This document shows, piece by piece, positions 1-64,000 of a DNA stretch of 64,000 nt. Location: NCBI RefSeq assembly GCF_900258515.1, contig NZ_LT984884.1, positions 1,499,168 to 1,563,167 of the forward strand, in the 5' to 3' direction. The translations under genes were made by a program, and so were the position numbers. Position 1 is the stretch's first letter. Each line of letters starts with the position of its first letter. The notes beneath the pieces were generated by a model that worked only from the letters and a program-made list of their open reading frames with translations, ran no database searches and was not told the origin of the DNA. This DNA comes from Lentibacillus sp. Marseille-P4043 (GTDB lineage Bacteria > Bacillota > Bacilli > Bacillales > Amphibacillaceae).

Positions 1-642
1 TTATTTACAGTAGTGGTTGGGATCGTATTATCAATTCTATTTATACTTAATGAGTTAAAAATAAGAAAAACAGATATGAAATACAATTTTAACACAAATT
101 CTCTTCCTTTATTCATCGCGAAGTTAATTGCTTTAGTGGTTGTTATTAATGTATTTACATATGTGCTAGCATTGTATGAAGGTATACCATATGTATTGAT
201 TATATTATTTGTCCTAATTATTGGATATACATTTTTGATGAATAAAACAGTTGTAGGTCGACATATATATGCTGTCGGTGGAAATGAAAATGCAGCTCAG
301 TTATCAGGTGTTAAGACGAAAAAAATGAAGTTCTGGGTTTTCGTTAATATGGGAATCATGGCAGCATTAGCTGGTCTTATTTTTGCCGGTCGGTTAAACG
401 CAGCAACACCTCAAGCTGGTAATCTATTTGAACTAGATGCTATTGCCGCAGCAGTTATTGGTGGTGCATCATTGACAGGCGGTGTGGGAACAGTATTTGG
501 AGCGGTAATTGGTGCACTAGTTATGGGGATATTAAATAATGGAATGTCCCTAATGGGTATCGGGATTGATTGGCAACAGGCTATTAAAGGTATTGTATTG
601 TTAGGCGCTGTTGCGTTTGATGTGTTGAATAAGAATAAATAG
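1..642 (+). CDS. Sugar ABC transporter permease, C-terminal part (XylH/MglC type)
   Basis: The frame is open from the first base, so the gene begins upstream; about 213 residues remain. They contain hydrophobic helices and the glycine-rich segment near the C-terminus (AAAVIGGASLTGG then GTVFGA) that is characteristic of BPD_transp_2 permeases of the ribose/xylose/galactose class. Family knowledge: such permeases form the membrane channel of a monosaccharide importer together with a double ATPase and a periplasmic-type binding protein, which should lie upstream of the window. The gene ends its operon, since a stem-loop follows directly. The sugar cannot be told from this fragment. Confidence 0.85.
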   Translation, partial: LFTVVVGIVLSILFILNELKIRKTDMKYNFNTNSLPLFIAKLIALVVVINVFTYVLALYEGIPYVLIILFVLIIGYTFLMNKTVVGRHIYAVGGNENAAQLSGVKTKKMKFWVFVNMGIMAALAGLIFAGRLNAATPQAGNLFELDAIAAAVIGGASLTGGVGTVFGAVIGALVMGILNNGMSLMGIGIDWQQAIKGIVLLGAVAFDVLNKNK

Positions 643-660
643 GAGTTGTATTTATAATTG

Positions 661-698
661 TAAGGAAAGCTGATTTATTTATAAGTTAGCTTTCCTTA
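661..698 (+). terminator. Stem-loop after sugar permease
   Basis: An 11-bp perfect inverted repeat (TAAGGAAAGCT at 661-671 with its complement at 688-698) lies 19 bases after the permease stop. There is no clear T tract behind it, so it may be a weak terminator or an mRNA-protecting hairpin. Confidence 0.5.
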
Positions 699-905
699 TG
701 AACTGTTTAGTAGTACGTTTGTTCATTTTCGAAACAGGTTACAATAACTAAGCTGTACTGCTTTAGAATTGCTGAAGTGGAATAAACCGGCGTATAAGCG
801 GAATCCTTAATGTGATTGGATCAATCAGGAAATCATCTACGGAAGTTCTTCTTTCTCGTATGTTACATAATTCGCCTCTAAGCCACTCTCAGTTCAAAAT
901 AATAA

Positions 906-1751
906 CTATAAAGCACCTAATTTTTTCCTAGCCTCTTTCCGATATCTTGATGGAGTTTGACTAGTTGCTCGTTTAAATGCTTGCGCAAAAAAGGACTGAG
1001 AGGAAAAACCGGTGAATTCGGCTATGTCTGCAATATTGTAATTGGTTGTTTCCAGGAGAATTTGTGCCTCTCTAATTCGGATCTGATTTAAATATTCGAT
1101 AGGAGAAATCCCGATATCCTTTTTAAATGTGTGTGCTAAGTAATATTTATTAATATGTCCCACATTAGCTAACGTATTGAGTGTAATAGTATCACGATAA
1201 TTTTGATTGATGTAATATTTGATGAAAGCACTAGCTTTATTGATATTCTTTGATTGGGTTTTTTCAATGGTGAATTTTTTCCCGCGCCTTAGTTTGACAA
1301 TAAGTATTTCAATTATATTTTGGCAAACGACTTCATAATCCTCATTATTATCCTGTACTTCATCTAATAATCTGTTAAGGTAGAAAAGAATATCCACACG
1401 ATCACCTTGATACGTATATAACCCCATTTGTGAACTTTTTTCTTCAGGAAGCGAGAAAGACAGTCCTTCAATTCCTAATGCAATGTATTCGAGTGAATCC
1501 TTTAGATTAGATCTTTCTGTATGTTCGACGTTCGGATTAATAATTACTAAGTCATTTTCCCTAACAGGAATTTCATGATTTGGCAAGATGAAAGATCCTT
1601 TTCCCTTTACAATATAGAAAAGTTCTGTGAAGTGATGAGTATGTTGTGTGCTATGCCATCCTTTGTCATATTCTGAACGGGTGATATACAAGAGTTTCAA
1701 AGACATTTTTTCAGTGGAAAAATCCTTCATTTTATAGACTTCATAAGACAT
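906..1751 (-). CDS. AraC-family transcriptional regulator with cupin sensor domain
   Basis: This is a one-component regulator, 281 residues from the chosen start. The N-terminal half (about 25-110) is a cupin-like sugar-sensing domain with the histidine-rich stretch QHTHHFTELFYI. The C-terminal 100 residues carry two helix-turn-helix motifs of the AraC/XylS type, ending in FSSQSFFAQAFKR and SRYRKE. The ATG at 1751 was preferred over an in-frame ATG at 1793 because GGAGGG lies 7 bases before it. It is divergent from the binding-protein operon starting at 1920, so it probably controls import and phosphorolysis of the disaccharide. The inducer is unknown. Confidence 0.88.
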   Translation of the reverse strand: MSYEVYKMKDFSTEKMSLKLLYITRSEYDKGWHSTQHTHHFTELFYIVKGKGSFILPNHEIPVRENDLVIINPNVEHTERSNLKDSLEYIALGIEGLSFSLPEEKSSQMGLYTYQGDRVDILFYLNRLLDEVQDNNEDYEVVCQNIIEILIVKLRRGKKFTIEKTQSKNINKASAFIKYYINQNYRDTITLNTLANVGHINKYYLAHTFKKDIGISPIEYLNQIRIREAQILLETTNYNIADIAEFTGFSSQSFFAQAFKRATSQTPSRYRKEARKKLGAL

Positions 1752-1856
1752 ATTTTCCCTCCATCCTTTTTTAGGGAGACCTTCTATTATCAAATATTTT
1801 ATTGTAAAATGGCATAAAAAGCAATATTACTAAAAATCTGAACAATATATTTATTG

Positions 1857-1870
1857 TGTAAGCGCTTCAT
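1857..1870 (+). promoter_or_regulatory. Candidate cre (CcpA) site
   Basis: TGTAAGCGCTTCAT matches the Bacillus cre consensus TGWAARCGYTWNCW at 13 of 14 positions. It lies 50 bases before the binding-protein gene in the AraC/ABC divergent region and would place the operon under carbon catabolite control. Confidence 0.65.
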
Positions 1871-1896
1871 TAACTATACGATTAAAGTATAGTTAA
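1870..1896. promoter_or_regulatory. Perfect 10-bp inverted repeat, likely operator
   Basis: TTAACTATAC (1870-1879) and its exact complement GTATAGTTAA (1887-1896) are separated by 7 bases, directly after the cre-like site and just before the ribosome site of the binding-protein gene. Position and symmetry suggest an operator or a leader hairpin. AraC proteins more often bind direct repeats, so a different protein may use it. Confidence 0.5.
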
Positions 1897-1919
1897 TTAA
1901 AAATAGGGGGTACTCATTT

Positions 1920-3269
1920 ATGAAGATTAAGAGTCTTTTATTTGTTATATCAATCGTTTTGTTAACATTTGGTTTAGCTGCGTGTTCGGGTGATGGTGAA
2001 TCCGAATCCAAGAAATCGGCTAAAGGAGCAGAAGGGGAAGAAACAACCTTACATGTAGCTGCTTTAGAATCTGCATATGGAGCGGATATGTGGAACAAGA
2101 TCGCTGAATCTTATGAAGCAGTTAATGAAAATGTCAAAATTGATTTGACTTTAAAAAAGAACCTTGAAGAAGTAATCCGTCCGAATATGCAGGCAGGTGA
2201 GTATCCTGATGTTGTTTTACTGGCAACTGGCAGGCCTGAAGCATTGACAGAAACGTTAATTAAGGAAGATGGTTTGGAAAATATTACGGATGTCTTAGGG
2301 ATGGATGTGTCTGGTGAAGACGTAACAGTAGGTGACAAATTGCTGGAAGGATTTACTGATACACTTGCTACCAATCCATACGCTGATGGTGAAACGTACC
2401 TGGCTCCTATGTTTTATAGTCCAACTGGGTTATTCTACAATGCTGGATTATTTGAAGAGAAGGGTTGGGAAGTTCCGGAAACGTGGGATGAGATGTGGGA
2501 ATTGGGCGATAAAGTTGCCGAAGAGGGGATTTCACTCTTTACTTATCCGACAACCGGATACTTTGATACATTAATTGGATCTATGTTGTATGCGTCTGGT
2601 GGTCCCGAATTTTTTAATTCAGCAATGACCTATGAAGATGGTGTCTGGGAATCTGAAGAAGCAACACAGGTGTTTGAAACAGTCGAAAAGTTGGCTGACT
2701 ATACACAACAAAATACGGTTTCTAATGCGAATCCAAATGACTTTACCAAAAACCAGCAATTGATTTTAGACAATAAAGCGCTGTTCATGCCAAATGGTAA
2801 TTGGGTAGTCGATGAAATGAAGGATGCCCCTAGAGCAGATAACTTTGAATGGGGAATGATGCCAATTCCTGCTTTTGAAGATGGTGGAGATCGTTATGCA
2901 TTTACCTTCTTTGAACAAATGTGGATTCCATCTGCAGCTGAAAATAAAGATGCTGCCAAAGCGTTTATTTCCTATATGTATTCAGATGAAGCAGCTTCAA
3001 CATTCCTGGATGCTGGCGCAGTACAGCCAATCAATGGTATGACAGAAAAGTTAGAAGGCCAAAAACAAACCCTCTACAGTATCTATGAAGAAGGAGGAGC
3101 ACTGCCGGCAATGGGTACGTTTGCTTCAACTAAACCTGTACCTGGAGTCAGTATAGGAGATACATTGTACGGGTCTATCGACAGTGTGATGAGCGGTGAT
3201 ATTTCCTATAAAGATTGGCAAGCAAACGTTGAAAAAGCAAGTGACAAATTAAGACCAGCTATGAATTAA
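1920..3269 (+). CDS. Carbohydrate ABC transporter substrate-binding lipoprotein
   Basis: The 449-residue protein has a lipoprotein signal peptide with lipobox LAAC (lipidated Cys22). The rest has the fold signature of family 1 extracellular solute-binding proteins (SBP_bac_1), for example the YNAGLFEEKGWEVPETWDE region common to oligosaccharide binders. It captures an oligosaccharide outside the cell and delivers it to the two permeases that follow. Because the same operon encodes a GH112 phosphorylase, the likely ligand is galacto-N-biose or lacto-N-biose; this is inference from context. No ATPase gene is in the operon, so a shared MsmX-type ATPase is presumably used. A hairpin separates it from the permeases. 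Confidence 0.85.
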   Translation: MKIKSLLFVISIVLLTFGLAACSGDGESESKKSAKGAEGEETTLHVAALESAYGADMWNKIAESYEAVNENVKIDLTLKKNLEEVIRPNMQAGEYPDVVLLATGRPEALTETLIKEDGLENITDVLGMDVSGEDVTVGDKLLEGFTDTLATNPYADGETYLAPMFYSPTGLFYNAGLFEEKGWEVPETWDEMWELGDKVAEEGISLFTYPTTGYFDTLIGSMLYASGGPEFFNSAMTYEDGVWESEEATQVFETVEKLADYTQQNTVSNANPNDFTKNQQLILDNKALFMPNGNWVVDEMKDAPRADNFEWGMMPIPAFEDGGDRYAFTFFEQMWIPSAAENKDAAKAFISYMYSDEAASTFLDAGAVQPINGMTEKLEGQKQTLYSIYEEGGALPAMGTFASTKPVPGVSIGDTLYGSIDSVMSGDISYKDWQANVEKASDKLRPAMN

Positions 3270-3311
3270 GCCACTTCTAGTATTTATCAATAGCGATAGA
3301 GATTAAATAAT

Positions 3312-3341
3312 AAAGCGGTGAGCACATGCCTCACCGTTTTA
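3312..3341 (+). terminator. Intra-operon attenuating stem-loop
   Basis: CGGTGAG (3316-3322) pairs with CTCACCG (3330-3336), loop of 7, followed by TTTTATT. It sits between the binding-protein and first permease genes. This arrangement usually lets the binding protein be made in excess over the membrane subunits. The hairpin covers the alternative GTG at 3318, arguing against that start. Confidence 0.6.
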
Positions 3342-3365
3342 TTCCGTCAAAATGGGGTGAAAATT

Positions 3366-4256
3366 TTGAGTAAAAAGAAGTCAAGAAATCTATTCATTGG
3401 CGTATGTATTACTCCTGCATTAATTTTGCTGATACTCTTCATGGCATTACCGACAATTGAGGTTTTTCGCATGTCGCTCTATCAATGGGGCGGGTTTTCA
3501 AATAATCAGCAGTTTGTAGGGTTCGATAATTTCAAGATTTTATGGAATGATATGGACTTTATTCGTTCCTTTCAAAATTCCATTTTACTAATTGTAATTG
3601 TAGCCCTTGTGACTATTGTTCTAGCACTCTTTTTTGCGGCCATTTTAACAAAAGAGAATGTAAGTGGAGGAAACTTTTTTCGGGTTGTTTTCTATATCCC
3701 TAACATTCTATCAATTGTAGTAATTGCAGGTATATTTTCGGCTATTTACGACCCAGCAAGCGGATTGTTGAATAGTATTCTTGGTGTGTTCAGTTTAGAA
3801 AGTTTGGAGCAGATGTGGTTAGGTAACCAAGATATCGTTATCTATAGTGTTGGGGCTGCTTTGATCTGGCAGGCAATTGGTTATTACATGGTGATGTATA
3901 TGTCCAGCATGGCTAGTATTCCAGCAAGCTACTATGAAGCGGCTTCACTGGAGGGGGCAAGTAAATTCAAACAATTTACTAGCATTACATTGCCTTTGAT
4001 ATGGAATAATATCCGGACCACATTAACGTTCTTTATTATCAGTACTATTAATTTGAGCTTTTTGCTAGTAAAAGCGATGACAGGCGGAGGTCCTGACGGG
4101 TCAACAGAGGTCTTCCTGTCCTATATGTACGATCAAGCTTACGGAAATTCAACATATGGCTATGGCATGGCAATCGGTGTCGTTGTCTTTCTTTTCTCAT
4201 TTGCCCTTGCTGCCATTGTTAGTCGCATTACAAAACGTGATGTACTGGAGTATTAG
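3366..4256 (+). CDS. Carbohydrate ABC transporter permease (MalF type)
   Basis: About 296 residues with six predicted membrane helices and the cytoplasmic EAA loop (YYEAASLEGASKFKQF), which docks onto the ATPase. It belongs to the BPD_transp_1 sugar permeases of the MalF/UgpA group and pairs with the next gene. The TTG at 3366 was chosen because GGGGTG lies 6 bases upstream and the protein then starts with a short basic tail (SKKKSRN) before helix 1. An upstream GTG at 3318 falls inside a hairpin. Substrate is inferred from the operon to be a Gal-beta-1,3-N-acetylhexosamine disaccharide. Confidence 0.85.
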   Translation: MSKKKSRNLFIGVCITPALILLILFMALPTIEVFRMSLYQWGGFSNNQQFVGFDNFKILWNDMDFIRSFQNSILLIVIVALVTIVLALFFAAILTKENVSGGNFFRVVFYIPNILSIVVIAGIFSAIYDPASGLLNSILGVFSLESLEQMWLGNQDIVIYSVGAALIWQAIGYYMVMYMSSMASIPASYYEAASLEGASKFKQFTSITLPLIWNNIRTTLTFFIISTINLSFLLVKAMTGGGPDGSTEVFLSYMYDQAYGNSTYGYGMAIGVVVFLFSFALAAIVSRITKRDVLEY

Positions 4257-4276
4257 GGAGGGGGGTTTACCATTTT

Positions 4277-5158
4277 ATGGAAAATTCAAAAGGTCTCAGC
4301 ACGGATACACTTGTTAAATTATTTATTTACGTTGCTTTAATTGCACTGGCTATTTCGATTATTGTACCTGTGGCATGGGTATTTATGGCTTCCATCAAGG
4401 AAAACGCTGAATTCTATGAAAGTCCCTGGACATTTCCGAACGGCTTTCATTTTGAAAATTTCATAGAAGCATTTCAAGAAGCAAAAATGGGGGAATACTT
4501 GCTTAATTCTGTAGTTGTTACCGCACTTGCTTTACTAATTTTGCTGATTGTAGCCCTGCCTGCAGCGTATGTTTTATCCAGATTTAAATTTAAGGGAAGT
4601 GCTTTTCTTAATTCCTTTGTGAAAGCAGGTTTGTTTATCAATGTCAGCTACATTGCGGTACCAATTTTCCTCATGTTATTGGATTGGGATACGGTTATAA
4701 AAGGTATATTGGGGGATGGCTTCTTTTTAAACAATCGATTTATGCTTGCCCTTATTTATGCTGCTACAGCACTACCGTTTACGATCTTTCTCTTATCAAG
4801 CTATTTCGAGACTCTGCCATCAGATTTTGAAGAAGCAGCGAGTATTGATGGTGCAGGATATTACCGGACGATGTTCACTGTCATGCTTCCCATGGCGACC
4901 CCGAGTATTGTGATCGTTATTCTGTTTAACTTCCTGTTATTCTGGAATGAATATATTTTGGCCCTTACATTGATGCCTGGGGAAAATCAAACATTGCCGG
5001 TTGGATTGTTAAACTTGATGGCCGCTGAACGTTCTGCAGTAAACTACGGACCATTGTATGCGGGGATGGTAATCGTCATGCTGCCTACATTAATTTTATA
5101 TATTATCGTGCAAAAACGGTTGACGCAAGGTATGACTGTTGGAGGAGTGAAAGGATAG
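4277..5158 (+). CDS. Carbohydrate ABC transporter permease (MalG type)
   Basis: The 293-residue protein has six predicted membrane helices and an EAA motif (FEEAASIDGAGYYRT), as in MalG/UgpE permeases. It forms a heterodimer with the preceding MalF-type subunit. The start ATG follows a very strong purine-rich ribosome site (GGGAGGGGGG). The stop codon lies 9 bases before the chosen ATG of the phosphorylase gene, so transport and cleavage are co-expressed. Confidence 0.87.
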   Translation: MENSKGLSTDTLVKLFIYVALIALAISIIVPVAWVFMASIKENAEFYESPWTFPNGFHFENFIEAFQEAKMGEYLLNSVVVTALALLILLIVALPAAYVLSRFKFKGSAFLNSFVKAGLFINVSYIAVPIFLMLLDWDTVIKGILGDGFFLNNRFMLALIYAATALPFTIFLLSSYFETLPSDFEEAASIDGAGYYRTMFTVMLPMATPSIVIVILFNFLLFWNEYILALTLMPGENQTLPVGLLNLMAAERSAVNYGPLYAGMVIVMLPTLILYIIVQKRLTQGMTVGGVKG

Positions 5159-5167
5159 GTGCAGAAA

Positions 5168-7339
5168 ATGAAGAAGTCAAAAGGGAGAGTTACGCTACCA
5201 AGCCAGCAAAACTTTTTAAAGGAAACAAAAGAACTGATGGAACGCTGGGGAGCTGATGCGCTTCGTGACAGCGATGGAACGAAACTCGATAATGAAATAA
5301 AACAATTGGATGCAAAAATTTATACAACATATTTTGTAGCGCGCAGTCACAATGAATTTGCGAAACAGCATCCAGAAGAAGTACAGCAGCTGTATTTGAT
5401 GTCACAGTATCATACAGCGACAGATACAGAACTGGAAGTAGCATTTATGAATGGTTATTTTTCCGAGCAGATAGAGCCTGATTATATCCATGATCCTAAC
5501 GTATGGTGGGAGGTTATCAACCGGACAACTGGAGAAGTGGTTCATACGGATAATTGGGAAGTCAAGAAAGATGAGAATCGATTACTGATTGGAAATGCGG
5601 TGCCTTGGCATGAATACACCGTTTCTTTCTTAGCCTATATGAAATGGGATCCGACGCAAATGTATAATCATATAACCAATGACTGGGGAGAAAAGCCTCA
5701 TGAGATTCCATTTGATGTCCGCCAACCGCATTCAAATCACTTTATCAGGGATTATTTGAGAAAGTGGTTGAAGGAAAATCCGGACACTGATGTTGTTAGA
5801 TTCACCACCTTTTTTTACCATTTTACATTGGTATTTAACAACTTAGGAAAAGAAAAATTTGTCGATTGGTTTGGGTATGGAGCAAGTTGTTCTGTTGCTG
5901 CATTGGAAGCATTTGAAAAAGAAAATGGTTACCGTTTAAGGCCGGAAGATATAGTCGATCAAGGCTACTACAATACAACATTCCGAGTTCCGACAAAGGC
6001 CTATTTGGATTATATAGACTTCATTCAGCAATTTGTTGCCCGGGAAGTGAAAGACTTGGTGGAAATGGTTCACGAAGGTGGCAAGGAAGCCATGATGTTC
6101 TTGGGAGATAACTGGATTGGAACAGAGCCTTATGGAAAATATTTTGGGGTAACGGGAATCGATGCTGTTGTTGGAAGTGTTGGTGATGGAACAACTTTGC
6201 GAATGATTGCGGATATTCCGAACGTGACGTATACCGAGGGGAGATTCCTACCTTATTTCTTTCCTGATACGTTTTATGAAGGGAACAATCCAGTTATGGA
6301 AGCAAATGAAAACTGGCTATCTGCTAGAAGAGCACTAATGCGTAAGCCCCTAGATCGGATTGGCTATGGTGGATACTTAAGTTTGGCCTATGAATTCCCA
6401 GACTTTGTTCGCTATGTTGAACATATCACGGATGAATTCCGTGATATTTATAGCAAAATTAAGAATGTGAAACCATATGCCGGAATAAAAGTTGCCATTT
6501 TAAATGCATGGGGAAAACTCAGAACGTGGCAATCACATACCGTAGCACATGGTAAATGGTACAAACAAACGTATTCTTATCATGGTGTTTTGGAGGCACT
6601 TAGCGGTTCTGCAGCAGATGTAATTTTTATCAGCTTTGATGATGTGATCGAAAATGGTGTTCCTAAAGATGTGGATGTCATCATTAATACAGGGGATGTA
6701 GGAACTGCCTTTTCTGGAGGAGAAAGATGGCTTGAAGCGGCATTGACCGCAAAAATAAGAGAGTGGATTTACAATGGCGGTGGTTTTATTGGTATTGGGG
6801 AACCTACTGCTTGCCATCATGAAGGCCGTTATTTTCAATTGGCTAATGTATTGGGTGTTGATAAAGAATTAGGATTCAGTTTATCGACAAACAAGTATTT
6901 TGCGGAAGCTGTCGATTCACATTTTATTTCAGAAGATAGCGATGGTTACGATTTTGGCGAAAGCATTAAAAACATCTATGCATTAAATAAAGAAACAGAA
7001 ATTATTGAGTACTCCGACGGGGGGATCCATCTTTCTAGTTCCCCATTTGGGAAAGGCCGCGGCGTATATATCGCTGGTCTTCCTTTTAGTCATATGAATA
7101 CACGGTTGCTGATACGGGCATTGTATTACGCAGCACATAAGGAAGACCAATTTAAAATTTGGCATGCTTCCAATGTACATTGCGAGGTGCATGCATACCC
7201 TGAAATTAAAAAATACGCGGTCGTTAATAATTCAACAGAAAAACAAGTTACGAATGTCTATGATGGTACTGGTAAGAAACGTGTTGTCACATTGGAACCA
7301 AGTGAAATCGTATGGGAGGAATTTTTAGATGAAGGATAA
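5168..7339 (+). CDS. gnpA: 1,3-beta-galactosyl-N-acetylhexosamine phosphorylase (GH112)
   Basis: This cytoplasmic enzyme splits Gal-beta-1,3-GlcNAc/GalNAc with phosphate into galactose-1-phosphate and the N-acetylhexosamine. The 723-residue length and the opening GRVTLPSQQNF and WGADALRDSDGT are typical of lacto-N-biose phosphorylases. FLGDNWIGTEPYG contains Asp314, which should correspond to the catalytic acid (Asp313 in the Bifidobacterium longum enzyme, from memory). A TIM barrel is followed by a glutamine-amidotransferase-like domain (about 440-650) and a small beta domain. ATG 5168 was chosen over GTG 5159 by comparison with the family start and because AGGTG lies 6 bases upstream. GH112 also contains galactosyl-rhamnose phosphorylases, but the nearby GalNAc pathway argues for galacto-N-biose. 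Confidence 0.9.
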   Translation: MKKSKGRVTLPSQQNFLKETKELMERWGADALRDSDGTKLDNEIKQLDAKIYTTYFVARSHNEFAKQHPEEVQQLYLMSQYHTATDTELEVAFMNGYFSEQIEPDYIHDPNVWWEVINRTTGEVVHTDNWEVKKDENRLLIGNAVPWHEYTVSFLAYMKWDPTQMYNHITNDWGEKPHEIPFDVRQPHSNHFIRDYLRKWLKENPDTDVVRFTTFFYHFTLVFNNLGKEKFVDWFGYGASCSVAALEAFEKENGYRLRPEDIVDQGYYNTTFRVPTKAYLDYIDFIQQFVAREVKDLVEMVHEGGKEAMMFLGDNWIGTEPYGKYFGVTGIDAVVGSVGDGTTLRMIADIPNVTYTEGRFLPYFFPDTFYEGNNPVMEANENWLSARRALMRKPLDRIGYGGYLSLAYEFPDFVRYVEHITDEFRDIYSKIKNVKPYAGIKVAILNAWGKLRTWQSHTVAHGKWYKQTYSYHGVLEALSGSAADVIFISFDDVIENGVPKDVDVIINTGDVGTAFSGGERWLEAALTAKIREWIYNGGGFIGIGEPTACHHEGRYFQLANVLGVDKELGFSLSTNKYFAEAVDSHFISEDSDGYDFGESIKNIYALNKETEIIEYSDGGIHLSSSPFGKGRGVYIAGLPFSHMNTRLLIRALYYAAHKEDQFKIWHASNVHCEVHAYPEIKKYAVVNNSTEKQVTNVYDGTGKKRVVTLEPSEIVWEEFLDEG

Positions 7340-7496
7340 TATTATTCGTATATTGAAAATCATCTTCTTTCTCTTTTGCATGTTTTTGATCGTTAATGGA
7401 CAAAGGACAGTGGGTAAGGTGGAATTGCTGACCCAATTAATTGGCCTTGCCGGACTGCTGTTTTTGCTTTGGAACTATAATCGGAAGTTTATTTGA
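7329..7496 (+). CDS. Small two-helix membrane protein after GH112
   Basis: The 55-codon ORF begins with an ATG inside the last codons of the phosphorylase gene (11-base overlap) and ends just before a terminator. The protein has two hydrophobic segments (IIFFLFCMFLIV and LIGLAGLLFLLW) joined by a short polar loop, and a basic C-terminus NRKF. I cannot name its function. Its coupling to the phosphorylase suggests a role linked to the transporter or phosphorylase. Confidence 0.7.
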   Translation: MKDNIIRILKIIFFLFCMFLIVNGQRTVGKVELLTQLIGLAGLLFLLWNYNRKFI

Positions 7497-7503
7497 TATA
7501 AAG

Positions 7504-7550
7504 GAGTAAGGGCAAAAACTATTTACGCATAGTCGGTTTTGCCCTTGCTC
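7504..7550 (+). terminator. Rho-independent terminator of the GH112 operon
   Basis: A 14-bp stem with one G-U pair (7504-7517 with 7537-7550) is followed by TTGCTTTTATT. It closes the binding protein-permease-phosphorylase operon. Confidence 0.75.
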
Positions 7551-7591
7551 TTGCTTTTATTAGATAATTAAATGAAGGTGAGGGATTTTAG

Positions 7592-8503
7592 ATGAGGTAC
7601 GCAATCGGTATCGATATCGGTGGAACGAAAATTGCATCTGGAATCGTGAATGAAAAAGGAAACTTGATTCAAAAGGAAGTAGTAAAAAGCGATCCTTCTG
7701 ACAAAGAGAGCATGTTTTCACGAGTCAAAACATGTGTGAAAGAGCTTTTGAACCATTCCAGCATTCCAGCTGATGAAATTTTTGGCATCGGAGCAGGAAT
7801 TCCAGGCAAAGTTGATCAAAAAAATGGCGTTGCTGTATTTCAAAATAATTTGCCCTGGGGTAATTTTCCATTTGTTAAAAGAATACAGGAAGCGTTAAAA
7901 ATTGACCGAGTTGTCATTGATAATGATGTCTATATGGCAGCCTTTGCAGAGTGGAAGGAGGCGAATTTGAAAACAACAGATTTATTCGTCTACATAACCA
8001 TTAGTACAGGAATTTCCTGTTCCATTATTCAAGGAGGAGAATTTATTTGGGGAGCTGGTTTTGCTGGTGAAATAGGTTTGGTTCCAGTCCATGTACAGAA
8101 CAAAGAAAGACATATGGAGCGGCTTGAATTGACTGCCTCTGGTCCGGCTGTACAGGCACGTGCGAGAGAAATGTATGAAGATGGTACCCTGACAACAAAG
8201 GAAATTTTTTCTGCATTTTACAGTGGAGATTCCAAGGCAAAGCAATTAATTGATGAAATGGCCTCGTCGCTTACGCATGGTGTGTACATGATCAATAGCT
8301 TATTGGATCCGCATAAGATTGTTTTTGGAGGGAGTGTAGCAACACATAATCCTTATTTGCTGACTGTAGTAAAAGAAAAATTAGAACGTTACTTAATCGA
8401 TGAACAAAGGCATATTTTAGATGGAATGGAAATAAGTCAGTTAGGTAATGAGCAGGGGATTATTGGTGCGGGATTGAGAGTGTTTGACGTTGACGCTAGC
8501 TAA
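7592..8503 (+). CDS. ROK-family sugar kinase
   Basis: The 303-residue protein starts with the phosphate-binding motif GIDIGGTK and has the catalytic region IDNDVY (Asp112), so it is a cytoplasmic ATP-dependent sugar kinase of the ROK family. The usual zinc-binding cysteine cluster and its histidine are absent: EIGLVPVH and MERLELTASGPA stand where family members have EIGH and a C-rich loop. By context it may phosphorylate the GlcNAc or GalNAc released by the GH112 enzyme, but glucokinase or ManNAc kinase activity is equally possible. It has its own ribosome site and follows a terminator, so it may be transcribed separately. Confidence 0.8.
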   Translation: MRYAIGIDIGGTKIASGIVNEKGNLIQKEVVKSDPSDKESMFSRVKTCVKELLNHSSIPADEIFGIGAGIPGKVDQKNGVAVFQNNLPWGNFPFVKRIQEALKIDRVVIDNDVYMAAFAEWKEANLKTTDLFVYITISTGISCSIIQGGEFIWGAGFAGEIGLVPVHVQNKERHMERLELTASGPAVQARAREMYEDGTLTTKEIFSAFYSGDSKAKQLIDEMASSLTHGVYMINSLLDPHKIVFGGSVATHNPYLLTVVKEKLERYLIDEQRHILDGMEISQLGNEQGIIGAGLRVFDVDAS

Positions 8504-8616
8504 TTTGCCAATGATTGGACAGTATTTCTGAGTCTCCAGTATGTCCACTTGATTGTATGGTATAGAATGGGAAGACATAAATTGTGAAGCTACCATGTAT
8601 GCTTGTGTGGAGGAAT

Positions 8617-8715
8617 TACAGGGATAAAAAAATAGCAGCAATAGCGGAGGCGCGTGGTGTTCAAATGGTTCCTCATAACCCATTAAGTCCGGTAAGTACT
8701 GCTGCATATATTTAA
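8617..8715 (+). pseudogene. Remnant of enolase-superfamily sugar acid dehydratase
   Basis: One frame reads KKIAAIAEARGVQMVPHNP followed by LSPVSTAAYI and a stop. This matches the conserved C-terminal barrel segment of the mandelate racemase/galactonate dehydratase group (…AEA…PHNPLSPVSTAA…). No upstream or downstream coding remains, so only about 33 codons survive between the ROK kinase and the Gfo/Idh gene. The assignment rests on motif memory. Confidence 0.6.
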
Positions 8716-8767
8716 ATAAATGAATGTCTATTTTGGAGGAAGGTAAATTAAAAAATAAGGAGAGATA

Positions 8768-10033
8768 ATGATGCAACCAAAGACAGCCATCGTAATTGGT
8801 GCCGGGGATCGTGGGGCAAGAGCCTACGCTCCTTATGCTTTAGAATATCCGAATGAATTAAAAATTGTGGCTGTAGCTGAGCCAAATAAGGAGAGAAGAA
8901 TCAAATTTAAAGATACACATGGCTTGCCTGCGAAAAACTGTTTTTCTTCTTGGCAAGATATGATGGATCGTGGAAAAATAGCTGACATCGCAATTATATG
9001 TACACTTGATAGATTTCATTTTCAGCCAACGATAAAAGCACTAGAATTAGGTTACCATGTACTACTAGAAAAGCCTATGTCCCCCGATCCTAAAGAATGT
9101 ATTGAGATGGCACGAGTAGCTAAGAAATACAACCGTCAGTTGACGATTTGCCATGTATTACGTTATACAGAATTTTGGTCAACTATAAAAAAAGTAATAT
9201 CTGATGGGAAAATTGGTAAGGTGGCATCTTTACAATTAAATGAAAATGTAGAAGTTATGCATATGTCTCATAGTTTTGTACGAGGAAATTGGAACAATAA
9301 AGAAAAGTCCAGCCCAATGATCTTACAGAAATCTTGTCACGATATGGATATTATCAGTTATATTTTGGATAAAAAATGTGAACGGATTAGTTCGTATGGG
9401 TCGCTAATGCATTTCAAAGAAGAAAATGCTCCAAAAGATGCGCCGGGGCGCTGTCTGGATGGATGTCCTGCTGAACTTGAATGTCCATTTCATGCAGGTA
9501 GATATTACCTTGGTGAAGGGAGAGGATGGGCAAGGAAATTTACTGAGGACACTACTCGCGAGGGGATTATTAAAGCCCTGCATGAAACCCCATACGGAAG
9601 ATGTGTCTATCAATCGGACAATAATGTGGTGGATCACCAGGTTGTAAACATGGAGTTTGAAGATGGTGCAACCGCCATCTTTAGTATGTGTGGTTTTACC
9701 CGCGAACAGACACGTATCGTGCAAATAATGGGTACAAAGGGAGAAATACGTGGCAATATGGAAGAAAACAGTATTTCAATTTACGATTTCCTCACGAAGC
9801 ATGAAACGATCATTAAGTTTGATAATCCTGTAAGCGGACATGGTGGTGGTGATAATGGCATTGTTCGGACCTTTTTACGGGAAATCGATAAAGTAGGTGA
9901 AACGGAAAGTGTTTCTTCTGCTGCTGGTTCATTAAGAAGCCATTTAATGGCCTTTGCGGCAGAGAAATCTAGGTTAAACAGTGGAAGTTCAATTGAATTG
10001 GATGATTATTATAATAGTTTTATAGAAAAGTAA
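8768..10033 (+). CDS. Gfo/Idh/MocA-family oxidoreductase
   Basis: The 421-residue protein has an N-terminal Rossmann fold (IVIGAGDRGARAYAP) and the family motif EKPMSPDP, followed by the alpha/beta C-terminal domain. It probably oxidises or epimerises a sugar with NAD(P). A cysteine-rich insert (CLDGCPAELECPFH, near residue 230) occurs in one clade of the family. NAD-dependent glycosidases such as GH109 alpha-N-acetylgalactosaminidases share this fold, so a glycosidase role cannot be excluded; this is speculation from locus context. Two ATGs in tandem (8768 and 8771) follow AAGGAGAG; the second is equally plausible. An IS begins 5 bases after the stop. Confidence 0.82.
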   Translation: MMQPKTAIVIGAGDRGARAYAPYALEYPNELKIVAVAEPNKERRIKFKDTHGLPAKNCFSSWQDMMDRGKIADIAIICTLDRFHFQPTIKALELGYHVLLEKPMSPDPKECIEMARVAKKYNRQLTICHVLRYTEFWSTIKKVISDGKIGKVASLQLNENVEVMHMSHSFVRGNWNNKEKSSPMILQKSCHDMDIISYILDKKCERISSYGSLMHFKEENAPKDAPGRCLDGCPAELECPFHAGRYYLGEGRGWARKFTEDTTREGIIKALHETPYGRCVYQSDNNVVDHQVVNMEFEDGATAIFSMCGFTREQTRIVQIMGTKGEIRGNMEENSISIYDFLTKHETIIKFDNPVSGHGGGDNGIVRTFLREIDKVGETESVSSAAGSLRSHLMAFAAEKSRLNSGSSIELDDYYNSFIEK

Positions 10034-10038
10034 TTAGT

Positions 10039-11598
10039 TGAATGAATTTCATAATTAATCTTTTTAAAAATACAAAGACCTGCAGAATTTAAAAAATCAT
10101 GTTTTTTTAAAATAGCCTACGCAGCTTGTTGCTGGTTTAATTGCGCATTAATGCGATCTGCTGCTAGTTTTGAAGCATTATAAATAAGTGTCACCATGTC
10201 AAAATGAATTTTAGCGCGTTTATCAGTACGATAACGGACATTGTTAAGCTGAAAGAATTCCTTGAGATATGCATTAACTCGTTCAACTGCAGTTCGGCGT
10301 TTAAAGATCGTTTTCCAAGCCTTAGACCCACGAGCCGACGCTGTGTATCTCCGGAGGTCTTGAGTTATTTTTACTTTATATACCTTTTGGCAGATATCTT
10401 CGTTAGCGAAAGGACAGTCACTACATTCTTTAGGTCTTGTGTATTTCAAAGTTTCGTATTTAGCGTCAAAACTATCGTAACGATAGGAATGCTCCCTAAA
10501 ACAAGTCGGGGCAAAGTGTTTATCAAAACCAATTGGCTCCCCTTCATTTCGTTTATTGTATGCAATCACGGATTGTTGTCCCATTCGATGCACTTGTTCG
10601 TATATTGGGTCATAATCATAACCAGCATCCATAGTTTGGTAGCGCAAAGATGGAAGGGGTAAACGTTCCGCAATTCCCTTAAGTAATGGGATTGCTGCCT
10701 TTCCGTCATTTAGATTGCCTGACGAAAAAAGAGCTTGTAGAATATATTGGCTTGATGTACCAACGGCCAAATGACCTTTGTAACCAAACCAAAAGACATT
10801 TTTTCCTTCTGAGTTCTTCTTTACACCCCATTTTGGGTCTTGAGGAACTTCAGCACGCAGTTCATCTAAAGACGCGTCCAACTGAGCTTCAATTTTCCTT
10901 TCATAAAGGGGAAAATTGGCTTCCTTTTCAGCTTGTTCTTTGAGCCATTGTTCACGCTCTTCTTTGGATTTTCGCCCTTGCTTTTTTGGTTCAGATTTTG
11001 GCTTTTCTTCTTTTGGTGGTGCTTGATCACGTGCTTCAAAATGGGTTGCATCAGTGGCTGCAGTATCATCCATGATAAACCCCTCTATGATAGCTTGAAG
11101 GACAACCTTTTCTCGTTCTTTCTCAAGGATGTTATACGCCTCTAATTTTGTTACAAGTCGGGAATAGGTAGCTTCTGAAGGTATGCTGTCTGAAACTAGA
11201 AACCCGCAGTTCAACTTAAAAGCAATATCGTCGTTGAGACGTTTAATAAGATCTTTAATTGTTGGGATCCGTTCAACATATCTTACAAAAAAAGAGATAA
11301 TCATGGCCGCATAATTCAGTTCTTCTGGTGCACCAAGTCGTGATTTCTTGGTTATTTTATGAAAAATCGTATCCAAATCGATAGCCGAAATATTTGCTTC
11401 ATATTTTTGGGTAGGTTCCATGTCGTATAATTCTTGAATGCTAAATAAGCTATATTGTCGTATAATGGTCATAGGGAGTATTCCTCCAGTCTTTTTGGAT
11501 GTTTTACAACTACCATTATACAAGACTTGGGGAGGTACTTCCTTTTTACGTTTCAAACCCTTTGCCGTGCAAGGGCTTTGAATTATGAAATTCATTCA
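10039..11598. mobile_element. IS element with DDE transposase (IS4/IS1182-like)
   Basis: The ends are an 18-bp perfect inverted repeat, TGAATGAATTTCATAATT at 10039-10056 and its complement at 11581-11598, enclosing one transposase gene on the minus strand. The element is about 1.56 kb. I found no convincing target-site duplication (flanks AATTAGT and GATAATA). It lies directly behind the Gfo/Idh gene. Confidence 0.8.
10117..11472 (-). CDS. IS transposase, DDE superfamily
   Basis: From the ATG at 11472 the protein has 451 residues. The candidate catalytic triad is visible as TDATH, MDAGYD and ERVNAYLKE, as in IS4/IS5/IS1182-type DDE enzymes. There is a lysine/glutamate-rich middle insert (KEEKPKSEPKKQGRKSKEER) and a cysteine cluster (CSDCPFANEDIC) typical of IS1182-like transposases. 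An in-frame ATG at 11595 lies inside the terminal repeat and lacks a ribosome site, so the later start was chosen. The frame is intact and the copy may be active. Confidence 0.85.
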   Translation of the reverse strand: MTIIRQYSLFSIQELYDMEPTQKYEANISAIDLDTIFHKITKKSRLGAPEELNYAAMIISFFVRYVERIPTIKDLIKRLNDDIAFKLNCGFLVSDSIPSEATYSRLVTKLEAYNILEKEREKVVLQAIIEGFIMDDTAATDATHFEARDQAPPKEEKPKSEPKKQGRKSKEEREQWLKEQAEKEANFPLYERKIEAQLDASLDELRAEVPQDPKWGVKKNSEGKNVFWFGYKGHLAVGTSSQYILQALFSSGNLNDGKAAIPLLKGIAERLPLPSLRYQTMDAGYDYDPIYEQVHRMGQQSVIAYNKRNEGEPIGFDKHFAPTCFREHSYRYDSFDAKYETLKYTRPKECSDCPFANEDICQKVYKVKITQDLRRYTASARGSKAWKTIFKRRTAVERVNAYLKEFFQLNNVRYRTDKRAKIHFDMVTLIYNASKLAADRINAQLNQQQAA

Positions 11599-11650
11599 GA
11601 TAATAGATAATAAAATATCCATCAGTATTCAAAATAATGGTGAAATAAAA

Positions 11651-11687
11651 TACTACCCAAATACAAGAACTTTACATTTGGGTAGTA
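11651..11687. terminator. 12-bp perfect stem-loop
   Basis: TACTACCCAAAT (11651-11662) pairs with ATTTGGGTAGTA (11676-11687) across a 13-base loop. There is no T tract on either strand; it may be a degraded terminator or mobile-element end. Confidence 0.45.
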
Positions 11688-11732
11688 CCTTCAGTAAGAA
11701 AAAGGGTGACTTTATGGTAACAATTTCTTAAG

Positions 11733-11775
11733 AGTGTCAGATCTTGAGTGGTCCGGCGCTTTTTTTATTTGGTAT
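11733..11775. repeat. Dispersed repeat, copy 1 (AGTGTCAGATCTT family)
   Basis: AGTGTCAGATCTT at 11733-11745 is followed by a diverged stretch ending in CTTTTT and TATTTGGTAT. The same order of blocks recurs at 18591-18630 in the same orientation, on the other side of the GH31 gene. Confidence 0.5.
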
Positions 11776-11938
11776 TTGAAAGGCTTGTTCCACTTTCCCC
11801 TAAAAACTGTATTACGTGTAGGGAAAGGAGATTTTGTTCTAATTTGTTCTGATAGGTGCCCAAATAGATGGAGCAATTGTCAAGTATTTATAATCATATA
11901 GGTATTAGTAGTAAAATAGTAGTGACTAATTTTGAACA

Positions 11939-11945
11939 AAAATAC
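11939..11945. repeat. Target-site duplication, left copy
   Basis: AAAATAC directly before the left terminal repeat is repeated directly after the right one (15213-15219). Confidence 0.75.
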
Positions 11946-11958
11946 TGTAAAGCATCAC
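11946..11958 (+). repeat. Left terminal inverted repeat of transposon
   Basis: TGTAAAGCATCAC, exact inverted match to 15200-15212; similarity continues imperfectly inward (TTAT then CCC). Confidence 0.85.
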
Positions 11959-12090
11959 ATTATCCCAGACACCAAATATCAAATTAATCCAGTCTAAGAT
12001 CTGGTACAATGTGCAACTTTATTCACTTTATTTCAGATTTGAAAATAACTAGGCAAATTATTTCAGACGAACCTTTATAAAAAGATCCCC

Positions 12091-12354
12091 CTAAAAAGGG
12101 AGATCGATTATCGGAATCAATTCTTTCTCAAGTATTTGCACCTTGTAGATTTCTACTAAGCGAAGTGAGAAATTAACATCGTCTTCAATTGTCACAAACC
12201 AATCATAATAGTCTTCTTCGAAAATTGCTTTATAAAAGCGATGTTGAATGCAAATTTCGAAGCTCATTCCCGTAGCTGTTCCGAATGCATCTTTGCCAAT
12301 CCATATTTTCCAACCCCGTTCACTTTCATCAAAAGCCATGATCCCCGTATGCAT
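12091..12354 (-). CDS. Small transposon accessory protein (DUF5348-like)
   Basis: An 87-residue acidic, aromatic-rich protein (EEDYYDWFVTIEDDVNF, then YKVQI). It resembles short DUF5348-type proteins found beside mobile genes, from memory. Its ATG shares one base with the TAA of the ATPase gene (TAATG), so it is translationally coupled and belongs to the transposon operon. Its role is unknown. Confidence 0.6.
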   Translation of the reverse strand: MHTGIMAFDESERGWKIWIGKDAFGTATGMSFEICIQHRFYKAIFEEDYYDWFVTIEDDVNFSLRLVEIYKVQILEKELIPIIDLPF

Positions 12355-13154
12355 TATAAACCACTTTCCTCGACAGCCAATTGGACGATTTCCTCATCAA
12401 TTTGCTCTTTCTTTAGCTGCGCTCCATACAGTAGAGAGTTTATTGTTAATGTATTGATAACACGTGGCCAGCCCTGCGATCGCAAGGCAATGGCTTCAAG
12501 GGCGGGTGCTGTGAATATTGGCATCTTAGCCCCAGCTAGTTTTAAATGATGATCTACATAGGCGTGAACATCATCTTTACTTAATGGCTGTAATTGATAC
12601 CGCATGACGATTCGCTGAGTCAACGGTCGATGATGATTAAGATTCAACCTTGTTTTCAAATGTGGCAGCCCAGCTAATATAAGGATAAATGGATTCGATG
12701 AATCCATATGGAAATTGAATAGAATCGCTAAATCTTGTAAAAAGGCATCCTTTGCCATATGCATTTCATCCAAAATAAAAACCGGTGTGACCTTTCGCTC
12801 CTGATCCATTCTTTCAATCCCTTGTTGAATCTGGCGGAATAAATCTACCTTGCGAAACTTTGGTTCTTCTCCTAAACCATAAGCCAACCCTCGGTAAAAA
12901 TCCATCACGCCTCCTGTGGATAAGGGAAAATAGACCACATGATACAGTGCGGGATTAAGGGAATCCTTAAATGACCGCAAGGTAAATGTCTTACCGGCAC
13001 CGGGATCACCAATAACCAAACCAATTCCCTTGGATTTCTGTAAATATTTAAGGCCGTTTAATGCTTCTTGATAACTTTTTGATAGGAATGCGTCTGTTGG
13101 TCGCATATCCTTAGAAAATGGCTCCTTTGCTAATGAATAAAAAGGTTTATACAT
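12354..13154 (-). CDS. ExeA/TnsC-like AAA ATPase of the transposon
   Basis: The 266-residue protein has Walker A GDPGAGKT (49-56), Walker B VFILDE (125-130) and an arginine-containing sensor region (LTQRIVMRYQLQPL). ATPases of this group (MuB, TnsC, IstB, TniB) bind DNA and direct the transposase to target sites or give target immunity. The gene overlaps the end of the transposase gene by 8 bases, implying coupled synthesis and direct partnership. Confidence 0.85.
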   Translation of the reverse strand: MYKPFYSLAKEPFSKDMRPTDAFLSKSYQEALNGLKYLQKSKGIGLVIGDPGAGKTFTLRSFKDSLNPALYHVVYFPLSTGGVMDFYRGLAYGLGEEPKFRKVDLFRQIQQGIERMDQERKVTPVFILDEMHMAKDAFLQDLAILFNFHMDSSNPFILILAGLPHLKTRLNLNHHRPLTQRIVMRYQLQPLSKDDVHAYVDHHLKLAGAKMPIFTAPALEAIALRSQGWPRVINTLTINSLLYGAQLKKEQIDEEIVQLAVEESGL

Positions 13155-14418
13155 GATCTAATTCCTCCTCCTGATGGGATGTATCAGAAATGGCGAATGG
13201 TGATTGTCCACGTTTGACATGAGCGTTATCATGCATGGTAACTGGGATAGCTTCAGCTATCTTGTTGCCATCTTCAAAAACATATACAGCCTGTTCATCC
13301 ATTCGAACCTCAATTTTCTGCCCGATGTATTGAGAAGGAACTTCGTATAACCTTTTTTCTAACGTAATTGTTCCATCCAGCTTCACTTTACGCACTGCGC
13401 GCTTTAAGAAGATAGTGTCCAAAATGGACAAATCCTCTATAAACGTGATATTATCCAATTGGGATTGGAATAGTTGGTGTGGAGTTTTGCCATCAAGCGA
13501 TGCATGCTTTTTACGGTGGTAATCCACCTCCAACCATTCCCAAAACCTTTCGTTCAATTCCTCTAAAGAGTGAACAGGATTTGATTTTAATAACGGATAA
13601 AACCGCGTTTGTATTGTTTTAAACAGCCTTTCAATTTTACCTTTCGCTTTAGGGTCGTACGGTTGCGTGTGGGCTAACGTAATACCTAATTGAGCACATG
13701 CATACTGCAGCGTTTCTGACCGATAAATTTTTCCATTATCTGCGTAAATAATAGTTGGCTTTCCGCGTCGTATTAACGCTTCCCTTGTCACTTCTCGTAA
13801 CCCGTCAAACTTCTCAGAAGTGAAGAATTGCGCATAAGGAACAATCCTTGAACAATCGTCAATATAGGCGATAAGAAATGTTTTCTTCATCTTTCCATCA
13901 ATCGGTATATAGGGGCCATGTGACAGATCAGCCTGCCACAATACATTGATCTTGTCATAAGAAAAGCGCTTCCGTTCTTTTTCTGGATGAAAACTTATAT
14001 GATTCCGACCAGCTAGTTTATGTTTTGCTAATAAACGATTTATAGTGGCATAAGATACCTGATTTTTTGTAATCTCTCCACGCTGGATAAGCTGTTCATA
14101 GAACACACTGACTGGCATGTGAAGGGATTCTTTTCTTATTTCCAGAATATGATCCTTATCATCTGGAGATAGTCTCCTTGAATTACCTCTATCAGAGCGA
14201 GCCTTTGGCTTTAATGCATCAAAACCATTCCGTTTATAATGAAGTAGCCATTCTTGCATCGTTTTAGCCGCAACCTTCCGTTCCCCGTAGTATGGAACGG
14301 AATGAACTTTCCCCTCCATTTGTTGAAAATATTCCTTTGGCTCCAACTGCCCGTTCAACAGTGGGGCAATTAGTCCATAGCGAAATAAAGCAATTTCTTC
14401 CCGTGTTTTTTCGTTCAT
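13147..14418 (-). CDS. DDE transposase with rve integrase core (Mu/TnsB-like)
   Basis: The 423-residue protein has helix-turn-helix segments at the N-terminus (about 40-135) and an integrase core with Asp164 (WQADLSHG), Asp227 (YADNGK) and Glu263 (KGKIERL), giving DD(35)E spacing. A Mu-type beta-barrel domain follows (about 340-400). It would cut and join the element ends at 11946 and 15212. The start follows AAAGGAGGAAA at good spacing. Confidence 0.9.
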   Translation of the reverse strand: MNEKTREEIALFRYGLIAPLLNGQLEPKEYFQQMEGKVHSVPYYGERKVAAKTMQEWLLHYKRNGFDALKPKARSDRGNSRRLSPDDKDHILEIRKESLHMPVSVFYEQLIQRGEITKNQVSYATINRLLAKHKLAGRNHISFHPEKERKRFSYDKINVLWQADLSHGPYIPIDGKMKKTFLIAYIDDCSRIVPYAQFFTSEKFDGLREVTREALIRRGKPTIIYADNGKIYRSETLQYACAQLGITLAHTQPYDPKAKGKIERLFKTIQTRFYPLLKSNPVHSLEELNERFWEWLEVDYHRKKHASLDGKTPHQLFQSQLDNITFIEDLSILDTIFLKRAVRKVKLDGTITLEKRLYEVPSQYIGQKIEVRMDEQAVYVFEDGNKIAEAIPVTMHDNAHVKRGQSPFAISDTSHQEEELDHV

Positions 14419-14505
14419 TGAATTTTTCCTCCTTTTGATAGAAGGACAACCGGTTATCCATTGTTTTTATTCTACTTTTTTCGTCAAAAGATTCATAGGC
14501 AAAAT

Positions 14506-15087
14506 TTATGTGGGACGGTTATAATTTTTTTCGTGCTTCAAATATGGTAGAATTAATTTGCCCATAAAATATGATGATAAGTGACCCCAGCTCCTTCGAA
14601 AGAAGGGGGATATGCCAATATCGAGGATCATTTTCATATATTTTTGGGCCTCTTTTTTTATATCTTTAGATAACCCAAGCTGATGCCCTGAGTCCACAAA
14701 AAAACTATGTATCCAGTGGATTCTCTCACAAAAACGTTTAACGTAATGCCCCAATTGCTGGCGACATCCACTCACTTTTTTCCCTTCAAGGAATTGACGT
14801 ACCCGATCAACAATCGTATATAAGGTATGCTGGAAATAAGGTATAAGGAAGCTTGGCAGGATGGAAATATTAGCTTTACAAGCCAGACATCTCAATCGAC
14901 AAATTGGAATGTGAAATGCCTCATCATTTTCATTAATCCCATACCTCCAGTAATAACCATTTCTATGTAGATTCCCCTGAACGAAACTGTTACAACTAGG
15001 ACAATAATCAAATACCGGGAATTCATTCATCTTTCCTTTTAATGCATACTCCTCAAGCTCAATTTCAAAATCGTGAATATAAAGCAT
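14506..15087 (-). CDS. Zinc-ribbon transposon protein (DUF6431-like)
   Basis: The 193-residue protein is the first gene of the transposon operon. A zinc-ribbon is visible as CPSC (Cys29, Cys32) and CRLRCLAC (Cys63, Cys67, Cys70). A basic helical region follows (VRQFLEGKKVSGCRQQLGHYVKRF). It resembles DUF6431 proteins, which I recall near similar transposases; a role in target or end recognition, analogous to TniQ/TnsD, is inference only. Confidence 0.6.
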   Translation of the reverse strand: MLYIHDFEIELEEYALKGKMNEFPVFDYCPSCNSFVQGNLHRNGYYWRYGINENDEAFHIPICRLRCLACKANISILPSFLIPYFQHTLYTIVDRVRQFLEGKKVSGCRQQLGHYVKRFCERIHWIHSFFVDSGHQLGLSKDIKKEAQKYMKMILDIGISPFFRRSWGHLSSYFMGKLILPYLKHEKNYNRPT

Positions 15088-15124
15088 AAAAAAACTCTCC
15101 CTTCGTAATATGCAAAAAATTTAG

Positions 15125-15138
15125 CATATTATTTCAGA
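15125..15138 (+). repeat. Putative transposase-binding motif, right end
   Basis: CATATTATTTCAGA matches the left-end motifs CACTTTATTTCAGA (12024-12037) and CAAATTATTTCAGA (12054-12067). Confidence 0.45.
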
Positions 15139-15199
15139 AGAGTACAGAGATTACACTGGAGGAATTTGAATAAAATGGGCCTATTTTGGAGGGAATAAA

Positions 15200-15212
15200 G
15201 TGATGCTTTACA
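15200..15212 (-). repeat. Right terminal inverted repeat of transposon
   Basis: Exact inverted copy of 11946-11958; followed by the AAAATAC duplication at 15213-15219. Confidence 0.85.
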
Positions 15213-15221
15213 AAAATACCC

Positions 15222-15271
15222 TTTTAAATTTTCTGTAAATAACTTATACTTTGTGCAACTGGTTATAACCA
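15222..15271 (+). promoter_or_regulatory. GH31 promoter with GntR-type operator
   Basis: A -10 box TATACT (15245-15250) is followed 9 bases later by the perfect palindrome TGGTTATAACCA (15260-15271). The -35 region at 17 bases (15222, TTTTAA) is poor. The palindrome resembles NagR/DasR (HutC subfamily) sites and recurs, with the same 9-base distance from TATACT, before the GntR gene. The transposon's target duplication ends 2 bases before the -35 position. Confidence 0.7.
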
Positions 15272-15388
15272 CATTGTTTATTAGAAGGGGGGCATCTTCG
15301 CAAGGTGAATGAATACTGATTATTCTAATGCAAATGGATGGTGAAAAGGGAAAAAGAAAATTAAAAAACAAGGGACGTGTTAAATAAT

Positions 15389-18300
15389 ATGAAGAAAAAC
15401 TTAAAAGTCCTGGTCTACAGTGCTGTTATTATGTTTGCACTTACTATTATTACATCAGGTACCGTCGCAAAAGCGGAAAAGAAGGATGAAACAGTAATTG
15501 GGAATCTTACGAACTTCTCTGACGATGATAACACGTATACATTATCTGCTGGTGATGCAAAAGTTCGTGTGAAATTCTATAAGGACGATATGTTTCGGAT
15601 CTGGCTTGCTCAAGATGGAAAATTCACGGACCCTGCTGGGGATGAGATTATTGTCAAAAAGGACTTTCCGGAAATAACAACGGACTGGCAAGATGAAGGT
15701 GATTATTACCGAGTTGATACGAAGGATTTAACATTACGGATTTATAAGAAACCACTTCGATTTGCACTGTATGAGTCTGACAATAAAACATTGGTATGGG
15801 AAGAGACGAAAGGATTATCGTGGAACGAGGAAGAAACAAAGCAAACCCTAAGCCGCGGTGAAAAAGAGCAATTCTTTGGCGGTGGAATGCAAAATGGCCG
15901 ATTTACACACCGGGATAAAACAATTGAAATTTCAACATCCTATAATTGGGATGATGGCGGGCATCCAAATGCTGCTCCTTTTTACATGAGTACAAACGGG
16001 TACGGTGTTTTCCGCAATACCTTTGCCCCCGGGTCTTATTCGTTTAAACACCCAGTAGTAACAACACATAAAGAAAATAGATTTGATTCCTTTTATTTTT
16101 ATGGTCCTGAGTTGAAAGAAATACTGAATGGATACACGGAGCTTACCGGCCGGCCACTTATGCCACCATTATATGGCCTCGAGCCCGGTGATGCTGATTG
16201 TTACAATGACGAAGGCCAGACGACTTTGGATGCACTAGAAGTTGCTAATGGCTATAAAGAAAATGATATGCCTGCTGGATGGATGCTTGTAAACGATGGG
16301 TATGGTTGTGGCTATGAGAACCTTGAAGAGGTAGGTAACGAATTGAGAGATCGTAATCTAGAACTCGGATTATGGACAGAAGATGGATTGCCGAATCAGG
16401 AATTTGAAGTGAATAAAGCGGGCGTACGTGTACGAAAACTGGACGTAGCTTGGGTTGGATCTGGTTATCAGTTCGCATTGGATGCTGCTAAGGAAGCATA
16501 TGAAGGAATTGAGCAGAATAGTGATGCGCGCGGCTTTGTTTGGATGGTAGAAGGCTGGTCTGGAGCCCAACGTTATGCTGTCCAGTGGACCGGTGATCAA
16601 ACTGGTTCTTGGGAAAACATTCGCTTTCACATCCCGACAATTGCAGGTTCGGGCTTGTCGGGGCAAGCATACACAACTGGTGACATTGATGGAATCTTTG
16701 GTGGAAGTGCTGAGACATATGTAAGAGATTTGCAATGGAAGGCTTTTAATCCGGTACTAATGAGTATGTCGGGTTGGGCACAAACAGATAAACAGCCTTG
16801 GCGTTATGGTGAACCATACACATCCATAAACCGAAAGTACTTAAAGCTGAGGCAGCAGCTCTTACCGTATATTTATACGTATGCTGCTGAAGCACATCAG
16901 AGTGGTGTCCCTTTGGCAAGGTCAATGGTATTGGAATATCCCGATGATCCAGTAACATGGGATAAAACGACACAATATCAATACCTGTTTGGAGAATCTA
17001 TTCTTGTTGCACCGGTATATGAAGACACGGACAAACGGGATGGCATTTATCTGCCTAAAGGGAAGTGGATCGATTATTGGAGTGGCGAGGTTTTTCATGG
17101 GCCACGTATCGTAAACGATTATGATGCACCATTAGAGAAACTACCACTATTTGTGAAAGCTAGTGCGATCATTCCAATGTGGCCTGAAAATAATTCCCAT
17201 AAAGAATTAACAAATGATCATCCAATGATATTTGATATTTACCCGGAAGGAAAAAACAGTTTCACGTTATATGAGGATGATGGTGCCACTCGGGAGTACC
17301 AGGATGGAGCTTTTGCTAAACAAAAAATCACAACTAATGCCCCGAAGAAGGGTAAAGGCAATATTGAAATCACAGTTGGTTCGAGTGATGGTGAATATGA
17401 TGGGAAACCAGAGATTAGGCCGTATGAGTTTACAATCCATACAGGTAAAAAACCTGCAAACGTTGGGATAGGAAAAGGTAGGAAATTAACGCAATATGAA
17501 TCAAAAGATGATTTTTCAGAGGCAAGCGAGGGTTGGTATTATGACGATGATGACCTTGGCGGCATTGTTCACGTAAAGACCAAACCAATGAAAATGAGTG
17601 AGTCCTTCACCATGACGGTTTATGGATCAAGTAGTGTTGGAGACGCTGAGGGTGAACCAGCTGCGTTATTCCAATTAGATGTACCGGATAAAACAGAGGC
17701 GGGAGATTCCATAAATGTGGCAGCTAGCTTTTCAAATGGATCGACCAAGAAAATGAAAGATTTGGAGCTTTCACTAAAGCTACCTGAAGGATGGGAAGTC
17801 GATGAAGCTACAGAGGCTACATTTGATAAGGTGGATAAGGGGGAAGAGATAACCAGCGTGTTCTCTATCACACCTCCTGAGGATATCGAAGAGGCTAATT
17901 ACGACATATCAGCACAAGTAACTTTTATGCAAACGGGAAGTGATTATTCTGTTAATGCGTATGCGGATATTTTTGTAATGGATCCTTATAAAATAAATCA
18001 ATCGGAAATGACAGCAACAGCGACGAGTGAACAATCGGGTTCTGATCCAGCTGAACATGCAATTGATGGAAAGGAAAGCACAATGTGGCATACCGACTGG
18101 TCCGGGGATGATACCTTGCCTCAATCTATTACACTAGACCTGGGAGACGTGCATGAGATTGGTGAAGTCACGTATTTACCTAGACAATCTGGTGCAAATG
18201 GGATTATTACGGATTACAAGTTGTATGCAAGCACAGATGGGGAAAATTTCACGGAGATATCAAACGGAAAGTGGAAGAACGATAAAGCCGAAAAAAGTAT

Positions 18301-18403
18301 TACCTTTGATCCAATGGAGGCATCACATATTAAATTAGAAGCAATTGAAGGTGTTGGTGGATTCGCTTCAGTTGCAGAATTAAACGTTTTTGCGGCAAAA
18401 TAA
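15389..18403 (+). CDS. Secreted GH31 glycosidase, probable alpha-N-acetylgalactosaminidase
   Basis: The protein, 1,004 residues from the ATG, has a signal peptide, then a GH31 catalytic domain, an NPCBM-associated (NEW3) domain near 755-850 and a C-terminal F5/8-type (CBM32) domain of about 130 residues. The catalytic part has GDADCY, VRKLDVAWVG (nucleophile Asp352) and WTGDQTGSW (acid/base Asp403), a pattern I associate with the GH31 subgroup that cleaves GalNAc-alpha-Ser/Thr. It is therefore expected to release GalNAc from mucin-type glycoproteins outside the cell. The ATG at 15389 was chosen over GTG 15377, which abuts the ribosome site. No cell-wall anchor is visible. Substrate is inference supported by the adjacent GalNAc pathway. 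Confidence 0.8.
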   Translation: MKKNLKVLVYSAVIMFALTIITSGTVAKAEKKDETVIGNLTNFSDDDNTYTLSAGDAKVRVKFYKDDMFRIWLAQDGKFTDPAGDEIIVKKDFPEITTDWQDEGDYYRVDTKDLTLRIYKKPLRFALYESDNKTLVWEETKGLSWNEEETKQTLSRGEKEQFFGGGMQNGRFTHRDKTIEISTSYNWDDGGHPNAAPFYMSTNGYGVFRNTFAPGSYSFKHPVVTTHKENRFDSFYFYGPELKEILNGYTELTGRPLMPPLYGLEPGDADCYNDEGQTTLDALEVANGYKENDMPAGWMLVNDGYGCGYENLEEVGNELRDRNLELGLWTEDGLPNQEFEVNKAGVRVRKLDVAWVGSGYQFALDAAKEAYEGIEQNSDARGFVWMVEGWSGAQRYAVQWTGDQTGSWENIRFHIPTIAGSGLSGQAYTTGDIDGIFGGSAETYVRDLQWKAFNPVLMSMSGWAQTDKQPWRYGEPYTSINRKYLKLRQQLLPYIYTYAAEAHQSGVPLARSMVLEYPDDPVTWDKTTQYQYLFGESILVAPVYEDTDKRDGIYLPKGKWIDYWSGEVFHGPRIVNDYDAPLEKLPLFVKASAIIPMWPENNSHKELTNDHPMIFDIYPEGKNSFTLYEDDGATREYQDGAFAKQKITTNAPKKGKGNIEITVGSSDGEYDGKPEIRPYEFTIHTGKKPANVGIGKGRKLTQYESKDDFSEASEGWYYDDDDLGGIVHVKTKPMKMSESFTMTVYGSSSVGDAEGEPAALFQLDVPDKTEAGDSINVAASFSNGSTKKMKDLELSLKLPEGWEVDEATEATFDKVDKGEEITSVFSITPPEDIEEANYDISAQVTFMQTGSDYSVNAYADIFVMDPYKINQSEMTATATSEQSGSDPAEHAIDGKESTMWHTDWSGDDTLPQSITLDLGDVHEIGEVTYLPRQSGANGIITDYKLYASTDGENFTEISNGKWKNDKAEKSITFDPMEASHIKLEAIEGVGGFASVAELNVFAAK

Positions 18404-18531
18404 AAGATGTAAGTATTTCTTTAATGCTGAATATGCTTGTAGATTATCAGGATGAAGTGCATTCTGAAGATGCTTTCCATTTATTAGAGGTACATTTGAC
18501 AGCAGTAAGTTGAGCTAGGTTTATAAGTTTT

Positions 18532-18574
18532 AGATACCTCTGCGGCAAGTTTAATTACTACAGAGGTATCTTTA
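18532..18574 (+). terminator. Terminator after GH31 gene
   Basis: AGATACCTCTG (18532-18542) pairs perfectly with CAGAGGTATCT (18561-18571), loop of 18, followed by a short TTA. Confidence 0.6.
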
Positions 18575-18590
18575 GGTGTATATTAGGAAA

Positions 18591-18630
18591 AGTGTCAGAT
18601 CTTAATGAACTCGCACTTTTTATCTGGTAT
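18591..18630. repeat. Dispersed repeat, copy 2 (AGTGTCAGATCTT family)
   Basis: Same 13-base core as 11733-11745, followed by GCACTTTTTATCTGGTAT. The rest of the spacer 18404-18731 holds a terminator and no coding frame I can support. Confidence 0.5.
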
Positions 18631-18731
18631 GAATTGTTGTGAAACACATTGTTTTGATGGATTCACAAATCGACTAACATTAATCAAGCATCTATTTATT
18701 AGGCCCGGTACCTGACTCAAAACAGAAAGCC

Positions 18732-18781
18732 TTTACATTTTTATAAATATGTTTTATACTAAAATTAACTGGTTATAACCA
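18732..18781 (+). promoter_or_regulatory. Promoter and autoregulatory operator of the GntR gene
   Basis: TTTACA (18732-18737), 17 bases, TATACT (18755-18760) form a good sigma-A promoter. TGGTTATAACCA (18770-18781) lies just past the expected start of transcription, so bound repressor would block it. The geometry equals that of the GH31 promoter. Confidence 0.75.
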
Positions 18782-18817
18782 ATATGATGAACAGTTAGGG
18801 AGGCGGCAATACATCAA

Positions 18818-19534
18818 TTGGATAAGAAAAGTAAAGTACCACTATATTTACAACTAATGGAAGAGATAATTAAAAAAATCGAAGCTCAGGATTATGCTGA
18901 GCATGAAAAACTACCTTCTGAGCGTGAATTGTGCGAAATATATGATTTAAGCCGAATTACGGTGAGACAGACATTGCAGGAATTAGAACGGGAAGGATAC
19001 ATCTTTAAACTGCATGGGAAAGGTACATTTGTTGCTTCAAAGTCGTACAATCAAAATTTGGTGAAGCTATATAGTTTTACTGAGGAAATGAAGCAAATGG
19101 GTAAGGAACCGACGACCCAAGTACTTTCTTTCCAAGAGATTGTGGTGGATGCGCGATTGGCGAACAAGATGGGTCTTTACCCTTTGGATGAAGTTTTCCA
19201 AGTTGTCCGGTTGCGTCTTGCAGATGGTGAGCCGTTGATGTATGAAACATCCTATTTGCCGAAGAAAACGTTCCCGAATTTAACGGAAGCTGATTTTAGA
19301 AAGCGACCAATGTATGATATTTTTTATGACGATTATCAAGTTGGTGTGACAAAAGCAGTGGAGCGCTTTTCTGCAACAAGCGCTCGTGAGAAGGAAGCAG
19401 AACAATTGTGTATCCTAACAGATCAACCCGCGATGCTAATCAAACGATTTGCTTATCATAATGATGAATTAATCGAATATACTATTAGTGTAGCCCGTGG
19501 AGATAAATTTGATTATACGGTTGAATTGACGTAA
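18818..19534 (+). CDS. agaR: GntR-family (HutC/UTRA) repressor of the GalNAc cluster
   Basis: The 238-residue protein has an N-terminal winged helix-turn-helix (LPSERELCEIYDLSRITVRQ) and a C-terminal UTRA effector domain (about 90-235), as in NagR/YvoA, DasR and firmicute AgaR. It likely binds the TGGTTATAACCA palindromes before its own gene and before the GH31 gene and is released by an amino-sugar phosphate. The TTG start is preceded by GGGAGG at a rather long spacing (14 bases); no better start is present. The gene symbol is by analogy. Confidence 0.82.
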   Translation: MDKKSKVPLYLQLMEEIIKKIEAQDYAEHEKLPSERELCEIYDLSRITVRQTLQELEREGYIFKLHGKGTFVASKSYNQNLVKLYSFTEEMKQMGKEPTTQVLSFQEIVVDARLANKMGLYPLDEVFQVVRLRLADGEPLMYETSYLPKKTFPNLTEADFRKRPMYDIFYDDYQVGVTKAVERFSATSAREKEAEQLCILTDQPAMLIKRFAYHNDELIEYTISVARGDKFDYTVELT

Positions 19535-19535
19535 G

Positions 19536-19572
19536 AACTCTATTAAGTTTCGATTATCTACTTAATAGAGTT
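19536..19572 (+). terminator. 13-bp perfect stem-loop after GntR gene
   Basis: AACTCTATTAAGT (19536-19548) pairs with ACTTAATAGAGTT (19560-19572). It lies right behind the regulator stop; only a weak T tract follows, so readthrough into agaS is possible. Confidence 0.55.
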
Positions 19573-19585
19573 ACTTAAAACGCAA

Positions 19586-19601
19586 ACTGGTAATGACAAC
19601 A
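19586..19601 (+). promoter_or_regulatory. Candidate third GntR/NagR-type operator
   Basis: ACTGGTAATGACAACA resembles the B. subtilis NagR site as I recall it (ATTGGTATAGACAACT; 12 of 16 positions). It stands 53 bases before agaS. It is less symmetrical than the two palindromes upstream. Confidence 0.45.
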
Positions 19602-19653
19602 TAACCACTATTATAAATAGACTATAAAAATATTACCTGATGGAGGATGACGA

Positions 19654-20829
19654 ATGTTTAATCTAACAGCTGAAGAGCTAGAAATGAAGAAAGCAGTGCA
19701 TACCGCAAGTGAAATTCACCAGCAGCCAGAAGTGTGGCAGGAACTCGTTTCGATGATTTTTCGACAAAGAGAATCGTTAAAAGGATTTATTGAATCGATT
19801 TATCAAAAGCATGAAAACATAAGAGTGATTATGACTGGAGCAGGGACTTCAGCATTTATTGGTGACATACTTGTTCCGGAATTACGGAAACAAACGAAAG
19901 GAAAAGTGCAGTTTGAAGCGATTCCGACAACAGATATTGTTTCCAATCCGAATGAATACCTTCTCAAAGATATTCCAACGATCATGGTGTCATTTGCAAG
20001 ATCAGGGAATAGCCCGGAGAGTGTGGCGGCTGTTTCACTAGGAGAACAGGTTATTGATCATTTTTATCAGGTTGTTATTACATGTAATAAGGACGGCAAG
20101 CTTGCGAAAAACATAAAAAGTGATGATAATGCTATCACGATTTTGACACCAGATAAAGCGCATGATCAGGGATTTGCGATGACAAGTAGTTTTACGTGTA
20201 TGATCATTGCAGCATACGCACTGTTTACGTCTAATGCCTTTACTGGTAATAGGACTAAACAAATCATTGCGAGTGGCGAACGATTAATCGAATCGATAGC
20301 GGAGAGCATCGATGATATTTTGGCATTTGACTTTAATAGGGTTGTTTATCTGGGATCAGGGTTGCTCGGACAATTATCCCACGAAGCTGCACTGAAAATG
20401 CTTGAATTATCAGCAGGTAAAGTTGTATCTATTCATGAATCATCACTAGGCTTCCGACATGGTCCGAAATCAATTTTGAATGAAAAGTCATTAGTCGTTT
20501 TATTCATGTCCCAAGATGCCTATACGAGAAAATATGACATGGATATTTTACGAGAATTGGCAGCAGACGATTCCGAAATGAAGGTGATTGCACTTACAGA
20601 GAAAAAAGATCAAGAGGTGGATGAACTTGCTGATTGGACGATTCCAGTAAACTATGGTCAGGATTTATTCGCTAGTGATTTTCATCTCGCATTATTATAT
20701 ATTATTTTTGCTCAAACATTAGCATTGAAAAAATCAATACAATTGGGCATTACACCGGATAACCCTAGTCCAGATGGGCGTGTAAACCGGGTTGTTCAGG
20801 GTGTAACGATTTATGGGTATGATAAATAA
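19654..20829 (+). CDS. agaS: Galactosamine-6-phosphate deaminase/isomerase (SIS family)
   Basis: The 391-residue protein has two SIS domains (GTSAF near 56 and GSGLLG near 232) and the active-site segment HESSLGFRHGPKS. AgaS converts D-galactosamine-6-phosphate into tagatose-6-phosphate and ammonia in the cytoplasm. This is the step after deacetylation of GalNAc-6-phosphate. The start ATG follows TGGAGGATGACGA. It lies between its regulator and the PTS genes, and the kinase and aldolase for its product are in the same cluster. Confidence 0.9.
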   Translation: MFNLTAEELEMKKAVHTASEIHQQPEVWQELVSMIFRQRESLKGFIESIYQKHENIRVIMTGAGTSAFIGDILVPELRKQTKGKVQFEAIPTTDIVSNPNEYLLKDIPTIMVSFARSGNSPESVAAVSLGEQVIDHFYQVVITCNKDGKLAKNIKSDDNAITILTPDKAHDQGFAMTSSFTCMIIAAYALFTSNAFTGNRTKQIIASGERLIESIAESIDDILAFDFNRVVYLGSGLLGQLSHEAALKMLELSAGKVVSIHESSLGFRHGPKSILNEKSLVVLFMSQDAYTRKYDMDILRELAADDSEMKVIALTEKKDQEVDELADWTIPVNYGQDLFASDFHLALLYIIFAQTLALKKSIQLGITPDNPSPDGRVNRVVQGVTIYGYDK

Positions 20830-20889
20830 TTATTGTTAAGGAAGTCGCGTGGCACTAGCTGTGTTGCGTGACTATAAATAAAAGTATAT

Positions 20890-20903
20890 TGCTAACGTTT
20901 ACA
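20890..20903 (+). promoter_or_regulatory. Candidate cre (CcpA) site before PTS genes
   Basis: TGCTAACGTTTACA agrees with the cre consensus at 12 of 14 positions, including the CG centre. It lies 33 bases before the IIB start and suggests glucose repression of the PTS operon. Confidence 0.55.
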
Positions 20904-20935
20904 AATGAAAATCTAAAAACAAAGGAATGGTAGAT

Positions 20936-21418
20936 ATGGAAACAGGTCCAAATATATTACTAACAAGAATTGATAATCGTTTGATCCATGGTCAAGTGGG
21001 TGTTACATGGGTGAATCATTTAGGCGCTAATTTAGTTGTTGTTGCGAATGACAAAGTATCGGAAGACGAGGTACAGCAAAATTTAATGGATATGGTTTTA
21101 CCAGACGTGATACAGGCTCGTTATTTTTCATTGCAAAAAACAGTGGATATTATTCATAAAGCATCACCACGTCAGAAAATATTTTTAGTAGTGAAAGATG
21201 TGCATGATGCATTGAAATTAAAAGAGGGGGGAGTCCCGATTGATCATTTGAACATTGGAAACATGCATTACGAGGAAGGTAAGAAACAGATTTCATCTAC
21301 TGTATCTGTTGATGACAAAGATGTTGAAGCATTTAAACGGTTAGATGAACTGGGTGTGGAACTTGATTTGCGAAGGGTACCGAATGAAAAGGGACAAAAT
21401 ATTTTAGATCTGCTCTAA
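20936..21418 (+). CDS. agaV: PTS mannose-family IIB component
   Basis: The 160-residue protein carries the phosphorylated histidine in RLIHGQV (His18) and is typical of EIIB of the mannose/sorbose/GalNAc family. It accepts phosphate from IIA and passes it to the incoming sugar. ATG 20936 is preferred over 20927 because AAAGGA then has a spacing of 9. Together with the IIC, IID and IIA genes it forms a complete transporter that would deliver GalNAc-6-phosphate or galactosamine-6-phosphate. The symbol follows E. coli usage and is an analogy. Confidence 0.88.
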   Translation: METGPNILLTRIDNRLIHGQVGVTWVNHLGANLVVVANDKVSEDEVQQNLMDMVLPDVIQARYFSLQKTVDIIHKASPRQKIFLVVKDVHDALKLKEGGVPIDHLNIGNMHYEEGKKQISSTVSVDDKDVEAFKRLDELGVELDLRRVPNEKGQNILDLL

Positions 21419-21498
21419 AATGTATGTAAGTTTGCTAGAGTCGATACACATTATTTTTTTGAAAACTAGATTACTAAACTTCAAGGGAGGGTTTACCT

Positions 21499-22272
21499 AT
21501 GTTGTTTGAGGCTATATTAATTGCTCTCTGGGCTGGTATTATTGGGATTGATCTCTATGTTGGTCTGACACATATTCACCGGCCAGTAGTTACAGGGCTT
21601 GTAGTTGGACTGATTTTGGGCGACGTTACAACGGGTTTAATTGTAGGAGGAACATTGGAATTAATTTGGATGGGAATGGTACCGCTTGCAGGTGCACAAC
21701 CGCCTAATGTCGTTATTGGTGGAGTCATTGGTACTGCTTTTGGTATTATTGCCGGTCAGGATCCGAATGTTGCAGTTGGTGTGGCAATACCATTCGCTGT
21801 AGCAGTACAAGGTTTGATTACGTTATTCTTCACAGCTTTCGCACCAGTGATGCATAAAGCGGATACGTTTGCACTGGATGCCAATTATAAGGGGATTGAC
21901 AAGATAAACTATCTGGGGATAACAATCTTATTTGTCTTTAATGCTTTAATTGCCTTTTTACCGATTTATCTTGGTGCAGAAGAAGCAGCAGCATTTGTGA
22001 AAACGGTACCACAGTGGATTATTGATGGACTCTCAATTGCTGGAGGCATCATGCCAGCAATCGGCTTTGCGATGTTGTTGAAGATTATGATGAAGGTCGA
22101 ATATGTGATGTTCTTTATTGTCGGCTTTGTTCTGGCAGCATATCTGGGAATGCCAATCCTAGCAATTGCACTGATTGGTCTAGCGATTGCATTGTATGAT
22201 TTTTACCAAAACAAGAATAAGCAAGGTCCTGCGAATGCACCTCGAGAGGAGGAAATAACTGATGGCATCTAA
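21499..22272 (+). CDS. agaW: PTS mannose-family IIC component
   Basis: The 257-residue membrane protein has the PTS-EIIC_sorbose pattern, with GGTLELIWMGMVPLAGAQPP as the family's conserved loop. It forms the translocation channel with IID. Its end overlaps the IID start by 11 bases, which indicates translational coupling. Confidence 0.9.
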   Translation: MLFEAILIALWAGIIGIDLYVGLTHIHRPVVTGLVVGLILGDVTTGLIVGGTLELIWMGMVPLAGAQPPNVVIGGVIGTAFGIIAGQDPNVAVGVAIPFAVAVQGLITLFFTAFAPVMHKADTFALDANYKGIDKINYLGITILFVFNALIAFLPIYLGAEEAAAFVKTVPQWIIDGLSIAGGIMPAIGFAMLLKIMMKVEYVMFFIVGFVLAAYLGMPILAIALIGLAIALYDFYQNKNKQGPANAPREEEITDGI

Positions 22273-23077
22273 TGTATACGAAGATCAAACACCAGCTGAA
22301 GACTTACAGCCGAAACAGTTACGTCATTTGGTGTGGCGATCATTACTGTTGCAAGCATCTTTTAACTATGAGCGGATGCAGGCTTGTGGATGGCTTTATT
22401 CCATTTTGCCTGGGTTACGGCATATTCATAAAAATAAAAAAGACTTAAGTAAATCGATGAAAGATCATATGGAGTTTTTTAATACGCATCCATTTCTCGT
22501 TACGTTTATCATGGGTGTTATTCTCGCAATGGAACAGAAGAAAGAGGATCGAGAAGCCATTCGTGGGATTAAAGTAGCTACAATGGGCCCGCTTGGTGGT
22601 ATTGGGGATGCGATGTTTTATTTAACCTTGCTGCCGATTACGGCCGGGATTGGTGCCTCACTTGCCGTAGATGGAAATGTCCTTGGTCCGTTTGTGTTTT
22701 TGATTGCATTTAACGTCATCCACTTTGGAGCTCGTTTTGGATTAATGAGCTATGGTTATAAAACAGGTGTAAAAGCCATCGCAAAATTGAAAGAAGGGAC
22801 AAAGCATGTATCTCGTGCTGCCTCCATTGTTGGTTTGACAGTAGTTGGAGGATTAATTGCAACATATGTAGCGTTTAACGTAACTTACGTTTGGAAGTCT
22901 GGCGAAGCAGAATTGAATGTACAGGAAGATGTATTAGATCAAATAATGCCAGCAATGCTTCCACTGGCCTATACATTATTGATGTATTGGTTATTAAAAA
23001 AAGGCCGTTCCCCATTAATGTTAATCGGGCTTACTGTAGTTGTTGGATTGATTGGCTCTTACTTTAACATTTTGTAA
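22262..23077 (+). CDS. agaE: PTS mannose-family IID component
   Basis: The 271-residue membrane protein has the EIID motifs QASFNYERMQACGW and GPLGGIGDAMFY and C-terminal helices. It is the obligate partner of IIC, specific to mannose-family PTS. Its ribosome site GAGGAGG lies in the end of the IIC gene. Confidence 0.9.
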   Translation: MASNVYEDQTPAEDLQPKQLRHLVWRSLLLQASFNYERMQACGWLYSILPGLRHIHKNKKDLSKSMKDHMEFFNTHPFLVTFIMGVILAMEQKKEDREAIRGIKVATMGPLGGIGDAMFYLTLLPITAGIGASLAVDGNVLGPFVFLIAFNVIHFGARFGLMSYGYKTGVKAIAKLKEGTKHVSRAASIVGLTVVGGLIATYVAFNVTYVWKSGEAELNVQEDVLDQIMPAMLPLAYTLLMYWLLKKGRSPLMLIGLTVVVGLIGSYFNIL

Positions 23078-23084
23078 CGGATTT

Positions 23085-23127
23085 AAGGGTGGGCTCTCTG
23101 ATGAATCGGGGAGCTTCCCTTCCTTTT
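23085..23127 (+). terminator. Imperfect stem-loop between IID and IIA genes
   Basis: AAGGG plus GCTC (23085-23096) can pair with GAGC plus CCCTT (23111-23121) with a small internal loop, followed by CCTTTTG. It may attenuate or stabilise the transcript. Confidence 0.35.
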
Positions 23128-23157
23128 GAAAATTCATCATGAGAAAGGGTAGATAAC

Positions 23158-23574
23158 ATGATTGGAATTGTACTAACAGGACATGGATCATTTCCAAATG
23201 GGATACTGCAGTCAGTGCAGTTAATTACAGGGGAAGTAAAGCAAGTGGAAGTTATTCCCTTTGAAGAAGATCAGGCAAAACTTCAAACAGAACTGGAGAA
23301 GGCTATAGATAAAGTTAACACAGGTTCTGGGGTCGTTTGTTTTGCCGATTTAGCAGGTGGGACACCGTTTAATGTGTGTTCACGACTGGCGGCAACGAAG
23401 GAAAGTGTTCGTGTTATTGGCGGAACAAATTCACCTATGTTATTAAGTGGACTATTTCAACGGGAACTTAGTGTAGATGAATTTGTTGAGAAAGCTTTAA
23501 TGGAAGGAAAAGAAAATATCAAGCAATTTGGAATCAAGCAAAAGCAGGCAGTAGACGATGCAGATGGAATTTAA
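23158..23574 (+). CDS. agaF: PTS mannose-family IIA component
   Basis: The 138-residue protein begins VLTGHGSFPNG with the phosphorylation site His9 and contains FADLAGGTPFN, both standard for EIIA of the mannose family. It takes phosphate from HPr. Here IIA is a separate protein encoded after IID, as in aga clusters. A GAAAGGGTAG ribosome site precedes it. Confidence 0.9.
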   Translation: MIGIVLTGHGSFPNGILQSVQLITGEVKQVEVIPFEEDQAKLQTELEKAIDKVNTGSGVVCFADLAGGTPFNVCSRLAATKESVRVIGGTNSPMLLSGLFQRELSVDEFVEKALMEGKENIKQFGIKQKQAVDDADGI

Positions 23575-23601
23575 ACAATTATAAAAAAGGAAGCATGCAC
23601 G

Positions 23602-24753
23602 ATGACATTTTACATCAAAGCAGATCGTTATTTACTAGAAAGTCAAGAAGTATTTAATCAATATATAGAGGTTGTTGATGGGCGTTTTGGTTCGTTTGCT
23701 GACACGGTTCCACCTAATGCCGAAGTTGTGGATTGGACCGGTTATACAATAGCCCCGGGTTTGTTTGATACACATATTCACGGAATCAATGGTTATGACA
23801 TTATGGATGGAACCAAAGACGCAGCCAAAAAAATTTCGGAAGCAATTCTTCCATTAGGTGTGACACGATATTTGCCGACGACACTGACATCAAGTAAAGC
23901 AGACTTAGACAAGGCTATTGCGACTGTAGCAGAAGCTGTTAGGGAAGGTCTGCCAGGTGCACAGTCGGAAGGGATCTTTTTAGAAGGGCCGTATTTCACG
24001 GAAAAACATAAAGGAGCGCAAAACCCGCAATATTTCTGTGATCCTGATCTTAGGGAATTCCAACATTGGCAAGAACTTTCGGGTGGTACCATTGTGAAAA
24101 TTGCATTGGCACCTGAACGTGATGGAGCGTTGGAGTTTATTCGTCGGGTTAGTGAGGAAGACGTGTTAGTGAGCCTTGCGCATACGGATGCGAGCTATGA
24201 TTGTTGTTGTGCTGCCGTGGACGTCGGGGCACGAGACTTTGTGCATTTATTTAATGGCATGTCAGGATTACATCATCGTGATCCTGGTGTAGCGGGTGCT
24301 GCACTTACAAATTCCAGAGCATTTGCTGAGTTGATTTGTGATGGGTATCATGTGCACCCGGATATAGCAGTATTAGCATCACGTGTGAAGGATGATAAGC
24401 TCGTTTTGATTACGGATTGCATGCGTGCGGGGTTGATGCCAGACGGACATTATCATCTTGGTGAATTTCCGGTTGTGATGCAGCAGGATGGAGTTGCACG
24501 GACAGAAGCAGGTTCGTTAGCTGGAAGCACGTTAAAGCTTATTGACGGGGTGGCTAACTTGCATAGATGGAGCGATAAGCCATTATATGAAATCTGGCAT
24601 CGGGCCTCCCTCTCTCCGGCTAAAAGTCTAGGGCGTGAAACGGAAATGGGCAGCATAGCTCGTGGGAAACTAGCAGACTATGTTGTGTTAGATGATGAAT
24701 TAGTTGTCCAAGCTACGGCTGTTGCAGGTGAGATGAAGTATCGGAAAGTGTAG
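23602..24753 (+). CDS. nagA: N-acetylgalactosamine/glucosamine-6-phosphate deacetylase
   Basis: The 383-residue amidohydrolase has DTHIHG, FLEGPYFTEKHKGAQNP, LAHTDA, HLFNGM and the catalytic Asp in LITDCMRAG. It removes acetate from HexNAc-6-phosphate in the cytoplasm. Its place before the tagatose pathway genes suggests GalNAc-6-phosphate as natural substrate (AgaA role); sequence alone does not distinguish this from NagA. The next gene starts 6 bases after its stop. Confidence 0.88.
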   Translation: MTFYIKADRYLLESQEVFNQYIEVVDGRFGSFADTVPPNAEVVDWTGYTIAPGLFDTHIHGINGYDIMDGTKDAAKKISEAILPLGVTRYLPTTLTSSKADLDKAIATVAEAVREGLPGAQSEGIFLEGPYFTEKHKGAQNPQYFCDPDLREFQHWQELSGGTIVKIALAPERDGALEFIRRVSEEDVLVSLAHTDASYDCCCAAVDVGARDFVHLFNGMSGLHHRDPGVAGAALTNSRAFAELICDGYHVHPDIAVLASRVKDDKLVLITDCMRAGLMPDGHYHLGEFPVVMQQDGVARTEAGSLAGSTLKLIDGVANLHRWSDKPLYEIWHRASLSPAKSLGRETEMGSIARGKLADYVVLDDELVVQATAVAGEMKYRKV

Positions 24754-24759
24754 GTGATC

Positions 24760-25704
24760 ATGGTGATTTTAACAGTGACATTGAACCCCGCAGTTGATGT
24801 GAGCTATAAGCTTGATCAGTTCGCGCTTGATAGCGTTAATCGGATACGTGATGTTTCCAAGACTGCTGGTGGTAAGGGTCTAAATGTGTCTCGGGTACTG
24901 AAGCTACTCGGAGAAGATATCGCTGCAACAGGGTTTTTAGGTGGCAGTTTAGGTAACTTTATCCAATCACAATTAGTCCATCTTGGTATTCACGACTTTT
25001 TTGTACCGATTCAAGGCGAATCACGGAACTGTATTGCGGTGATCCATGAAGGACGACAGACAGAAATCCTGGAAAGTGGTCCGGTTATTAAGGCGAGTGA
25101 GACCAATGACTTTCTTGGAAAATTTACAGAATATGTTCGGAAGGTAGATTTGGTTACGATATCAGGAAGCTTACCAAAAGGCTTAACGAATGACTTTTAT
25201 GAAAAATTAATTGATACAGCTGGAAACAACGATACCTCTGTTTTGTTAGATACCAAAGGGGAACTCTTAGAACACACATTAAAAGGCATTAGTAAGCCAT
25301 ACTTAATAAAGCCAAATCAGGAGGAATTGGCTGATTTACTGAAGAGGAAATTGACCAATGAAGCGGACATTATCGATGCCATGAAATCTGCTATGTTTGC
25401 TGATGTGGAATGGGTAGTGGTAACACTTGGTTCAGAAGGTGCGCTTGTGAAACATAATGAGGTAATGTATCGTGCAAAGCCACCAAAAGTTGAAGCAGTA
25501 AATCCAGTGGGGTCAGGTGATTCTGTAATAGCCGGTTTTGCTGCTGGATTGTCACGCGGGTTCATAAACGAGGAATTGATTAAATTTGGACTGGCTATGG
25601 GTGTGTTAAATGCGATGGAGGAAAAAACAGGTCATATTAATCCAGAAAAAATAGATTGGTGTATGGAAAATATCCAAGTAGAAGAAATAGCAATTGGGGG
25701 ATAA
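24760..25704 (+). CDS. lacC: Tagatose-6-phosphate kinase (PfkB family)
   Basis: The protein has 314 residues with the PfkB signatures GGKGLNVSR and NPVGSGDSVIAG; the Asp of the latter is catalytic. It phosphorylates tagatose-6-phosphate to the 1,6-bisphosphate, though 1-phosphofructokinases look alike. ATG 24760 was chosen over GTG 24754 since AGGTGATC lies directly before it. Its 3' end overlaps the region that supplies the ribosome site of the aldolase gene. Confidence 0.85.
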   Translation: MVILTVTLNPAVDVSYKLDQFALDSVNRIRDVSKTAGGKGLNVSRVLKLLGEDIAATGFLGGSLGNFIQSQLVHLGIHDFFVPIQGESRNCIAVIHEGRQTEILESGPVIKASETNDFLGKFTEYVRKVDLVTISGSLPKGLTNDFYEKLIDTAGNNDTSVLLDTKGELLEHTLKGISKPYLIKPNQEELADLLKRKLTNEADIIDAMKSAMFADVEWVVVTLGSEGALVKHNEVMYRAKPPKVEAVNPVGSGDSVIAGFAAGLSRGFINEELIKFGLAMGVLNAMEEKTGHINPEKIDWCMENIQVEEIAIGG

Positions 25705-25708
25705 ATCA

Positions 25709-26698
25709 ATGAAACTATCACCAGGTAAACAACGAGGATTAGAATTAATTTCAAATGAAAATAACGTTATTTTAGCGACCGCAATGGATCAGCGGGGATC
25801 GTTAGGGAAAATGATCAAATCGTTTAATGACACGATTTCCTATGAAGAGGGATTAAGCCAATTTAAAGTGGGTGTCAGTGAGGTGCTTGGCAATCAATCA
25901 TCTTCATTACTTCTTGATCCCGAATATGGCTGGGATGCAGCAGGGAAATTAACAAAGGGAATCGGCTTAATTATGGCATATGAAAAAACGGGCTATGATG
26001 CTACGGAAAAAGGCCGTTTACCTAATCTAGTTGATAATTATGCAGTTCAGGATCTAGCAAAGGCTGGGGCAAGTGCTGTTAAATTGCTAGTGTATTATGA
26101 TCATAAGGAAGAAGAGGAAATCAACAAAATAAAAAAAGCACTTATCAAACGTGTCGGTGATGAATGTAAGCAAAATGATATTCTTTTCATTTTAGAGCCT
26201 GTTTCATATAGCGCTGAAGGTCTAGATTCGAAAGGGACTGAATTTGCAAAAAGAAAACCGGAAATTGTGGAATATTTTATGGAAGAGTTCTCAAAAGCAA
26301 TGTATAGCATTGATGTATTGAAAGTTGAAGTACCTGTGTCTATTTTCCATATTGAAGGCTATGATCAATACGAAAATTATGATCCCGTTTTCAGCCGGGA
26401 AGAAGCAGCAGGATTGTATCGTACCTGCTCCGAAAAAAGCCGCTTGCCATTTATTTATTTAAGTGGTGGTGTGACAAACGAGCAATTCATTGAAACATTG
26501 CATTTTGCCAAGAGGGCAGGTGCTAGGTTCAGTGGAAGTCTTTGTGGAAGAGCTATTTGGAAGGAAGGTGTGAAGCCTTTCGCGGAAGGAAACGAGGATG
26601 CCTATTACCAATGGCTTGAAACAACAGGATCTGCCAATCTGAAAAACGTGATGGGTGCAATCAAAGAAACGGCGACACCTTGGGATGAAGTTATATAA
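25709..26698 (+). CDS. lacD: Tagatose-1,6-bisphosphate aldolase, class I
   Basis: The 329-residue protein has the LacD pattern AMDQRGSLGKM and the Schiff-base lysine in VLKVEVPV. It cleaves tagatose-1,6-bisphosphate to dihydroxyacetone phosphate and glyceraldehyde-3-phosphate, the last step of the pathway. ATG 25709 fits GGGGGA at spacing 7; an in-frame TTG at 25694 is unlikely. A terminator closes the cluster. Confidence 0.9.
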   Translation: MKLSPGKQRGLELISNENNVILATAMDQRGSLGKMIKSFNDTISYEEGLSQFKVGVSEVLGNQSSSLLLDPEYGWDAAGKLTKGIGLIMAYEKTGYDATEKGRLPNLVDNYAVQDLAKAGASAVKLLVYYDHKEEEEINKIKKALIKRVGDECKQNDILFILEPVSYSAEGLDSKGTEFAKRKPEIVEYFMEEFSKAMYSIDVLKVEVPVSIFHIEGYDQYENYDPVFSREEAAGLYRTCSEKSRLPFIYLSGGVTNEQFIETLHFAKRAGARFSGSLCGRAIWKEGVKPFAEGNEDAYYQWLETTGSANLKNVMGAIKETATPWDEVI

Positions 26699-26731
26699 TA
26701 AATATGAATTTCAAATTAAACTAGATTGTAC

Positions 26732-26761
26732 AAAAGCTTCGGTTAATACCGGGGCTTTTTG
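26732..26761 (+). terminator. Terminator of the aga cluster
   Basis: AAAAGCTTCGG (26732-26742) pairs with CCGGGGCTTTT (26749-26759, two G-U pairs) over a 6-base loop and runs into T residues. Confidence 0.8.
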
Positions 26762-26877
26762 TAGAGTAAGAAATTATAAAGGAGATCCAAAAATCCCTCA
26801 TAGTTAAGACGAACCTATCCATCTGCCCCATCTAATAGTATAATAGAAAAATGATCAAAATTCAGGGAGTGATTCAA

Positions 26878-27908
26878 GTGCCTGGCGCGGAAATTAATCC
26901 ATTGTTGATTCAACAACTAACAGGGAAAGATGCAGCAGATATTCCAAGTTCACCAACGATATCATGGCTACCGGGCCGATATGCTAAACAGGTCAATAGA
27001 AAAAAAGAGGATATTGAAAAGCATTTTGGAGAAAATTCGTTCATGATAAAGTGTAACAGTTGCGGGCGAAAAGGAAAGTATGATGTGGGGCTGATGATTT
27101 ATAATCATGATGAGAAGAAAAATGCTGATGATCCAGCTAGTAAGATACAAACTACGGGATATTTTCGCTGCAAACATTGTAATGATGCAGGTAACTGGGA
27201 AATGCCAACACAATTTTCAATCGCCCCTATGGCAGGAGTGCTGGCAAGTGTTGCCGGGGGAATGAAAGATAGATTTGAAATAGGAGAAAGCCAATTGTAT
27301 GACGGAAGCTGGCATTTATTTAGTTCCGATGGTGAAATGCATCTTTTTAACCAGTTGGAAGAAGATCCGGCCAATTCTTTTATTTGGAACCGGCTTGGTA
27401 ATTTATATGATAAGGGGAATCGCCCAGAGCTGGCGGCGTGTGTTTACGAATATTCTTACTCATTGATCCTGGTCAAATAGAGTCCCATTTTACACTCGGT
27501 GGATTTTTCTTTCAGATGAAAGAGTATGAAAAAGCTGCTTATCACTATAAACAGTTATTATTAGGTGCTAGTGATTATCACGTATTATCTCCAGAAAACT
27601 TGCGGGAAATGGTTGCTATTGGTTTATTAGAGCTGTTTAACATTTATCGGTATACAGATGGTGAAATTCCATTCTTGCCTACTGGGAAAGAATTAGAGGC
27701 AGCTGGTAAAATGGATGAAATTGAAGGAAATATAATGGAACTTGAAGCGGAAATATTCCCAGAAAAGAAAGAGTCCTTCTATCCATTTGCTGGAATGTGT
27801 ATGGGAGCACAAAGCAAGGAACTGCCAGGTAGGCTAAGAACATTAAAAATTGCAAAACCAAAAACTAAAAAGAAGAAAAGATGGAAAAAGCAGAAGAAGA
27901 AGAAATAG
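26878..27908 (+). pseudogene. Zinc-ribbon/TPR protein, frameshifted
   Basis: The first frame (to 27480) has a zinc-ribbon (CNSCG and CKHC) and the start of a TPR (FIWNRLGNLYDKGN). The second frame (from about 27450 to 27908) continues the TPR (LLIDPGQIESHFTLGGF, YEKAAYHYKQLL) and ends in a lysine-rich tail. Restoring one base in ATTCTTACTC near 27450-27458 joins them into one protein of about 343 residues. It may be a true pseudogene or a sequencing error. GTG 26878 follows GGGAGTG, and TATAAT at 26839 puts the ATG at 26851 at the transcription start. The function is unknown. Confidence 0.7.
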
Positions 27909-27942
27909 CAGGACAAGGGATGAATCCCTGTCCTGCTATTTT
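27907..27942 (+). terminator. Terminator after zinc-ribbon/TPR gene
   Basis: AGCAGGAC-GGGA pairs with TCCC-GTCCTGCT (27907-27937, one bulged base), followed by ATTTTGC. It overlaps the stop codon. Confidence 0.75.
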
Positions 27943-27970
27943 GCTGCCGGGACATGGGGCTGCCGGTGCT

Positions 27971-28058
27971 GGGACATGGGGACAGGTTTCTTGTCCCACT
28001 GCTAAGCCCCGTCCTCATCGATATCTGAGCTGGGACACCTAACCTGTCCCCGCGTCCC
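27971..28058. repeat. Pair of 27-bp GGGACA palindromic units
   Basis: Forward unit at 27971-27997 (GGGACATGGGGACAGG… TTGTCCC) and reverse unit at 28032-28058. A partial unit lies at 27949-27960. Each unit is itself an imperfect palindrome with GGGACA/TGTCCC ends. Confidence 0.75.
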
Positions 28059-28125
28059 TACTAGAAAAATACCTCAATTTAAAAATAAAGGTAAGCAGAA
28101 TGGATTAGTGGAGTGGGGTGTTAGC

Positions 28126-28515
28126 ATGAGCTCAGCGGGTGCGCAGCTTGCGGCTATTCAGGGTCTGATAAGTGCCTATCGTTTACAGTTAAATGAAAAG
28201 AGGGAAGAACTAAGGCGTTTAAAAAAGGCTTTGTCTGAATTGGGAATGAACAAAAGTGATTTTATGGAATCGAAAGGGATGTGCCTAAAACCTGAGATTA
28301 CAGCGAAAACGTTTCACGGCGAAAATGCCGATGATTTGGATGGGTTTAGAGAAGATGGTTTGCAGGCGAGCTTTGTTGCTATCCACAATGAACAAATTAG
28401 TGCTGCAGAGGGGAAAATAAGTGCCCGGATTGCCATCGTAAAACAGGAGATAGCAAGCTTGGAAAACACTATTTCGTCACTTGAAGCACAGCTAGCGGCC
28501 TTATCAGCATTGTAA
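28126..28515 (+). CDS. YwqH-like (DUF5082) LXG-associated helical protein
   Basis: The 129-residue protein is almost wholly helical, with heptad patterns (YRLQLNEKREELRRLKKALSEL) and a C-terminal coiled coil. It matches the DUF5082/YwqH group, which in Bacillus precedes YwqI and LXG toxin genes. Family knowledge: such small helical proteins accompany LXG proteins for export by the type VIIb (Ess/Yuk) system. ATG 28126 follows GGAGTGGGG. Confidence 0.78.
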   Translation: MSSAGAQLAAIQGLISAYRLQLNEKREELRRLKKALSELGMNKSDFMESKGMCLKPEITAKTFHGENADDLDGFREDGLQASFVAIHNEQISAAEGKISARIAIVKQEIASLENTISSLEAQLAALSAL

Positions 28516-28535
28516 CTGGAGGTGAAAAATTAATC

Positions 28536-28817
28536 ATGAGCAATGAAATTAAGTTTCAACCGGATAAGATTGATAAGGGTATTGCCGATTTACATTCATC
28601 CGCGGAGGAACTCAAGACTACTTTTGCCAAAGAAATCGAAGGGGAAAATGAGCTTGATATGGTCACAGCATTCAATGAAATTAAACGCGATTATGATGAG
28701 TTGCTAAGTCAATTTAAAGCATTATTTTTGAATAATGTTCAAGCAGCCAATGAGGCCGTTGAAAATTTCCTAGAGAAAGAAAAAGAGGTGGCCGAAGCAA
28801 TCGAAATGACGGATTAA
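28536..28817 (+). CDS. YwqI-like (DUF5344) LXG-associated protein
   Basis: The 93-residue helical, WXG100-sized protein has an acidic C-terminus. It resembles YwqI/DUF5344, the second small partner of LXG toxins, and lies 20 bases after the YwqH-like gene with GGAGGTG before its start. It probably acts as a secretion partner or targeting factor. Confidence 0.78.
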   Translation: MSNEIKFQPDKIDKGIADLHSSAEELKTTFAKEIEGENELDMVTAFNEIKRDYDELLSQFKALFLNNVQAANEAVENFLEKEKEVAEAIEMTD

Positions 28818-28883
28818 TCTCATGTGTTTTATAAATATTTCGGATTAGAGCATAAGAAAAATCCTGATTAGGAGGTGCTTGTA

Positions 28884-30651
28884 TTGAAAGTTTTAGAGGT
28901 TAGCAGTTTGGAAGCTGGGATCGATAATGCAGTTCAGGATATTGATACCTTTTACGATCAAATTAGTGGGATGCAGCGGGGAGTACGGGACTTTTATGGA
29001 TTGGAAGAAGCGTTAAAAGGAAAAGGTGGGGAGGCGATTCGCTCCTATTTCAATGAGGTTCATCAGCCGTTTTTAATTTTCCTGTATCAATCCATGGTTG
29101 ATTTCCAAAATACATTGACGGAAATGAAGGATTCCGTTAAAACGTTTGAGTCGAATGAGGATGGTTTTGTTAAACAGCAATTTTTAGAACAAGACGTGGA
29201 AGACGGTTTTAATAAGGTGAAAAAGAAGACAATTGCATTAACAGATGATGCAAATAACATTATTGATAGTGTGCGTGATTTGGTTGCGATTGAACACATT
29301 GATGATACAGAAGTACTAGACAATGTTCAGGATGGGAAGAAGAAAGCGGAGAAAGTTGTAGAGGAGCTTACGATTCTTGATAACTATGAAACTTCCCAGC
29401 TAAAACAAACGAAAGAAGATTTGCAGACGATGAAGAAGTATATTACAGAAATCCAGGCTAAGTTTAAAGGTGGCGATTTATCGGTTGCTGATTTTAGTAT
29501 GGAAGCTGTGAAAGGGATTGGTGTGTATAAAGCGGTTATGGATAGTATTTATGGCGAGGGGTATATGGAGAGTTTAGAGTTTAAGCCTCTATTTGAAAAA
29601 CTGCGTAATGGTGGAAGTTTAACCCCTGCTGAAAAAAATAAGCTTTATGATTATTTTCAAAATGTGTACCTGGATTCGGAAAAAAGGAACGAAATTAAAT
29701 CAATTGCGGATTCTATCAGTGAAAACGGTATTGATAAGTTAAAGGAACGATTGAATGAAAAAATAGTTATTTCAAAGAATGCACTGGATGAAGAAATGGC
29801 CATGATTCAGGCTTATGTTTACATGGGGGATAAAAGGACTGAGCAGCTTAATGTGGATCGTGGCATAAAAGCAAAATTGGAAGCTTATTTAATACTATTA
29901 GAAAATTATTACTCTGCACTAGGAAAAGAAACTGTTGCACGGGTCGATATGCTTGAATATGAAAAAGATCCCAATAACGTTTCTGGACATTTTTTAAAAA
30001 CAGCATTACAAACAGCTGAGTATAATTCTGGTTCCAACAATGTCTTAAGAGAAGAGGAATTTCGAAAATAGTATTTTTGACCCGGGTAATCCTATAGCAA
30101 AAAATTTTAATATATCCGAAGTAACGTATTACACGACGGCAGATGCCTCCAATCTTGAAGATCACTTAGAAACTGAAAAGTTATTGGAGAAAAAAGCAAA
30201 TTATACATCTAGCTATATCGCGAAGCAGGCCTTAAACAAAATTGTAAGTGAAATGACAAAATCAGTAAGTACCCCTATAGCAGTAACGGGAAAATCAATG
30301 AATATTGCTAAATCAGTATTTGGGTATCGTTCAGGTGAAGAAAAACTTGAAGGGGAGACAACAATTGAAAAAGCTAAAGAAACAGCAGGATTTTTAAATA
30401 TGGAATTTACCATTTCACAAAACCGTACCCTACCCGGATCAAATGAAGAACCACAAGTACAACTTTATCCAACAGATAAAACATTTGATTTTCTTGACCG
30501 GTGGAAGCAAGTTTATGATGATAATCAAGATATTCCTTATCGAAATGATCTGATTGAGGCTCAAAATTGGCAAAAGATAAGTGAATATTGGATTGATCAT
30601 AATACAGAGTTTGATGATGATGTGTATGATTATATCAGATTTGGAGAATAG
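28884..30651 (+). pseudogene. LXG-domain secreted toxin-like protein, frameshifted near the C-terminus
   Basis: TTG 28884 (GGAGGTG at spacing 8) opens a 395-residue frame with an LXG domain at the N-terminus (KVLEVSSLEAGIDNAV, then GKGGEAIRSYFNEVHQPF). The frame stops at 30071. In the +1 frame, FENSIFDPGNPIAKNF leads without a stop to 30651. One surplus base around TTTCGAAAA (30060-30069) explains the break, giving an ancestral protein of about 588 residues. The C-terminal part shows no toxin motif I recognise. LXG proteins are exported by type VIIb secretion and kill competitors. Confidence 0.72.
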
Positions 30652-30732
30652 GATGTTAAACTGGACAGATTTTGTACGGTTCGAATGTTTAAAGCTTATT
30701 TAATTTGATTACCTAGCTGGAGGTTGCTAACC

Positions 30733-31134
30733 ATGAAAAAGATCTATTTAATAATACCTCTTTTATTTATTCTTATCGGATGTAGACAAGAAATAACCGA
30801 ACAAGATTTAATTGGAGGAAACTGGATTGGGACTGCAGGATATGAGGATGGCGAAGCGAAAGGCGAACCTAATTGTTATCCTTTTCAGGACGGAATAAAA
30901 TTTAAGGACGGGAATACTGTTTATGTAGAAACACGTGGAAGAGATTTTGAGTACTATCTTAGCGAAAATGAAGAAGGGAAAATAACATTTCGTGATTCAG
31001 GTCCAGACGAAAGTTCTAATGATATGGGAGCGGTTTTATTTCACTATCAACTAAAAATAATTAATGAGGATGGTCTGGTTTTAAAGGGACGGGGTCTTCG
31101 TGAAGGACAATCTTGCTACTTGGAACGAAACTAA
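30733..31134 (+). CDS. Small lipoprotein next to LXG gene
   Basis: The 133-residue protein has a signal peptide ending in the lipobox LIGC and a short mature beta-rich domain. I do not recognise the family. Its place right after an LXG gene raises the idea of a surface immunity protein, but nothing in the sequence proves this. ATG 30733 follows GGAGG. Confidence 0.6.
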   Translation: MKKIYLIIPLLFILIGCRQEITEQDLIGGNWIGTAGYEDGEAKGEPNCYPFQDGIKFKDGNTVYVETRGRDFEYYLSENEEGKITFRDSGPDESSNDMGAVLFHYQLKIINEDGLVLKGRGLREGQSCYLERN

Positions 31135-31229
31135 AAATATTCAATTTCGGAAGAGTTATTTTTCGCCACTTTTTTCTCGCTTTCTGGATGACATGGGGAA
31201 AGATATGGAGCATATCGGATGAACACAGT

Positions 31230-31329
31230 GGGACATGGGGACAGGTTAATTGTCCCATATATTAAGTGCGCGCAAAGCCTATTCTAGCGGGATTGGGTGA
31301 CTGGGACACCTAACCTGACCCCGCGTCCC
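31230..31329. repeat. Pair of 27-bp GGGACA palindromic units
   Basis: Forward unit 31230-31256 and reverse unit 31303-31329, the second with one change (CCTGACCCC). Confidence 0.75.
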
Positions 31330-31427
31330 ACGGCTAGGAGCTTTTCTTGTGGGTGTGGTTTTGGATTTGAATGGGGTCAGGTATTTGACAATAATTCTAC
31401 AAATATCGACTTTAGCAGTTCGGAATA

Positions 31428-31436
31428 TGCTATACT
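31428..31436 (+). promoter_or_regulatory. Extended -10 promoter of the repeat-protein gene
   Basis: TGCTATACT (TGn plus TATACT) stands 30 bases before the TTG start; no good -35 box is seen at 16-18 bases. Confidence 0.45.
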
Positions 31437-31465
31437 AGACAAAAGAATAAGGGGAGGTGAACAGA

Positions 31466-31963
31466 TTGGAAAAAGAAGATCAAATCATTGGTATGCTGGA
31501 GGCCATCACGGAAAGACTTGATAGTATGGACAAGCGCTTTGACGGCATGGACGGACGCTTTGGCGAAGTGGACAAGCGTTTTGACGGCATGGACGGACGC
31601 TTTGGCGAGGTGGACAAGCGTTTTGATGGCATGGACGGACGCTTTGGCGAGGTGGACAAGCGCTTTGATGGCATGGACACACGCTTTGGCGAAGTGGATA
31701 AGCGAATGGAAGGGTTTGAACAAAAGCTTGAAATGCAAGGCGAAACGTTGAAAGAGCATGGACAAATTTTGCGTGCTTTACGGACTGGCCAAGAATACTT
31801 AAAGGCAGAAGTCGATGGCATGAAAGTTTCAAATGCAAAGGAATTCGGCTTTTTGAAAGAGGCGCTGGATGATCATTCCGTAAAACTAGAACTGGTACGG
31901 GACGAAACCTGGGCGAACAAAGTTGACATCCATCGTATTAAGACAACAATGGGCATGAAATGA
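31466..31963 (+). CDS. Coiled-coil protein with 14-residue repeats
   Basis: From TTG 31466 (GGGGAGG at spacing 9) the 165-residue protein has an N-terminal helix, then four copies of a 14-residue unit DKRFDGMDGRFGEV (31529-31696 in DNA), each two heptads long, followed by a longer coiled coil. This is a parallel coiled-coil stalk; similar proteins occur widely in Bacillaceae without known function. No signal peptide or membrane segment is visible. Confidence 0.7.
   Translation: MEKEDQIIGMLEAITERLDSMDKRFDGMDGRFGEVDKRFDGMDGRFGEVDKRFDGMDGRFGEVDKRFDGMDTRFGEVDKRMEGFEQKLEMQGETLKEHGQILRALRTGQEYLKAEVDGMKVSNAKEFGFLKEALDDHSVKLELVRDETWANKVDIHRIKTTMGMK
31529..31696 (+). repeat. Four 42-bp tandem repeats within a gene
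   Basis: Units start at 31529, 31571, 31613 and 31655 with few changes; a fifth starts at 31697 and decays. The near identity at DNA level points to recent copy-number change. Confidence 0.85.
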
Positions 31964-32134
31964 CTACTAGATTACCTACACAAAAACACTTCAATAAAAT
32001 TTCTTCAGATTTAAGGGTGGACAGATGTTCATCCTTTTTTTCATAAAAAAGATATTTGCAGCCAGAGTTATCTGAAAATGGAATAGCAGTATTCTAGAAC
32101 GAGAAGAGGGGAAATTCAACCCCGCCTGTAAAAT

Positions 32135-32571
32135 CTAATCAAGATACCTTTCAATCACATACGCAATTCCATCTTCATCATTTGAAAGTGTCACTTCATC
32201 CGCTATGTTTTTCAGGTCCTGTATTTCATTCCCCATGGCGACACCTTTACCTGCAAATTAAATCATATCCATGTCATTTTCCGCGTCACCAAAGGCAATT
32301 ACTTCACTTTGACTGATATTTAAATGGTTACAAATTCTTTCCAATGAACTACGTTTACTAATTCCAAGCATTGTCATTTCTAAATAGAAAGGCGCTGATA
32401 AGATCTTATTTGATTAACAAAACCGGACCTAGACCTCCCCGAAGCCAAAACAATAACAGCTCCAGTTTCTTGTGCTTTCATCAATGCTGCTTTCGTTCTA
32501 GGTGTGATTTGATGATGGCTATGCAGAGTTCCGTCTATATCTATAGCAATCAGTTTGTAATCTCTCGCCAT
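32135..32571 (-). pseudogene. HAD (Cof-type) phosphatase, degraded
   Basis: The start encodes MARDYKLIAIDIDGTLHSHH with the HAD nucleophile DIDGT, then the frame breaks after about 60 residues. A C-terminal fragment with IAFGDAENDMDMI, an in-frame TAA, then GKGVAMGNEIQDL follows in another frame. The middle (cap domain) is deleted. It is a paralogue of the intact neighbour at 32604. Confidence 0.8.
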
Positions 32572-32603
32572 AATCTTCCTTTTTAGCCGCTTTCATCACT
32601 TTT

Positions 32604-33380
32604 TTATAAAAGACCAACAATCTTCAGACCATGAAAAACGCCATTTTGATTAACGTCTTTTGTGATATGCTTAGCTACCTCTTTAACTGGGAGTTCCGCA
32701 TTCCCCATCGCTACACTGTTTGGAATGAATTTTAGCATCTCTATATCGTTTAGCCCGTCACCGAAAGCATAGGTATTGTTAAGGTCAATGCCAAGATGAT
32801 GAATCAGATTTTTAATTCCGTTTGCTTTTGAACCACCATTTGGCAAAACATCAACAGAATAACGGTGCCAACGTATAAATTCAAACTGAGGGAATTTTTC
32901 TTTATACTGCAGCTCAGCTTCTCCATCACAAAATAATAGGGACTGATAAATAGCATGATTGCGATAATAGTTTGGATCATATGTAACTGGATGATTGAGT
33001 TTTAAAGAACTTACCGCCTCCTCTACATGTGGATGGTATTCAACACTTGAGCGCCAATCTTCATGGTCAAGGTAAACTATTGGATGCTCACTTTCTGCGG
33101 CTGCCTCATTTAACTGATTTAACGCTGCAAAATCTAGCTGGTTTTCATAGATTGCTTGATTTTTATACACGACGTACTGCCCATTAAGACTGACATATGT
33201 TGATATATTTAACGTTTCTAGTAAATTTTTAAAAGCGAATGGCGCGCGTCCTGAAGCAATTGCTACGATATGCCCATCATCTTGTAATTGCTGGACAGCT
33301 TTTTTCGTAGATTCGGGCAACTTTTTTTCGTAATCCAGCAATGTGTTGTCTATATCAAAGAAAATGATTTTTTGTGTCAT
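32604..33380 (-). CDS. HAD-superfamily Cof-type phosphatase
   Basis: The 258-residue protein has motif I FFDIDNTLLD, motif II IASGRAPFA and motifs III/IV in GDGLNDIEMLKF and SVAMGNA. Enzymes of this group dephosphorylate sugar phosphates or flavin intermediates; the substrate is not predictable. ATG 33380 follows AGAGGAG and is preferred over 33434. Confidence 0.85.
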   Translation of the reverse strand: MTQKIIFFDIDNTLLDYEKKLPESTKKAVQQLQDDGHIVAIASGRAPFAFKNLLETLNISTYVSLNGQYVVYKNQAIYENQLDFAALNQLNEAAAESEHPIVYLDHEDWRSSVEYHPHVEEAVSSLKLNHPVTYDPNYYRNHAIYQSLLFCDGEAELQYKEKFPQFEFIRWHRYSVDVLPNGGSKANGIKNLIHHLGIDLNNTYAFGDGLNDIEMLKFIPNSVAMGNAELPVKEVAKHITKDVNQNGVFHGLKIVGLL

Positions 33381-33780
33381 GTTAGTTCTCCTCTCTTTTG
33401 TAAACCTGTGTAAAGTCATAAAATCTATTAACAACGCAACAAACGCAACAACGCAAAATGGTAGTCTTGGCTAACATGAATCGTCTGCTTTCCCTATTTA
33501 GCGAGGTGCAAAGAAAGAAGAGCTATTCAATTACCCCTACCATACAGTATTGGTTTAATTTCCATATTCATTGTACCCTAATCGATATGCGTGCACAAAC
33601 TTCTTAGCCGACCTCACTAAGGAATACTATCGAAATCAGATTAGAAAAAACACAAATAGTATCATCATTAACCTTCAGCATAATCTTATTTGAGCTTTCC
33701 TGGTGATCAAAGTAGTTGGAAATATGAATTTTATAGACCTTGGAAAATACATATGCATAGAGAACATTTAAAAGGAAGGA
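33381..33780. other. Gene-free spacer
   Basis: Apart from a short ACGCAAC-type repeat (about 33434-33456) I see nothing coding or regulatory that I can support. Confidence 0.4.
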
Positions 33781-33970
33781 GATGGTATTGATATCTTCGG
33801 GTATACAAGTTGGGGTCAAATTGATATTGTTAGTGTTCAGACTGGTGAAATGAAAAAAACGGTTTGGCTACATTTATGTTGATCGGGATAATGAAGGAAA
33901 CGGATCACTAAAACCAGCAAAAGGAAAAGTTTTGCTTGGTGCCATTGCAACGAATGGGGAAGAATTATAA
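33781..33970 (+). pseudogene. C-terminal remnant of GH1 6-phospho-beta-glucosidase
   Basis: DGIDIFGYTSWGQIDIVS followed, after a frameshift in an A7 run, by RFGYIYVDRDNEGNGSLK matches the conserved end of GH1 phospho-glycosidases. The rest of the gene is gone. Confidence 0.75.
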
Positions 33971-34095
33971 TTTATGAAAAAGGAAAGCCTTATAGATACG
34001 CCTTCAATGTCTCTTTTATAGTATCCTTTGTTACACTCCATGAGTCGCCTTTTTCTGATTTTAGCCCCAGTGGAAAAAAGGAGAGATGAAAAAGC

Positions 34096-34184
34096 ATGAG
34101 GATTGAAAATTTAGCAGAACAAATTAATCAAACAATTTAAGATATATGGGCAAAGAAAATTTTTAATGAAAAGGAAGTTGAGTA
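34096..34184 (+). pseudogene. Short unidentified remnant before cutC
   Basis: MRIENLAEQINQTI, a stop, then DIWAKKIFNEKEVE reads as one frame ending in TAA just before cutC. It looks like the two ends of a lost gene. I do not recognise the family. Confidence 0.3.
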
Positions 34185-34186
34185 AT

Positions 34187-34879
34187 ATGAAGTTAGAAGT
34201 TATCGCGCAAAATGGTCAAGAGGCAAAACAGGCGGAAGAACTTGGTGCGGATAGGATCGAATTAGTATCTGCCATTCAAGAGGGAGGATTAACACCAAGC
34301 TATGGAACAATAAAACAAGTCCTTAGTAGTGTGTCGATCCCGGTTCAGGTGATGATTCGACCGCACAGTTATCATTATTATTATACAAATGCCGATCTGC
34401 AAATCATTTATGAAGATATTAAGAATGTATTGGAACTTGGCGGAAATGGGATTGTATTTGGGGCATTGAATAAAGACAATACAATAAATGAAAAAGTCCT
34501 AGAAAACGTAATGGAGATTTCACCACAACTGGATATTACGTTTCACCGAGCATTTGACGAAGTGACTTCACTTCACGATGCATACCAAACGCTCACCAAA
34601 TACAAGCAAAACGTGAAACGAATACTAACCTCAGGTGGTGAACGTGACTGTGTTGCGGGTAAAAGCAAACTCCAAGAACTCGTACACACCGCTAAAAAAC
34701 TGGACGGACCTAAAATAATGCCTGGATCCGGACTAACACCTGAAAATATCCAAGACATTCATAAAACAGTAAACGCAAACCAATATCACTTTGGCAAAGC
34801 AATTCGAATCGATCAAACACTCGCAAACCCCTTCAACCAAAAGAAAATCACAAACCTAACCAACACACTAAAAAATTAG
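34187..34879 (+). CDS. cutC: CutC-family protein
   Basis: The 230-residue TIM-barrel protein has EVIAQNGQEAKQAEELGADRIELV, IRPH, ITFHRAFD and TSGG, as in CutC. The family was first linked to copper tolerance in E. coli, but its enzymatic role is unsettled. ATG 34187 was chosen on AAAAGGAAG at proper spacing. Confidence 0.88.
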   Translation: MKLEVIAQNGQEAKQAEELGADRIELVSAIQEGGLTPSYGTIKQVLSSVSIPVQVMIRPHSYHYYYTNADLQIIYEDIKNVLELGGNGIVFGALNKDNTINEKVLENVMEISPQLDITFHRAFDEVTSLHDAYQTLTKYKQNVKRILTSGGERDCVAGKSKLQELVHTAKKLDGPKIMPGSGLTPENIQDIHKTVNANQYHFGKAIRIDQTLANPFNQKKITNLTNTLKN

Positions 34880-34883
34880 AGGT

Positions 34884-34910
34884 GGGACATGGGGACAGGT
34901 TTCTTGTCCC
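34884..34910 (+). repeat. 27-bp GGGACA palindromic unit
   Basis: Complete forward unit directly after cutC, where it may act as a terminator hairpin. A degenerate partner (TTGTCCCCGTT) lies near 34947. Confidence 0.7.
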
Positions 34911-35003
34911 ACACGGCGCTGTAGGTGTGAGTTTGGATGAGATATTGTCCCCGTTATTTTTGATGGATCGGGTATATCGTTCATAGACTTTTTGACCCTG
35001 TCA

Positions 35004-35282
35004 TTAGAATATGTCTTTTACTTTTACTTCAAAGCCATTACACTCATTTGATTTAGCAGTGCCCTCAGAAGAAATTAGATTCAATTGATATTCACCTTTT
35101 CATTTAAGGAATATATCATTATATTGTTCAACAAAGGGTTAACAATCCAGAAACGAAGAAATTTCCTGATGCTGAATACTTGGGGAGGGTGCCATATACA
35201 CTAGTCCGTCTATATATTCTAATACTTTATCTGTTTTGTTTTGGATCTTTTTGAAGTCCTCGAACGAAATATTATTGCTCAC
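35004..35282 (-). pseudogene. Uma2-family endonuclease remnant
   Basis: From GTG 35282 the frame reads VLEYIDGLVYMAPSPSIQHQ, the typical start of Uma2 (DUF820, PD-(D/E)XK fold) proteins, then stops. A C-terminal fragment ending FEVKVKDIF lies at 35004-35090. The catalytic middle is deleted. Confidence 0.65.
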
Positions 35283-35384
35283 TTAATAAACTCATTCCCT
35301 TCACCAACCTTTTTTAAAGGATATTCTAATTTGAGTGAAAAAGAAATTGTTAATACATAGTGCTGTGGTTAGGGATGATTTTGA

Positions 35385-36311
35385 TTAAAAATTTTCTTTA
35401 CATTCCTTTGCCAAACGCTGAATCTCGCTCTTTTCCAAATAGGTAACTTCTGCGATGAATTCAATGGACAATCCTTTCTTTAGCATTTCTCGCGCAACCT
35501 TCTTAATTCCAGATTGTTCACCACGTTCTTTACCAATTTGTTCGCCAATTTTCTTGCCTTTCTCAATTCCTCTTTCTTCATACGAAATTGGTAATTCCAG
35601 AATTTTTTCAGCATCGTCCATTTGCTTAATTTCCTTCATTAGCTCTTCCTCCTCACCTTTGTTTAATTTCAAATATGTTTCAAAAACGCCATAGATAAGT
35701 CGTTGCCTTGCTGGATCTAATTCCATTCGGGCCATCATTTTTAAAAATTCAATTTTCACCTGGATCCGTTCTTCATTCGAAAATCCCATTTTACTAAGCA
35801 GGGCGGCTGCTACAGGGTTATCCGATTGAATATAGTCTCTCCAGTTCTTTTTCTGTAAATGCAATGTCATGTAGTTAAAAGTGAGAACGTGAAAGAAGGG
35901 AAAGCGCATCGTATATTCATCCTTTTCCCAACTTTCATCGTAACTAAATACGGCAATAGGGATAATTGGTTTTCTGTATTTATTATACAACAGACTGAAG
36001 TAGCGAAACATCCGATCATGAAAATCCGTTTGAGTTGTACTTTGTGGCTCAACGTGAACGATAATGATCGTATCCGTGCCCTTTAATTTTGTTTCGATGA
36101 CGATGTCTAATCTTCTTGTACTCCCTTCTAGCAAGTCGGTATGAACTTCTTCTGAAAATGGCTTGATGGACTGAAAATCAATGTTGCGGTGAACTTCTGG
36201 GAAATATGCCGCTAGAAATTCTTCAAAAAACGTATGGATTAATTGTTTGAATAGCTGATCATGCTTGGTGTAGCCAGTGGATTCTTCTTTTACTAAAGTC
36301 GCTACTGACAT
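35385..36311 (-). CDS. Rpn-family PD-(D/E)XK nuclease
   Basis: The 308-residue protein starts with the Rpn signature (HDQLFKQLIHTFFEEFLAAYFP) and has the nuclease core RRLDIVIET and VHVEPQ. The C-terminal part carries a GKKIGEQIGKERGEQSG hinge and a small helical domain (AREMLKKGLSIEFIAEVTYL). Rpn proteins are RecA-independent, transposase-like DNases that have spread as selfish genes and, in some cases, phage defence. It is a monocistronic gene on the minus strand. Confidence 0.82.
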   Translation of the reverse strand: MSVATLVKEESTGYTKHDQLFKQLIHTFFEEFLAAYFPEVHRNIDFQSIKPFSEEVHTDLLEGSTRRLDIVIETKLKGTDTIIIVHVEPQSTTQTDFHDRMFRYFSLLYNKYRKPIIPIAVFSYDESWEKDEYTMRFPFFHVLTFNYMTLHLQKKNWRDYIQSDNPVAAALLSKMGFSNEERIQVKIEFLKMMARMELDPARQRLIYGVFETYLKLNKGEEEELMKEIKQMDDAEKILELPISYEERGIEKGKKIGEQIGKERGEQSGIKKVAREMLKKGLSIEFIAEVTYLEKSEIQRLAKECKENF

Positions 36312-36628
36312 ATTAGCACATCCTTTTGTAGGGTTATGAAGTGGGATTAACCGAGGTGTGAATTTTCTATTAATAGTATAGCAGATAAATAAATAGGGAA
36401 CAAGTGTTTTGTTGGCTGTTTTACGAAATTTACATTACTCATTCTTTTTAGATGTTCCATAAAACTGACGGGGATAGCTAACCTGTCCCCGTGTCCCACA
36501 CGATTATCCACATATATCCTGCCTTTCCGCCTGGGACAACTAACCTGTCCCCATGTCCCGCCCTTGTTCAAATCTTCTTTCAATTATATAATGGGTTTTA
36601 TAATATTGGTTAGGGGAGAGATGTTGTT
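36312..36628. other. Spacer between Rpn gene and metA with repeat units
   Basis: It holds two same-strand 27-bp units and an A/T-rich stretch. I saw no S-box (SAM riboswitch) or T-box before metA. Confidence 0.5.
36471..36559. repeat. Two 27-bp GGGACA units, same orientation
   Basis: Units at 36471-36497 and 36533-36559, both in reverse orientation, 62 bases apart; the first has a variant end (GGGATAG). Confidence 0.7.
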
Positions 36629-37537
36629 TTGCCTATTAATGTGCCTAAGAGGTTGCCGGTTCGGGATGAGTTGAAGCGGGAGAAGATTTTTGTGATGGAT
36701 GAGGATCGTGCTGTTACGCAGGATATTCGTCCGCTTAATATTTTGATTTTAAATTTGATGCCGGAAAAAGAGAAAACGGAATTACAGATTTTGCGGTTGC
36801 TTGGAAATACACCATTACAGGTGAATATTACGTTTTTACGAATGGCAACGCATCAGTCTAAAAATGTAAGTAAATACCATTTGGATACATTTTATAAAAC
36901 GTTTGACCATGTTAAACAGAATCGTTTTGATGGAATGATTGTTACTGGAGCACCGATTGAACAGTTGGATTTTGAGGATGTCGATTACTGGAACGAGCTA
37001 ACGGAAATAATGGATTGGTCTAAGCAAAATGTGACATCCTGCTTGCATATTTGCTGGGGAGCGCAGGCCGCATTGTATTATCATTACGGAATTGATAAAC
37101 ATGCCTTGCCGAAAAAGCGCTTTGGCATTTATAAGCATCACATCTTAGATCGATCCAAGACACTTTTGCGGGGATTTGATGAGGTGTTCCATGCACCACA
37201 TTCGCGATATACTGAGGTTTCCAAGGAAGCGATTGAACAGGATTCGCGCTTGTCACTGCTTTCTACTACATATGATGACGAGGCGTTTATTATCATGTCC
37301 AACGACGCAAAACATATCATGATCACTGGCCATTTGGAATATGATGCTACGACACTTGCAGACGAGTATACGCGTGATATTGATAAAGGCCTAGATACCG
37401 AAATGCCGAAAAATTATTTTCCTAATAATAATGCCAACGAAGAACCACTTAACACATGGCGATCCCATTCCCATTTGTTATTTTCCAATTGGCTAAATTA
37501 CTATGTGTACCAGCAAACGCCTTTTGTGTGGGAGTAA
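36629..37537 (+). CDS. metA: Homoserine O-acetyltransferase (MetA family)
   Basis: The 302-residue enzyme acylates homoserine, the first committed step to methionine. It has the catalytic Cys142 in HICWGAQA and the MPEKEKTE region. Glu111 (APIEQLDFE) is the residue that, in Bacillus cereus, was linked to acetyl- rather than succinyl-CoA use, so acetyltransferase is favoured. The TTG start follows GGGGAGAG. No other methionine gene is nearby. Confidence 0.9.
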
Positions 37538-37797
37538 GTGACTACAATATGGAATGTTAAAATTGCCGGAAATTTATGAGATATTTCCCGGGTAATATTT
37601 TGTCAAAAGATGATGGTTGATGATGAAGCTATAGATGAAGTATATGCGAGGAATTATGACAGTATCTATCATATGGAGGTTAATTTGTCTCCATTTCACT
37701 GCTAATCTATTATAAGCTGAGGTAAAATGGGATCACTAAGAGCTGTCGATTTACCATCTTCTTCGTACTTTATGTTATATAAAGGGGAAGTGGTAGA
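37538..37797. other. Spacer after metA
   Basis: An imperfect inverted repeat (GCCGGAAAT with ATTTCCCGGG, about 37564-37594) may end metA. The later part contains the old promoter region of the degenerate toxin copy. Confidence 0.35.
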
Positions 37798-37878
37798 ATG
37801 ACGACTGGTGAAGCATTAAGTTTGATCACAATTTGATTTTCTATTGCTGCAACTACTATTGTATTAATTCTGAGCTAA
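37798..37878 (+). pseudogene. Hol_Tox type I toxin, degenerate copy
   Basis: MTTGEALSLITI, TGA, then FSIAATTIVLILS aligns with the intact toxin at 39168. The upstream GGGGAAGTGGTAGA ribosome site and a diverged GGCCAACTG downstream block remain. The internal stop should inactivate it. Confidence 0.7.
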
Positions 37879-38056
37879 CAGAAGTATCGTTCCCCATATC
37901 CAGGCTGGCGAATAATTCTGTTAGTCTAGAATATTTACGTTGGCCAACTGTTTCCTATAAGTATTTTCTAGTTTCTAAGATGAATTTTGTTTTTGTGCAT
38001 GTTTTAATTATAATATATAGAATATGACTAACATTTAGCGAGGTGTTTTGCTCAAT

Positions 38057-38458
38057 ATGGAACAGTCAGACGAAGTACGCTGGAAGCAGAGATTTGAAAA
38101 CTTTGAAAGGTCCTATAAACTGTTGGAGAAGTATTCCACCGAACCTATAAAAACCGAATTAGAACGAGCGGGCATCATCCGATTTTTTGAAATGACATTT
38201 GAACTATCCTGGAAGGTTATAAAGGATTATTTGGAAGCGCAAGGCTATATTATTAAGAGTCCAAGAGATGCAATTAAGCAGGCATTTCAAATTGAATTAA
38301 TTGATGACGGTCATGTATGGTTGGAAGCCCTATCCAAACGAAATTTGACCACGCATACGTACGATGAAACATTAGCAAAAGAATTTGTAGAAGAAATTAC
38401 GACAATATATTTGCCAGCCATCCAAGTATTGTATGAAGAACTTTTGAAGGAATGGTGA
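38057..38458 (+). CDS. HEPN-like nucleotidyltransferase substrate-binding protein (HI0074 family)
   Basis: The 133-residue all-helical protein has the HI0074/NTase_sub_bind pattern (RFENFERSYKLLEK, ELSWKVIKDYLEAQG, SPRDAIKQAF). It forms a complex with the MNT nucleotidyltransferase encoded next. HEPN/MNT pairs can act as toxin-antitoxin modules, with the MNT protein modifying the HEPN partner. ATG 38057 follows GCGAGGTG. Its stop overlaps the start of the MNT gene. Confidence 0.82.
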   Translation: MEQSDEVRWKQRFENFERSYKLLEKYSTEPIKTELERAGIIRFFEMTFELSWKVIKDYLEAQGYIIKSPRDAIKQAFQIELIDDGHVWLEALSKRNLTTHTYDETLAKEFVEEITTIYLPAIQVLYEELLKEW

Positions 38459-38778
38459 TGGTCATGTTTGGATTATTAGACCGAGATATTGATTTTATTG
38501 TAAAAGCATTAAAGCATTTTGAAGAAATTGATCAGGCAATTATTTTTGGCAGTCGAGCCATCGGTAATTATAAAAAAGGCTCGGATGTAGACATGGCTAT
38601 AACTGGTAAAAAAGTTACAGGAAAAACCATATCGGATTTAAATATTTTATTAAACGAGGATTATCCACTGCCTTATTTTTTCGATCTTTTGGATTATAAA
38701 ACTGTTGGGAGTGAGAAGTTAAAAGTTCATATTGATACGGTTGGGATTGAAGTATATTCTAGAAAAGATAAACGTTAA
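38458..38778 (+). CDS. Minimal nucleotidyltransferase (MNT, HI0073 family)
   Basis: The 106-residue protein has the pol-beta NTase signature IIFGSRAIGNYKKGSDVDMAI (GS…D-x-D). With the HEPN-like protein it makes a probable HEPN/MNT toxin-antitoxin or regulatory pair. Three ATGs in frame (38452, 38458, 38464) are possible; 38458 overlaps the preceding TGA by one base and has AAGGAA at spacing 5. Confidence 0.82.
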   Translation: MVMFGLLDRDIDFIVKALKHFEEIDQAIIFGSRAIGNYKKGSDVDMAITGKKVTGKTISDLNILLNEDYPLPYFFDLLDYKTVGSEKLKVHIDTVGIEVYSRKDKR

Positions 38779-38800
38779 CTTTTGGTGCCACTTGAAAAAG

Positions 38801-38935
38801 AATTAATCGCTCACCCCACCAAGGCTAGCGATTACTTCTATTGTCCAGTCATATTTTAGCTGGCCAACTGCTCTTTATGCAGTTTGTAGTTATCGGTATC
38901 GGGTAGTTCACACTAATCGATACTTTATTATTCTA
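38801..38935. repeat. Type I antitoxin region, orphan second copy
   Basis: About 130 bases match 39272-39400 closely (TAATCGCTCACCCCACCAAG, GGCCAACTGCTCTTTATGCA, GGTATCGGGTAGTTCAC). No toxin frame stands before it except a possible tail (CTTGAAAAAGAA). The antisense promoter is degraded here. Confidence 0.7.
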
Positions 38936-39167
38936 TCAAATTAATTTTAAAATGCACTTTAGATAGACAAACTGTTTGAAAAAATACGGGTAATAGAGGT
39001 GATGTTTATTAACATTGTGATACAGCTATCGTATCATTAAATCATGAACCTATATTCTGATTTTTCTACCAATCTATCAACGCTTATGATAAAATGGTAT
39101 CAGCAACTACAAGGTATAGTGAGCGGTTGGCCATCTCCTTTATCCGTAAAAGGGAGGAGGTGGTAGG

Positions 39168-39275
39168 ATGACGACATATGAAGCCTTAAACTTAGTAGCG
39201 CAATTTAGTTTATTATTTGTTGCTACACTTACATTAATTGTAACTATTGTCGTCTACCTGGAAAAAAAGAAGTAA
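39168..39275 (+). CDS. Hol_Tox-family type I membrane toxin
   Basis: The 35-residue peptide begins MTTYEALNLVAQFSLL, has one membrane helix (FVATLTLIVTIVVYL) and a lysine tail EKKK. This is the putative holin-like toxin family to which the Bacillus TxpA/BsrG-type peptides are related. The peptide would depolarise or damage the membrane when its antisense RNA is missing. A very strong ribosome site (GGGAGGAGGTGG) precedes the ATG. Its terminator hairpin overlaps the antitoxin RNA. Confidence 0.82.
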   Translation: MTTYEALNLVAQFSLLFVATLTLIVTIVVYLEKKK

Positions 39276-39311
39276 TCGCTCACCCCACCAAGGCTAGCAT
39301 TACTTCTTTTA
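39262..39311. terminator. Bidirectional terminator shared by toxin mRNA and antisense RNA
   Basis: AAAGAAGTAAT (39266-39276) pairs with ATTACTTCTTT (39299-39309), with GCT/AGC extending the stem. TTTT follows on the plus strand and seven T residues follow on the minus strand (plus-strand A run 39262-39268). Confidence 0.7.
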
Positions 39312-39400
39312 GAACAAACATATTCACGTTGGCCAACTGCTCTTTATGCAGTTTGTAGTTGCCGGTATCGGGTAGTTCACGCTACTCGATACTTCATTAT
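39262..39400 (-). ncRNA. Antisense antitoxin RNA (SR4/RatA-like)
   Basis: A full-consensus promoter lies on the minus strand: TTGACA (39435-39430), 17 bases, TATAAT (39412-39407). Transcription should start near 39400, run towards the toxin gene and stop at the hairpin at 39262-39311, giving about 140 nt that overlap the 3' end of the toxin message. Internal stem-loops are visible (AACTGC/GCAGTT; GTATCG/CGATAC). This is the 3'-overlapping layout of txpA/RatA and bsrG/SR4. Boundaries are predictions. Confidence 0.65.
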
Positions 39401-39514
39401 AAGTATATTATAATTTTATTTATTTAGACTGTCAAATTATTTGGACTTTGCGAATAATAATTGTATGACTACTTATCTTCCTCAACTTACAATTTCATAA
39501 AAAAGGAGCATAAC

Positions 39515-40468
39515 ATGATTATAAGACGACGCCCCAAACCACTCCCACTGGAAAAACTAGAAGCGCTTATTCCAAGAATACCGCCCCATTTTAAGCAATT
39601 ACCTGAATTACAACAAGATGTTGCAAGAAGACTCAAAGGATATATTGGTGAAAAGAAAGTTGATCATCATCTGGATCAGCTCGCTCATAGATATACGATT
39701 TTGCATGATGTTTGCCTAAAGACACGGAATGGCAAAACCTTTCAAATCGATACTATTGTTATAGCGCAACATGCAATTTTCCTTATTGATAGTAAAAATT
39801 ATACCGGTACCATTACCTTTGATACTATTCTCAAACAATTTACCCGCGATGATGGGGATAAAGAAACAGGTTATCGATATCCCATCACCCAAGCCGAGAA
39901 TCACTACCTTCAAATCGAAAACTGGCTCCATGACCATCACTTGCCTAACGTTCCCATACACTTTTTCATTGCAATCGCAGAACCAAGTACTGTTATAAAA
40001 GTAATCGGTGATAAACAAGATATTGCTAGAGTCGTGATGCACGGCGACCACGTTCCAATGAAGCTGATGGAAATGGATGCTGAATACGCTCGCAATAATA
40101 GTGCTAGATTACCAAGCCGTAAAATTGGTGAGGGAATTTTGCGAGAATGTCAGGAATTTGACGTGGACATCCTCTCGCAGTACGGGATTAAAAAACAGGA
40201 TATTAAGCCAGGTGTGCGCTGTCCGTCTTGTGGGCAGTTGGGGATGAGACGTATCTATGGAAAATGGAAATGCGATTATTGTAAAAAAACGTTTAAAAAA
40301 GCCAACTTGAACGCGCTATCTGACTATCGATTATTAATAGAACCATGGATTACCAACCAAGAGTGCCGTCGCTTTCTAAATTTAAATTCCAGAAGCGTGG
40401 CCACCAGGATTTTAAAAGCTAGCAACCTTATATATCAGAAAGAGCATAATAGGTGGATTAAAAGGTAG
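39515..40468 (+). CDS. NERD-domain nuclease-related protein with zinc ribbon
   Basis: The 317-residue protein has a NERD domain (about 40-150: GEKKVDHHLDQL, FQIDTIVIAQHAIFLIDSKNYTG, with D-x-K nuclease-like residues). A zinc ribbon follows (CPSCGQLGMRR … CDYCKKTF) and then a small helical DNA-binding-like end. NERD proteins are thought to process DNA or RNA; the role is unknown. ATG 39515 follows AAAAGGAGC and is preferred over 39461. Confidence 0.82.
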   Translation: MIIRRRPKPLPLEKLEALIPRIPPHFKQLPELQQDVARRLKGYIGEKKVDHHLDQLAHRYTILHDVCLKTRNGKTFQIDTIVIAQHAIFLIDSKNYTGTITFDTILKQFTRDDGDKETGYRYPITQAENHYLQIENWLHDHHLPNVPIHFFIAIAEPSTVIKVIGDKQDIARVVMHGDHVPMKLMEMDAEYARNNSARLPSRKIGEGILRECQEFDVDILSQYGIKKQDIKPGVRCPSCGQLGMRRIYGKWKCDYCKKTFKKANLNALSDYRLLIEPWITNQECRRFLNLNSRSVATRILKASNLIYQKEHNRWIKR

Positions 40469-40485
40469 GGGGCGCACTCTTAGCC

Positions 40486-40936
40486 TGAAGTCGCGCACCC
40501 TCGCCCGAAAGTCGCGCACCCCCGTCCGAAAGTCGCGCACCCCAGTCCGAAAGTCGCGCATCCTCGCCCGAAAGTCGCGCACCCTCGTCCGAAAGTCGCG
40601 CACCCTCGTCCGAAAGTCGCGCACCCAGTCCGAAAGTCGCGCACCCCGGCCGAAAGTCGCGCACCCTCGCCCGAAAGTCGCGCACCCTCGTCCGAAAGTC
40701 GCGCACCCCGTCCGAAAAGTCGCGCACCCCGTCCGAAAAGTCGCGCACCCTCGCCCGAAAGCCGCGCACGCTTGTCCGAAAGTCGCGCACCCTCGTCCGA
40801 AAGTCGCGCACCCTCGTCCGAAAGTCGCGCACCCTCGCCCGAAAGTCGCGCATCCCAGGCCGAAAGTCGCGCACGCTTGTCCGAAAGTCGCGCACTGCGT
40901 CCGAAAGCCGCGCACTGCGTCCGAAAGCCGCGCGCC
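40486..40936. repeat. GC-rich tandem array of 21-bp units (about 22 copies)
   Basis: The unit CCGAAAGTCGCGCACCCTCGT (variable last 7 bases) repeats about 22 times, with 20- and 22-base variants. All three minus-strand frames stay open for 150-184 codons because the period is a multiple of three, so those frames are not evidence of genes. The array is far richer in G+C than its surroundings. Confidence 0.85.
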
Positions 40937-40945
40937 CCACCCACA

Positions 40946-40977
40946 TAAAAAAAGGACTCCAGCCACGCTGAAGTCCT
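40946..40977 (-). terminator. Terminator of the LysM-NlpC/P60 gene
   Basis: On the minus strand AGGACTTCAGC, loop GTG, GCTGGAGTCCT (one G-T pair) runs into seven T residues (plus-strand A run 40946-40952). Confidence 0.8.
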
Positions 40978-41002
40978 CCCATAACCAACACTTTATTAAC
41001 TT

Positions 41003-41118
41003 TAATCCAAAATAAACCAGCTCATAACCTTCGAAGTGCCTCTAATCCAAATAAACCCGCCATATCCTTCAAAGTACCTCTAAATCAATAAAACCGCTTA
41101 TATCCTTCAAAGTGCTTC
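41003..41118 (-). repeat. Three degenerate ~38-bp repeats at the 3' end of the endopeptidase gene
   Basis: Units at 41003-41042, 41043-41080 and 41081-41118 each contain a TATCCTTC-AAGT-CTTC-like core. The last unit encodes the C-terminal KHFEGYKRF of the endopeptidase; the others lie behind its stop codon. Confidence 0.65.
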
Positions 41119-42200
41119 TTCCAATATGGATTGCTCACACTTGAGATCTGCACACCATCTGATCCGGCGTGAATGAATTGGCCGCTGCCTAGGTAGATTC
41201 CTAGATGTGAGATTCCGCTCTTATATGTGTTCTCGAAGAATACGAGGTCGCCAACTGCTGGCTTGTTTACATAGAATGAGCGGTTGTAGTATCCTTCACT
41301 TGATAATCTGCCGATACTTTTGCCTGCTTTATTGAACGTGTAATAGATGAAGCCGCTGCAGTCGAAACCGCTTGGTGATGAGCCGCCCCATGCGTATCCT
41401 ACGCCGTTCATGCTTTTTGCCGTGCTGATCAATTTGGAGACATCGTAATCGACGCCGACTGAGGAAGATCCGCCTGAGCTGACATTTTCGGATGTATCTT
41501 TATCAACGGTTCCATTACCTGCATTGGAGCCGATATTCAATTTTTGTCCGATGTAAATTAAATCTGATTTCAAGTTGTTCCACTTTTTCAGATTATCAAC
41601 GGTCACGCCATTACGTGAGGCGATGGCTGATAATGTGTCACCAGATTTCACGGTGTAGACGGTGGATGATCCAACTTGGGCATCAGAGCTTGTCCCACTA
41701 TTGGAGCTCGTATTACCGCCTGTATTTGTGTCAGCCCCAGCGTTAGATCCAGATCCAGCACTCGCGCCAGAACTAGATCCGTTCTTAGTAACGACAAACA
41801 CATTCCCAGGGTAAATCAATGTCGAATCAAGATTGTTCCATTTCATCAGATCTGCAATAGAGACATTATGCTTAAATGCGATGGCGCTCAATGTGTCACC
41901 AGATTTCACTGTATATGTACTCGATTTTGTTGTAGATGGTTTAGTAGTAGTAGGTTTAGTTGAAGATTGCGTTTTTCCGCCTTCTGTTTCGATTACTTGA
42001 TTAGGATAAATAATATCGTTTGCTAGATTATTAACCGTTTTCAATTGGGAAACGCTTGTGTCGAACTTTTGCGCAATGGCCCATAGCGAGTCCCCGCTTT
42101 GTACTTTGTATGATGCTGCTTCAACTTCATCAGCCGCGAAGATTGCTGATGCGATTGCTGCACTAGCAGTTACCGACATGATAATTTTTTTATTGGCCAT
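41085..42200 (-). CDS. LysM peptidoglycan endopeptidase, NlpC/P60
   Basis: The 371-residue protein has a signal peptide (ending near VEA-ASYK), three LysM modules (YKVQSGDSLWAIA, YTVKSGDTLSAIA twice) joined by Ser/Thr/Gly linkers, and a C-terminal NlpC/P60 domain with catalytic Cys (GFDCSGF) and His (SHLGIY). It is a secreted D,L-endopeptidase of the LytE/LytF/CwlS type, acting in cell separation or wall growth. ATG 42200 follows GAGAGGGGATAG. Its 3' end carries a duplicated segment. Confidence 0.9.
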   Translation of the reverse strand: MANKKIIMSVTASAAIASAIFAADEVEAASYKVQSGDSLWAIAQKFDTSVSQLKTVNNLANDIIYPNQVIETEGGKTQSSTKPTTTKPSTTKSSTYTVKSGDTLSAIAFKHNVSIADLMKWNNLDSTLIYPGNVFVVTKNGSSSGASAGSGSNAGADTNTGGNTSSNSGTSSDAQVGSSTVYTVKSGDTLSAIASRNGVTVDNLKKWNNLKSDLIYIGQKLNIGSNAGNGTVDKDTSENVSSGGSSSVGVDYDVSKLISTAKSMNGVGYAWGGSSPSGFDCSGFIYYTFNKAGKSIGRLSSEGYYNRSFYVNKPAVGDLVFFENTYKSGISHLGIYLGSGQFIHAGSDGVQISSVSNPYWKKHFEGYKRFY

Positions 42201-42239
42201 TTGACTATCCCCTCTCCCCATAAATTTCCTATAAAAGGT

Positions 42240-42385
42240 TGTTCAAAAAAGTCCGGTAAAAATGACACATCGAATTTCTTCGTTGGCTTGCTTTTCCGTT
42301 CCTCACGTATTAATAGCATACGTTCCGGTACTCAAAGCTACGTCGCCTCGAACTACTCGGTCCTTTTTATCCTCCTTTTTGAACA
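42240..42385. repeat. 146-bp element with 10-bp inverted ends (MITE-like)
   Basis: TGTTCAAAAA (42240-42249) and TTTTTGAACA (42376-42385) bound a noncoding stretch with motifs CTTCGTTGGCTTGCTTTTCCG-like and CGTCGCCTCGAACTACTCGG. I recall similar sequences dispersed in Bacillaceae, but only one copy is in this window. Confidence 0.45.
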
Positions 42386-42476
42386 CACACTATAAAGTGA
42401 CATTATTATACCATGATTGTCTAAATTTTTAATAGATTTATAGCACATTTGTAATCATATTGTAATATAACCACTT

Positions 42477-42565
42477 GGGACATGGGGACAGGTTAAGTGT
42501 CCCACCCTGTATCCCGCGCCATACATGGGTTTTGTCCTGGGACAACAAACCTGTCCCCACGTCCC
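42477..42565. repeat. Pair of 27-bp GGGACA palindromic units
   Basis: Forward unit 42477-42503 and reverse unit 42539-42565, 62 bases apart. Confidence 0.75.
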
Positions 42566-42591
42566 ACCACAGGTGAATTTCAGAAAAAATC

Positions 42592-42620
42592 GCTGCAAAT
42601 GGGTCTGTTTATGTTATAAT
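42592..42620 (+). promoter_or_regulatory. Promoter of the capsule operon
   Basis: An extended -10, TGTTATAAT (TATAAT at 42615-42620), lies 79 bases before the first capsule gene; the -35 region (CTGCAA about 42593) is weak, as is usual for extended -10 promoters. Confidence 0.55.
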
Positions 42621-42698
42621 TTCGTTTATGATGTCTAAATAATGACTAGTTCTATTTTACTAGATACTACAAGAATCGAAACATATGGAGGTACAGAA

Positions 42699-43463
42699 AT
42701 GGAAGAGACGATTTCCCTCAAAGAAATTTTTGAGGTTATCAAGAAGCGGTTGCTGCTGATTGTTTCCTTGATCGTTGGTGCGGCATTGATTAGTGCTATT
42801 ATTAGTTATTTTGTTTTAACGCCGACGTATCAGTCTAGCACGCAGTTTATTGTTAACCAAAGTGAGCAGGATCCTGCTGCACAATATGATGTAAATAATA
42901 TCCGGACAAATGTCGAATTGATCAATACGTATAATGTTATCATTAAAAGTCCTGCGATATTGGAAGATGTTATTAATGAATTAGACCTATCGCTTACTAC
43001 TGAAGAGTTGCAAGATAAAATTGAAGTCGCCAGTGCAGAAAATTCGCAGGTTGTGACGGTGACAGCGACAGATCCAGATGCAAACCTTGCCGCACAAATG
43101 GCGAACAAAACGGTGGAAATTTTTCAAGAGCAAATTCCTGATATTATGAATGTCGATAACGTGAAAATATTATCGGAAGCGGAAGTGAAGGCTGATCCAA
43201 CACCGGTAAGTCCGAAGCCAATGTTGAATATTGCGATTGCGATTGTGCTTGGCGGAATGGTCGGTGTTGGGCTTGCGTTCTTGCTTGAGTACTTGGATAA
43301 CACGATTAAAACGGAAGATGATATTGACAAGAAGCTTAATGTACCGGTATTAGGTGTGATCAGTCATATCGATGATAAAGATGTGCGGGGCGATAGTTAT
43401 CAACCTGCAGCAAAACGAGCGAAACGAGGTGATTTCCGTGGCACGCAGAAAAAATCAATCTAG
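42699..43463 (+). CDS. Capsule chain-length regulator / kinase adaptor (Wzz, CapA/YveK family)
   Basis: The 254-residue membrane protein has two membrane helices (about 22-45 and 178-205) around an external coiled-coil domain. The proline-containing motif before helix 2 (ADPTPVSPKPMLNIAIA) is typical of Wzz proteins. The cytoplasmic tail activates the tyrosine kinase encoded next. ATG 42699 follows GGAGG. The kinase gene overlaps its end by 26 bases. Confidence 0.85.
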   Translation: MEETISLKEIFEVIKKRLLLIVSLIVGAALISAIISYFVLTPTYQSSTQFIVNQSEQDPAAQYDVNNIRTNVELINTYNVIIKSPAILEDVINELDLSLTTEELQDKIEVASAENSQVVTVTATDPDANLAAQMANKTVEIFQEQIPDIMNVDNVKILSEAEVKADPTPVSPKPMLNIAIAIVLGGMVGVGLAFLLEYLDNTIKTEDDIDKKLNVPVLGVISHIDDKDVRGDSYQPAAKRAKRGDFRGTQKKSI

Positions 43464-44136
43464 AACGAGCAAAATCAGACATTTAATCACCAAGCTGAAT
43501 CCGAAGTCACCAATATCTGAGCAGTTCCGGACAGTCCGGACAAATTTGCAGTTTGCTTCGGTTGATGAAGAATTAGCAACGATTCTTGTTACGTCATCAG
43601 GGCCGGCAGAGGGGAAGTCATCGTCGGTATCGAATCTGGCGGTTGTCTACGCACAACAAGGTAAAAGAGTGCTGCTTGTCGATGCTGATTTAAGGAAACC
43701 CACTGCCCACTACACATTTCGACTTGATAACCTGACCGGGTTGAGTAACATCCTTGTTGGGGAGACACCGGTAGCGGAAGCCGTTTCAAATACGAATGTG
43801 GAAAATTTGGATGTGATCTCTTGTGGGCCAATCCCGCCAAATCCATCTGAATTACTAGGGTCCAAAAAGATGGAGCAATTTATCCAGGAGATACGTGGGT
43901 TATATGATGTGATTCTGTTCGACACACCTCCAGTACTTGCGGTAACCGATGCGCAAATTCTCGCTAACTATTGTGATGGATCCTTATTGGTGGTAAGAAG
44001 TAACCAAACAGAATACGATGCGGCTAAAAAGTCAATCGACGTCTTACAGTCCGCAAAAGCTAAATTCCTTGGTACGGTATTAAACGACCGGGAGAAAAAA
44101 GAAGCGAATTATTATTACTACTACGGTACAAATTAA
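43438..44136 (+). CDS. Capsule tyrosine kinase (CpsD/CapB/YwqD family)
   Basis: The 232-residue BY-kinase has Walker A GPAEGKSS (55-62), Walker A' VLLVDADLRKPT and Walker B VILFDTPP. The C-terminal YYYYYG cluster is the autophosphorylation site. With the adaptor it controls polymer assembly and length and can phosphorylate UDP-glucose dehydrogenase, encoded downstream here. The GTG start at 43438 has AGGTGAT at suitable spacing. Confidence 0.9.
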   Translation: MARRKNQSRTSKIRHLITKLNPKSPISEQFRTVRTNLQFASVDEELATILVTSSGPAEGKSSSVSNLAVVYAQQGKRVLLVDADLRKPTAHYTFRLDNLTGLSNILVGETPVAEAVSNTNVENLDVISCGPIPPNPSELLGSKKMEQFIQEIRGLYDVILFDTPPVLAVTDAQILANYCDGSLLVVRSNQTEYDAAKKSIDVLQSAKAKFLGTVLNDREKKEANYYYYYGTN

Positions 44137-44142
44137 ATCATG

Positions 44143-44171
44143 CTCCTCACTTTTGTTGGGTGAGGAGTTTT
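44143..44171 (+). terminator. Terminator after the tyrosine kinase gene
   Basis: CTCCTCAC (44143-44150) pairs with GTGAGGAG (44160-44167), followed by TTTT. Confidence 0.75.
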
Positions 44172-44325
44172 GCTATACGAATTCGATCAGCGCAAAGACT
44201 AGTTCCACAACAACACGAAAATCATCGTTTTAATAGCTTATGTTTGTTATCCTTGTAATTAGGAATTAACTACTACAAGAAAAGCTTCTCAGATAGACGA
44301 AATATGATGAAGTGAGGGTGGTTAC

Positions 44326-45093
44326 ATGATCGATATAAATTGTCATATCTTGCCTGGCCTTGATGATGGTCCTCAGTCACTACGGGAGACACTTGCGATG
44401 GCCAAAAAGGCTGCTAAACAGGGGATTCATACGGTAATTGCAACGCCACATCACAATAATGGCATGTTTCAGAATGAGAAGGATGCGATTATTGGGGCGG
44501 TAGACTATGTAAATGCAAAACTACGTGAGGCGGAGATTGATCTGATGGTGTTGCCTGGCCAGGAGATTATGATGTATGCAGACATCGTAGCGGATTTGGA
44601 ACGTGGGTTATTGTTGCCACTCAATGAGTCTTCGGGTTATGTGCTGCTCGAGATGCCGACCAGCCATGTGCCATCATTTGCTTCCCAGCTTGTTTTCGAC
44701 ATGCAAATTGCTGGGTACAAGCCGATTATTGCTCACCCGGAGGAGAACCGGGAATTAGTAGATAATCCGAATCGCTTGTATGATCTGGTGAAAAATGGCG
44801 CACTAACACAGTTGAATGCAGCGAGTATAACTGGTTCAGCTGGCAAGCGAACGGAAAAATTTGCGTTAAACATGCTGGAAGCGAGCTTAGCCCAATTTAT
44901 CGGGTCAAATGCTTACGATGCGAAAAAACGGGATAGTAAACTACAACAGGCATATAAAGTAATGACAAAACAATTGGGTGCCCAGACGGCCGATTTGCTC
45001 ATGGAAAATAGTGAATTACTTACTCAGGGCAAACCGATTATTAAAGATGCACCAAGTCGCATGACGAAACGTAAAGGCTTATTCTCGCGTTAA
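44326..45093 (+). CDS. PHP-type tyrosine phosphatase homologue with lost metal ligands
   Basis: The 255-residue protein is a CpsB/CapC/YwqE homologue that should dephosphorylate the capsule kinase. Key metal ligands are changed compared with its neighbour: the first HxH is NCH (Asn5) and SDAH is SNAY (Asn195, Tyr197). TPHH, GQE80 and AHPE remain. It may be inactive or regulatory. The frame is intact, so it is not an ordinary pseudogene. Confidence 0.85.
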   Translation: MIDINCHILPGLDDGPQSLRETLAMAKKAAKQGIHTVIATPHHNNGMFQNEKDAIIGAVDYVNAKLREAEIDLMVLPGQEIMMYADIVADLERGLLLPLNESSGYVLLEMPTSHVPSFASQLVFDMQIAGYKPIIAHPEENRELVDNPNRLYDLVKNGALTQLNAASITGSAGKRTEKFALNMLEASLAQFIGSNAYDAKKRDSKLQQAYKVMTKQLGAQTADLLMENSELLTQGKPIIKDAPSRMTKRKGLFSR

Positions 45094-45229
45094 AGGACGC
45101 CTCTATGCTTATATAGGACATTCCGCCTATGGTAAACCAGGAAATACGACTATTTATCCAAGCGCCATTATTTGGCAGTTATTCTATTGAACTGGTACAC
45201 TATACTAGATTGTTTACGAGGAAGTGGTT

Positions 45230-46000
45230 ATGTTGATCGACATACATTGTCATATTTTACCCGGAATCGATGATGGCGCAAAAACAACGGCAGAAAGCTT
45301 GGCAATGGCTCAAGCGGCTGTGCAACAGGGGATCCATACAATTATTGCAACGCCGCACCATCAAAATGGAAAATATAATAACCGAAAAGCCGATATTATC
45401 ACCTATGTAGCGGATTTAAATGAGCAGTTGCAAGAGGAGGATATTCCGTTAACAATCCTTCCTGGGCAAGAAACGCGGATAAATGGGGACATGATTGAGG
45501 AAATCAAAACCGATGTACTCGTTCCATTGAATGGGGACACGAAATATTTGTTTGTTGAGTTCCCGTCTGGTTCCGTGCCACGGTATGCGAAACAGATGTT
45601 GTTTGACATCCAGGTAGCTGGGTATACACCAGTAATCGTTCACCCTGAGCGAAACCGGGCGATATCTGAGCACCCATCGATACTCTATGAATTTGTGCGG
45701 ACAGGTGCACTGACACAGGTTACAGCTGCTAGTTTAGCCGGAAAGTTTGGGAAAAACATTCAAAAATTCTCCCATCAACTTGTTGAAGCAAATCTAACTC
45801 ATTTCATCGCATCTGACGCGCACAATACGACAACGAGAGGCTTCACGATGAAAGAAGCGTATCAAGAATTACGCGATCAGCACGGAAACGAGGCGTTTTA
45901 CACATTCATGGAAAATTGCCAGCTGTTAGTAGATAATCAAAATGTTATCAAAAATGAACCTGAACCGGTTAAAAAGAAGAAGTTTCTTGGGCTGTTTTAA
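45230..46000 (+). CDS. Capsule tyrosine-protein phosphatase (CpsB/YwqE, PHP family)
   Basis: The 256-residue protein has the complete PHP metal site: DIHCH, TPHH, GQE, HPER and SDAH (195-198). It removes phosphate from the tyrosine-rich tail of the kinase. It is a tandem paralogue of the preceding gene. ATG 45230 follows GAGGAAGTGG. Confidence 0.9.
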   Translation: MLIDIHCHILPGIDDGAKTTAESLAMAQAAVQQGIHTIIATPHHQNGKYNNRKADIITYVADLNEQLQEEDIPLTILPGQETRINGDMIEEIKTDVLVPLNGDTKYLFVEFPSGSVPRYAKQMLFDIQVAGYTPVIVHPERNRAISEHPSILYEFVRTGALTQVTAASLAGKFGKNIQKFSHQLVEANLTHFIASDAHNTTTRGFTMKEAYQELRDQHGNEAFYTFMENCQLLVDNQNVIKNEPEPVKKKKFLGLF

Positions 46001-46215
46001 CTTGAAGAATGATGGAGGAAAATGCTTATATCGCGCACATAGATCCCGAAGTTCAGCATGTTATATCGCATTTTCCACCTTTATAACCTTAACCATACTG
46101 TATCCTTAATGGATTAAAAACGTTGTAAAACGGGTATGGTACGTTCATATTGTTATGTGGATTTTTACTAGCTGTGTTGATGCGATGCAGCTCTTGTTTA
46201 ATGGGGGTAGGACCA

Positions 46216-46875
46216 GTGATAAACGTTTTGGTAGTTGATGATCAGCGATTGTTCCGAGAAGGCGTTCAAGCGTTAATTCGCACAGAAAATGACATGGATG
46301 TTATCGGGATCGCGGAGAATGGTGAAGAAGCACTCCAAAAAACTGCTGATATGCAACCTGATGTTGTATTGATGGATATCCATATGCCGGATTTGGATGG
46401 CATTAAGACTACAGCAAAAATTAAAGAATCCTATCCCATGGTGAAAGTTGTGCTACTGACTGCAACTGCCGAGGAAGAGCTCATTATCCGGGGAATTACA
46501 GTAGGAGCGGACGGGTTCTTAGTCAAAGAAATCTATGCGGATAACCTCCATCAGGCGATTCGTGACGCATATCGAGGACAAGTCGTTTTCTCGGGAGACG
46601 TAGCCAGAATACTAGCGCAACGGATCCGGCAATTAACGTTAAGTAAAAAGCAAATCCTCGCAAAGAAACTAGAAAACCGAAACATTTACCTAACAAATCG
46701 AGAACTGGATATCGCCTATCTATTCATGAAGGACAATTCCAATAAGCAAATCGCGAAGCAACTGTACCTTGGTGAAGGGACAATTAAAAACTATATTAGT
46801 GAAATCTATAACAAAATTAATATTCACAATCGCGAACAGGCACGGGGTTATTTAAAAGAACTACTAAAGAATTAA
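46216..46875 (+). CDS. Orphan LuxR/NarL-type response regulator
   Basis: The 219-residue protein has a receiver domain (VLVVDDQ, phosphoacceptor Asp in VLMDIHMPD, LLTATA, VKEI) and a C-terminal LuxR helix-turn-helix (LTNRELDIAYLFMKDNSNKQIAKQLYLGEGTIKNYISEIYNK region). No histidine kinase gene is next to it. Position between the phosphatases and gtaB suggests control of polysaccharide genes. GTG 46216 was chosen because the domain starts at INVLVVDD; an ATG at 46201 is possible. Confidence 0.82.
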   Translation: MINVLVVDDQRLFREGVQALIRTENDMDVIGIAENGEEALQKTADMQPDVVLMDIHMPDLDGIKTTAKIKESYPMVKVVLLTATAEEELIIRGITVGADGFLVKEIYADNLHQAIRDAYRGQVVFSGDVARILAQRIRQLTLSKKQILAKKLENRNIYLTNRELDIAYLFMKDNSNKQIAKQLYLGEGTIKNYISEIYNKINIHNREQARGYLKELLKN

Positions 46876-47296
46876 CCGTAGACTATATCCTTCAGGAACA
46901 TACAAATTATGACTTTTTCCTAGCTGAGTCACTATAAAAATGACTAGTGCTTTAGTATGATTGAAATGTTGTTCATTTATATTCGAGCTGCTAGTAAGTA
47001 AGTGGATGTGTAGCCAAATTATGTCTGGAAATGAAATATCTTTTACTAGATGAAAGATAGTAATCAAGTATATAATTAATTATGGTATTTTGCGATAAAT
47101 CAAAGAAATACAGACGTCATGATTGTCGAAATATATTGGTTTGTGAATACCTAAGTTAATAAAATAGTGATGCATGGTTATTACATAAATTTATAGTAAT
47201 CATCCATTGCTATTTTATTTATAGTAAACGTTAAGGATTCAGAACTATATACTTATATATTATTCATACAATAATCAAACTTAGGGAGGGGATTAC
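46876..47296. other. Regulatory spacer before gtaB
   Basis: No gene is seen. An imperfect inverted repeat (ATAGTGATGCATGGTTATTAC against GTAATCATCCATTGCTAT, 47165-47213) and A/T-rich promoter-like sequence around 47220-47270 are present; it is the natural place for control by the response regulator. Confidence 0.4.
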
Positions 47297-48175
47297 TTGC
47301 AAAAAGTAAAAAAAGCAATCATCCCAGCGGCAGGTCTGGGTACACGATTCTTACCGGCAACAAAGGCAATGCCGAAAGAAATGTTACCAATTGTTGATCG
47401 ACCGACGATTGAATATATTGTCGAAGAAGCCGTTGAGTCAGGCATAGAAGATATTATTATTGTGACAGGTAAAGGGAAGCGTGCGATAGAGGATCATTTT
47501 GATATTAACTTCGAATTAGAAGACAATCTAGTAAAGAAAGGCAAGTTTGAATTACTAGAAAAAGTTAGACAGTCGTCGAAAGTGGAAATCCATTACATAC
47601 GACAAAAAGAACCAATGGGATTAGGACATGCTGTATGGTGTGCACGGAAGTTTATTGGGGATGAACCATTTGCCGTACTATTAGGTGATGACATTGTCCA
47701 GGCAGAAAAACCTTGTTTACAACAATTAATCGAACAGTTTGATGCGACACAATCATCCGTTATCGGTGTGCAAAAAGTACCTCATGAAGAAACACATCGT
47801 TATGGTATTATTGATCCTAGTACAATTGAAGGCAGACGTTATCAAGTAAGTAACTTTGTTGAAAAACCGGAACAAGGAACTGCTCCTTCTAATCTAGCAA
47901 TTATGGGTCGTTACATCTTAACGCCTGAGATTTTCGATTTTCTGGACAAGCAAGAAACTGGTGCTGGCGGGGAGATTCAATTGACCGATGCAATTCAGAA
48001 GTTGAATGGTATTCAGAGTGTGTATGCTTATGACTTTGAGGGTAAGCGGTATGATGTTGGGGAGAAGTTAGGGTTTATTCGGACAACGATTGAGATGGCA
48101 TTGCAAGATAAAGCGTTTGGACAAGAAGTAGAGGCTATGCTTAAAGAACTTCTGACTGAAAAAACGTATATATAA
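47297..48175 (+). CDS. gtaB: UTP-glucose-1-phosphate uridylyltransferase
   Basis: The 292-residue enzyme makes UDP-glucose. The nucleotide-binding start [20 protein letters not shown] and the VEKP and LTDAI motifs are those of GtaB/GalU. It feeds the UDP-glucose dehydrogenase gene 24 bases downstream. The TTG start follows GGGAGGGG. Confidence 0.93.
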
Positions 48176-48199
48176 GGGTTAATATATGGAGGTAAGAAA

Positions 48200-49531
48200 A
48201 TGAATATCGCTGTTGTTGGTACTGGTTATGTAGGCCTAGTCACTGGTGTTAGCCTGTCTGAAATTGGCCATCATGTGACATGCATTGATATTGATGAAGC
48301 AAAAGTTGAAAAGATGCAGAATGGAATTTCCCCAATCTATGAACCTGGCTTAAGCGAATTAATGACCAAGAATATAGGGAAAAACCGTTTATTCTTCACA
48401 ACAAACCATCGTGAAGGATTTGAACATGCAGAAGTCATCTACATTGCAGTCGGTACACCGGAAAATGAAGATGGTTCAGCCAATCTAAACTTTGTCGAAC
48501 AAGTTGCCAAAAACATTGCGGAACATGTAAAACAGGATACGGTTGTAGTTACAAAGAGCACGGTCCCTGTTGGTACGAATCATAAACTGAAACAAATCAT
48601 TAATACGAATCTAGTTCATGATGTCAAAGTAGACATGGTATCAAACCCAGAATTCCTAAAAGAGGGATCCGCTATTCATGACTCCTTCCATGGCGACCGC
48701 ATTGTGATCGGTTCGGATAGTGAAAAAGCTTCAAATCTATTAGAAGAGGTTAATAAAGCCTTTGGAGTCGCAATCTATCGGACAGATATTAGAAGTGCAG
48801 AAATGATTAAATATGCGGCCAATGCATTTCTTGCAACAAAAATTAGCTTTATTAACGAAATCTCAAACATTTGTGAGCTAGTAGATGCCAACGTGGAAGA
48901 TGTTGCAGAAGGTATGGGCTTAGATAAACGAATCGGTAACAAATTCTTAAACGCCGGAATTGGTTATGGTGGGTCTTGCTTCCCTAAAGATACAAAAGCA
49001 CTTATTAAAATTGCCGGTAATGTTGATTATGACTTTGAATTATTAAAAGGTGTAGTCAATGTGAATAAAAAGCAACAAGGACTATTAATAGATAAGTTGA
49101 ACAATAGATTTGATTCATTAAAAAGTAAAAAAGTTGCTGTTTTAGGACTTGCTTTCAAACCAGATACAGATGATATGAGGGAAGCAGCTTCTATTGTTAT
49201 AACAGAAGAATTAGTGAAACACGGTGCAGAAGTGATTGCTTATGATCCAATTGCGATGGATAATGCTAAACAAATTCTAAATTCTGAAGTCCAGTATGCA
49301 GAAAATGTGGAAGAAGCTATCAAGGGTGCCGATGCTGCATTGATTCTTACGGAATGGGATGAAATTAAAAATATCGATTTGAATTTGTTTGATACGATGA
49401 ACTATCCATTGGTTATTGATGGTCGGAATTGTTTTGCCTTGGATACAATGAAAGATTATCGTGTTGAATATTATTCGGTTGGAAGACCGTTTGTACCTTC
49501 AATAAAAAAGGATATGCTATTTAATAGTTGA
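48200..49531 (+). CDS. ugd: UDP-glucose 6-dehydrogenase
   Basis: The 443-residue protein has the NAD site AVVGTGYVGL and the catalytic Cys260 in GYGGSCFPKD. It oxidises UDP-glucose to UDP-glucuronate, giving an acidic sugar for the polymer. Homologues (TuaD, YwqF) are activated by tyrosine phosphorylation by the capsule kinase. It forms an operon with gtaB and the transferase that follows. Confidence 0.93.
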   Translation: MNIAVVGTGYVGLVTGVSLSEIGHHVTCIDIDEAKVEKMQNGISPIYEPGLSELMTKNIGKNRLFFTTNHREGFEHAEVIYIAVGTPENEDGSANLNFVEQVAKNIAEHVKQDTVVVTKSTVPVGTNHKLKQIINTNLVHDVKVDMVSNPEFLKEGSAIHDSFHGDRIVIGSDSEKASNLLEEVNKAFGVAIYRTDIRSAEMIKYAANAFLATKISFINEISNICELVDANVEDVAEGMGLDKRIGNKFLNAGIGYGGSCFPKDTKALIKIAGNVDYDFELLKGVVNVNKKQQGLLIDKLNNRFDSLKSKKVAVLGLAFKPDTDDMREAASIVITEELVKHGAEVIAYDPIAMDNAKQILNSEVQYAENVEEAIKGADAALILTEWDEIKNIDLNLFDTMNYPLVIDGRNCFALDTMKDYRVEYYSVGRPFVPSIKKDMLFNS

Positions 49532-49562
49532 ATTCATTTTATGAAAGTAGGTGAGTATTTAA

Positions 49563-50261
49563 GTGAGTAAAAATGGTTCAGAATTGAATTCTACTTCGGC
49601 TTATTTATCGACAACTAAACAGGAAATAAAGAAGGTTAATGTTTCAAATGTGTACTTAATCGTAAAGCGTTGTATGGATATTGTTGTTGCTTTTTTAGGG
49701 ATAATCATAACTTCACCTATTTTTGCCATTATTAGTATTATGTATTTATTTGGTGATTCTAAAGGCCCTTTATACTTTAAACAGCAAAGGTATGGAAAAA
49801 ACGGAGATCTATTTTGTATTTATAAGTTTAGGTCTATGGTTACTAATGCAGATGAAAAACTAAAGAGTAACAAAGTATTGTATCAAAAGTATCTTAAAAA
49901 TAATTATAAGCTTGAGCAAGATGAGGATCCTAGGATAACGAAGCTAGGTAGATTTTTAAGAAAAACTAGTTTGGATGAGCTTCCTCAGCTAATTAATGTG
50001 TTAAAAGGTGATATGAGCTTGGTCGGGCCAAGACCGATTGTTGAGGAAGAATTAAGGGAGTATAAGTATAAAAGAGATGATTTTCTTTCGGTGAAGCCTG
50101 GAGTTACTGGTTATTGGCAGGTCAGTGGTCGGAGTAATGTTGGGTATCCGGAGAGAGTGGATTTAGAATTATATTATGTATACAATCAATCATTGTATCT
50201 TGACATGAAAATCCTAATTATAACAGTGATAGTGGTTTTTTTAAAAAAAGGTGCTTACTAG
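49563..50261 (+). CDS. Initiating polyprenyl-phosphate glycosyl-1-phosphate transferase
   Basis: The 232-residue Bac_transf protein has one N-terminal membrane segment (about 37-62) and the catalytic block DPRITKLGRFLRKTSLDELP, GDMSLVGPRP and KPGVTGYWQVSGR. It moves a sugar-1-phosphate from a nucleotide sugar onto undecaprenyl phosphate, starting the repeat unit. Short-form enzymes of this kind resemble EpsL/CpsE catalytic halves. The GTG start follows AGGTGAG. Confidence 0.9.
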   Translation: MSKNGSELNSTSAYLSTTKQEIKKVNVSNVYLIVKRCMDIVVAFLGIIITSPIFAIISIMYLFGDSKGPLYFKQQRYGKNGDLFCIYKFRSMVTNADEKLKSNKVLYQKYLKNNYKLEQDEDPRITKLGRFLRKTSLDELPQLINVLKGDMSLVGPRPIVEEELREYKYKRDDFLSVKPGVTGYWQVSGRSNVGYPERVDLELYYVYNQSLYLDMKILIITVIVVFLKKGAY

Positions 50262-50286
50262 GATACATAAAAATGGCGGTTTTTGA

Positions 50287-50577
50287 CATGGGAATAAATT
50301 CAAAAATCCAAATTTGGAGATACTGAAAAAAGAATTTAATGTATTAATTTTGGACGATGATATCCTTGTAGAAAAGTTGGAAGCAACTATGTTGGCACAG
50401 AATAAATCTACTGAACCAGTTTTTAAAATGAAATATGATCCATAGGTAATAAAATTTTTCGAAAAACTTAATGATGAATATTACCGCAATCACCTAATGT
50501 TTCGAGCTTGGTTGGATCAAGATCACTGTTACTTAATGAGGTGGATCAATGTACGAATTGTGAGAGACAATGGTTGA
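50287..50577 (+). pseudogene. Unidentified degraded ORF in capsule locus
   Basis: One frame reads NLEILKKEFNVLILDDDILV … KMKYDP, TAG (50443), then VIKFFEKLNDEYYRNHLMF … to 50577. The continuity around the single stop suggests a decayed protein gene. I do not recognise the family; in this setting a transferase is likely. Confidence 0.4.
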
Positions 50578-50688
50578 GTGTTCTCGAGGATTGAATTGAG
50601 TAAGATTTCAAATTAATATTTAAAACAGTTTTTATTTTATTTAGTTCCAAAGATACTTTTTTAGATTATTTTACAAAGAGGCTAAAAG

Positions 50689-52047
50689 ATGAGATTCAGC
50701 TTGATATTTAATAAACAAAAATTATATACTACTATATTGCTAGCTTGTACATTAGCTACTGTTGTTAGTGTGAGTATTTATCATTCTTTGCTTATAGTAT
50801 TATTTTTATTATTAGTTTGTTTCATAAGTATCTCTAATAAAAAGATTTTTTATTTTATGTTTTCATCAATGATAATACTACAGATTTATCCTGCTGGTGA
50901 ATCAGTAACATTGGCTGTTTTAATGTATTTGGTTTTTGCAATATATTATATTTATAGGGATAGTACAATTTTCAATAATAAAATCTTACACTTATATATT
51001 TTTTACATTTTAACCTTATGTTTGAGTCTCTTATACTCTATTAATATGGAATTCGGTTTGACCTATATATTTTATGTTTTTGTTGGTTTATTAGCTATCA
51101 TTGTGGGACTTGGTTTGAAAAATATAAGGTATGAATATATTGATATTATTTTAAAAGGAATAGCAATAATAACAATTCCGATATCAATAATTAATATAAT
51201 ATTTTTTCTTTACCCTGAATCAGAGATAATTTTTTTAAAGAGTGAAATTGCCGGATGGTTAATGCATCCAGGAACTGTAAACGGCTTGTTTGAAGGGAGT
51301 CCTAATAATATACTTGATCCTACAAAGGCTGGTACAGTTTTCGTAAATACTAATGTTGCAGCAGTATTTTTTAATATACTTTATTGGATTGGATTAAGTA
51401 TATATTTAGCAAATAAAAACAAAATTTATTTATTTATAAGCTTACTTCATTTAAGTGCAATGCTAACAACTAACTCCAGAGCGGGAATATTATCTTTGGT
51501 TCTTTCGTCAGTGATTGTGTTTTTAATATTCTCAAAGAGAAATTTAAAAACCTTAAGTTGTTTTATATTTGGAATACCAATTTTTGTCATAGGGATTATT
51601 TGGGTTTTAATGTTGGGTGATTTTTCCAATATCTTGGATAGGCTTTCTGTTAATACAATAGAAAACGACCCAAGAATGAGCCTATGGAGTTCAATACCAA
51701 TAATAGTTGATAATTATATTTTAGGTTTGGGTTTTGGTGGGTGGGAGCAATTTCATAACATGCCTGCCCATAATATTTTTCTAATAATTTGGTTACAAAG
51801 TGGCTTGTTAGGTCTATTCGCTATTTTATTATTATTCATTTATATTCTAAAAGAATCTTATCGTGGAATCAGAAAACAATATATTAACATAATAGTATTT
51901 GCTAGCACTATTATCGTGTTAATTCAAGGTTCCTTTGATAATTATTTCTTGAATAACTTAAGAATATCATTATTATATTTTCTATTAGTGGGTTTGATAT
52001 TCAGTAGCAGAGGGCCTTCAAATAAACAAAAATCATCTTCTCAATAG
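50689..52047 (+). CDS. Wzy-like polysaccharide polymerase (O-antigen ligase family)
   Basis: The 452-residue protein has about eleven hydrophobic segments and a larger external loop near residues 165-225. The Wzy_C-type region includes TTNSRAGILSLVLS and GFGGWEQFHNMPAHN, with the Arg and His expected in polymerases/ligases. It would join repeat units outside the membrane. Its codon use is markedly A/T rich compared with gtaB and ugd. Confidence 0.82.
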   Translation: MRFSLIFNKQKLYTTILLACTLATVVSVSIYHSLLIVLFLLLVCFISISNKKIFYFMFSSMIILQIYPAGESVTLAVLMYLVFAIYYIYRDSTIFNNKILHLYIFYILTLCLSLLYSINMEFGLTYIFYVFVGLLAIIVGLGLKNIRYEYIDIILKGIAIITIPISIINIIFFLYPESEIIFLKSEIAGWLMHPGTVNGLFEGSPNNILDPTKAGTVFVNTNVAAVFFNILYWIGLSIYLANKNKIYLFISLLHLSAMLTTNSRAGILSLVLSSVIVFLIFSKRNLKTLSCFIFGIPIFVIGIIWVLMLGDFSNILDRLSVNTIENDPRMSLWSSIPIIVDNYILGLGFGGWEQFHNMPAHNIFLIIWLQSGLLGLFAILLLFIYILKESYRGIRKQYINIIVFASTIIVLIQGSFDNYFLNNLRISLLYFLLVGLIFSSRGPSNKQKSSSQ

Positions 52048-52061
52048 TTAGGAGTATTGAA

Positions 52062-53207
52062 TTGAATATAGGATTATACAGAAATACTTTTCTGCCACCG
52101 TCGGAATTATTTATATATGATCAAATTAGCCATTTTACAAATACTAATGTGAAAGTCATTACAAGAGAAATTGCAAATGCAGAATACTTCAATTTTGATA
52201 ATTTAAGTATTTTATCTTTAACAGATAGTAAAAAGCTTTTATGTGCACAAAGTTTTAAAAAAATATTATTTACTCTTACTAGAAAGTCAAAGGCGCTAGA
52301 AGATAGTATTGTTAGTAACAATATTCATTTAATACATGCACATTTTGGTGTAGATGCGGTTTATGCACTTAAACTCGCGAAAAAAAATAATGTTCCATTA
52401 ATTACAACATTTCACGGGTACGACATAACAAGGTTGCCTAAGTTCACGTTATTCCCTTTATCCTGGATGATTTATAATATTTATTTTGAGAAATTAAAAA
52501 AAGAGGGAGACGTATTTATTGCAGTTTCTAATTATATTAAAGAAAAACTAGAAAAAGCAGGATTTCCAAAAGAAAAAATAGTACTCCATCATATTGGTAT
52601 AGATGTTGATAAAATTCCCTATAAGAAAGTTAGGAATAATAGGGAGGTAACAATATTAGCTGTTGGGAGGTTAACTGAAAAAAAGGGGACCATTTATTTA
52701 TTGAAAGCTTTTGAGGAGCTATATCAAAAGCATAAAAATATAAAGTTAATATTAGTTGGAGATGGACCCTTAAAAGAAAAATTAATGCAATTTACTGATG
52801 ATCTTAAATCAAAATCAAAAATCGTATTTAAAGGTGCCTTAAAACATATTGAAGTCATCAATGAGATGTTAAATGCAGATATTTTTTGCTTTCCAAGCAT
52901 AACCGCGGGTGATGGTGATCAGGAAGGTTTAGGAATGGTTCAATTAGAGGCGGCTGCAACGGGATTACCAGTTGTAGCATCTGATAGCGGTGGAATTAAA
53001 GATGGTATCATTCATAATCAAACGGGATATTTGGTAAGAGAAAAGGATGTAAAACAACTTACTGAAGGAATTGGTATCTTAATTGAAAATAAAAAATTAA
53101 GAGAAGAATTAGGTTCTCATGGGCGTGAGAATATGGAAAAAAATTTTAATATAAATACTCAGAGTAAGATGTTGGAACAGATTTATAAGGAGACTGTTGA
53201 AAAATGA
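52062..53207 (+). CDS. Glycosyltransferase, GT4 (WcaL/AmsK-like)
   Basis: The 381-residue GT-B enzyme has the acceptor-side HAHFGVDAVYAL, the donor-side LAVGRLTEKKG and the E-x7-E region DGDQEGLGMVQLEAAATGLP. It resembles colanic-acid type WcaL/AmsK transferases. The TTG start follows TTAGGAG. The next gene overlaps its stop by 4 bases. Confidence 0.82.
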   Translation: MNIGLYRNTFLPPSELFIYDQISHFTNTNVKVITREIANAEYFNFDNLSILSLTDSKKLLCAQSFKKILFTLTRKSKALEDSIVSNNIHLIHAHFGVDAVYALKLAKKNNVPLITTFHGYDITRLPKFTLFPLSWMIYNIYFEKLKKEGDVFIAVSNYIKEKLEKAGFPKEKIVLHHIGIDVDKIPYKKVRNNREVTILAVGRLTEKKGTIYLLKAFEELYQKHKNIKLILVGDGPLKEKLMQFTDDLKSKSKIVFKGALKHIEVINEMLNADIFCFPSITAGDGDQEGLGMVQLEAAATGLPVVASDSGGIKDGIIHNQTGYLVREKDVKQLTEGIGILIENKKLREELGSHGRENMEKNFNINTQSKMLEQIYKETVEK

Positions 53208-54400
53208 ATATATGCATGGTATCCAGATCAACAATATTCCACAAGGTATATGGTGGAATGGAACATGTAGCAAATGAACTTGCGGAACAATTAAGTGCCA
53301 TGGGACACAATATTGCATTTATAACAACGTCATTCTCAGAAGGTCAAAAAGATTTAATTCATCTTAAAAAAAACGGGTACGAAATTTTTTCAATACCTAA
53401 TACTAAGCCAATGTCATATTCCAGGTCGTGGTGGAATCGGGTTATTCCTTATTTTGAACAGTTAAATAGTGACATCAATTTCGATTTAGTTTTTAGTGTG
53501 AGTGCTGCCGCAAACTCTTTGGTAAAGAAAAAGGTCAACTATAATATCCCTTTCGTATTTCAAGCCCACGGAACGTCTTTAGGAGAATTCAAAACAAAAC
53601 TGCAATTGGGATGGAAAAAGAAATTAAGCAGCTTGAAAAATGTGTATGGCTATATTTTAGATTTATTATCTATTCCCAAGTATGATCTTGTTATTACAGT
53701 AGGTGAGAAAGTATATAAAGATTATTTGGACTCATTTATTAAACTAAATAATAAGGTTATCTTAATTAACAATGCAATTGATACAGATAAATTTAGATAT
53801 GATGAAAACAGCTATAAGAATGTAAGGCATCACCTAAATATTCCTTTGGAAGCGGAAGTGTATATTTCGACATCTAGATTACACGCTGAAAAAGGAGTAA
53901 AGCAATCGATAGATATATTTAATGAAATCAGAAAAAACTTTAATAATTCCTATTTTCTTGTTATTGGTGATGGTCCCGAGAAAAACAACCTCGAAAATCA
54001 AGTATCTCAACTAGGATTACAGGACAATGTTTTGTTTTTGGGAGAAATTCAGAGAGACGAGTTAAATAAATATTATAGTTGTTCAAACTATATGTTATTT
54101 TCCACATTAAGACAGGAAGTTGGTCTTACACTAACTTTATTGGAAGCAATGTCAAGTTCAATAATTTGCTTTGTTTCAGAATTTGTAAAGAGTAATGAGA
54201 ATTTTCCATTAGTAACAATTAGGCCTAATGATGTAATGTATTCATCAGAAAAAGTTATAAAATATATAAAAAAAGATAATTTAAATCTAGATATTGAATC
54301 AGGAAAGAATATGATAATAGATAAATATTCTGTAAGTAAATGGGCTGTAAGGTATATACAAGCGTTTAAAAACTTAAAACGACATAACAAAGGTGAATAA
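53204..54400 (+). CDS. Glycosyltransferase, GT4
   Basis: The 398-residue GT-B protein has the N-terminal GGMEHVANELAEQLSAMGH loop and the C-terminal TSRLHAEKGVKQSI and GDGPEKNN motifs. The last domain has QEVGLTLLEAMSS-like sequence (VGLTLTLLEAMSS). Sugar and acceptor are unknown. Confidence 0.8.
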   Translation: MNICMVSRSTIFHKVYGGMEHVANELAEQLSAMGHNIAFITTSFSEGQKDLIHLKKNGYEIFSIPNTKPMSYSRSWWNRVIPYFEQLNSDINFDLVFSVSAAANSLVKKKVNYNIPFVFQAHGTSLGEFKTKLQLGWKKKLSSLKNVYGYILDLLSIPKYDLVITVGEKVYKDYLDSFIKLNNKVILINNAIDTDKFRYDENSYKNVRHHLNIPLEAEVYISTSRLHAEKGVKQSIDIFNEIRKNFNNSYFLVIGDGPEKNNLENQVSQLGLQDNVLFLGEIQRDELNKYYSCSNYMLFSTLRQEVGLTLTLLEAMSSSIICFVSEFVKSNENFPLVTIRPNDVMYSSEKVIKYIKKDNLNLDIESGKNMIIDKYSVSKWAVRYIQAFKNLKRHNKGE

Positions 54401-54403
54401 AAT

Positions 54404-55585
54404 ATGAAATATGACTTTATAATAATATCAACAGCGGATTGGAATAATCCATTTTGGACAAATAAGCAGCATATTGCTAAAAGACTCGCTGATAGAGGTC
54501 ATAGAGTTTTATATGTGGATTCAATAGGACTTAGACGTCCTTCTGTTAATAAAAGGGATGTAAAAAGAATATTCTCGAAGCTCAAGAAGTTCACGCAAGG
54601 ATTTAAGAAAAAACAAAATAATCTTTGGATTTGGTCGCCTGTAGTTTTGCCATTACATGGAAACGTGTTTGTAAGAAAATTAAATTTTAAGTTATTAGAA
54701 CTATTTCTGAAAAGATATTCTAAAAAATTGAAATTCAACAATATTATTTTATGGGTTTACAACCCATTAACACAATCATTAATTGGAAAATTAAATGAAA
54801 AATTGTCAGTATACCATTGTGTTGATGAATTGGCTGAACAACCAGGTATGCCAATTCAAACTTTAAAAAGTGAAGAATCTACACTACTAGAAAAAGTTGA
54901 CTTAGTATATGCCACCTCACTAAATCTTTATAATTTAAAAAGAAGGTTTAATAAACATACCTATTATAGTCCTAATGTAGCAGACTTTGCCCATTTTAAT
55001 AAAGCCATCACAGACAATTTTGAAAGACCAAAAGAATTTAAGAATATTTCTGGTCCTATAGTAGGATTCATTGGTGCAATCAGTAGTTATAAACTCAATT
55101 TTGATCTAATAGAGTCTGTAGCTAAAATGAATCCTGAATTAAATTTCATTTTTATAGGTCAAATAGGTGAAGGAGAGCCTAGTACTAATATTGAAAAGCT
55201 TACAAACATCAAAAATGTTTTCTTTTTAGGTCCAAAAGACTATAGAATGTTACCGAGATATCTAAAAGAATTTGATGTTTGTCTGTTACCAAACAATTTA
55301 AATGAGTATACAAAGAATATGTTCCCCATGAAATTTTTTGAGTACCTTGCCGCCGGGAAACCAGTGGTTATGACTCCTCTTGATGCATTAAAGGATTATT
55401 ATGATTTATGTTATGTTGGTCATGATAGTTTATCCTTCTCTGAAGCAATTCAAAAAGCTATAAATGAAAAAGATGAAACGATCATTCAAAAAAGGATTCA
55501 AGAGGCTAAAAAGCATGATTGGGAGTCAAGAATTAATAAAATGTTAAGAATAGTTAATGAAAAAGTGTCAGAATTGGAGATTTAA
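54404..55585 (+). CDS. Glycosyltransferase, GT4-like (TuaH-type)
   Basis: The 393-residue protein begins IISTADWNNPFWTNKQHIAKRLADRGHRVLYVD and has the donor region FPMKFFEYLAAGKPVV. It resembles TuaH-type transferases of teichuronic acid loci, which would suit a glucuronate-containing polymer; the assignment is from memory. It starts 3 bases after the previous stop. Confidence 0.75.
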   Translation: MKYDFIIISTADWNNPFWTNKQHIAKRLADRGHRVLYVDSIGLRRPSVNKRDVKRIFSKLKKFTQGFKKKQNNLWIWSPVVLPLHGNVFVRKLNFKLLELFLKRYSKKLKFNNIILWVYNPLTQSLIGKLNEKLSVYHCVDELAEQPGMPIQTLKSEESTLLEKVDLVYATSLNLYNLKRRFNKHTYYSPNVADFAHFNKAITDNFERPKEFKNISGPIVGFIGAISSYKLNFDLIESVAKMNPELNFIFIGQIGEGEPSTNIEKLTNIKNVFFLGPKDYRMLPRYLKEFDVCLLPNNLNEYTKNMFPMKFFEYLAAGKPVVMTPLDALKDYYDLCYVGHDSLSFSEAIQKAINEKDETIIQKRIQEAKKHDWESRINKMLRIVNEKVSELEI

Positions 55586-55586
55586 C

Positions 55587-56741
55587 ATGGATATTGCGAT
55601 TGTAGTAAGGTCTTTTCATAATAATGGTGGTATTTCAAAGCATTCTGTAGAATTAGCTGAATTTCTGGTAAAAAAACATAATGTTCACGTGGTAACAAAC
55701 TATTGGGATGAATCACTAGATATTGTAAAGAAAATAACAATGCACAAAGTAAATAAACCTAAGAAAAATTTGATAATGGATTTTCTTTTATTTATTATTT
55801 ATTCAACGCTATATCTAATTAAGAATAGGTCAAAGTTTGATTTGATTGTCTCAAATGGCTGCGGCACGACTTTAGTACATGATATTCTTGTAGAGCATAG
55901 CTTTCACAGTGGCTGGATAAATTACAAGATTAAACATCAAAAAGGCATAAAAAGTAAACTATGGTTTTTGAATCCAATGCATTCAATTAATTTAATTGTA
56001 GAAAATATAAATTATCGTAAGGCAAAATTTGTAGTTGCTATTTCAAATGTAGTAAAAGATCAAGTTTTAAAAAAGTATAATATTAAGTCTGATAACATAA
56101 AGGTCATTTATAACGGGGTTAATTGCAGGCAATTTATAACGGAAAATAAAACTTATAACAGACATAAATTAATACGTGAATTAGGGTTGAATGATAATGA
56201 TAAAATATTGTTGTTTATAGGCTGGGAATTAGAAAGAAAAGGGTTTGGAACAATTATAAAGGCTTTAGATACAATCAAAAGAGATGATATAAAACTGTTA
56301 GTAGTGGGGAGCGATGCCAATAGTCGTATAAAGTCGATTATTGAAAGCAAAGGTCTTAAAAATCATGTGATGTTTTTAGGTAAAAGAAATAATACTGACT
56401 ATTATTATTCTGCTGCTGATTTATTTGTATTTCCAACTTATTATGAAGCTTTTGGTTTAGTTATTTTGGAATCATTAGCTTGTGGTACGCCTGTAATTAC
56501 TAGTAAAATAGCCGGAGCAGCTGAATTGATTACTCATCAGAAAGAAGGATTATTATTGAATGATCCAAGTAATGCTTCGGAGTTGACAGAACAGTTACTT
56601 CATGTAGTCGATGATTCCCAAGGGATCTATAGAATGGGGCAGAATGGAAGAAAACTTGCTGAAGAATATGATTGGAATAAGGTATGTGCTCAATATGAAG
56701 AAACGTTATTAAAAACATGGGAGAGAATGAAAGTTGAATAA
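55587..56741 (+). CDS. Glycosyltransferase, GT4
   Basis: The 384-residue GT-B protein has NNGGISKHSVELAEFL, LFIGWELERKGFGTI and the E-x7-E motif YYEAFGLVILESLACGTPV. ATG 55587 follows TTGGAG and begins with the usual beta strand MDIAIVV, so it was chosen over 55557. The flippase gene overlaps its end by 8 bases. Confidence 0.83.
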   Translation: MDIAIVVRSFHNNGGISKHSVELAEFLVKKHNVHVVTNYWDESLDIVKKITMHKVNKPKKNLIMDFLLFIIYSTLYLIKNRSKFDLIVSNGCGTTLVHDILVEHSFHSGWINYKIKHQKGIKSKLWFLNPMHSINLIVENINYRKAKFVVAISNVVKDQVLKKYNIKSDNIKVIYNGVNCRQFITENKTYNRHKLIRELGLNDNDKILLFIGWELERKGFGTIIKALDTIKRDDIKLLVVGSDANSRIKSIIESKGLKNHVMFLGKRNNTDYYYSAADLFVFPTYYEAFGLVILESLACGTPVITSKIAGAAELITHQKEGLLLNDPSNASELTEQLLHVVDDSQGIYRMGQNGRKLAEEYDWNKVCAQYEETLLKTWERMKVE

Positions 56742-58191
56742 GAAAAATTGGATTTCTTTCCTAATCCTTTTTATAGGTAATTTTATTAGTAAAGCTTTGG
56801 GACTAGTAAGAGAGTTATTGATTGCTTTTTTATTTGGAACATCTTCAGTTGCTGATGCCATAAGGATTGCTCAACACGTATTTCTAGTGCCTTTAAGTAT
56901 GCTCTCGAGCGAAGCAAGTTCAAGTTCATTTATTCCACAGTATAGAAAATATTTGAAACAAAATGATAAAGAATCGGCCCAATCATTATATAGTTTAATT
57001 CTTATTATATTTGTGTTTTTTTCTTTGATTTTCACAGTTATAGCTTTGTTATATACTGAGGATATAATATTACTTTTTGTCTCAGATGTTTCCAATGAAG
57101 TATTAGAGTATTCTAAGGTAATTTTTATACCAATGACGTTATGCACAATATTTTATACATTATCTATATTGTTTATATGGAAATTACAAGCAGATGATAA
57201 CTTTTATTTGCTATCCGCTAGACCGATAGTACAAAACTTATCCTTTATTTTGTTTATGATCATTAGTTCTTTTCTATTTATGCCTTCTTTAATTGGATGG
57301 GGCTTTTCGTTTGCATATATTATTATCGTTATATTTTCATTGATTATGTATAGGGACTCCTTAAAACCTATTATAAAAATAAATGAAGGTAGAATTTTAT
57401 TAGGTAATTTTTTCAAGGAATATAAGTATCTAATTTTAGTAGTTTTAATATTTCAGGGGTTATTTGTTCTGGAAAGATATTTTGCTTCGGCAATTGGAGA
57501 AGGTGCTATAGCTGCTTTAGATTATGCCAAATTTGCTGTGGAATCTCCACATTTTATGATTGGTGTACCAATTGCAACCATAGCACTTAATTATTTTTCC
57601 GGTTCAAAATTAAATGAACATGGTCAAGTAACCATCCAATTAAGTAAGGTTTTGGCATTAATTCTATTACCAATTGGAATAATGTTACTTCCGTTTTCTG
57701 AGATATTAATGAAATTGCTGTATTTAAGGGGAGAGTTTGACCAAACTTCTCTTGAATTAACTCAAATTGGTTTTAAGGGATATATACTTGGTTTGTGGGC
57801 AATGTCAGGTTCTTTAGTTTTACAGAAAATTTATAATGCTAGTCTAAATAGTAAAAAGTTAATTGGATATTTACTTATAAGTTTTGTAATAAGTATTGTT
57901 AGCAATGTTTTACTAATTAATAAATTAGGATTGTTTGGTATAGGTTTTTCAACAAGTTTGTTTTATGCTACTTATTTACTTTTAATGATTTTTGGTTTAG
58001 GTGTTTTTAAAAATGTGTATAAATATTTTGTGGTCGGAATTGTAAGTAGTATATTTTTATATTTATCCTATATTACCTTTGACAATTTGATAATATTCAT
58101 CTTAGGTTTTTTAATTTACTACGTTATTGTTTGTGTGAAATTCAAATTTGTTTTTCGACAACTACTTATTAAAATAAAAAAGAAATATTAG
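56734..58191 (+). CDS. MurJ/Wzx-like lipid-linked oligosaccharide flippase
   Basis: The 485-residue protein has 12-14 predicted membrane helices and the MviN/MurJ start (GLVRELLIAFLFGTSSVADA). It belongs to the MOP exporter superfamily. In a capsule locus with a Wzy-like polymerase it most likely flips the undecaprenyl-linked repeat unit rather than lipid II. Confidence 0.82.
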   Translation: MNKKNWISFLILFIGNFISKALGLVRELLIAFLFGTSSVADAIRIAQHVFLVPLSMLSSEASSSSFIPQYRKYLKQNDKESAQSLYSLILIIFVFFSLIFTVIALLYTEDIILLFVSDVSNEVLEYSKVIFIPMTLCTIFYTLSILFIWKLQADDNFYLLSARPIVQNLSFILFMIISSFLFMPSLIGWGFSFAYIIIVIFSLIMYRDSLKPIIKINEGRILLGNFFKEYKYLILVVLIFQGLFVLERYFASAIGEGAIAALDYAKFAVESPHFMIGVPIATIALNYFSGSKLNEHGQVTIQLSKVLALILLPIGIMLLPFSEILMKLLYLRGEFDQTSLELTQIGFKGYILGLWAMSGSLVLQKIYNASLNSKKLIGYLLISFVISIVSNVLLINKLGLFGIGFSTSLFYATYLLLMIFGLGVFKNVYKYFVVGIVSSIFLYLSYITFDNLIIFILGFLIYYVIVCVKFKFVFRQLLIKIKKKY

Positions 58192-58336
58192 CCATAGAAC
58201 CCATTTATCGAATCGTAGGGGTACCTTTGATATTCGTAAAATGTTGATTTTTCTGCTTTATAAAAGGATTATTAGAAGTGTTAAATAAATTATAGTAAAC
58301 CAATGAATCATAAAATTTAGGTGTGGAGTGACTAAA

Positions 58337-59467
58337 ATGAAAGTAGCTATTGTACATGATTGGTTAGTTACATACGCAGGAGCAGAAAAAGTACTGGAAG
58401 AAATATTAAATATTTATCCTGACGCGGATTTGTTTAGCCTTGTTGATTTTATAGATAGCAAGAGTAGAGGTTTTATAAAGAATAAAAAAGTTAATACATC
58501 CTTTATACAAAAGCTACCATTTGCTAGGAAGAAATATAGAAACTATTTACCACTCATGCCATTGGCTATTGAACAGTTAGATGTATCGAAATATGATGTA
58601 ATTATATCAAGTTCACACGCGGTTGCAAAGGGCATCATCACAGGTCCAGATCAACTACACATATCATATGTACATTCGCCAATTCGATATGCATGGGATT
58701 TACAACATCAGTATTTAAAAGAATCGAAAATGGGTAAAGGTTTAAAAGGTGCGATTACAAGGCTTATTTTACACAAGATCCGAAATTGGGATTACAGGAC
58801 TTCTAATGGAGTGGATTACTTTTTGTCTAATTCTGATTTTATAGGTAGAAGAGTTTGGAAGGTGTATCGGCGAAAATCGAAAACGATATATCCTCCAGTA
58901 GATGTATCTGCCTTTTCTTTACATGAGCAAAAAGAAAATTTTTATTTTACTGCATCAAGGATGGTACCATATAAAAAAATTGATATTATCGTAGATGCAT
59001 TTTCGAGGATGCCGGATAAAGAATTGGTTGTGATCGGCGATGGGCCGGATTTCAAAAAAATAATGAGTAAGGCGAGTTCTAATGTAACATTACTTGGGTA
59101 TCAGTCTTTTAAAGTACTTAAGGATCATATGCAACGTGCCAAGGCCTTTGTTTTTGCAGCTGAAGAAGATTTTGGAATTACTCCTGTTGAAGCGCAAGCC
59201 TGTGGAACCCCAGTTATAGCGTTTGGAAAAGGTGGTTCCAGGGAAACAGTAAGCGGTTTAAATGAAAATAATAAACCTACAGGAGTGTTTTTTCATGAAC
59301 AAACATCGGATGCAATTATAAAGGCGGTTAACAAATTTGAAGAAAACCAATCTATGATATCTTTGATGGATTGCAGGGAAAATGCAATTAGATTTTCACC
59401 AGAGAGGTTTAGGAATGAATTAAAAACCTTCGTGGAAAGCAGGTTTGACAAATATAACAGTAAGTGA
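58337..59467 (+). CDS. Glycosyltransferase, GT4 (WbaZ-like, probable mannosyltransferase)
   Basis: The 376-residue enzyme begins VAIVHDWLVTYAGAEKVLEEIL and has SYVHSPIRYAWDL and EEDFGITPVEAQACGTPV. This pattern is that of WbaZ-type transferases, many of which use GDP-mannose. The manC genes directly behind support this. A 145-base spacer separates it from the flippase gene, so it may have its own promoter. Confidence 0.82.
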   Translation: MKVAIVHDWLVTYAGAEKVLEEILNIYPDADLFSLVDFIDSKSRGFIKNKKVNTSFIQKLPFARKKYRNYLPLMPLAIEQLDVSKYDVIISSSHAVAKGIITGPDQLHISYVHSPIRYAWDLQHQYLKESKMGKGLKGAITRLILHKIRNWDYRTSNGVDYFLSNSDFIGRRVWKVYRRKSKTIYPPVDVSAFSLHEQKENFYFTASRMVPYKKIDIIVDAFSRMPDKELVVIGDGPDFKKIMSKASSNVTLLGYQSFKVLKDHMQRAKAFVFAAEEDFGITPVEAQACGTPVIAFGKGGSRETVSGLNENNKPTGVFFHEQTSDAIIKAVNKFEENQSMISLMDCRENAIRFSPERFRNELKTFVESRFDKYNSK

Positions 59468-59476
59468 GGGTTAACT

Positions 59477-59806
59477 ATGAGATTAGTCTTATTATCAGGT
59501 GGATCAGGAAAACGTCTTTGGCCTTTATCCAATGATGCTAGATCAAAACAATTCTTAAAAGTACTAAATGACGAAGAAGGCAAAAAGGTTTCCGTGGTTC
59601 AAAGAGTATGGAGACAGTTAAAAAAGACTAATCTTGATGATAAATCTATTATAGCAACAAGTTACTCACAAGCGGATATGATAAAAAATCAATTGAAATA
59701 TGACGTACCAATTGTAATAGAGCCTGAAAGAAGAGACACCTTCCCTGTAATAGCACTTGCAGCGGTTTATCGAGATGATATTGGTGTCAGACCCCCACTA
59801 CGTTAA
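59477..59806 (+). pseudogene. Truncated mannose-1-phosphate guanylyltransferase
   Basis: About 96 residues match the N-terminus of ManC (LVLLSGGSGKRLWPLSNDARSKQF … PERRDTFP … ALAAVY). The frame then runs into unrelated sequence (RDDIGVRPPLR) and stops, missing most of the nucleotidyltransferase and the whole cupin domain. The junction carries a sequence repeated after the intact manC. DNA similarity to the intact copy is moderate, so this was an older paralogue, not a fresh duplication. Confidence 0.8.
59788..59805 (+). repeat. Junction repeat, copy 1
   Basis: CAGACCCCCACTACGTTA at the break point of the truncated manC; 17 of 18 bases recur at 61943-61960 in the same orientation. Confidence 0.65.
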
Positions 59807-60541
59807 TGTGCTAAGGTACACAAAGTATGGTGAATTAGTTTGTGACATCGATGACTATGGGCCAAACCTTCCATAGCCTCGGTTGATCCCAATATGGCGT
59901 AAACTAACATTCTTCTTTTTAGCCAAAAATAAAAGGTATAGAAAATAATGGGTATGGGGTCGAAGGATTGTGTGTGGTCAACACCTAATTTTTTCGACAG
60001 TTAATTAGGTCCGTAAGATCAAATACACCCCATCTGATTACGGGTGGGGTTTATTTGATCTTACGTTGCAATGAATTGGGGTGATGTTATGATAAAAGTA
60101 TCGTGATGATTTTAAAATTTCACGGGAAAGACCTACGTCTAAACTGAATTACTTTTTTTAACACCAAGTTTACCTGAAATTTGTTGCATGTTGATACATG
60201 TTAAATTTCGTAAAATGAATATCCTGTTTATATTGCTGTACAAATCGTGTATAATGGTGATGCGAATAGGTATTTTGGCACTGTGAACTATCTTTTTAAA
60301 ATAGTTAATTTTCCTTACTATATAAAGATATGTGATTGATTTTCACTAAGGATTCCTGTATTGGACAAGCCACTTAGTGAGTGAAATAGTACATTCATGT
60401 ATTTATTAATTTGAAAAATCCTTCAAAAATTAATCCACCGAAAGGCATCATTACATTCCCCCGGGTGATATGAGAATGCGATCAATCTACTGTTTCTAGA
60501 ATATAAGAAAATGGAAAGCAAATTCGTGGAGGTTATATAAA
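59807..60541. other. Gene-free 0.7-kb spacer between the two manC copies
   Basis: No coding frame is supported. It contains a long hairpin (60012-60065) and a promoter-like TATAAT at 60250-60255. It is probably debris of the insertion or deletion that truncated the first manC. Confidence 0.5.
60012..60065. terminator. 20-bp stem-loop
   Basis: CGTAAGATCAAATA (60012-60025) pairs perfectly with 60052-60065, and ACCCCA (60027-60032) with TGGGGT (60045-60050). No T run follows on either strand. It could be a terminator remnant or the end structure of a mobile element. Confidence 0.5.
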
Positions 60542-61906
60542 GTGAAGTTAGTTCTTCTATCTGGTGGTTCGGGGAAACGCCTGTGGCCACTATCAAACGA
60601 TGCAAGATCAAAGCAATTTTTAAAAGTGTTAAGTGACGAAAATGGAAGTAAAGAATCTATGGTGCAACGAGTATGGGGACAATTAGAGAAAAACAACCTT
60701 GCTGACAACTCGGTCATTGCGACAAGTGTTGCCCAAGTCGATATGATAAAAAATCAATTGGGGTCGAATATACCAATTGTTACAGAACCCGAAAGACGCG
60801 ACACTTTCCCTGCAATTGCACTAGCGGCAGTCTATTTATATTCCATACAAGCTTGTAGCCTTGATGAAGTTGTAGGGATGTTACCGGTGGATCCATATGT
60901 TGAAGATCGCTTTTTCACTAGAGTAAAAGATTTGGAAGAAACCCTAATCGATTCAAATGCCGATTTGGCACTAATGGGTGTAACACCAACATACCCGTCA
61001 GCAAAGTATGGTTATATTGTACCTGAGGCTAATTCTGAAAGAAGCTATTTAACGGTAAAATCATTTAGGGAAAAGCCAGATGAAAATACTGCTGAAGAGT
61101 TGATTAAAAATAATGCATTATGGAATTGTGGCGTGTTTGCCTTTAAATTGGGCTATATTATTGATCTATTAATAGGAAAAGGGTTACCAATTCAATATGA
61201 CGAGCTGTTAAACCAATATAATCAAATGACTAAAAATAGTTTTGACTATGAGGTTGTAGAGAAGGCAAAACATATTGTTGCTTTACCTTACGATGGTTAC
61301 TGGAAAGACCTTGGAACGTGGAATACACTAACCGAGGAAATGGCATCTAATTTCATCGGAAAAGGTGTTATAGGTGAAGGAGCCACGAATTCACATGTTG
61401 TTAATGAACTGGATATTCCCATCACCTTACTAGGGATCGATAATGCTGTTGTAGCAGCTAGCCCTGATGGAATACTTGTTACAAATAAGGATTCTAGTCC
61501 CAAGGTGAAAGGGTATGTTGGTAGGTTTGATGGACGTCCTATGTATGAAGAACGCCGCTGGGGCTGGTATAGAGTCCTAGAACATACGAAATATGATGAA
61601 GGAAATGAAGTATTAACCAAGCGAATTGGCATTAACGCAGGCAAAAACCTTAGCTATCAAATGCACTACAAACGCAGTGAAGTGTGGACGATTGTTAAAG
61701 GGGAAGGTGTATTTGTCCTTAATGATCACTTAAGCCATGTAAGAGCAGGGGATACTATTCAAGTTCCGTTGGCAGCTAAGCATGCGCTAAGAGCTACTAC
61801 TGATATGGAGATTATTGAAGTGCAAACTGGCAGTGAGTTGGTGGAAGAGGATATTATTCGGATTGCTGTGGAGTGGGATGAGATTGTTAGGACTGTGAGG
61901 GTATGA
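60542..61906 (+). CDS. manC: Mannose-1-phosphate guanylyltransferase
   Basis: The 454-residue enzyme makes GDP-mannose. It has the nucleotide site LSGGSGKRLWPLS, FREKPDE, and a C-terminal cupin (SYQMHYKRSEVWTIVKGEG) seen in type II PMI/GMP proteins. The cupin part may give phosphomannose isomerase activity, but the zinc-ligand set looks incomplete (HYKRSEVW in place of HxHR), so guanylyltransferase only is the safe call. The GTG start follows GGAGG. Confidence 0.9.
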   Translation: MKLVLLSGGSGKRLWPLSNDARSKQFLKVLSDENGSKESMVQRVWGQLEKNNLADNSVIATSVAQVDMIKNQLGSNIPIVTEPERRDTFPAIALAAVYLYSIQACSLDEVVGMLPVDPYVEDRFFTRVKDLEETLIDSNADLALMGVTPTYPSAKYGYIVPEANSERSYLTVKSFREKPDENTAEELIKNNALWNCGVFAFKLGYIIDLLIGKGLPIQYDELLNQYNQMTKNSFDYEVVEKAKHIVALPYDGYWKDLGTWNTLTEEMASNFIGKGVIGEGATNSHVVNELDIPITLLGIDNAVVAASPDGILVTNKDSSPKVKGYVGRFDGRPMYEERRWGWYRVLEHTKYDEGNEVLTKRIGINAGKNLSYQMHYKRSEVWTIVKGEGVFVLNDHLSHVRAGDTIQVPLAAKHALRATTDMEIIEVQTGSELVEEDIIRIAVEWDEIVRTVRV

Positions 61907-61931
61907 AAATTTTTAAGGAGGATTAGTTAGG

Positions 61932-61967
61932 ATGTTTGAGGACAGATCCCCACTACGTTATATTTAA
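61932..61967 (+). pseudogene. Truncated start of a gene after manC
   Basis: AAGGAGG precedes an ATG that opens only 11 codons (MFEDRSPLRYI) before a stop. The strong ribosome site without a gene, and the junction repeat at 61943-61960, suggest that the next operon gene was lost at this point. Confidence 0.45.
61943..61960 (+). repeat. Junction repeat, copy 2
   Basis: CAGATCCCCACTACGTTA, one mismatch from 59788-59805. Confidence 0.65.
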
Positions 61968-62047
61968 ATTAGCATAATTATAGTATATTATTATTTTTAT
62001 AAATCACAAGAGGGACATAGTATTAACTTAATTTAAAGGGGTAAATC

Positions 62048-62989
62048 ATGGATCAATATTATATAACTAATTCTGATGTTCACGAAGTGTTAAATCAACA
62101 TGGGTTAATAGCTAGAGATTTTGGTAAATTACCTAGGAGTGGCCAAAGACAAGTATTTGAAGTGGAATTTAATACAAAAAGATCAAGTATGCTTAAGTTT
62201 GTTGATGTGTCTTCTTATTATACTTATCAAAGGTTGGAGTGGAATGACCTATCAGATACTGAATTTGAACATGAAAAGGAATATGAAATTGAGGCGAGAT
62301 CGAAAAGAATTATTAGGGAGTTAGAGGCATCAAAAAAATGTCCTATCTTGCCACAACTAGAGATATTGGATGGATACCAAATTTTTACAACAGGAAATTA
62401 TAATTTCATATACTATTTCGAAACAAAATTTGAAGGAAAAACATTAGATAAAAGTGACTTGTACCAAAGCCAGCAAGATATTAACACCGTTGTTGAATTT
62501 TTACTTCAAATGGTCAAACAAATTAGGATAATGCACGATGCTGGTTATGTGCACAGAGATCTGACACCAAGAAATATAATCTACTATCAAGGTGAGTATA
62601 AGATAATCGATGCTGGTTTAGTAAAATCAAATGATGAAGAAAAACTTACTGCTACTAGGGTTGAAATTGGTACACCATATTATATGGCGCCAGAACAAGC
62701 TAAAAGGACTTCTGATTATACATGGGATTTTAGAACTGACTTATTTTCAGTTGGGTTAATTGCAATTGAAATATTTTTACCAAAGTCTCGGATTCTTGAC
62801 AAAAAGGACAAAAGGGATTTACATTTTATTTTTCAAATTTGGAAAGATAAAGATTCTAGTCCAAAGTCAATATATTTATTTAGTAAAGTGATAGCTAGAC
62901 TTGCCATAGAACAACGTCACAAAAGATGGTCAGATTTAGATGAATTATTATCTATGTTAGAGAATTTGACTAGGGAGGATATACAATGA
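62048..62989 (+). CDS. Eukaryotic-type Ser/Thr protein kinase
   Basis: The 313-residue protein is a single kinase domain without membrane anchor. Visible motifs are the ATP lysine (SMLK, Lys50), the catalytic loop HRDLTPRN (Asp171), the metal-binding DAG in place of DFG (Asp188) and the P+1/APE region GTPYYMAPEQ (208-217). It therefore looks active and differs from PASTA kinases such as PrkC. The target is unknown; the overlap of 4 bases with the next gene suggests that its partner is encoded there. Confidence 0.85.
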   Translation: MDQYYITNSDVHEVLNQHGLIARDFGKLPRSGQRQVFEVEFNTKRSSMLKFVDVSSYYTYQRLEWNDLSDTEFEHEKEYEIEARSKRIIRELEASKKCPILPQLEILDGYQIFTTGNYNFIYYFETKFEGKTLDKSDLYQSQQDINTVVEFLLQMVKQIRIMHDAGYVHRDLTPRNIIYYQGEYKIIDAGLVKSNDEEKLTATRVEIGTPYYMAPEQAKRTSDYTWDFRTDLFSVGLIAIEIFLPKSRILDKKDKRDLHFIFQIWKDKDSSPKSIYLFSKVIARLAIEQRHKRWSDLDELLSMLENLTREDIQ

Positions 62990-64000
62990 TTTTTGCACAA
63001 CATGGTCCAGCGTGGAAACCTAAGTTAGAACGATTATTTTCAAATGACTTAATTGATGGTGTGATTTGGGATCCAAGAGAAGAGAAAGTAGATAGAATTA
63101 AAGAAATCCGAAATAATGATCATAATTATTCCTTAGTTCAAAATGTAGTTGATCTAAAAATATATTATAAACAATTTGAGTCATCTATCGTAAAAAGATT
63201 GAGTGAATTAGACTATTTTCCGAAGAGTAATATTGATAGGGCCTTTTTGCGAAACACAGAGAACCTTGAAACTTTAGTGAGTAGGTCTATAGACTTTCAA
63301 TTAGAATTTGATGTTGACGTAGTAATGGCACCGTCATTTTATTTATATAGTTTTAATGATAGAATAGTTGATAAACTATTTGATACATGGGAGATTTTTT
63401 ATGACCAGCTTCAAGATAATGGAATAGATAAAAATAAATTCGTTTCAATAATTTTTAATGAGACTGCACTCGAGAATAAGTCTTACATTTCTGATTTTCT
63501 TGATGACTTTAGTGACATTTCGCAAAAGTTTGACGGGATATATATTACTATTGATAGGGAAAAAGTTAAACATAGGCATGATTTTAATCCTAATCGTCTT
63601 AATGGTATGCTCCAATTTATATATGATTTAAAAAACTTAGGTCTAAAAGTTGTTATAGGTTATTCCGGAATTGAAAGTGTGTTATATTTTGCTGTTGGCG
63701 CTAATGCTATTGGAACAGGTTGGTTTTATTCTTTAAGAAATTTTAATAGAGAACAAAAGGGTTTAGAACCAGTTGAAAGTATGGGAAGACAGAAAAAGCG
63801 GTATACATCGATGAGTATGTTATACGAATTAGCAATTGAAGATGAAATATTTAGTATACCTAAAAATCTTAAGGAAGAACTATACGAAAAAATACTTACT
63901 GGCTGTGAATTAGATTCTAAAGTTAATGAAGGTAATATTGAAAATATAAATTTTAATGATATGTATCAACAATATTTCGAAGCTATGAAACAGGTTGTAG
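62986..64000 (+). CDS. Kinase-linked protein of unrecognised family, partial
   Basis: The frame is open for at least 338 codons to the window edge. The start ATG overlaps the kinase stop (ATGA) and follows GGGAGG. Alternating beta/alpha segments (LIDGVIWDPRE, DVVMAPSF, FDGIYITIDRE, LKVVIGYSGIESV, ANAIGTGWFYSLRNF) suggest a TIM-barrel, possibly resembling tRNA-guanine transglycosylase-like barrels in layout. I cannot name it. A role together with the kinase, for example in stress response or phage defence, is only inference. Confidence 0.7.
   Translation, partial: MIFAQHGPAWKPKLERLFSNDLIDGVIWDPREEKVDRIKEIRNNDHNYSLVQNVVDLKIYYKQFESSIVKRLSELDYFPKSNIDRAFLRNTENLETLVSRSIDFQLEFDVDVVMAPSFYLYSFNDRIVDKLFDTWEIFYDQLQDNGIDKNKFVSIIFNETALENKSYISDFLDDFSDISQKFDGIYITIDREKVKHRHDFNPNRLNGMLQFIYDLKNLGLKVVIGYSGIESVLYFAVGANAIGTGWFYSLRNFNREQKGLEPVESMGRQKKRYTSMSMLYELAIEDEIFSIPKNLKEELYEKILTGCELDSKVNEGNIENINFNDMYQQYFEAMKQVV

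What the first reader, a model, noticed from the sequence alone, without database searches (positions are those of the whole stretch)
1857..26761. Interrupted mucin-glycan island joining GH112 phosphorolysis to a full GalNAc PTS/tagatose pathway
The sequence shows a GH112 operon, a secreted GH31 enzyme of the GalNAc-specific type and a complete aga pathway (PTS IIBCDA, deacetylase, AgaS, LacC, LacD). Removing the two mobile elements puts the GH31 gene about 350 bp from the Gfo/Idh gene. The inferred job is to use core-1 (Gal-beta-1,3-GalNAc) and Tn glycans, importing disaccharide by ABC and free GalNAc by PTS. Such a set would be unusual in a marine-type Bacillaceae.
Basis: partly seen in the sequence, partly recalled or inferred. 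Interest (0 to 1): 0.7.

Follow-up and report, generated by a model that had tools for sequence, protein, structure and literature searches.

The report
Mucin-core sugar pathway in Bacillaceae
A bacterium from a group with many salt-loving members carries, split by two jumping genes, a gene set that probably imports and burns the innermost sugars of animal mucus, with an unusual sugar kinase that may join its two halves into one pathway.

Summary
In detail: AraC | SBP-permease-permease-GH112-ROK, Gfo/Idh, IS1182, a 3.27-kb transposon, secreted GH31, then GntR-AgaS-PTS IIBCDA-deacetylase-LacC-LacD. The GH31 groups with GH31_18 alpha-GalNAcases. The galacto-N-biose reading of GH112 rests on context: of 159 genomes in the same family, 26 have GH112 and all 26 also have AgaS and the ROK kinase; 16 of 19 GH101 genomes have GH112. 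So the set is not unusual in this family. New here: (1) the ROK kinase, of a clade without the usual zinc cysteines and ExGH histidine, is the likely GalNAc 6-kinase that feeds phosphorolysis-released GalNAc into the AgaS/tagatose route; 7 of 26 GH112 genomes lack an AgaW PTS subunit over cut-off but keep ROK. (2) GH31 and GntR share an exact operator, ACTGGTTATAACCA, also found before aga genes of relatives. (3) A relative shows the transposon's empty site upstream of GH31. (4) This genome has no GH101 or GH20 match, so it probably scavenges galacto-N-biose freed by others. A new variant of known mucin core-1/GalNAc pathways; nothing was assayed.

The parts
906..1793 (-). AraC-family regulator, divergent from the GNB operon
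   Evidence: same place in relatives
1920..3269 (+). ABC sugar-binding lipoprotein (TIGR03850)
   Evidence: 665.8 bits; best PDB 9h0n 451 bits
3318..4256 (+). ABC permease 1
4277..5158 (+). ABC permease 2
5159..7339 (+). GH112 phosphorylase, probable galacto-N-biose phosphorylase
   Evidence: (PDB 3wfz 864 bits)
7592..8503 (+). ROK sugar kinase, predicted GalNAc 6-kinase; no zinc cysteines, ExGL in place of ExGH
8768..10033 (+). Gfo/Idh/MocA-type oxidoreductase, full length, role unknown
10039..11598 (-). IS1182-family element (transposase ORF 10117-11595); ends set by me from the inverted repeats
   Evidence: 285.3 bits, cut-off 270; inverted repeats I3; no clear target duplication
11605..11945 (.). 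original DNA upstream of GH31, left of the transposon
   Evidence: its last bases run on into the GH31 side in a relative
11946..15212 (-). transposon: AAA ATPase, IS481/Mu-type rve transposase, DUF6431; TIR TGTAAAGCATCAC, target duplication AAAATAC
15260..15271 (+). operator TGGTTATAACCA before GH31
15389..18403 (+). secreted GH31 (GH31_18-type alpha-GalNAcase) with NEW3 and F5/8C domains
   Evidence: signal peptide by reading the sequence
18770..18781 (+). operator TGGTTATAACCA before GntR
18818..19534 (+). GntR/UTRA regulator (AgaR-type, predicted)
19654..20829 (+). AgaS-family galactosamine-6-phosphate deaminase/isomerase
20927..21418 (+). GalNAc PTS IIB
21499..22272 (+). GalNAc PTS IIC (AgaW)
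22262..23077 (+). GalNAc PTS IID
23158..23574 (+). PTS IIA
23602..24753 (+). N-acetylhexosamine-6-phosphate deacetylase (AgaA by context)
24754..25704 (+). tagatose-6-phosphate kinase (LacC-like)
25694..26698 (+). tagatose-1,6-bisphosphate aldolase (LacD-type)

Best explanation
One pathway for the core of animal O-glycans. [quoted passage not shown] GH112 splits it with phosphate into Gal-1-phosphate and free GalNAc; the ROK kinase phosphorylates that GalNAc at O6; Gal-1-phosphate goes to GalT/GalE. Outside, the secreted GH31 removes single alpha-GalNAc (Tn) and the PTS imports it as GalNAc-6-phosphate. Both arms meet at GalNAc-6-phosphate, which the deacetylase, AgaS, LacC and LacD take to triose phosphates. 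GntR controls the aga operon and GH31 through ACTGGTTATAACCA; AraC probably controls the disaccharide operon. Two mobile elements split the cluster without cutting a gene; GH31 keeps a promoter-like stretch and the operator. Shown: gene content, family membership, conservation, co-occurrence, shared operator sequence, empty site. Inferred: every enzyme activity, the kinase's substrate and position, protein binding to the operator, the ligands of the regulators, and that the source is mucin or similar O-glycoprotein.
For: GH112, AgaS and ROK co-occur: 26 of 26 GH112 genomes have AgaS (15 of the 133 others do; Fisher p 1.3e-19, not corrected for relatedness) and all 26 have a ROK match at E<=1e-50. 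ROK lies beside GH112 in 25 of 26; in the 26th (G143) the contig ends there. In G010 and G154 GH112-ROK runs straight into GntR-AgaS-IIBCDA. G042 has SBP-permeases-GH112-ROK-AgaS-deacetylase-LacC-LacD and no AgaW match at E<=1e-40 in a 95% complete genome. GalE and GalT sit beside the set in G107, G156 and G293; own GalT at C1:1825721-1827166, 667.7 bits. GH101 precedes the operon in G293 and G480, of two other families. All 9 GH31 genomes have GH112. Operator: 11 of 29 regions upstream of GntR, AgaS or GH31 (<=1 mismatch) against at most 2 of 29 for any other of 4096 palindromes.
Against: Nothing was assayed. The genome has no GH101 at E<=1e-3 and no GH20, so its galacto-N-biose must come from outside. 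In the 26 named loci with GH31 relatives (up to 10 kb of flank) none shows GH112 or aga genes, so GH31 is not tied to the set outside this family. TIGR02336 does not separate specificities: a GH112 in a uronate-type cluster (G444: GH88, KDPG aldolase, PfkB kinase) also scores 1001.6. Over all 41 AgaS genomes ROK and AgaW are not anticorrelated (p 0.38), only in the 15 without GH112; several AgaW-negative genomes hold weaker IIC relatives, so another PTS could take GalNAc. 8 of 10 GH31 upstream regions lack the operator, and the window's own AgaS region has no copy at <=2 mismatches. A characterised GH31_18 (Hoskinsella) cleaved pNP-alpha-GalNAc but none of the native substrates tried (PMC13096917, passages).
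Confidence: 0.7

Rival explanations
1. [quoted passage not shown]
For: The only solved GH112 is the B. longum enzyme that takes both disaccharides (activity table in PMC8950772, passages); the best PDB relatives of ROK are glucokinases and ManNAc kinases, 98.6 bits at most; a Roseburia binding protein linked to GH112 prefers lacto-N-biose and also takes galacto-N-biose (PMC7335108, passages), though its kinship with this SBP was not tested.
Against: 26 of 26 GH112 genomes have AgaS; ROK lies 1.8-3.1 kb from AgaS in 6 of the 9 GH112-free AgaS genomes that have a ROK (12, 68 and 72 kb in the other three); no GH20 in the window genome. Lacto-N-biosidases of other families (GH136) were not searched.
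Confidence: 0.2
2. Two unrelated systems happen to lie side by side: a disaccharide ABC-GH112-ROK operon and an independent GalNAc PTS operon with GH31.
For: In 12 of 26 GH112 genomes AgaS is more than 20 kb from GH112 or on another contig (coordinates); the two operons have different neighbouring regulators (AraC and GntR).
Against: AgaS is within 20 kb in 14 of 26; ROK-GntR-AgaS in G010 and G154 and ROK-AgaS in G042 and G480 are direct neighbours.
Confidence: 0.12
3. The substrate is not host mucin but another alpha-GalNAc or core-1-like glycan, such as bacterial surface glycans or glycolipids; GH31 acts on that.
For: The native substrate of one characterised GH31_18 is unsettled; GH123 genes lie beside GH31 relatives.
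Against: GH101, GH20, GH84 and sulfatase genes lie near the set in some relatives; BT3169-GH31 released GalNAc from desialylated bovine submaxillary mucin, though not from Tn antigen or blood group A (PMC11992087, passages).
Confidence: 0.15

Closest known systems
[quoted passage not shown]
   Same: ABC import and GH112 phosphorolysis to Gal-1-phosphate and HexNAc
   Different: There an APH-type N-acetylhexosamine kinase acting at O1 follows (PMC11992087, passages); here a ROK kinase and the deacetylase/AgaS/tagatose route, with GalT about 320 kb away
Aga (GalNAc) PTS pathway of E. coli and others
   Same: PTS IIBCDA, deacetylase, AgaS, tagatose-6-phosphate kinase and aldolase
   Different: LacC and LacD-type enzymes here; linked to GH112, ROK and a secreted GH31; a GntR regulator (E. 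coli AgaR as a DeoR-type regulator is recalled)
Shewanella AgaP/AgaK
   Same: A kinase in place of the PTS step (PMC2996990 and PMC12118421, passages)
   Different: Permease system without a phosphorylase; whether AgaK is homologous to this ROK clade was not tested
Lactobacillus casei gnb cluster
   Same: Brings galacto-N-biose and GalNAc into the GalNAc pathway (PMC5583593, passages)
   Different: PTS import of the disaccharide and a hydrolase GnbG instead of ABC and phosphorylase
Bacteroides thetaiotaomicron PUL BT4240-50 with BT3169-GH31
   Same: Links alpha-GalNAc release from mucin to a GalNAc kinase (PMC11992087, passages)
   Different: Kinase is APH type, assigned to O1; no GH112 is described in the passages seen

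Membership tests
GH112 (1,3-beta-galactosyl-N-acetylhexosamine phosphorylase) | Three GH112 domains and TIGR02336 over cut-off | tested here: met
GH112 (1,3-beta-galactosyl-N-acetylhexosamine phosphorylase) | Galacto-N-biose preference of the enzyme | not testable with these tools
   Context only. WDPT in 23 of 30 aligned sequences, WDPV in 7; a role of this position in acceptor choice is a recollection, not tested
GH31 subfamily 18 alpha-GalNAcase | Closest to characterised GH31_18 enzymes | tested here: met
   Profile of 8 sequences: 6m76 780 bits, next protein 325; GH31_18 gathers all GalNAc-active members (PMC13096917, passage). That 6m76 is counted in subfamily 18 is recalled
GH31 subfamily 18 alpha-GalNAcase | Catalytic-Asp motifs LDVAWVG and WTGDQTG | tested here: met
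   Shared with 6m76 as KTDVAWVG and WTGDQTG; in the 8-sequence alignment D356, V357-G361, W404, G406-Q408 and G410 are invariant, L355, T405 and T409 vary; the roles of the two Asp are recalled
GH31 subfamily 18 alpha-GalNAcase | Hydrolysis of alpha-GalNAc | not testable with these tools
   no assay
ROK sugar kinase | Pfam ROK domain and DND catalytic motif | tested here: met
ROK sugar kinase | Canonical zinc cysteines and ExGH histidine | tested here: not met
   absent in 28 of 28 aligned sequences; the printed PDB alignments show ExGH in three glucokinases and HxGH in a ManNAc kinase, with the cysteines in the three that cover them
Aga GalNAc pathway | agaS with agaA and AgaPTS in one cluster (criteria of PMC5583593, passages) | tested here: met
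   AgaS at 471 bits is below the curated 529.2
B. longum type GNB pathway | NahK (APH-type 1-kinase) in the cluster | tested here: not met
   none among the ORFs annotated between 906 and 26698; the rest of the genome was not searched
L. casei gnb | GnbG hydrolase clustered with the PTS | tested here: not met
   none among the ORFs annotated

The most novel reading that the evidence does not exclude
A new functional class of ROK kinase: a zinc-less, ExGL-type GalNAc 6-kinase that replaces the PTS step and wires phosphorolytic galacto-N-biose use into the tagatose-6-phosphate route, within a GntR regulon (operator ACTGGTTATAACCA) for host O-glycans that is spread through this Bacillaceae family and some related families.
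Probability: 0.6. Interest if true: 0.55.

Novelty: new variant of a known kind. Interest (0 to 1): 0.45.

Why it matters
It would place a complete route for the core of animal O-glycans in a family of Bacillaceae with many salt-tolerant members, name a kinase for a step that other organisms do with a PTS or a 1-kinase, and give a short operator by which the regulon can be sought in other genomes. It also separates probable primary degraders (with GH101) from a probable cross-feeder such as this strain.

Tried and rejected
Considered and rejected: (1) That the locus is unique to this genome. (2) That the window's GH31 is an alpha-glucosidase: the genome's other GH31 match lies about 16 kb upstream of the window (ORF) and matches the Pfam barrel far better (435 against 107 bits); the window one sits with the GalNAcase. 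(3) Gfo/Idh as an NAD-dependent glycosidase: the AlphaFold model (pLDDT 77) matches many Gfo/Idh folds alike, with NAD-dependent sulfoquinovosidases and RgNanOx on top by a narrow margin; inconclusive. Close relatives (74-85% in the 120 listed) occur in many Bacillaceae; among the fetched GH112 neighbourhoods copies at 67% or more are in G052, G060, G154 and G157, so it may or may not belong to this pathway. (4) A catabolite-repression (cre) scan: 7 matches against 4.9 expected, 24 of 100 shuffles reach 7. (5) Promoter scan: 46 found against 58.5 expected, so the promoter box named is only suggestive. (6) Synteny with the two genus mates G057 and G058: the right flank lies scattered, so gain or loss of the locus could not be decided; neither mate has GH112 or AgaS. 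(7) Rfam: no match at gathering score.

Literature: no held paper has both 'galacto-n-biose phosphorylase' and 'tagatose', 'n-acetylgalactosamine kinase' and 'rok', or 'mucin', 'bacillaceae', 'gh101' and 'glycoside hydrolase'; 'virgibacillus' with 'mucin' gave 50 papers, of which I saw 12 titles and abstract starts, none on this. The library holds open-licence papers only. All papers cited were seen as passages.
Full report
What is there. Left to right: AraC regulator on the minus strand (906-1793); binding protein, two permeases and GH112 (1920-7339); a ROK kinase (7592-8503); Gfo/Idh (8768-10033); an IS1182 element; a transposon; GH31 (15389-18403); GntR (18818-19534); AgaS; PTS IIB, IIC, IID, IIA; deacetylase; LacC; LacD (to 26698). 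AgaS, IID, IIA and LacC score below their curated cut-offs though they match those families strongly; IIB, IIC (AgaW), the deacetylase and GH112 are over theirs. No ABC ATPase is among the ORFs annotated; such transporters often share one encoded elsewhere (recalled).

Mobile elements. The transposon has terminal repeats at 11946-11966 and 15192-15212 and the same 7 bases, AAAATAC, on both sides. A relative with an 80%-identical GH31 (G143, L080) has the uninterrupted sequence with one copy of these bases: this is the empty site. The transposon ends just before a promoter-like pair at 15223-15250 (the scan as a whole is below its shuffles) and the operator at 15260, so GH31 keeps them. The IS1182 element has inverted repeats but no clear target duplication. 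Subtracting both leaves about 0.53 kb between Gfo and GH31, not 350 bp. Gfo/Idh is as long as its relatives (418-451 residues in the 120 listed), so it was not cut.

Comparison in the family. Of 159 genomes in the family (46 genera), 26 have GH112 (15 genera), 41 have AgaS at E<=1e-60, none of them over the curated cut-off, and 9 have this GH31 at E<=1e-60. For GH101 the search tallied 29 genomes at E<=1e-3; I count the 19 with E<=1e-60 and drop 10 weak ones, one of which touched the cut-off. All 26 GH112 genomes have AgaS and a ROK match at E<=1e-50; all 9 GH31 genomes have GH112; 16 of 19 GH101 genomes have GH112 (Fisher p 1.3e-19 for AgaS, 2.2e-8 for GH31, 1.1e-12 for GH101, none corrected for relatedness). 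The window genome is the only one of the 9 GH31 genomes without GH101, and it has no GH20. From the coordinates, AgaS lies within 20 kb of GH112 in 14 of 26 genomes and GH101 in 11 of 16. In an order-wide draw of 397 genomes 5 have GH112, the window's included. Of the other four, G293 and G480 have GH101 next to the same operon; G180 has the operon with ROK and no GH101 was looked for beyond the ORF list of its 19.5 kb; G444 is a different, uronate-type context. Named GH112 relatives among the 120 listed include Virgibacillus, Lentibacillus, Halobacillus, Aquibacillus, Gracilibacillus, Neobacillus and Bacillus. Against a tight link of GH31 to the set: in 26 named loci with GH31 relatives none has GH112 or aga genes in the flanks held, among them the two at 63% identity, Scopulibacillus and Rossellomorea.

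The kinase. Phosphorolysis leaves unphosphorylated GalNAc in the cell, which a PTS does not charge. ROK is the one kinase of that operon. It lies beside GH112 in 25 of 26 genomes; 7 of 26 GH112 genomes have no AgaW over its cut-off but all have ROK. Among the 15 AgaS genomes without GH112, 8 have ROK and no AgaW, 5 AgaW and no ROK, 1 both, 1 neither (Fisher p 0.011; 8 genera, so fewer independent cases); over all 41 there is no such contrast (p 0.38). AgaW here means over the curated cut-off; weaker IIC relatives are present in several of the rest. The aligned clade (28 sequences) keeps the DND motif but has Leu, Phe or Met where the aligned PDB glucokinases and ManNAc kinase have the histidine, and lacks zinc cysteines. 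Kinase-for-PTS replacement in GalNAc use is known from Shewanella AgaK (PMC2996990, PMC12118421, passages).

GH31. The profile of 8 relatives hits the E. faecalis GH31 alpha-GalNAcase at 780 bits, the next protein at 325. [quoted passage not shown] BT3169-GH31 freed GalNAc from desialylated submaxillary mucin but not from Tn antigen or blood group A (PMC11992087, passages).

Regulation. The palindrome TGGTTATAACCA stands exactly before GH31 (15260) and before GntR (18770); these are the only 2 matches at <=1 mismatch in the window, 0.25 expected, and 3 of 100 shuffles reach 2. In the window plus 42 loci (876 kb) there are 15 matches at <=1 mismatch, about 1.9 expected for uniform base composition: 14 lie within 300 bases upstream of GntR, AgaS, AraC/SBP or GH31, the window's two included, and the 15th lies about 200 bases upstream of a GH123 gene of G156. 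Against all 4096 palindromic 12-mers, on 29 upstream regions from 24 sequences that I chose among those held, it ranks first with 11 regions, others at most 2; two of the 29 are the window regions in which I first saw the motif. 8 of 10 GH31 regions lack it, as does the window's AgaS region. That GntR is the protein that binds it is inferred from its place.

Leloir side. GalE and GalT neighbour the set in G156, G107 and G293; the window genome has GalT elsewhere. GalE was not searched in it. G107 and G010 have a GatY-type tagatose-bisphosphate aldolase in the cluster.

Ecology is inference. Virgibacillus and Lentibacillus are reported in salted fermented fish entrails (PMC12692573, passages), a setting with fish mucus; where the window strain comes from is unknown.

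Verdict.

Noticed in passing
window 27970-28058 and 31229-31329: An about 89-base palindromic repeat (TGGGACA...TGTCCC) that matches many further sites of the genome, mostly at contig positions 1.41-1.76 Mb; looks like a REP-type dispersed repeat.
   Followed up: no
window 31457-31963: Small ORF with 21-base (7-residue) tandem repeats, no Pfam match at E<=1e-5.
   Followed up: no
window 28875-30071: LXG-domain protein (PF04740, 176 bits), a domain known from exported polymorphic toxins of Gram-positives (recalled).
   Followed up: no
window 50689-58191: Seven and a half kb with 28.9% G+C against 37.4% for the window, a run of six ORFs of 381-485 residues.
   Followed up: no
L033 and L034 (upstream of the window): Sugar-type genes upstream: a second GH31, two Gfo/Idh genes, ABC transporter genes, and ORFs that read like a sugar kinase and an isomerase.
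   Followed up: partly
L088, L072/L073, L078: Sulfatase and FGE-type maturase genes near the GH112/ROK set in G052 and G060, and a sulfatase in G037, as for sulfated mucin glycans.
   Followed up: partly
L125 (G444): A GH112 in a cluster with GH88, KDPG aldolase and a PfkB kinase, perhaps of another specificity; it still scores 1001.6 against TIGR02336.
   Followed up: partly
L074:16317-18407 and L001:8125-9951: GH123 genes beside GH31 relatives; the G156 one has the exact operator about 200 bases upstream.
   Followed up: partly
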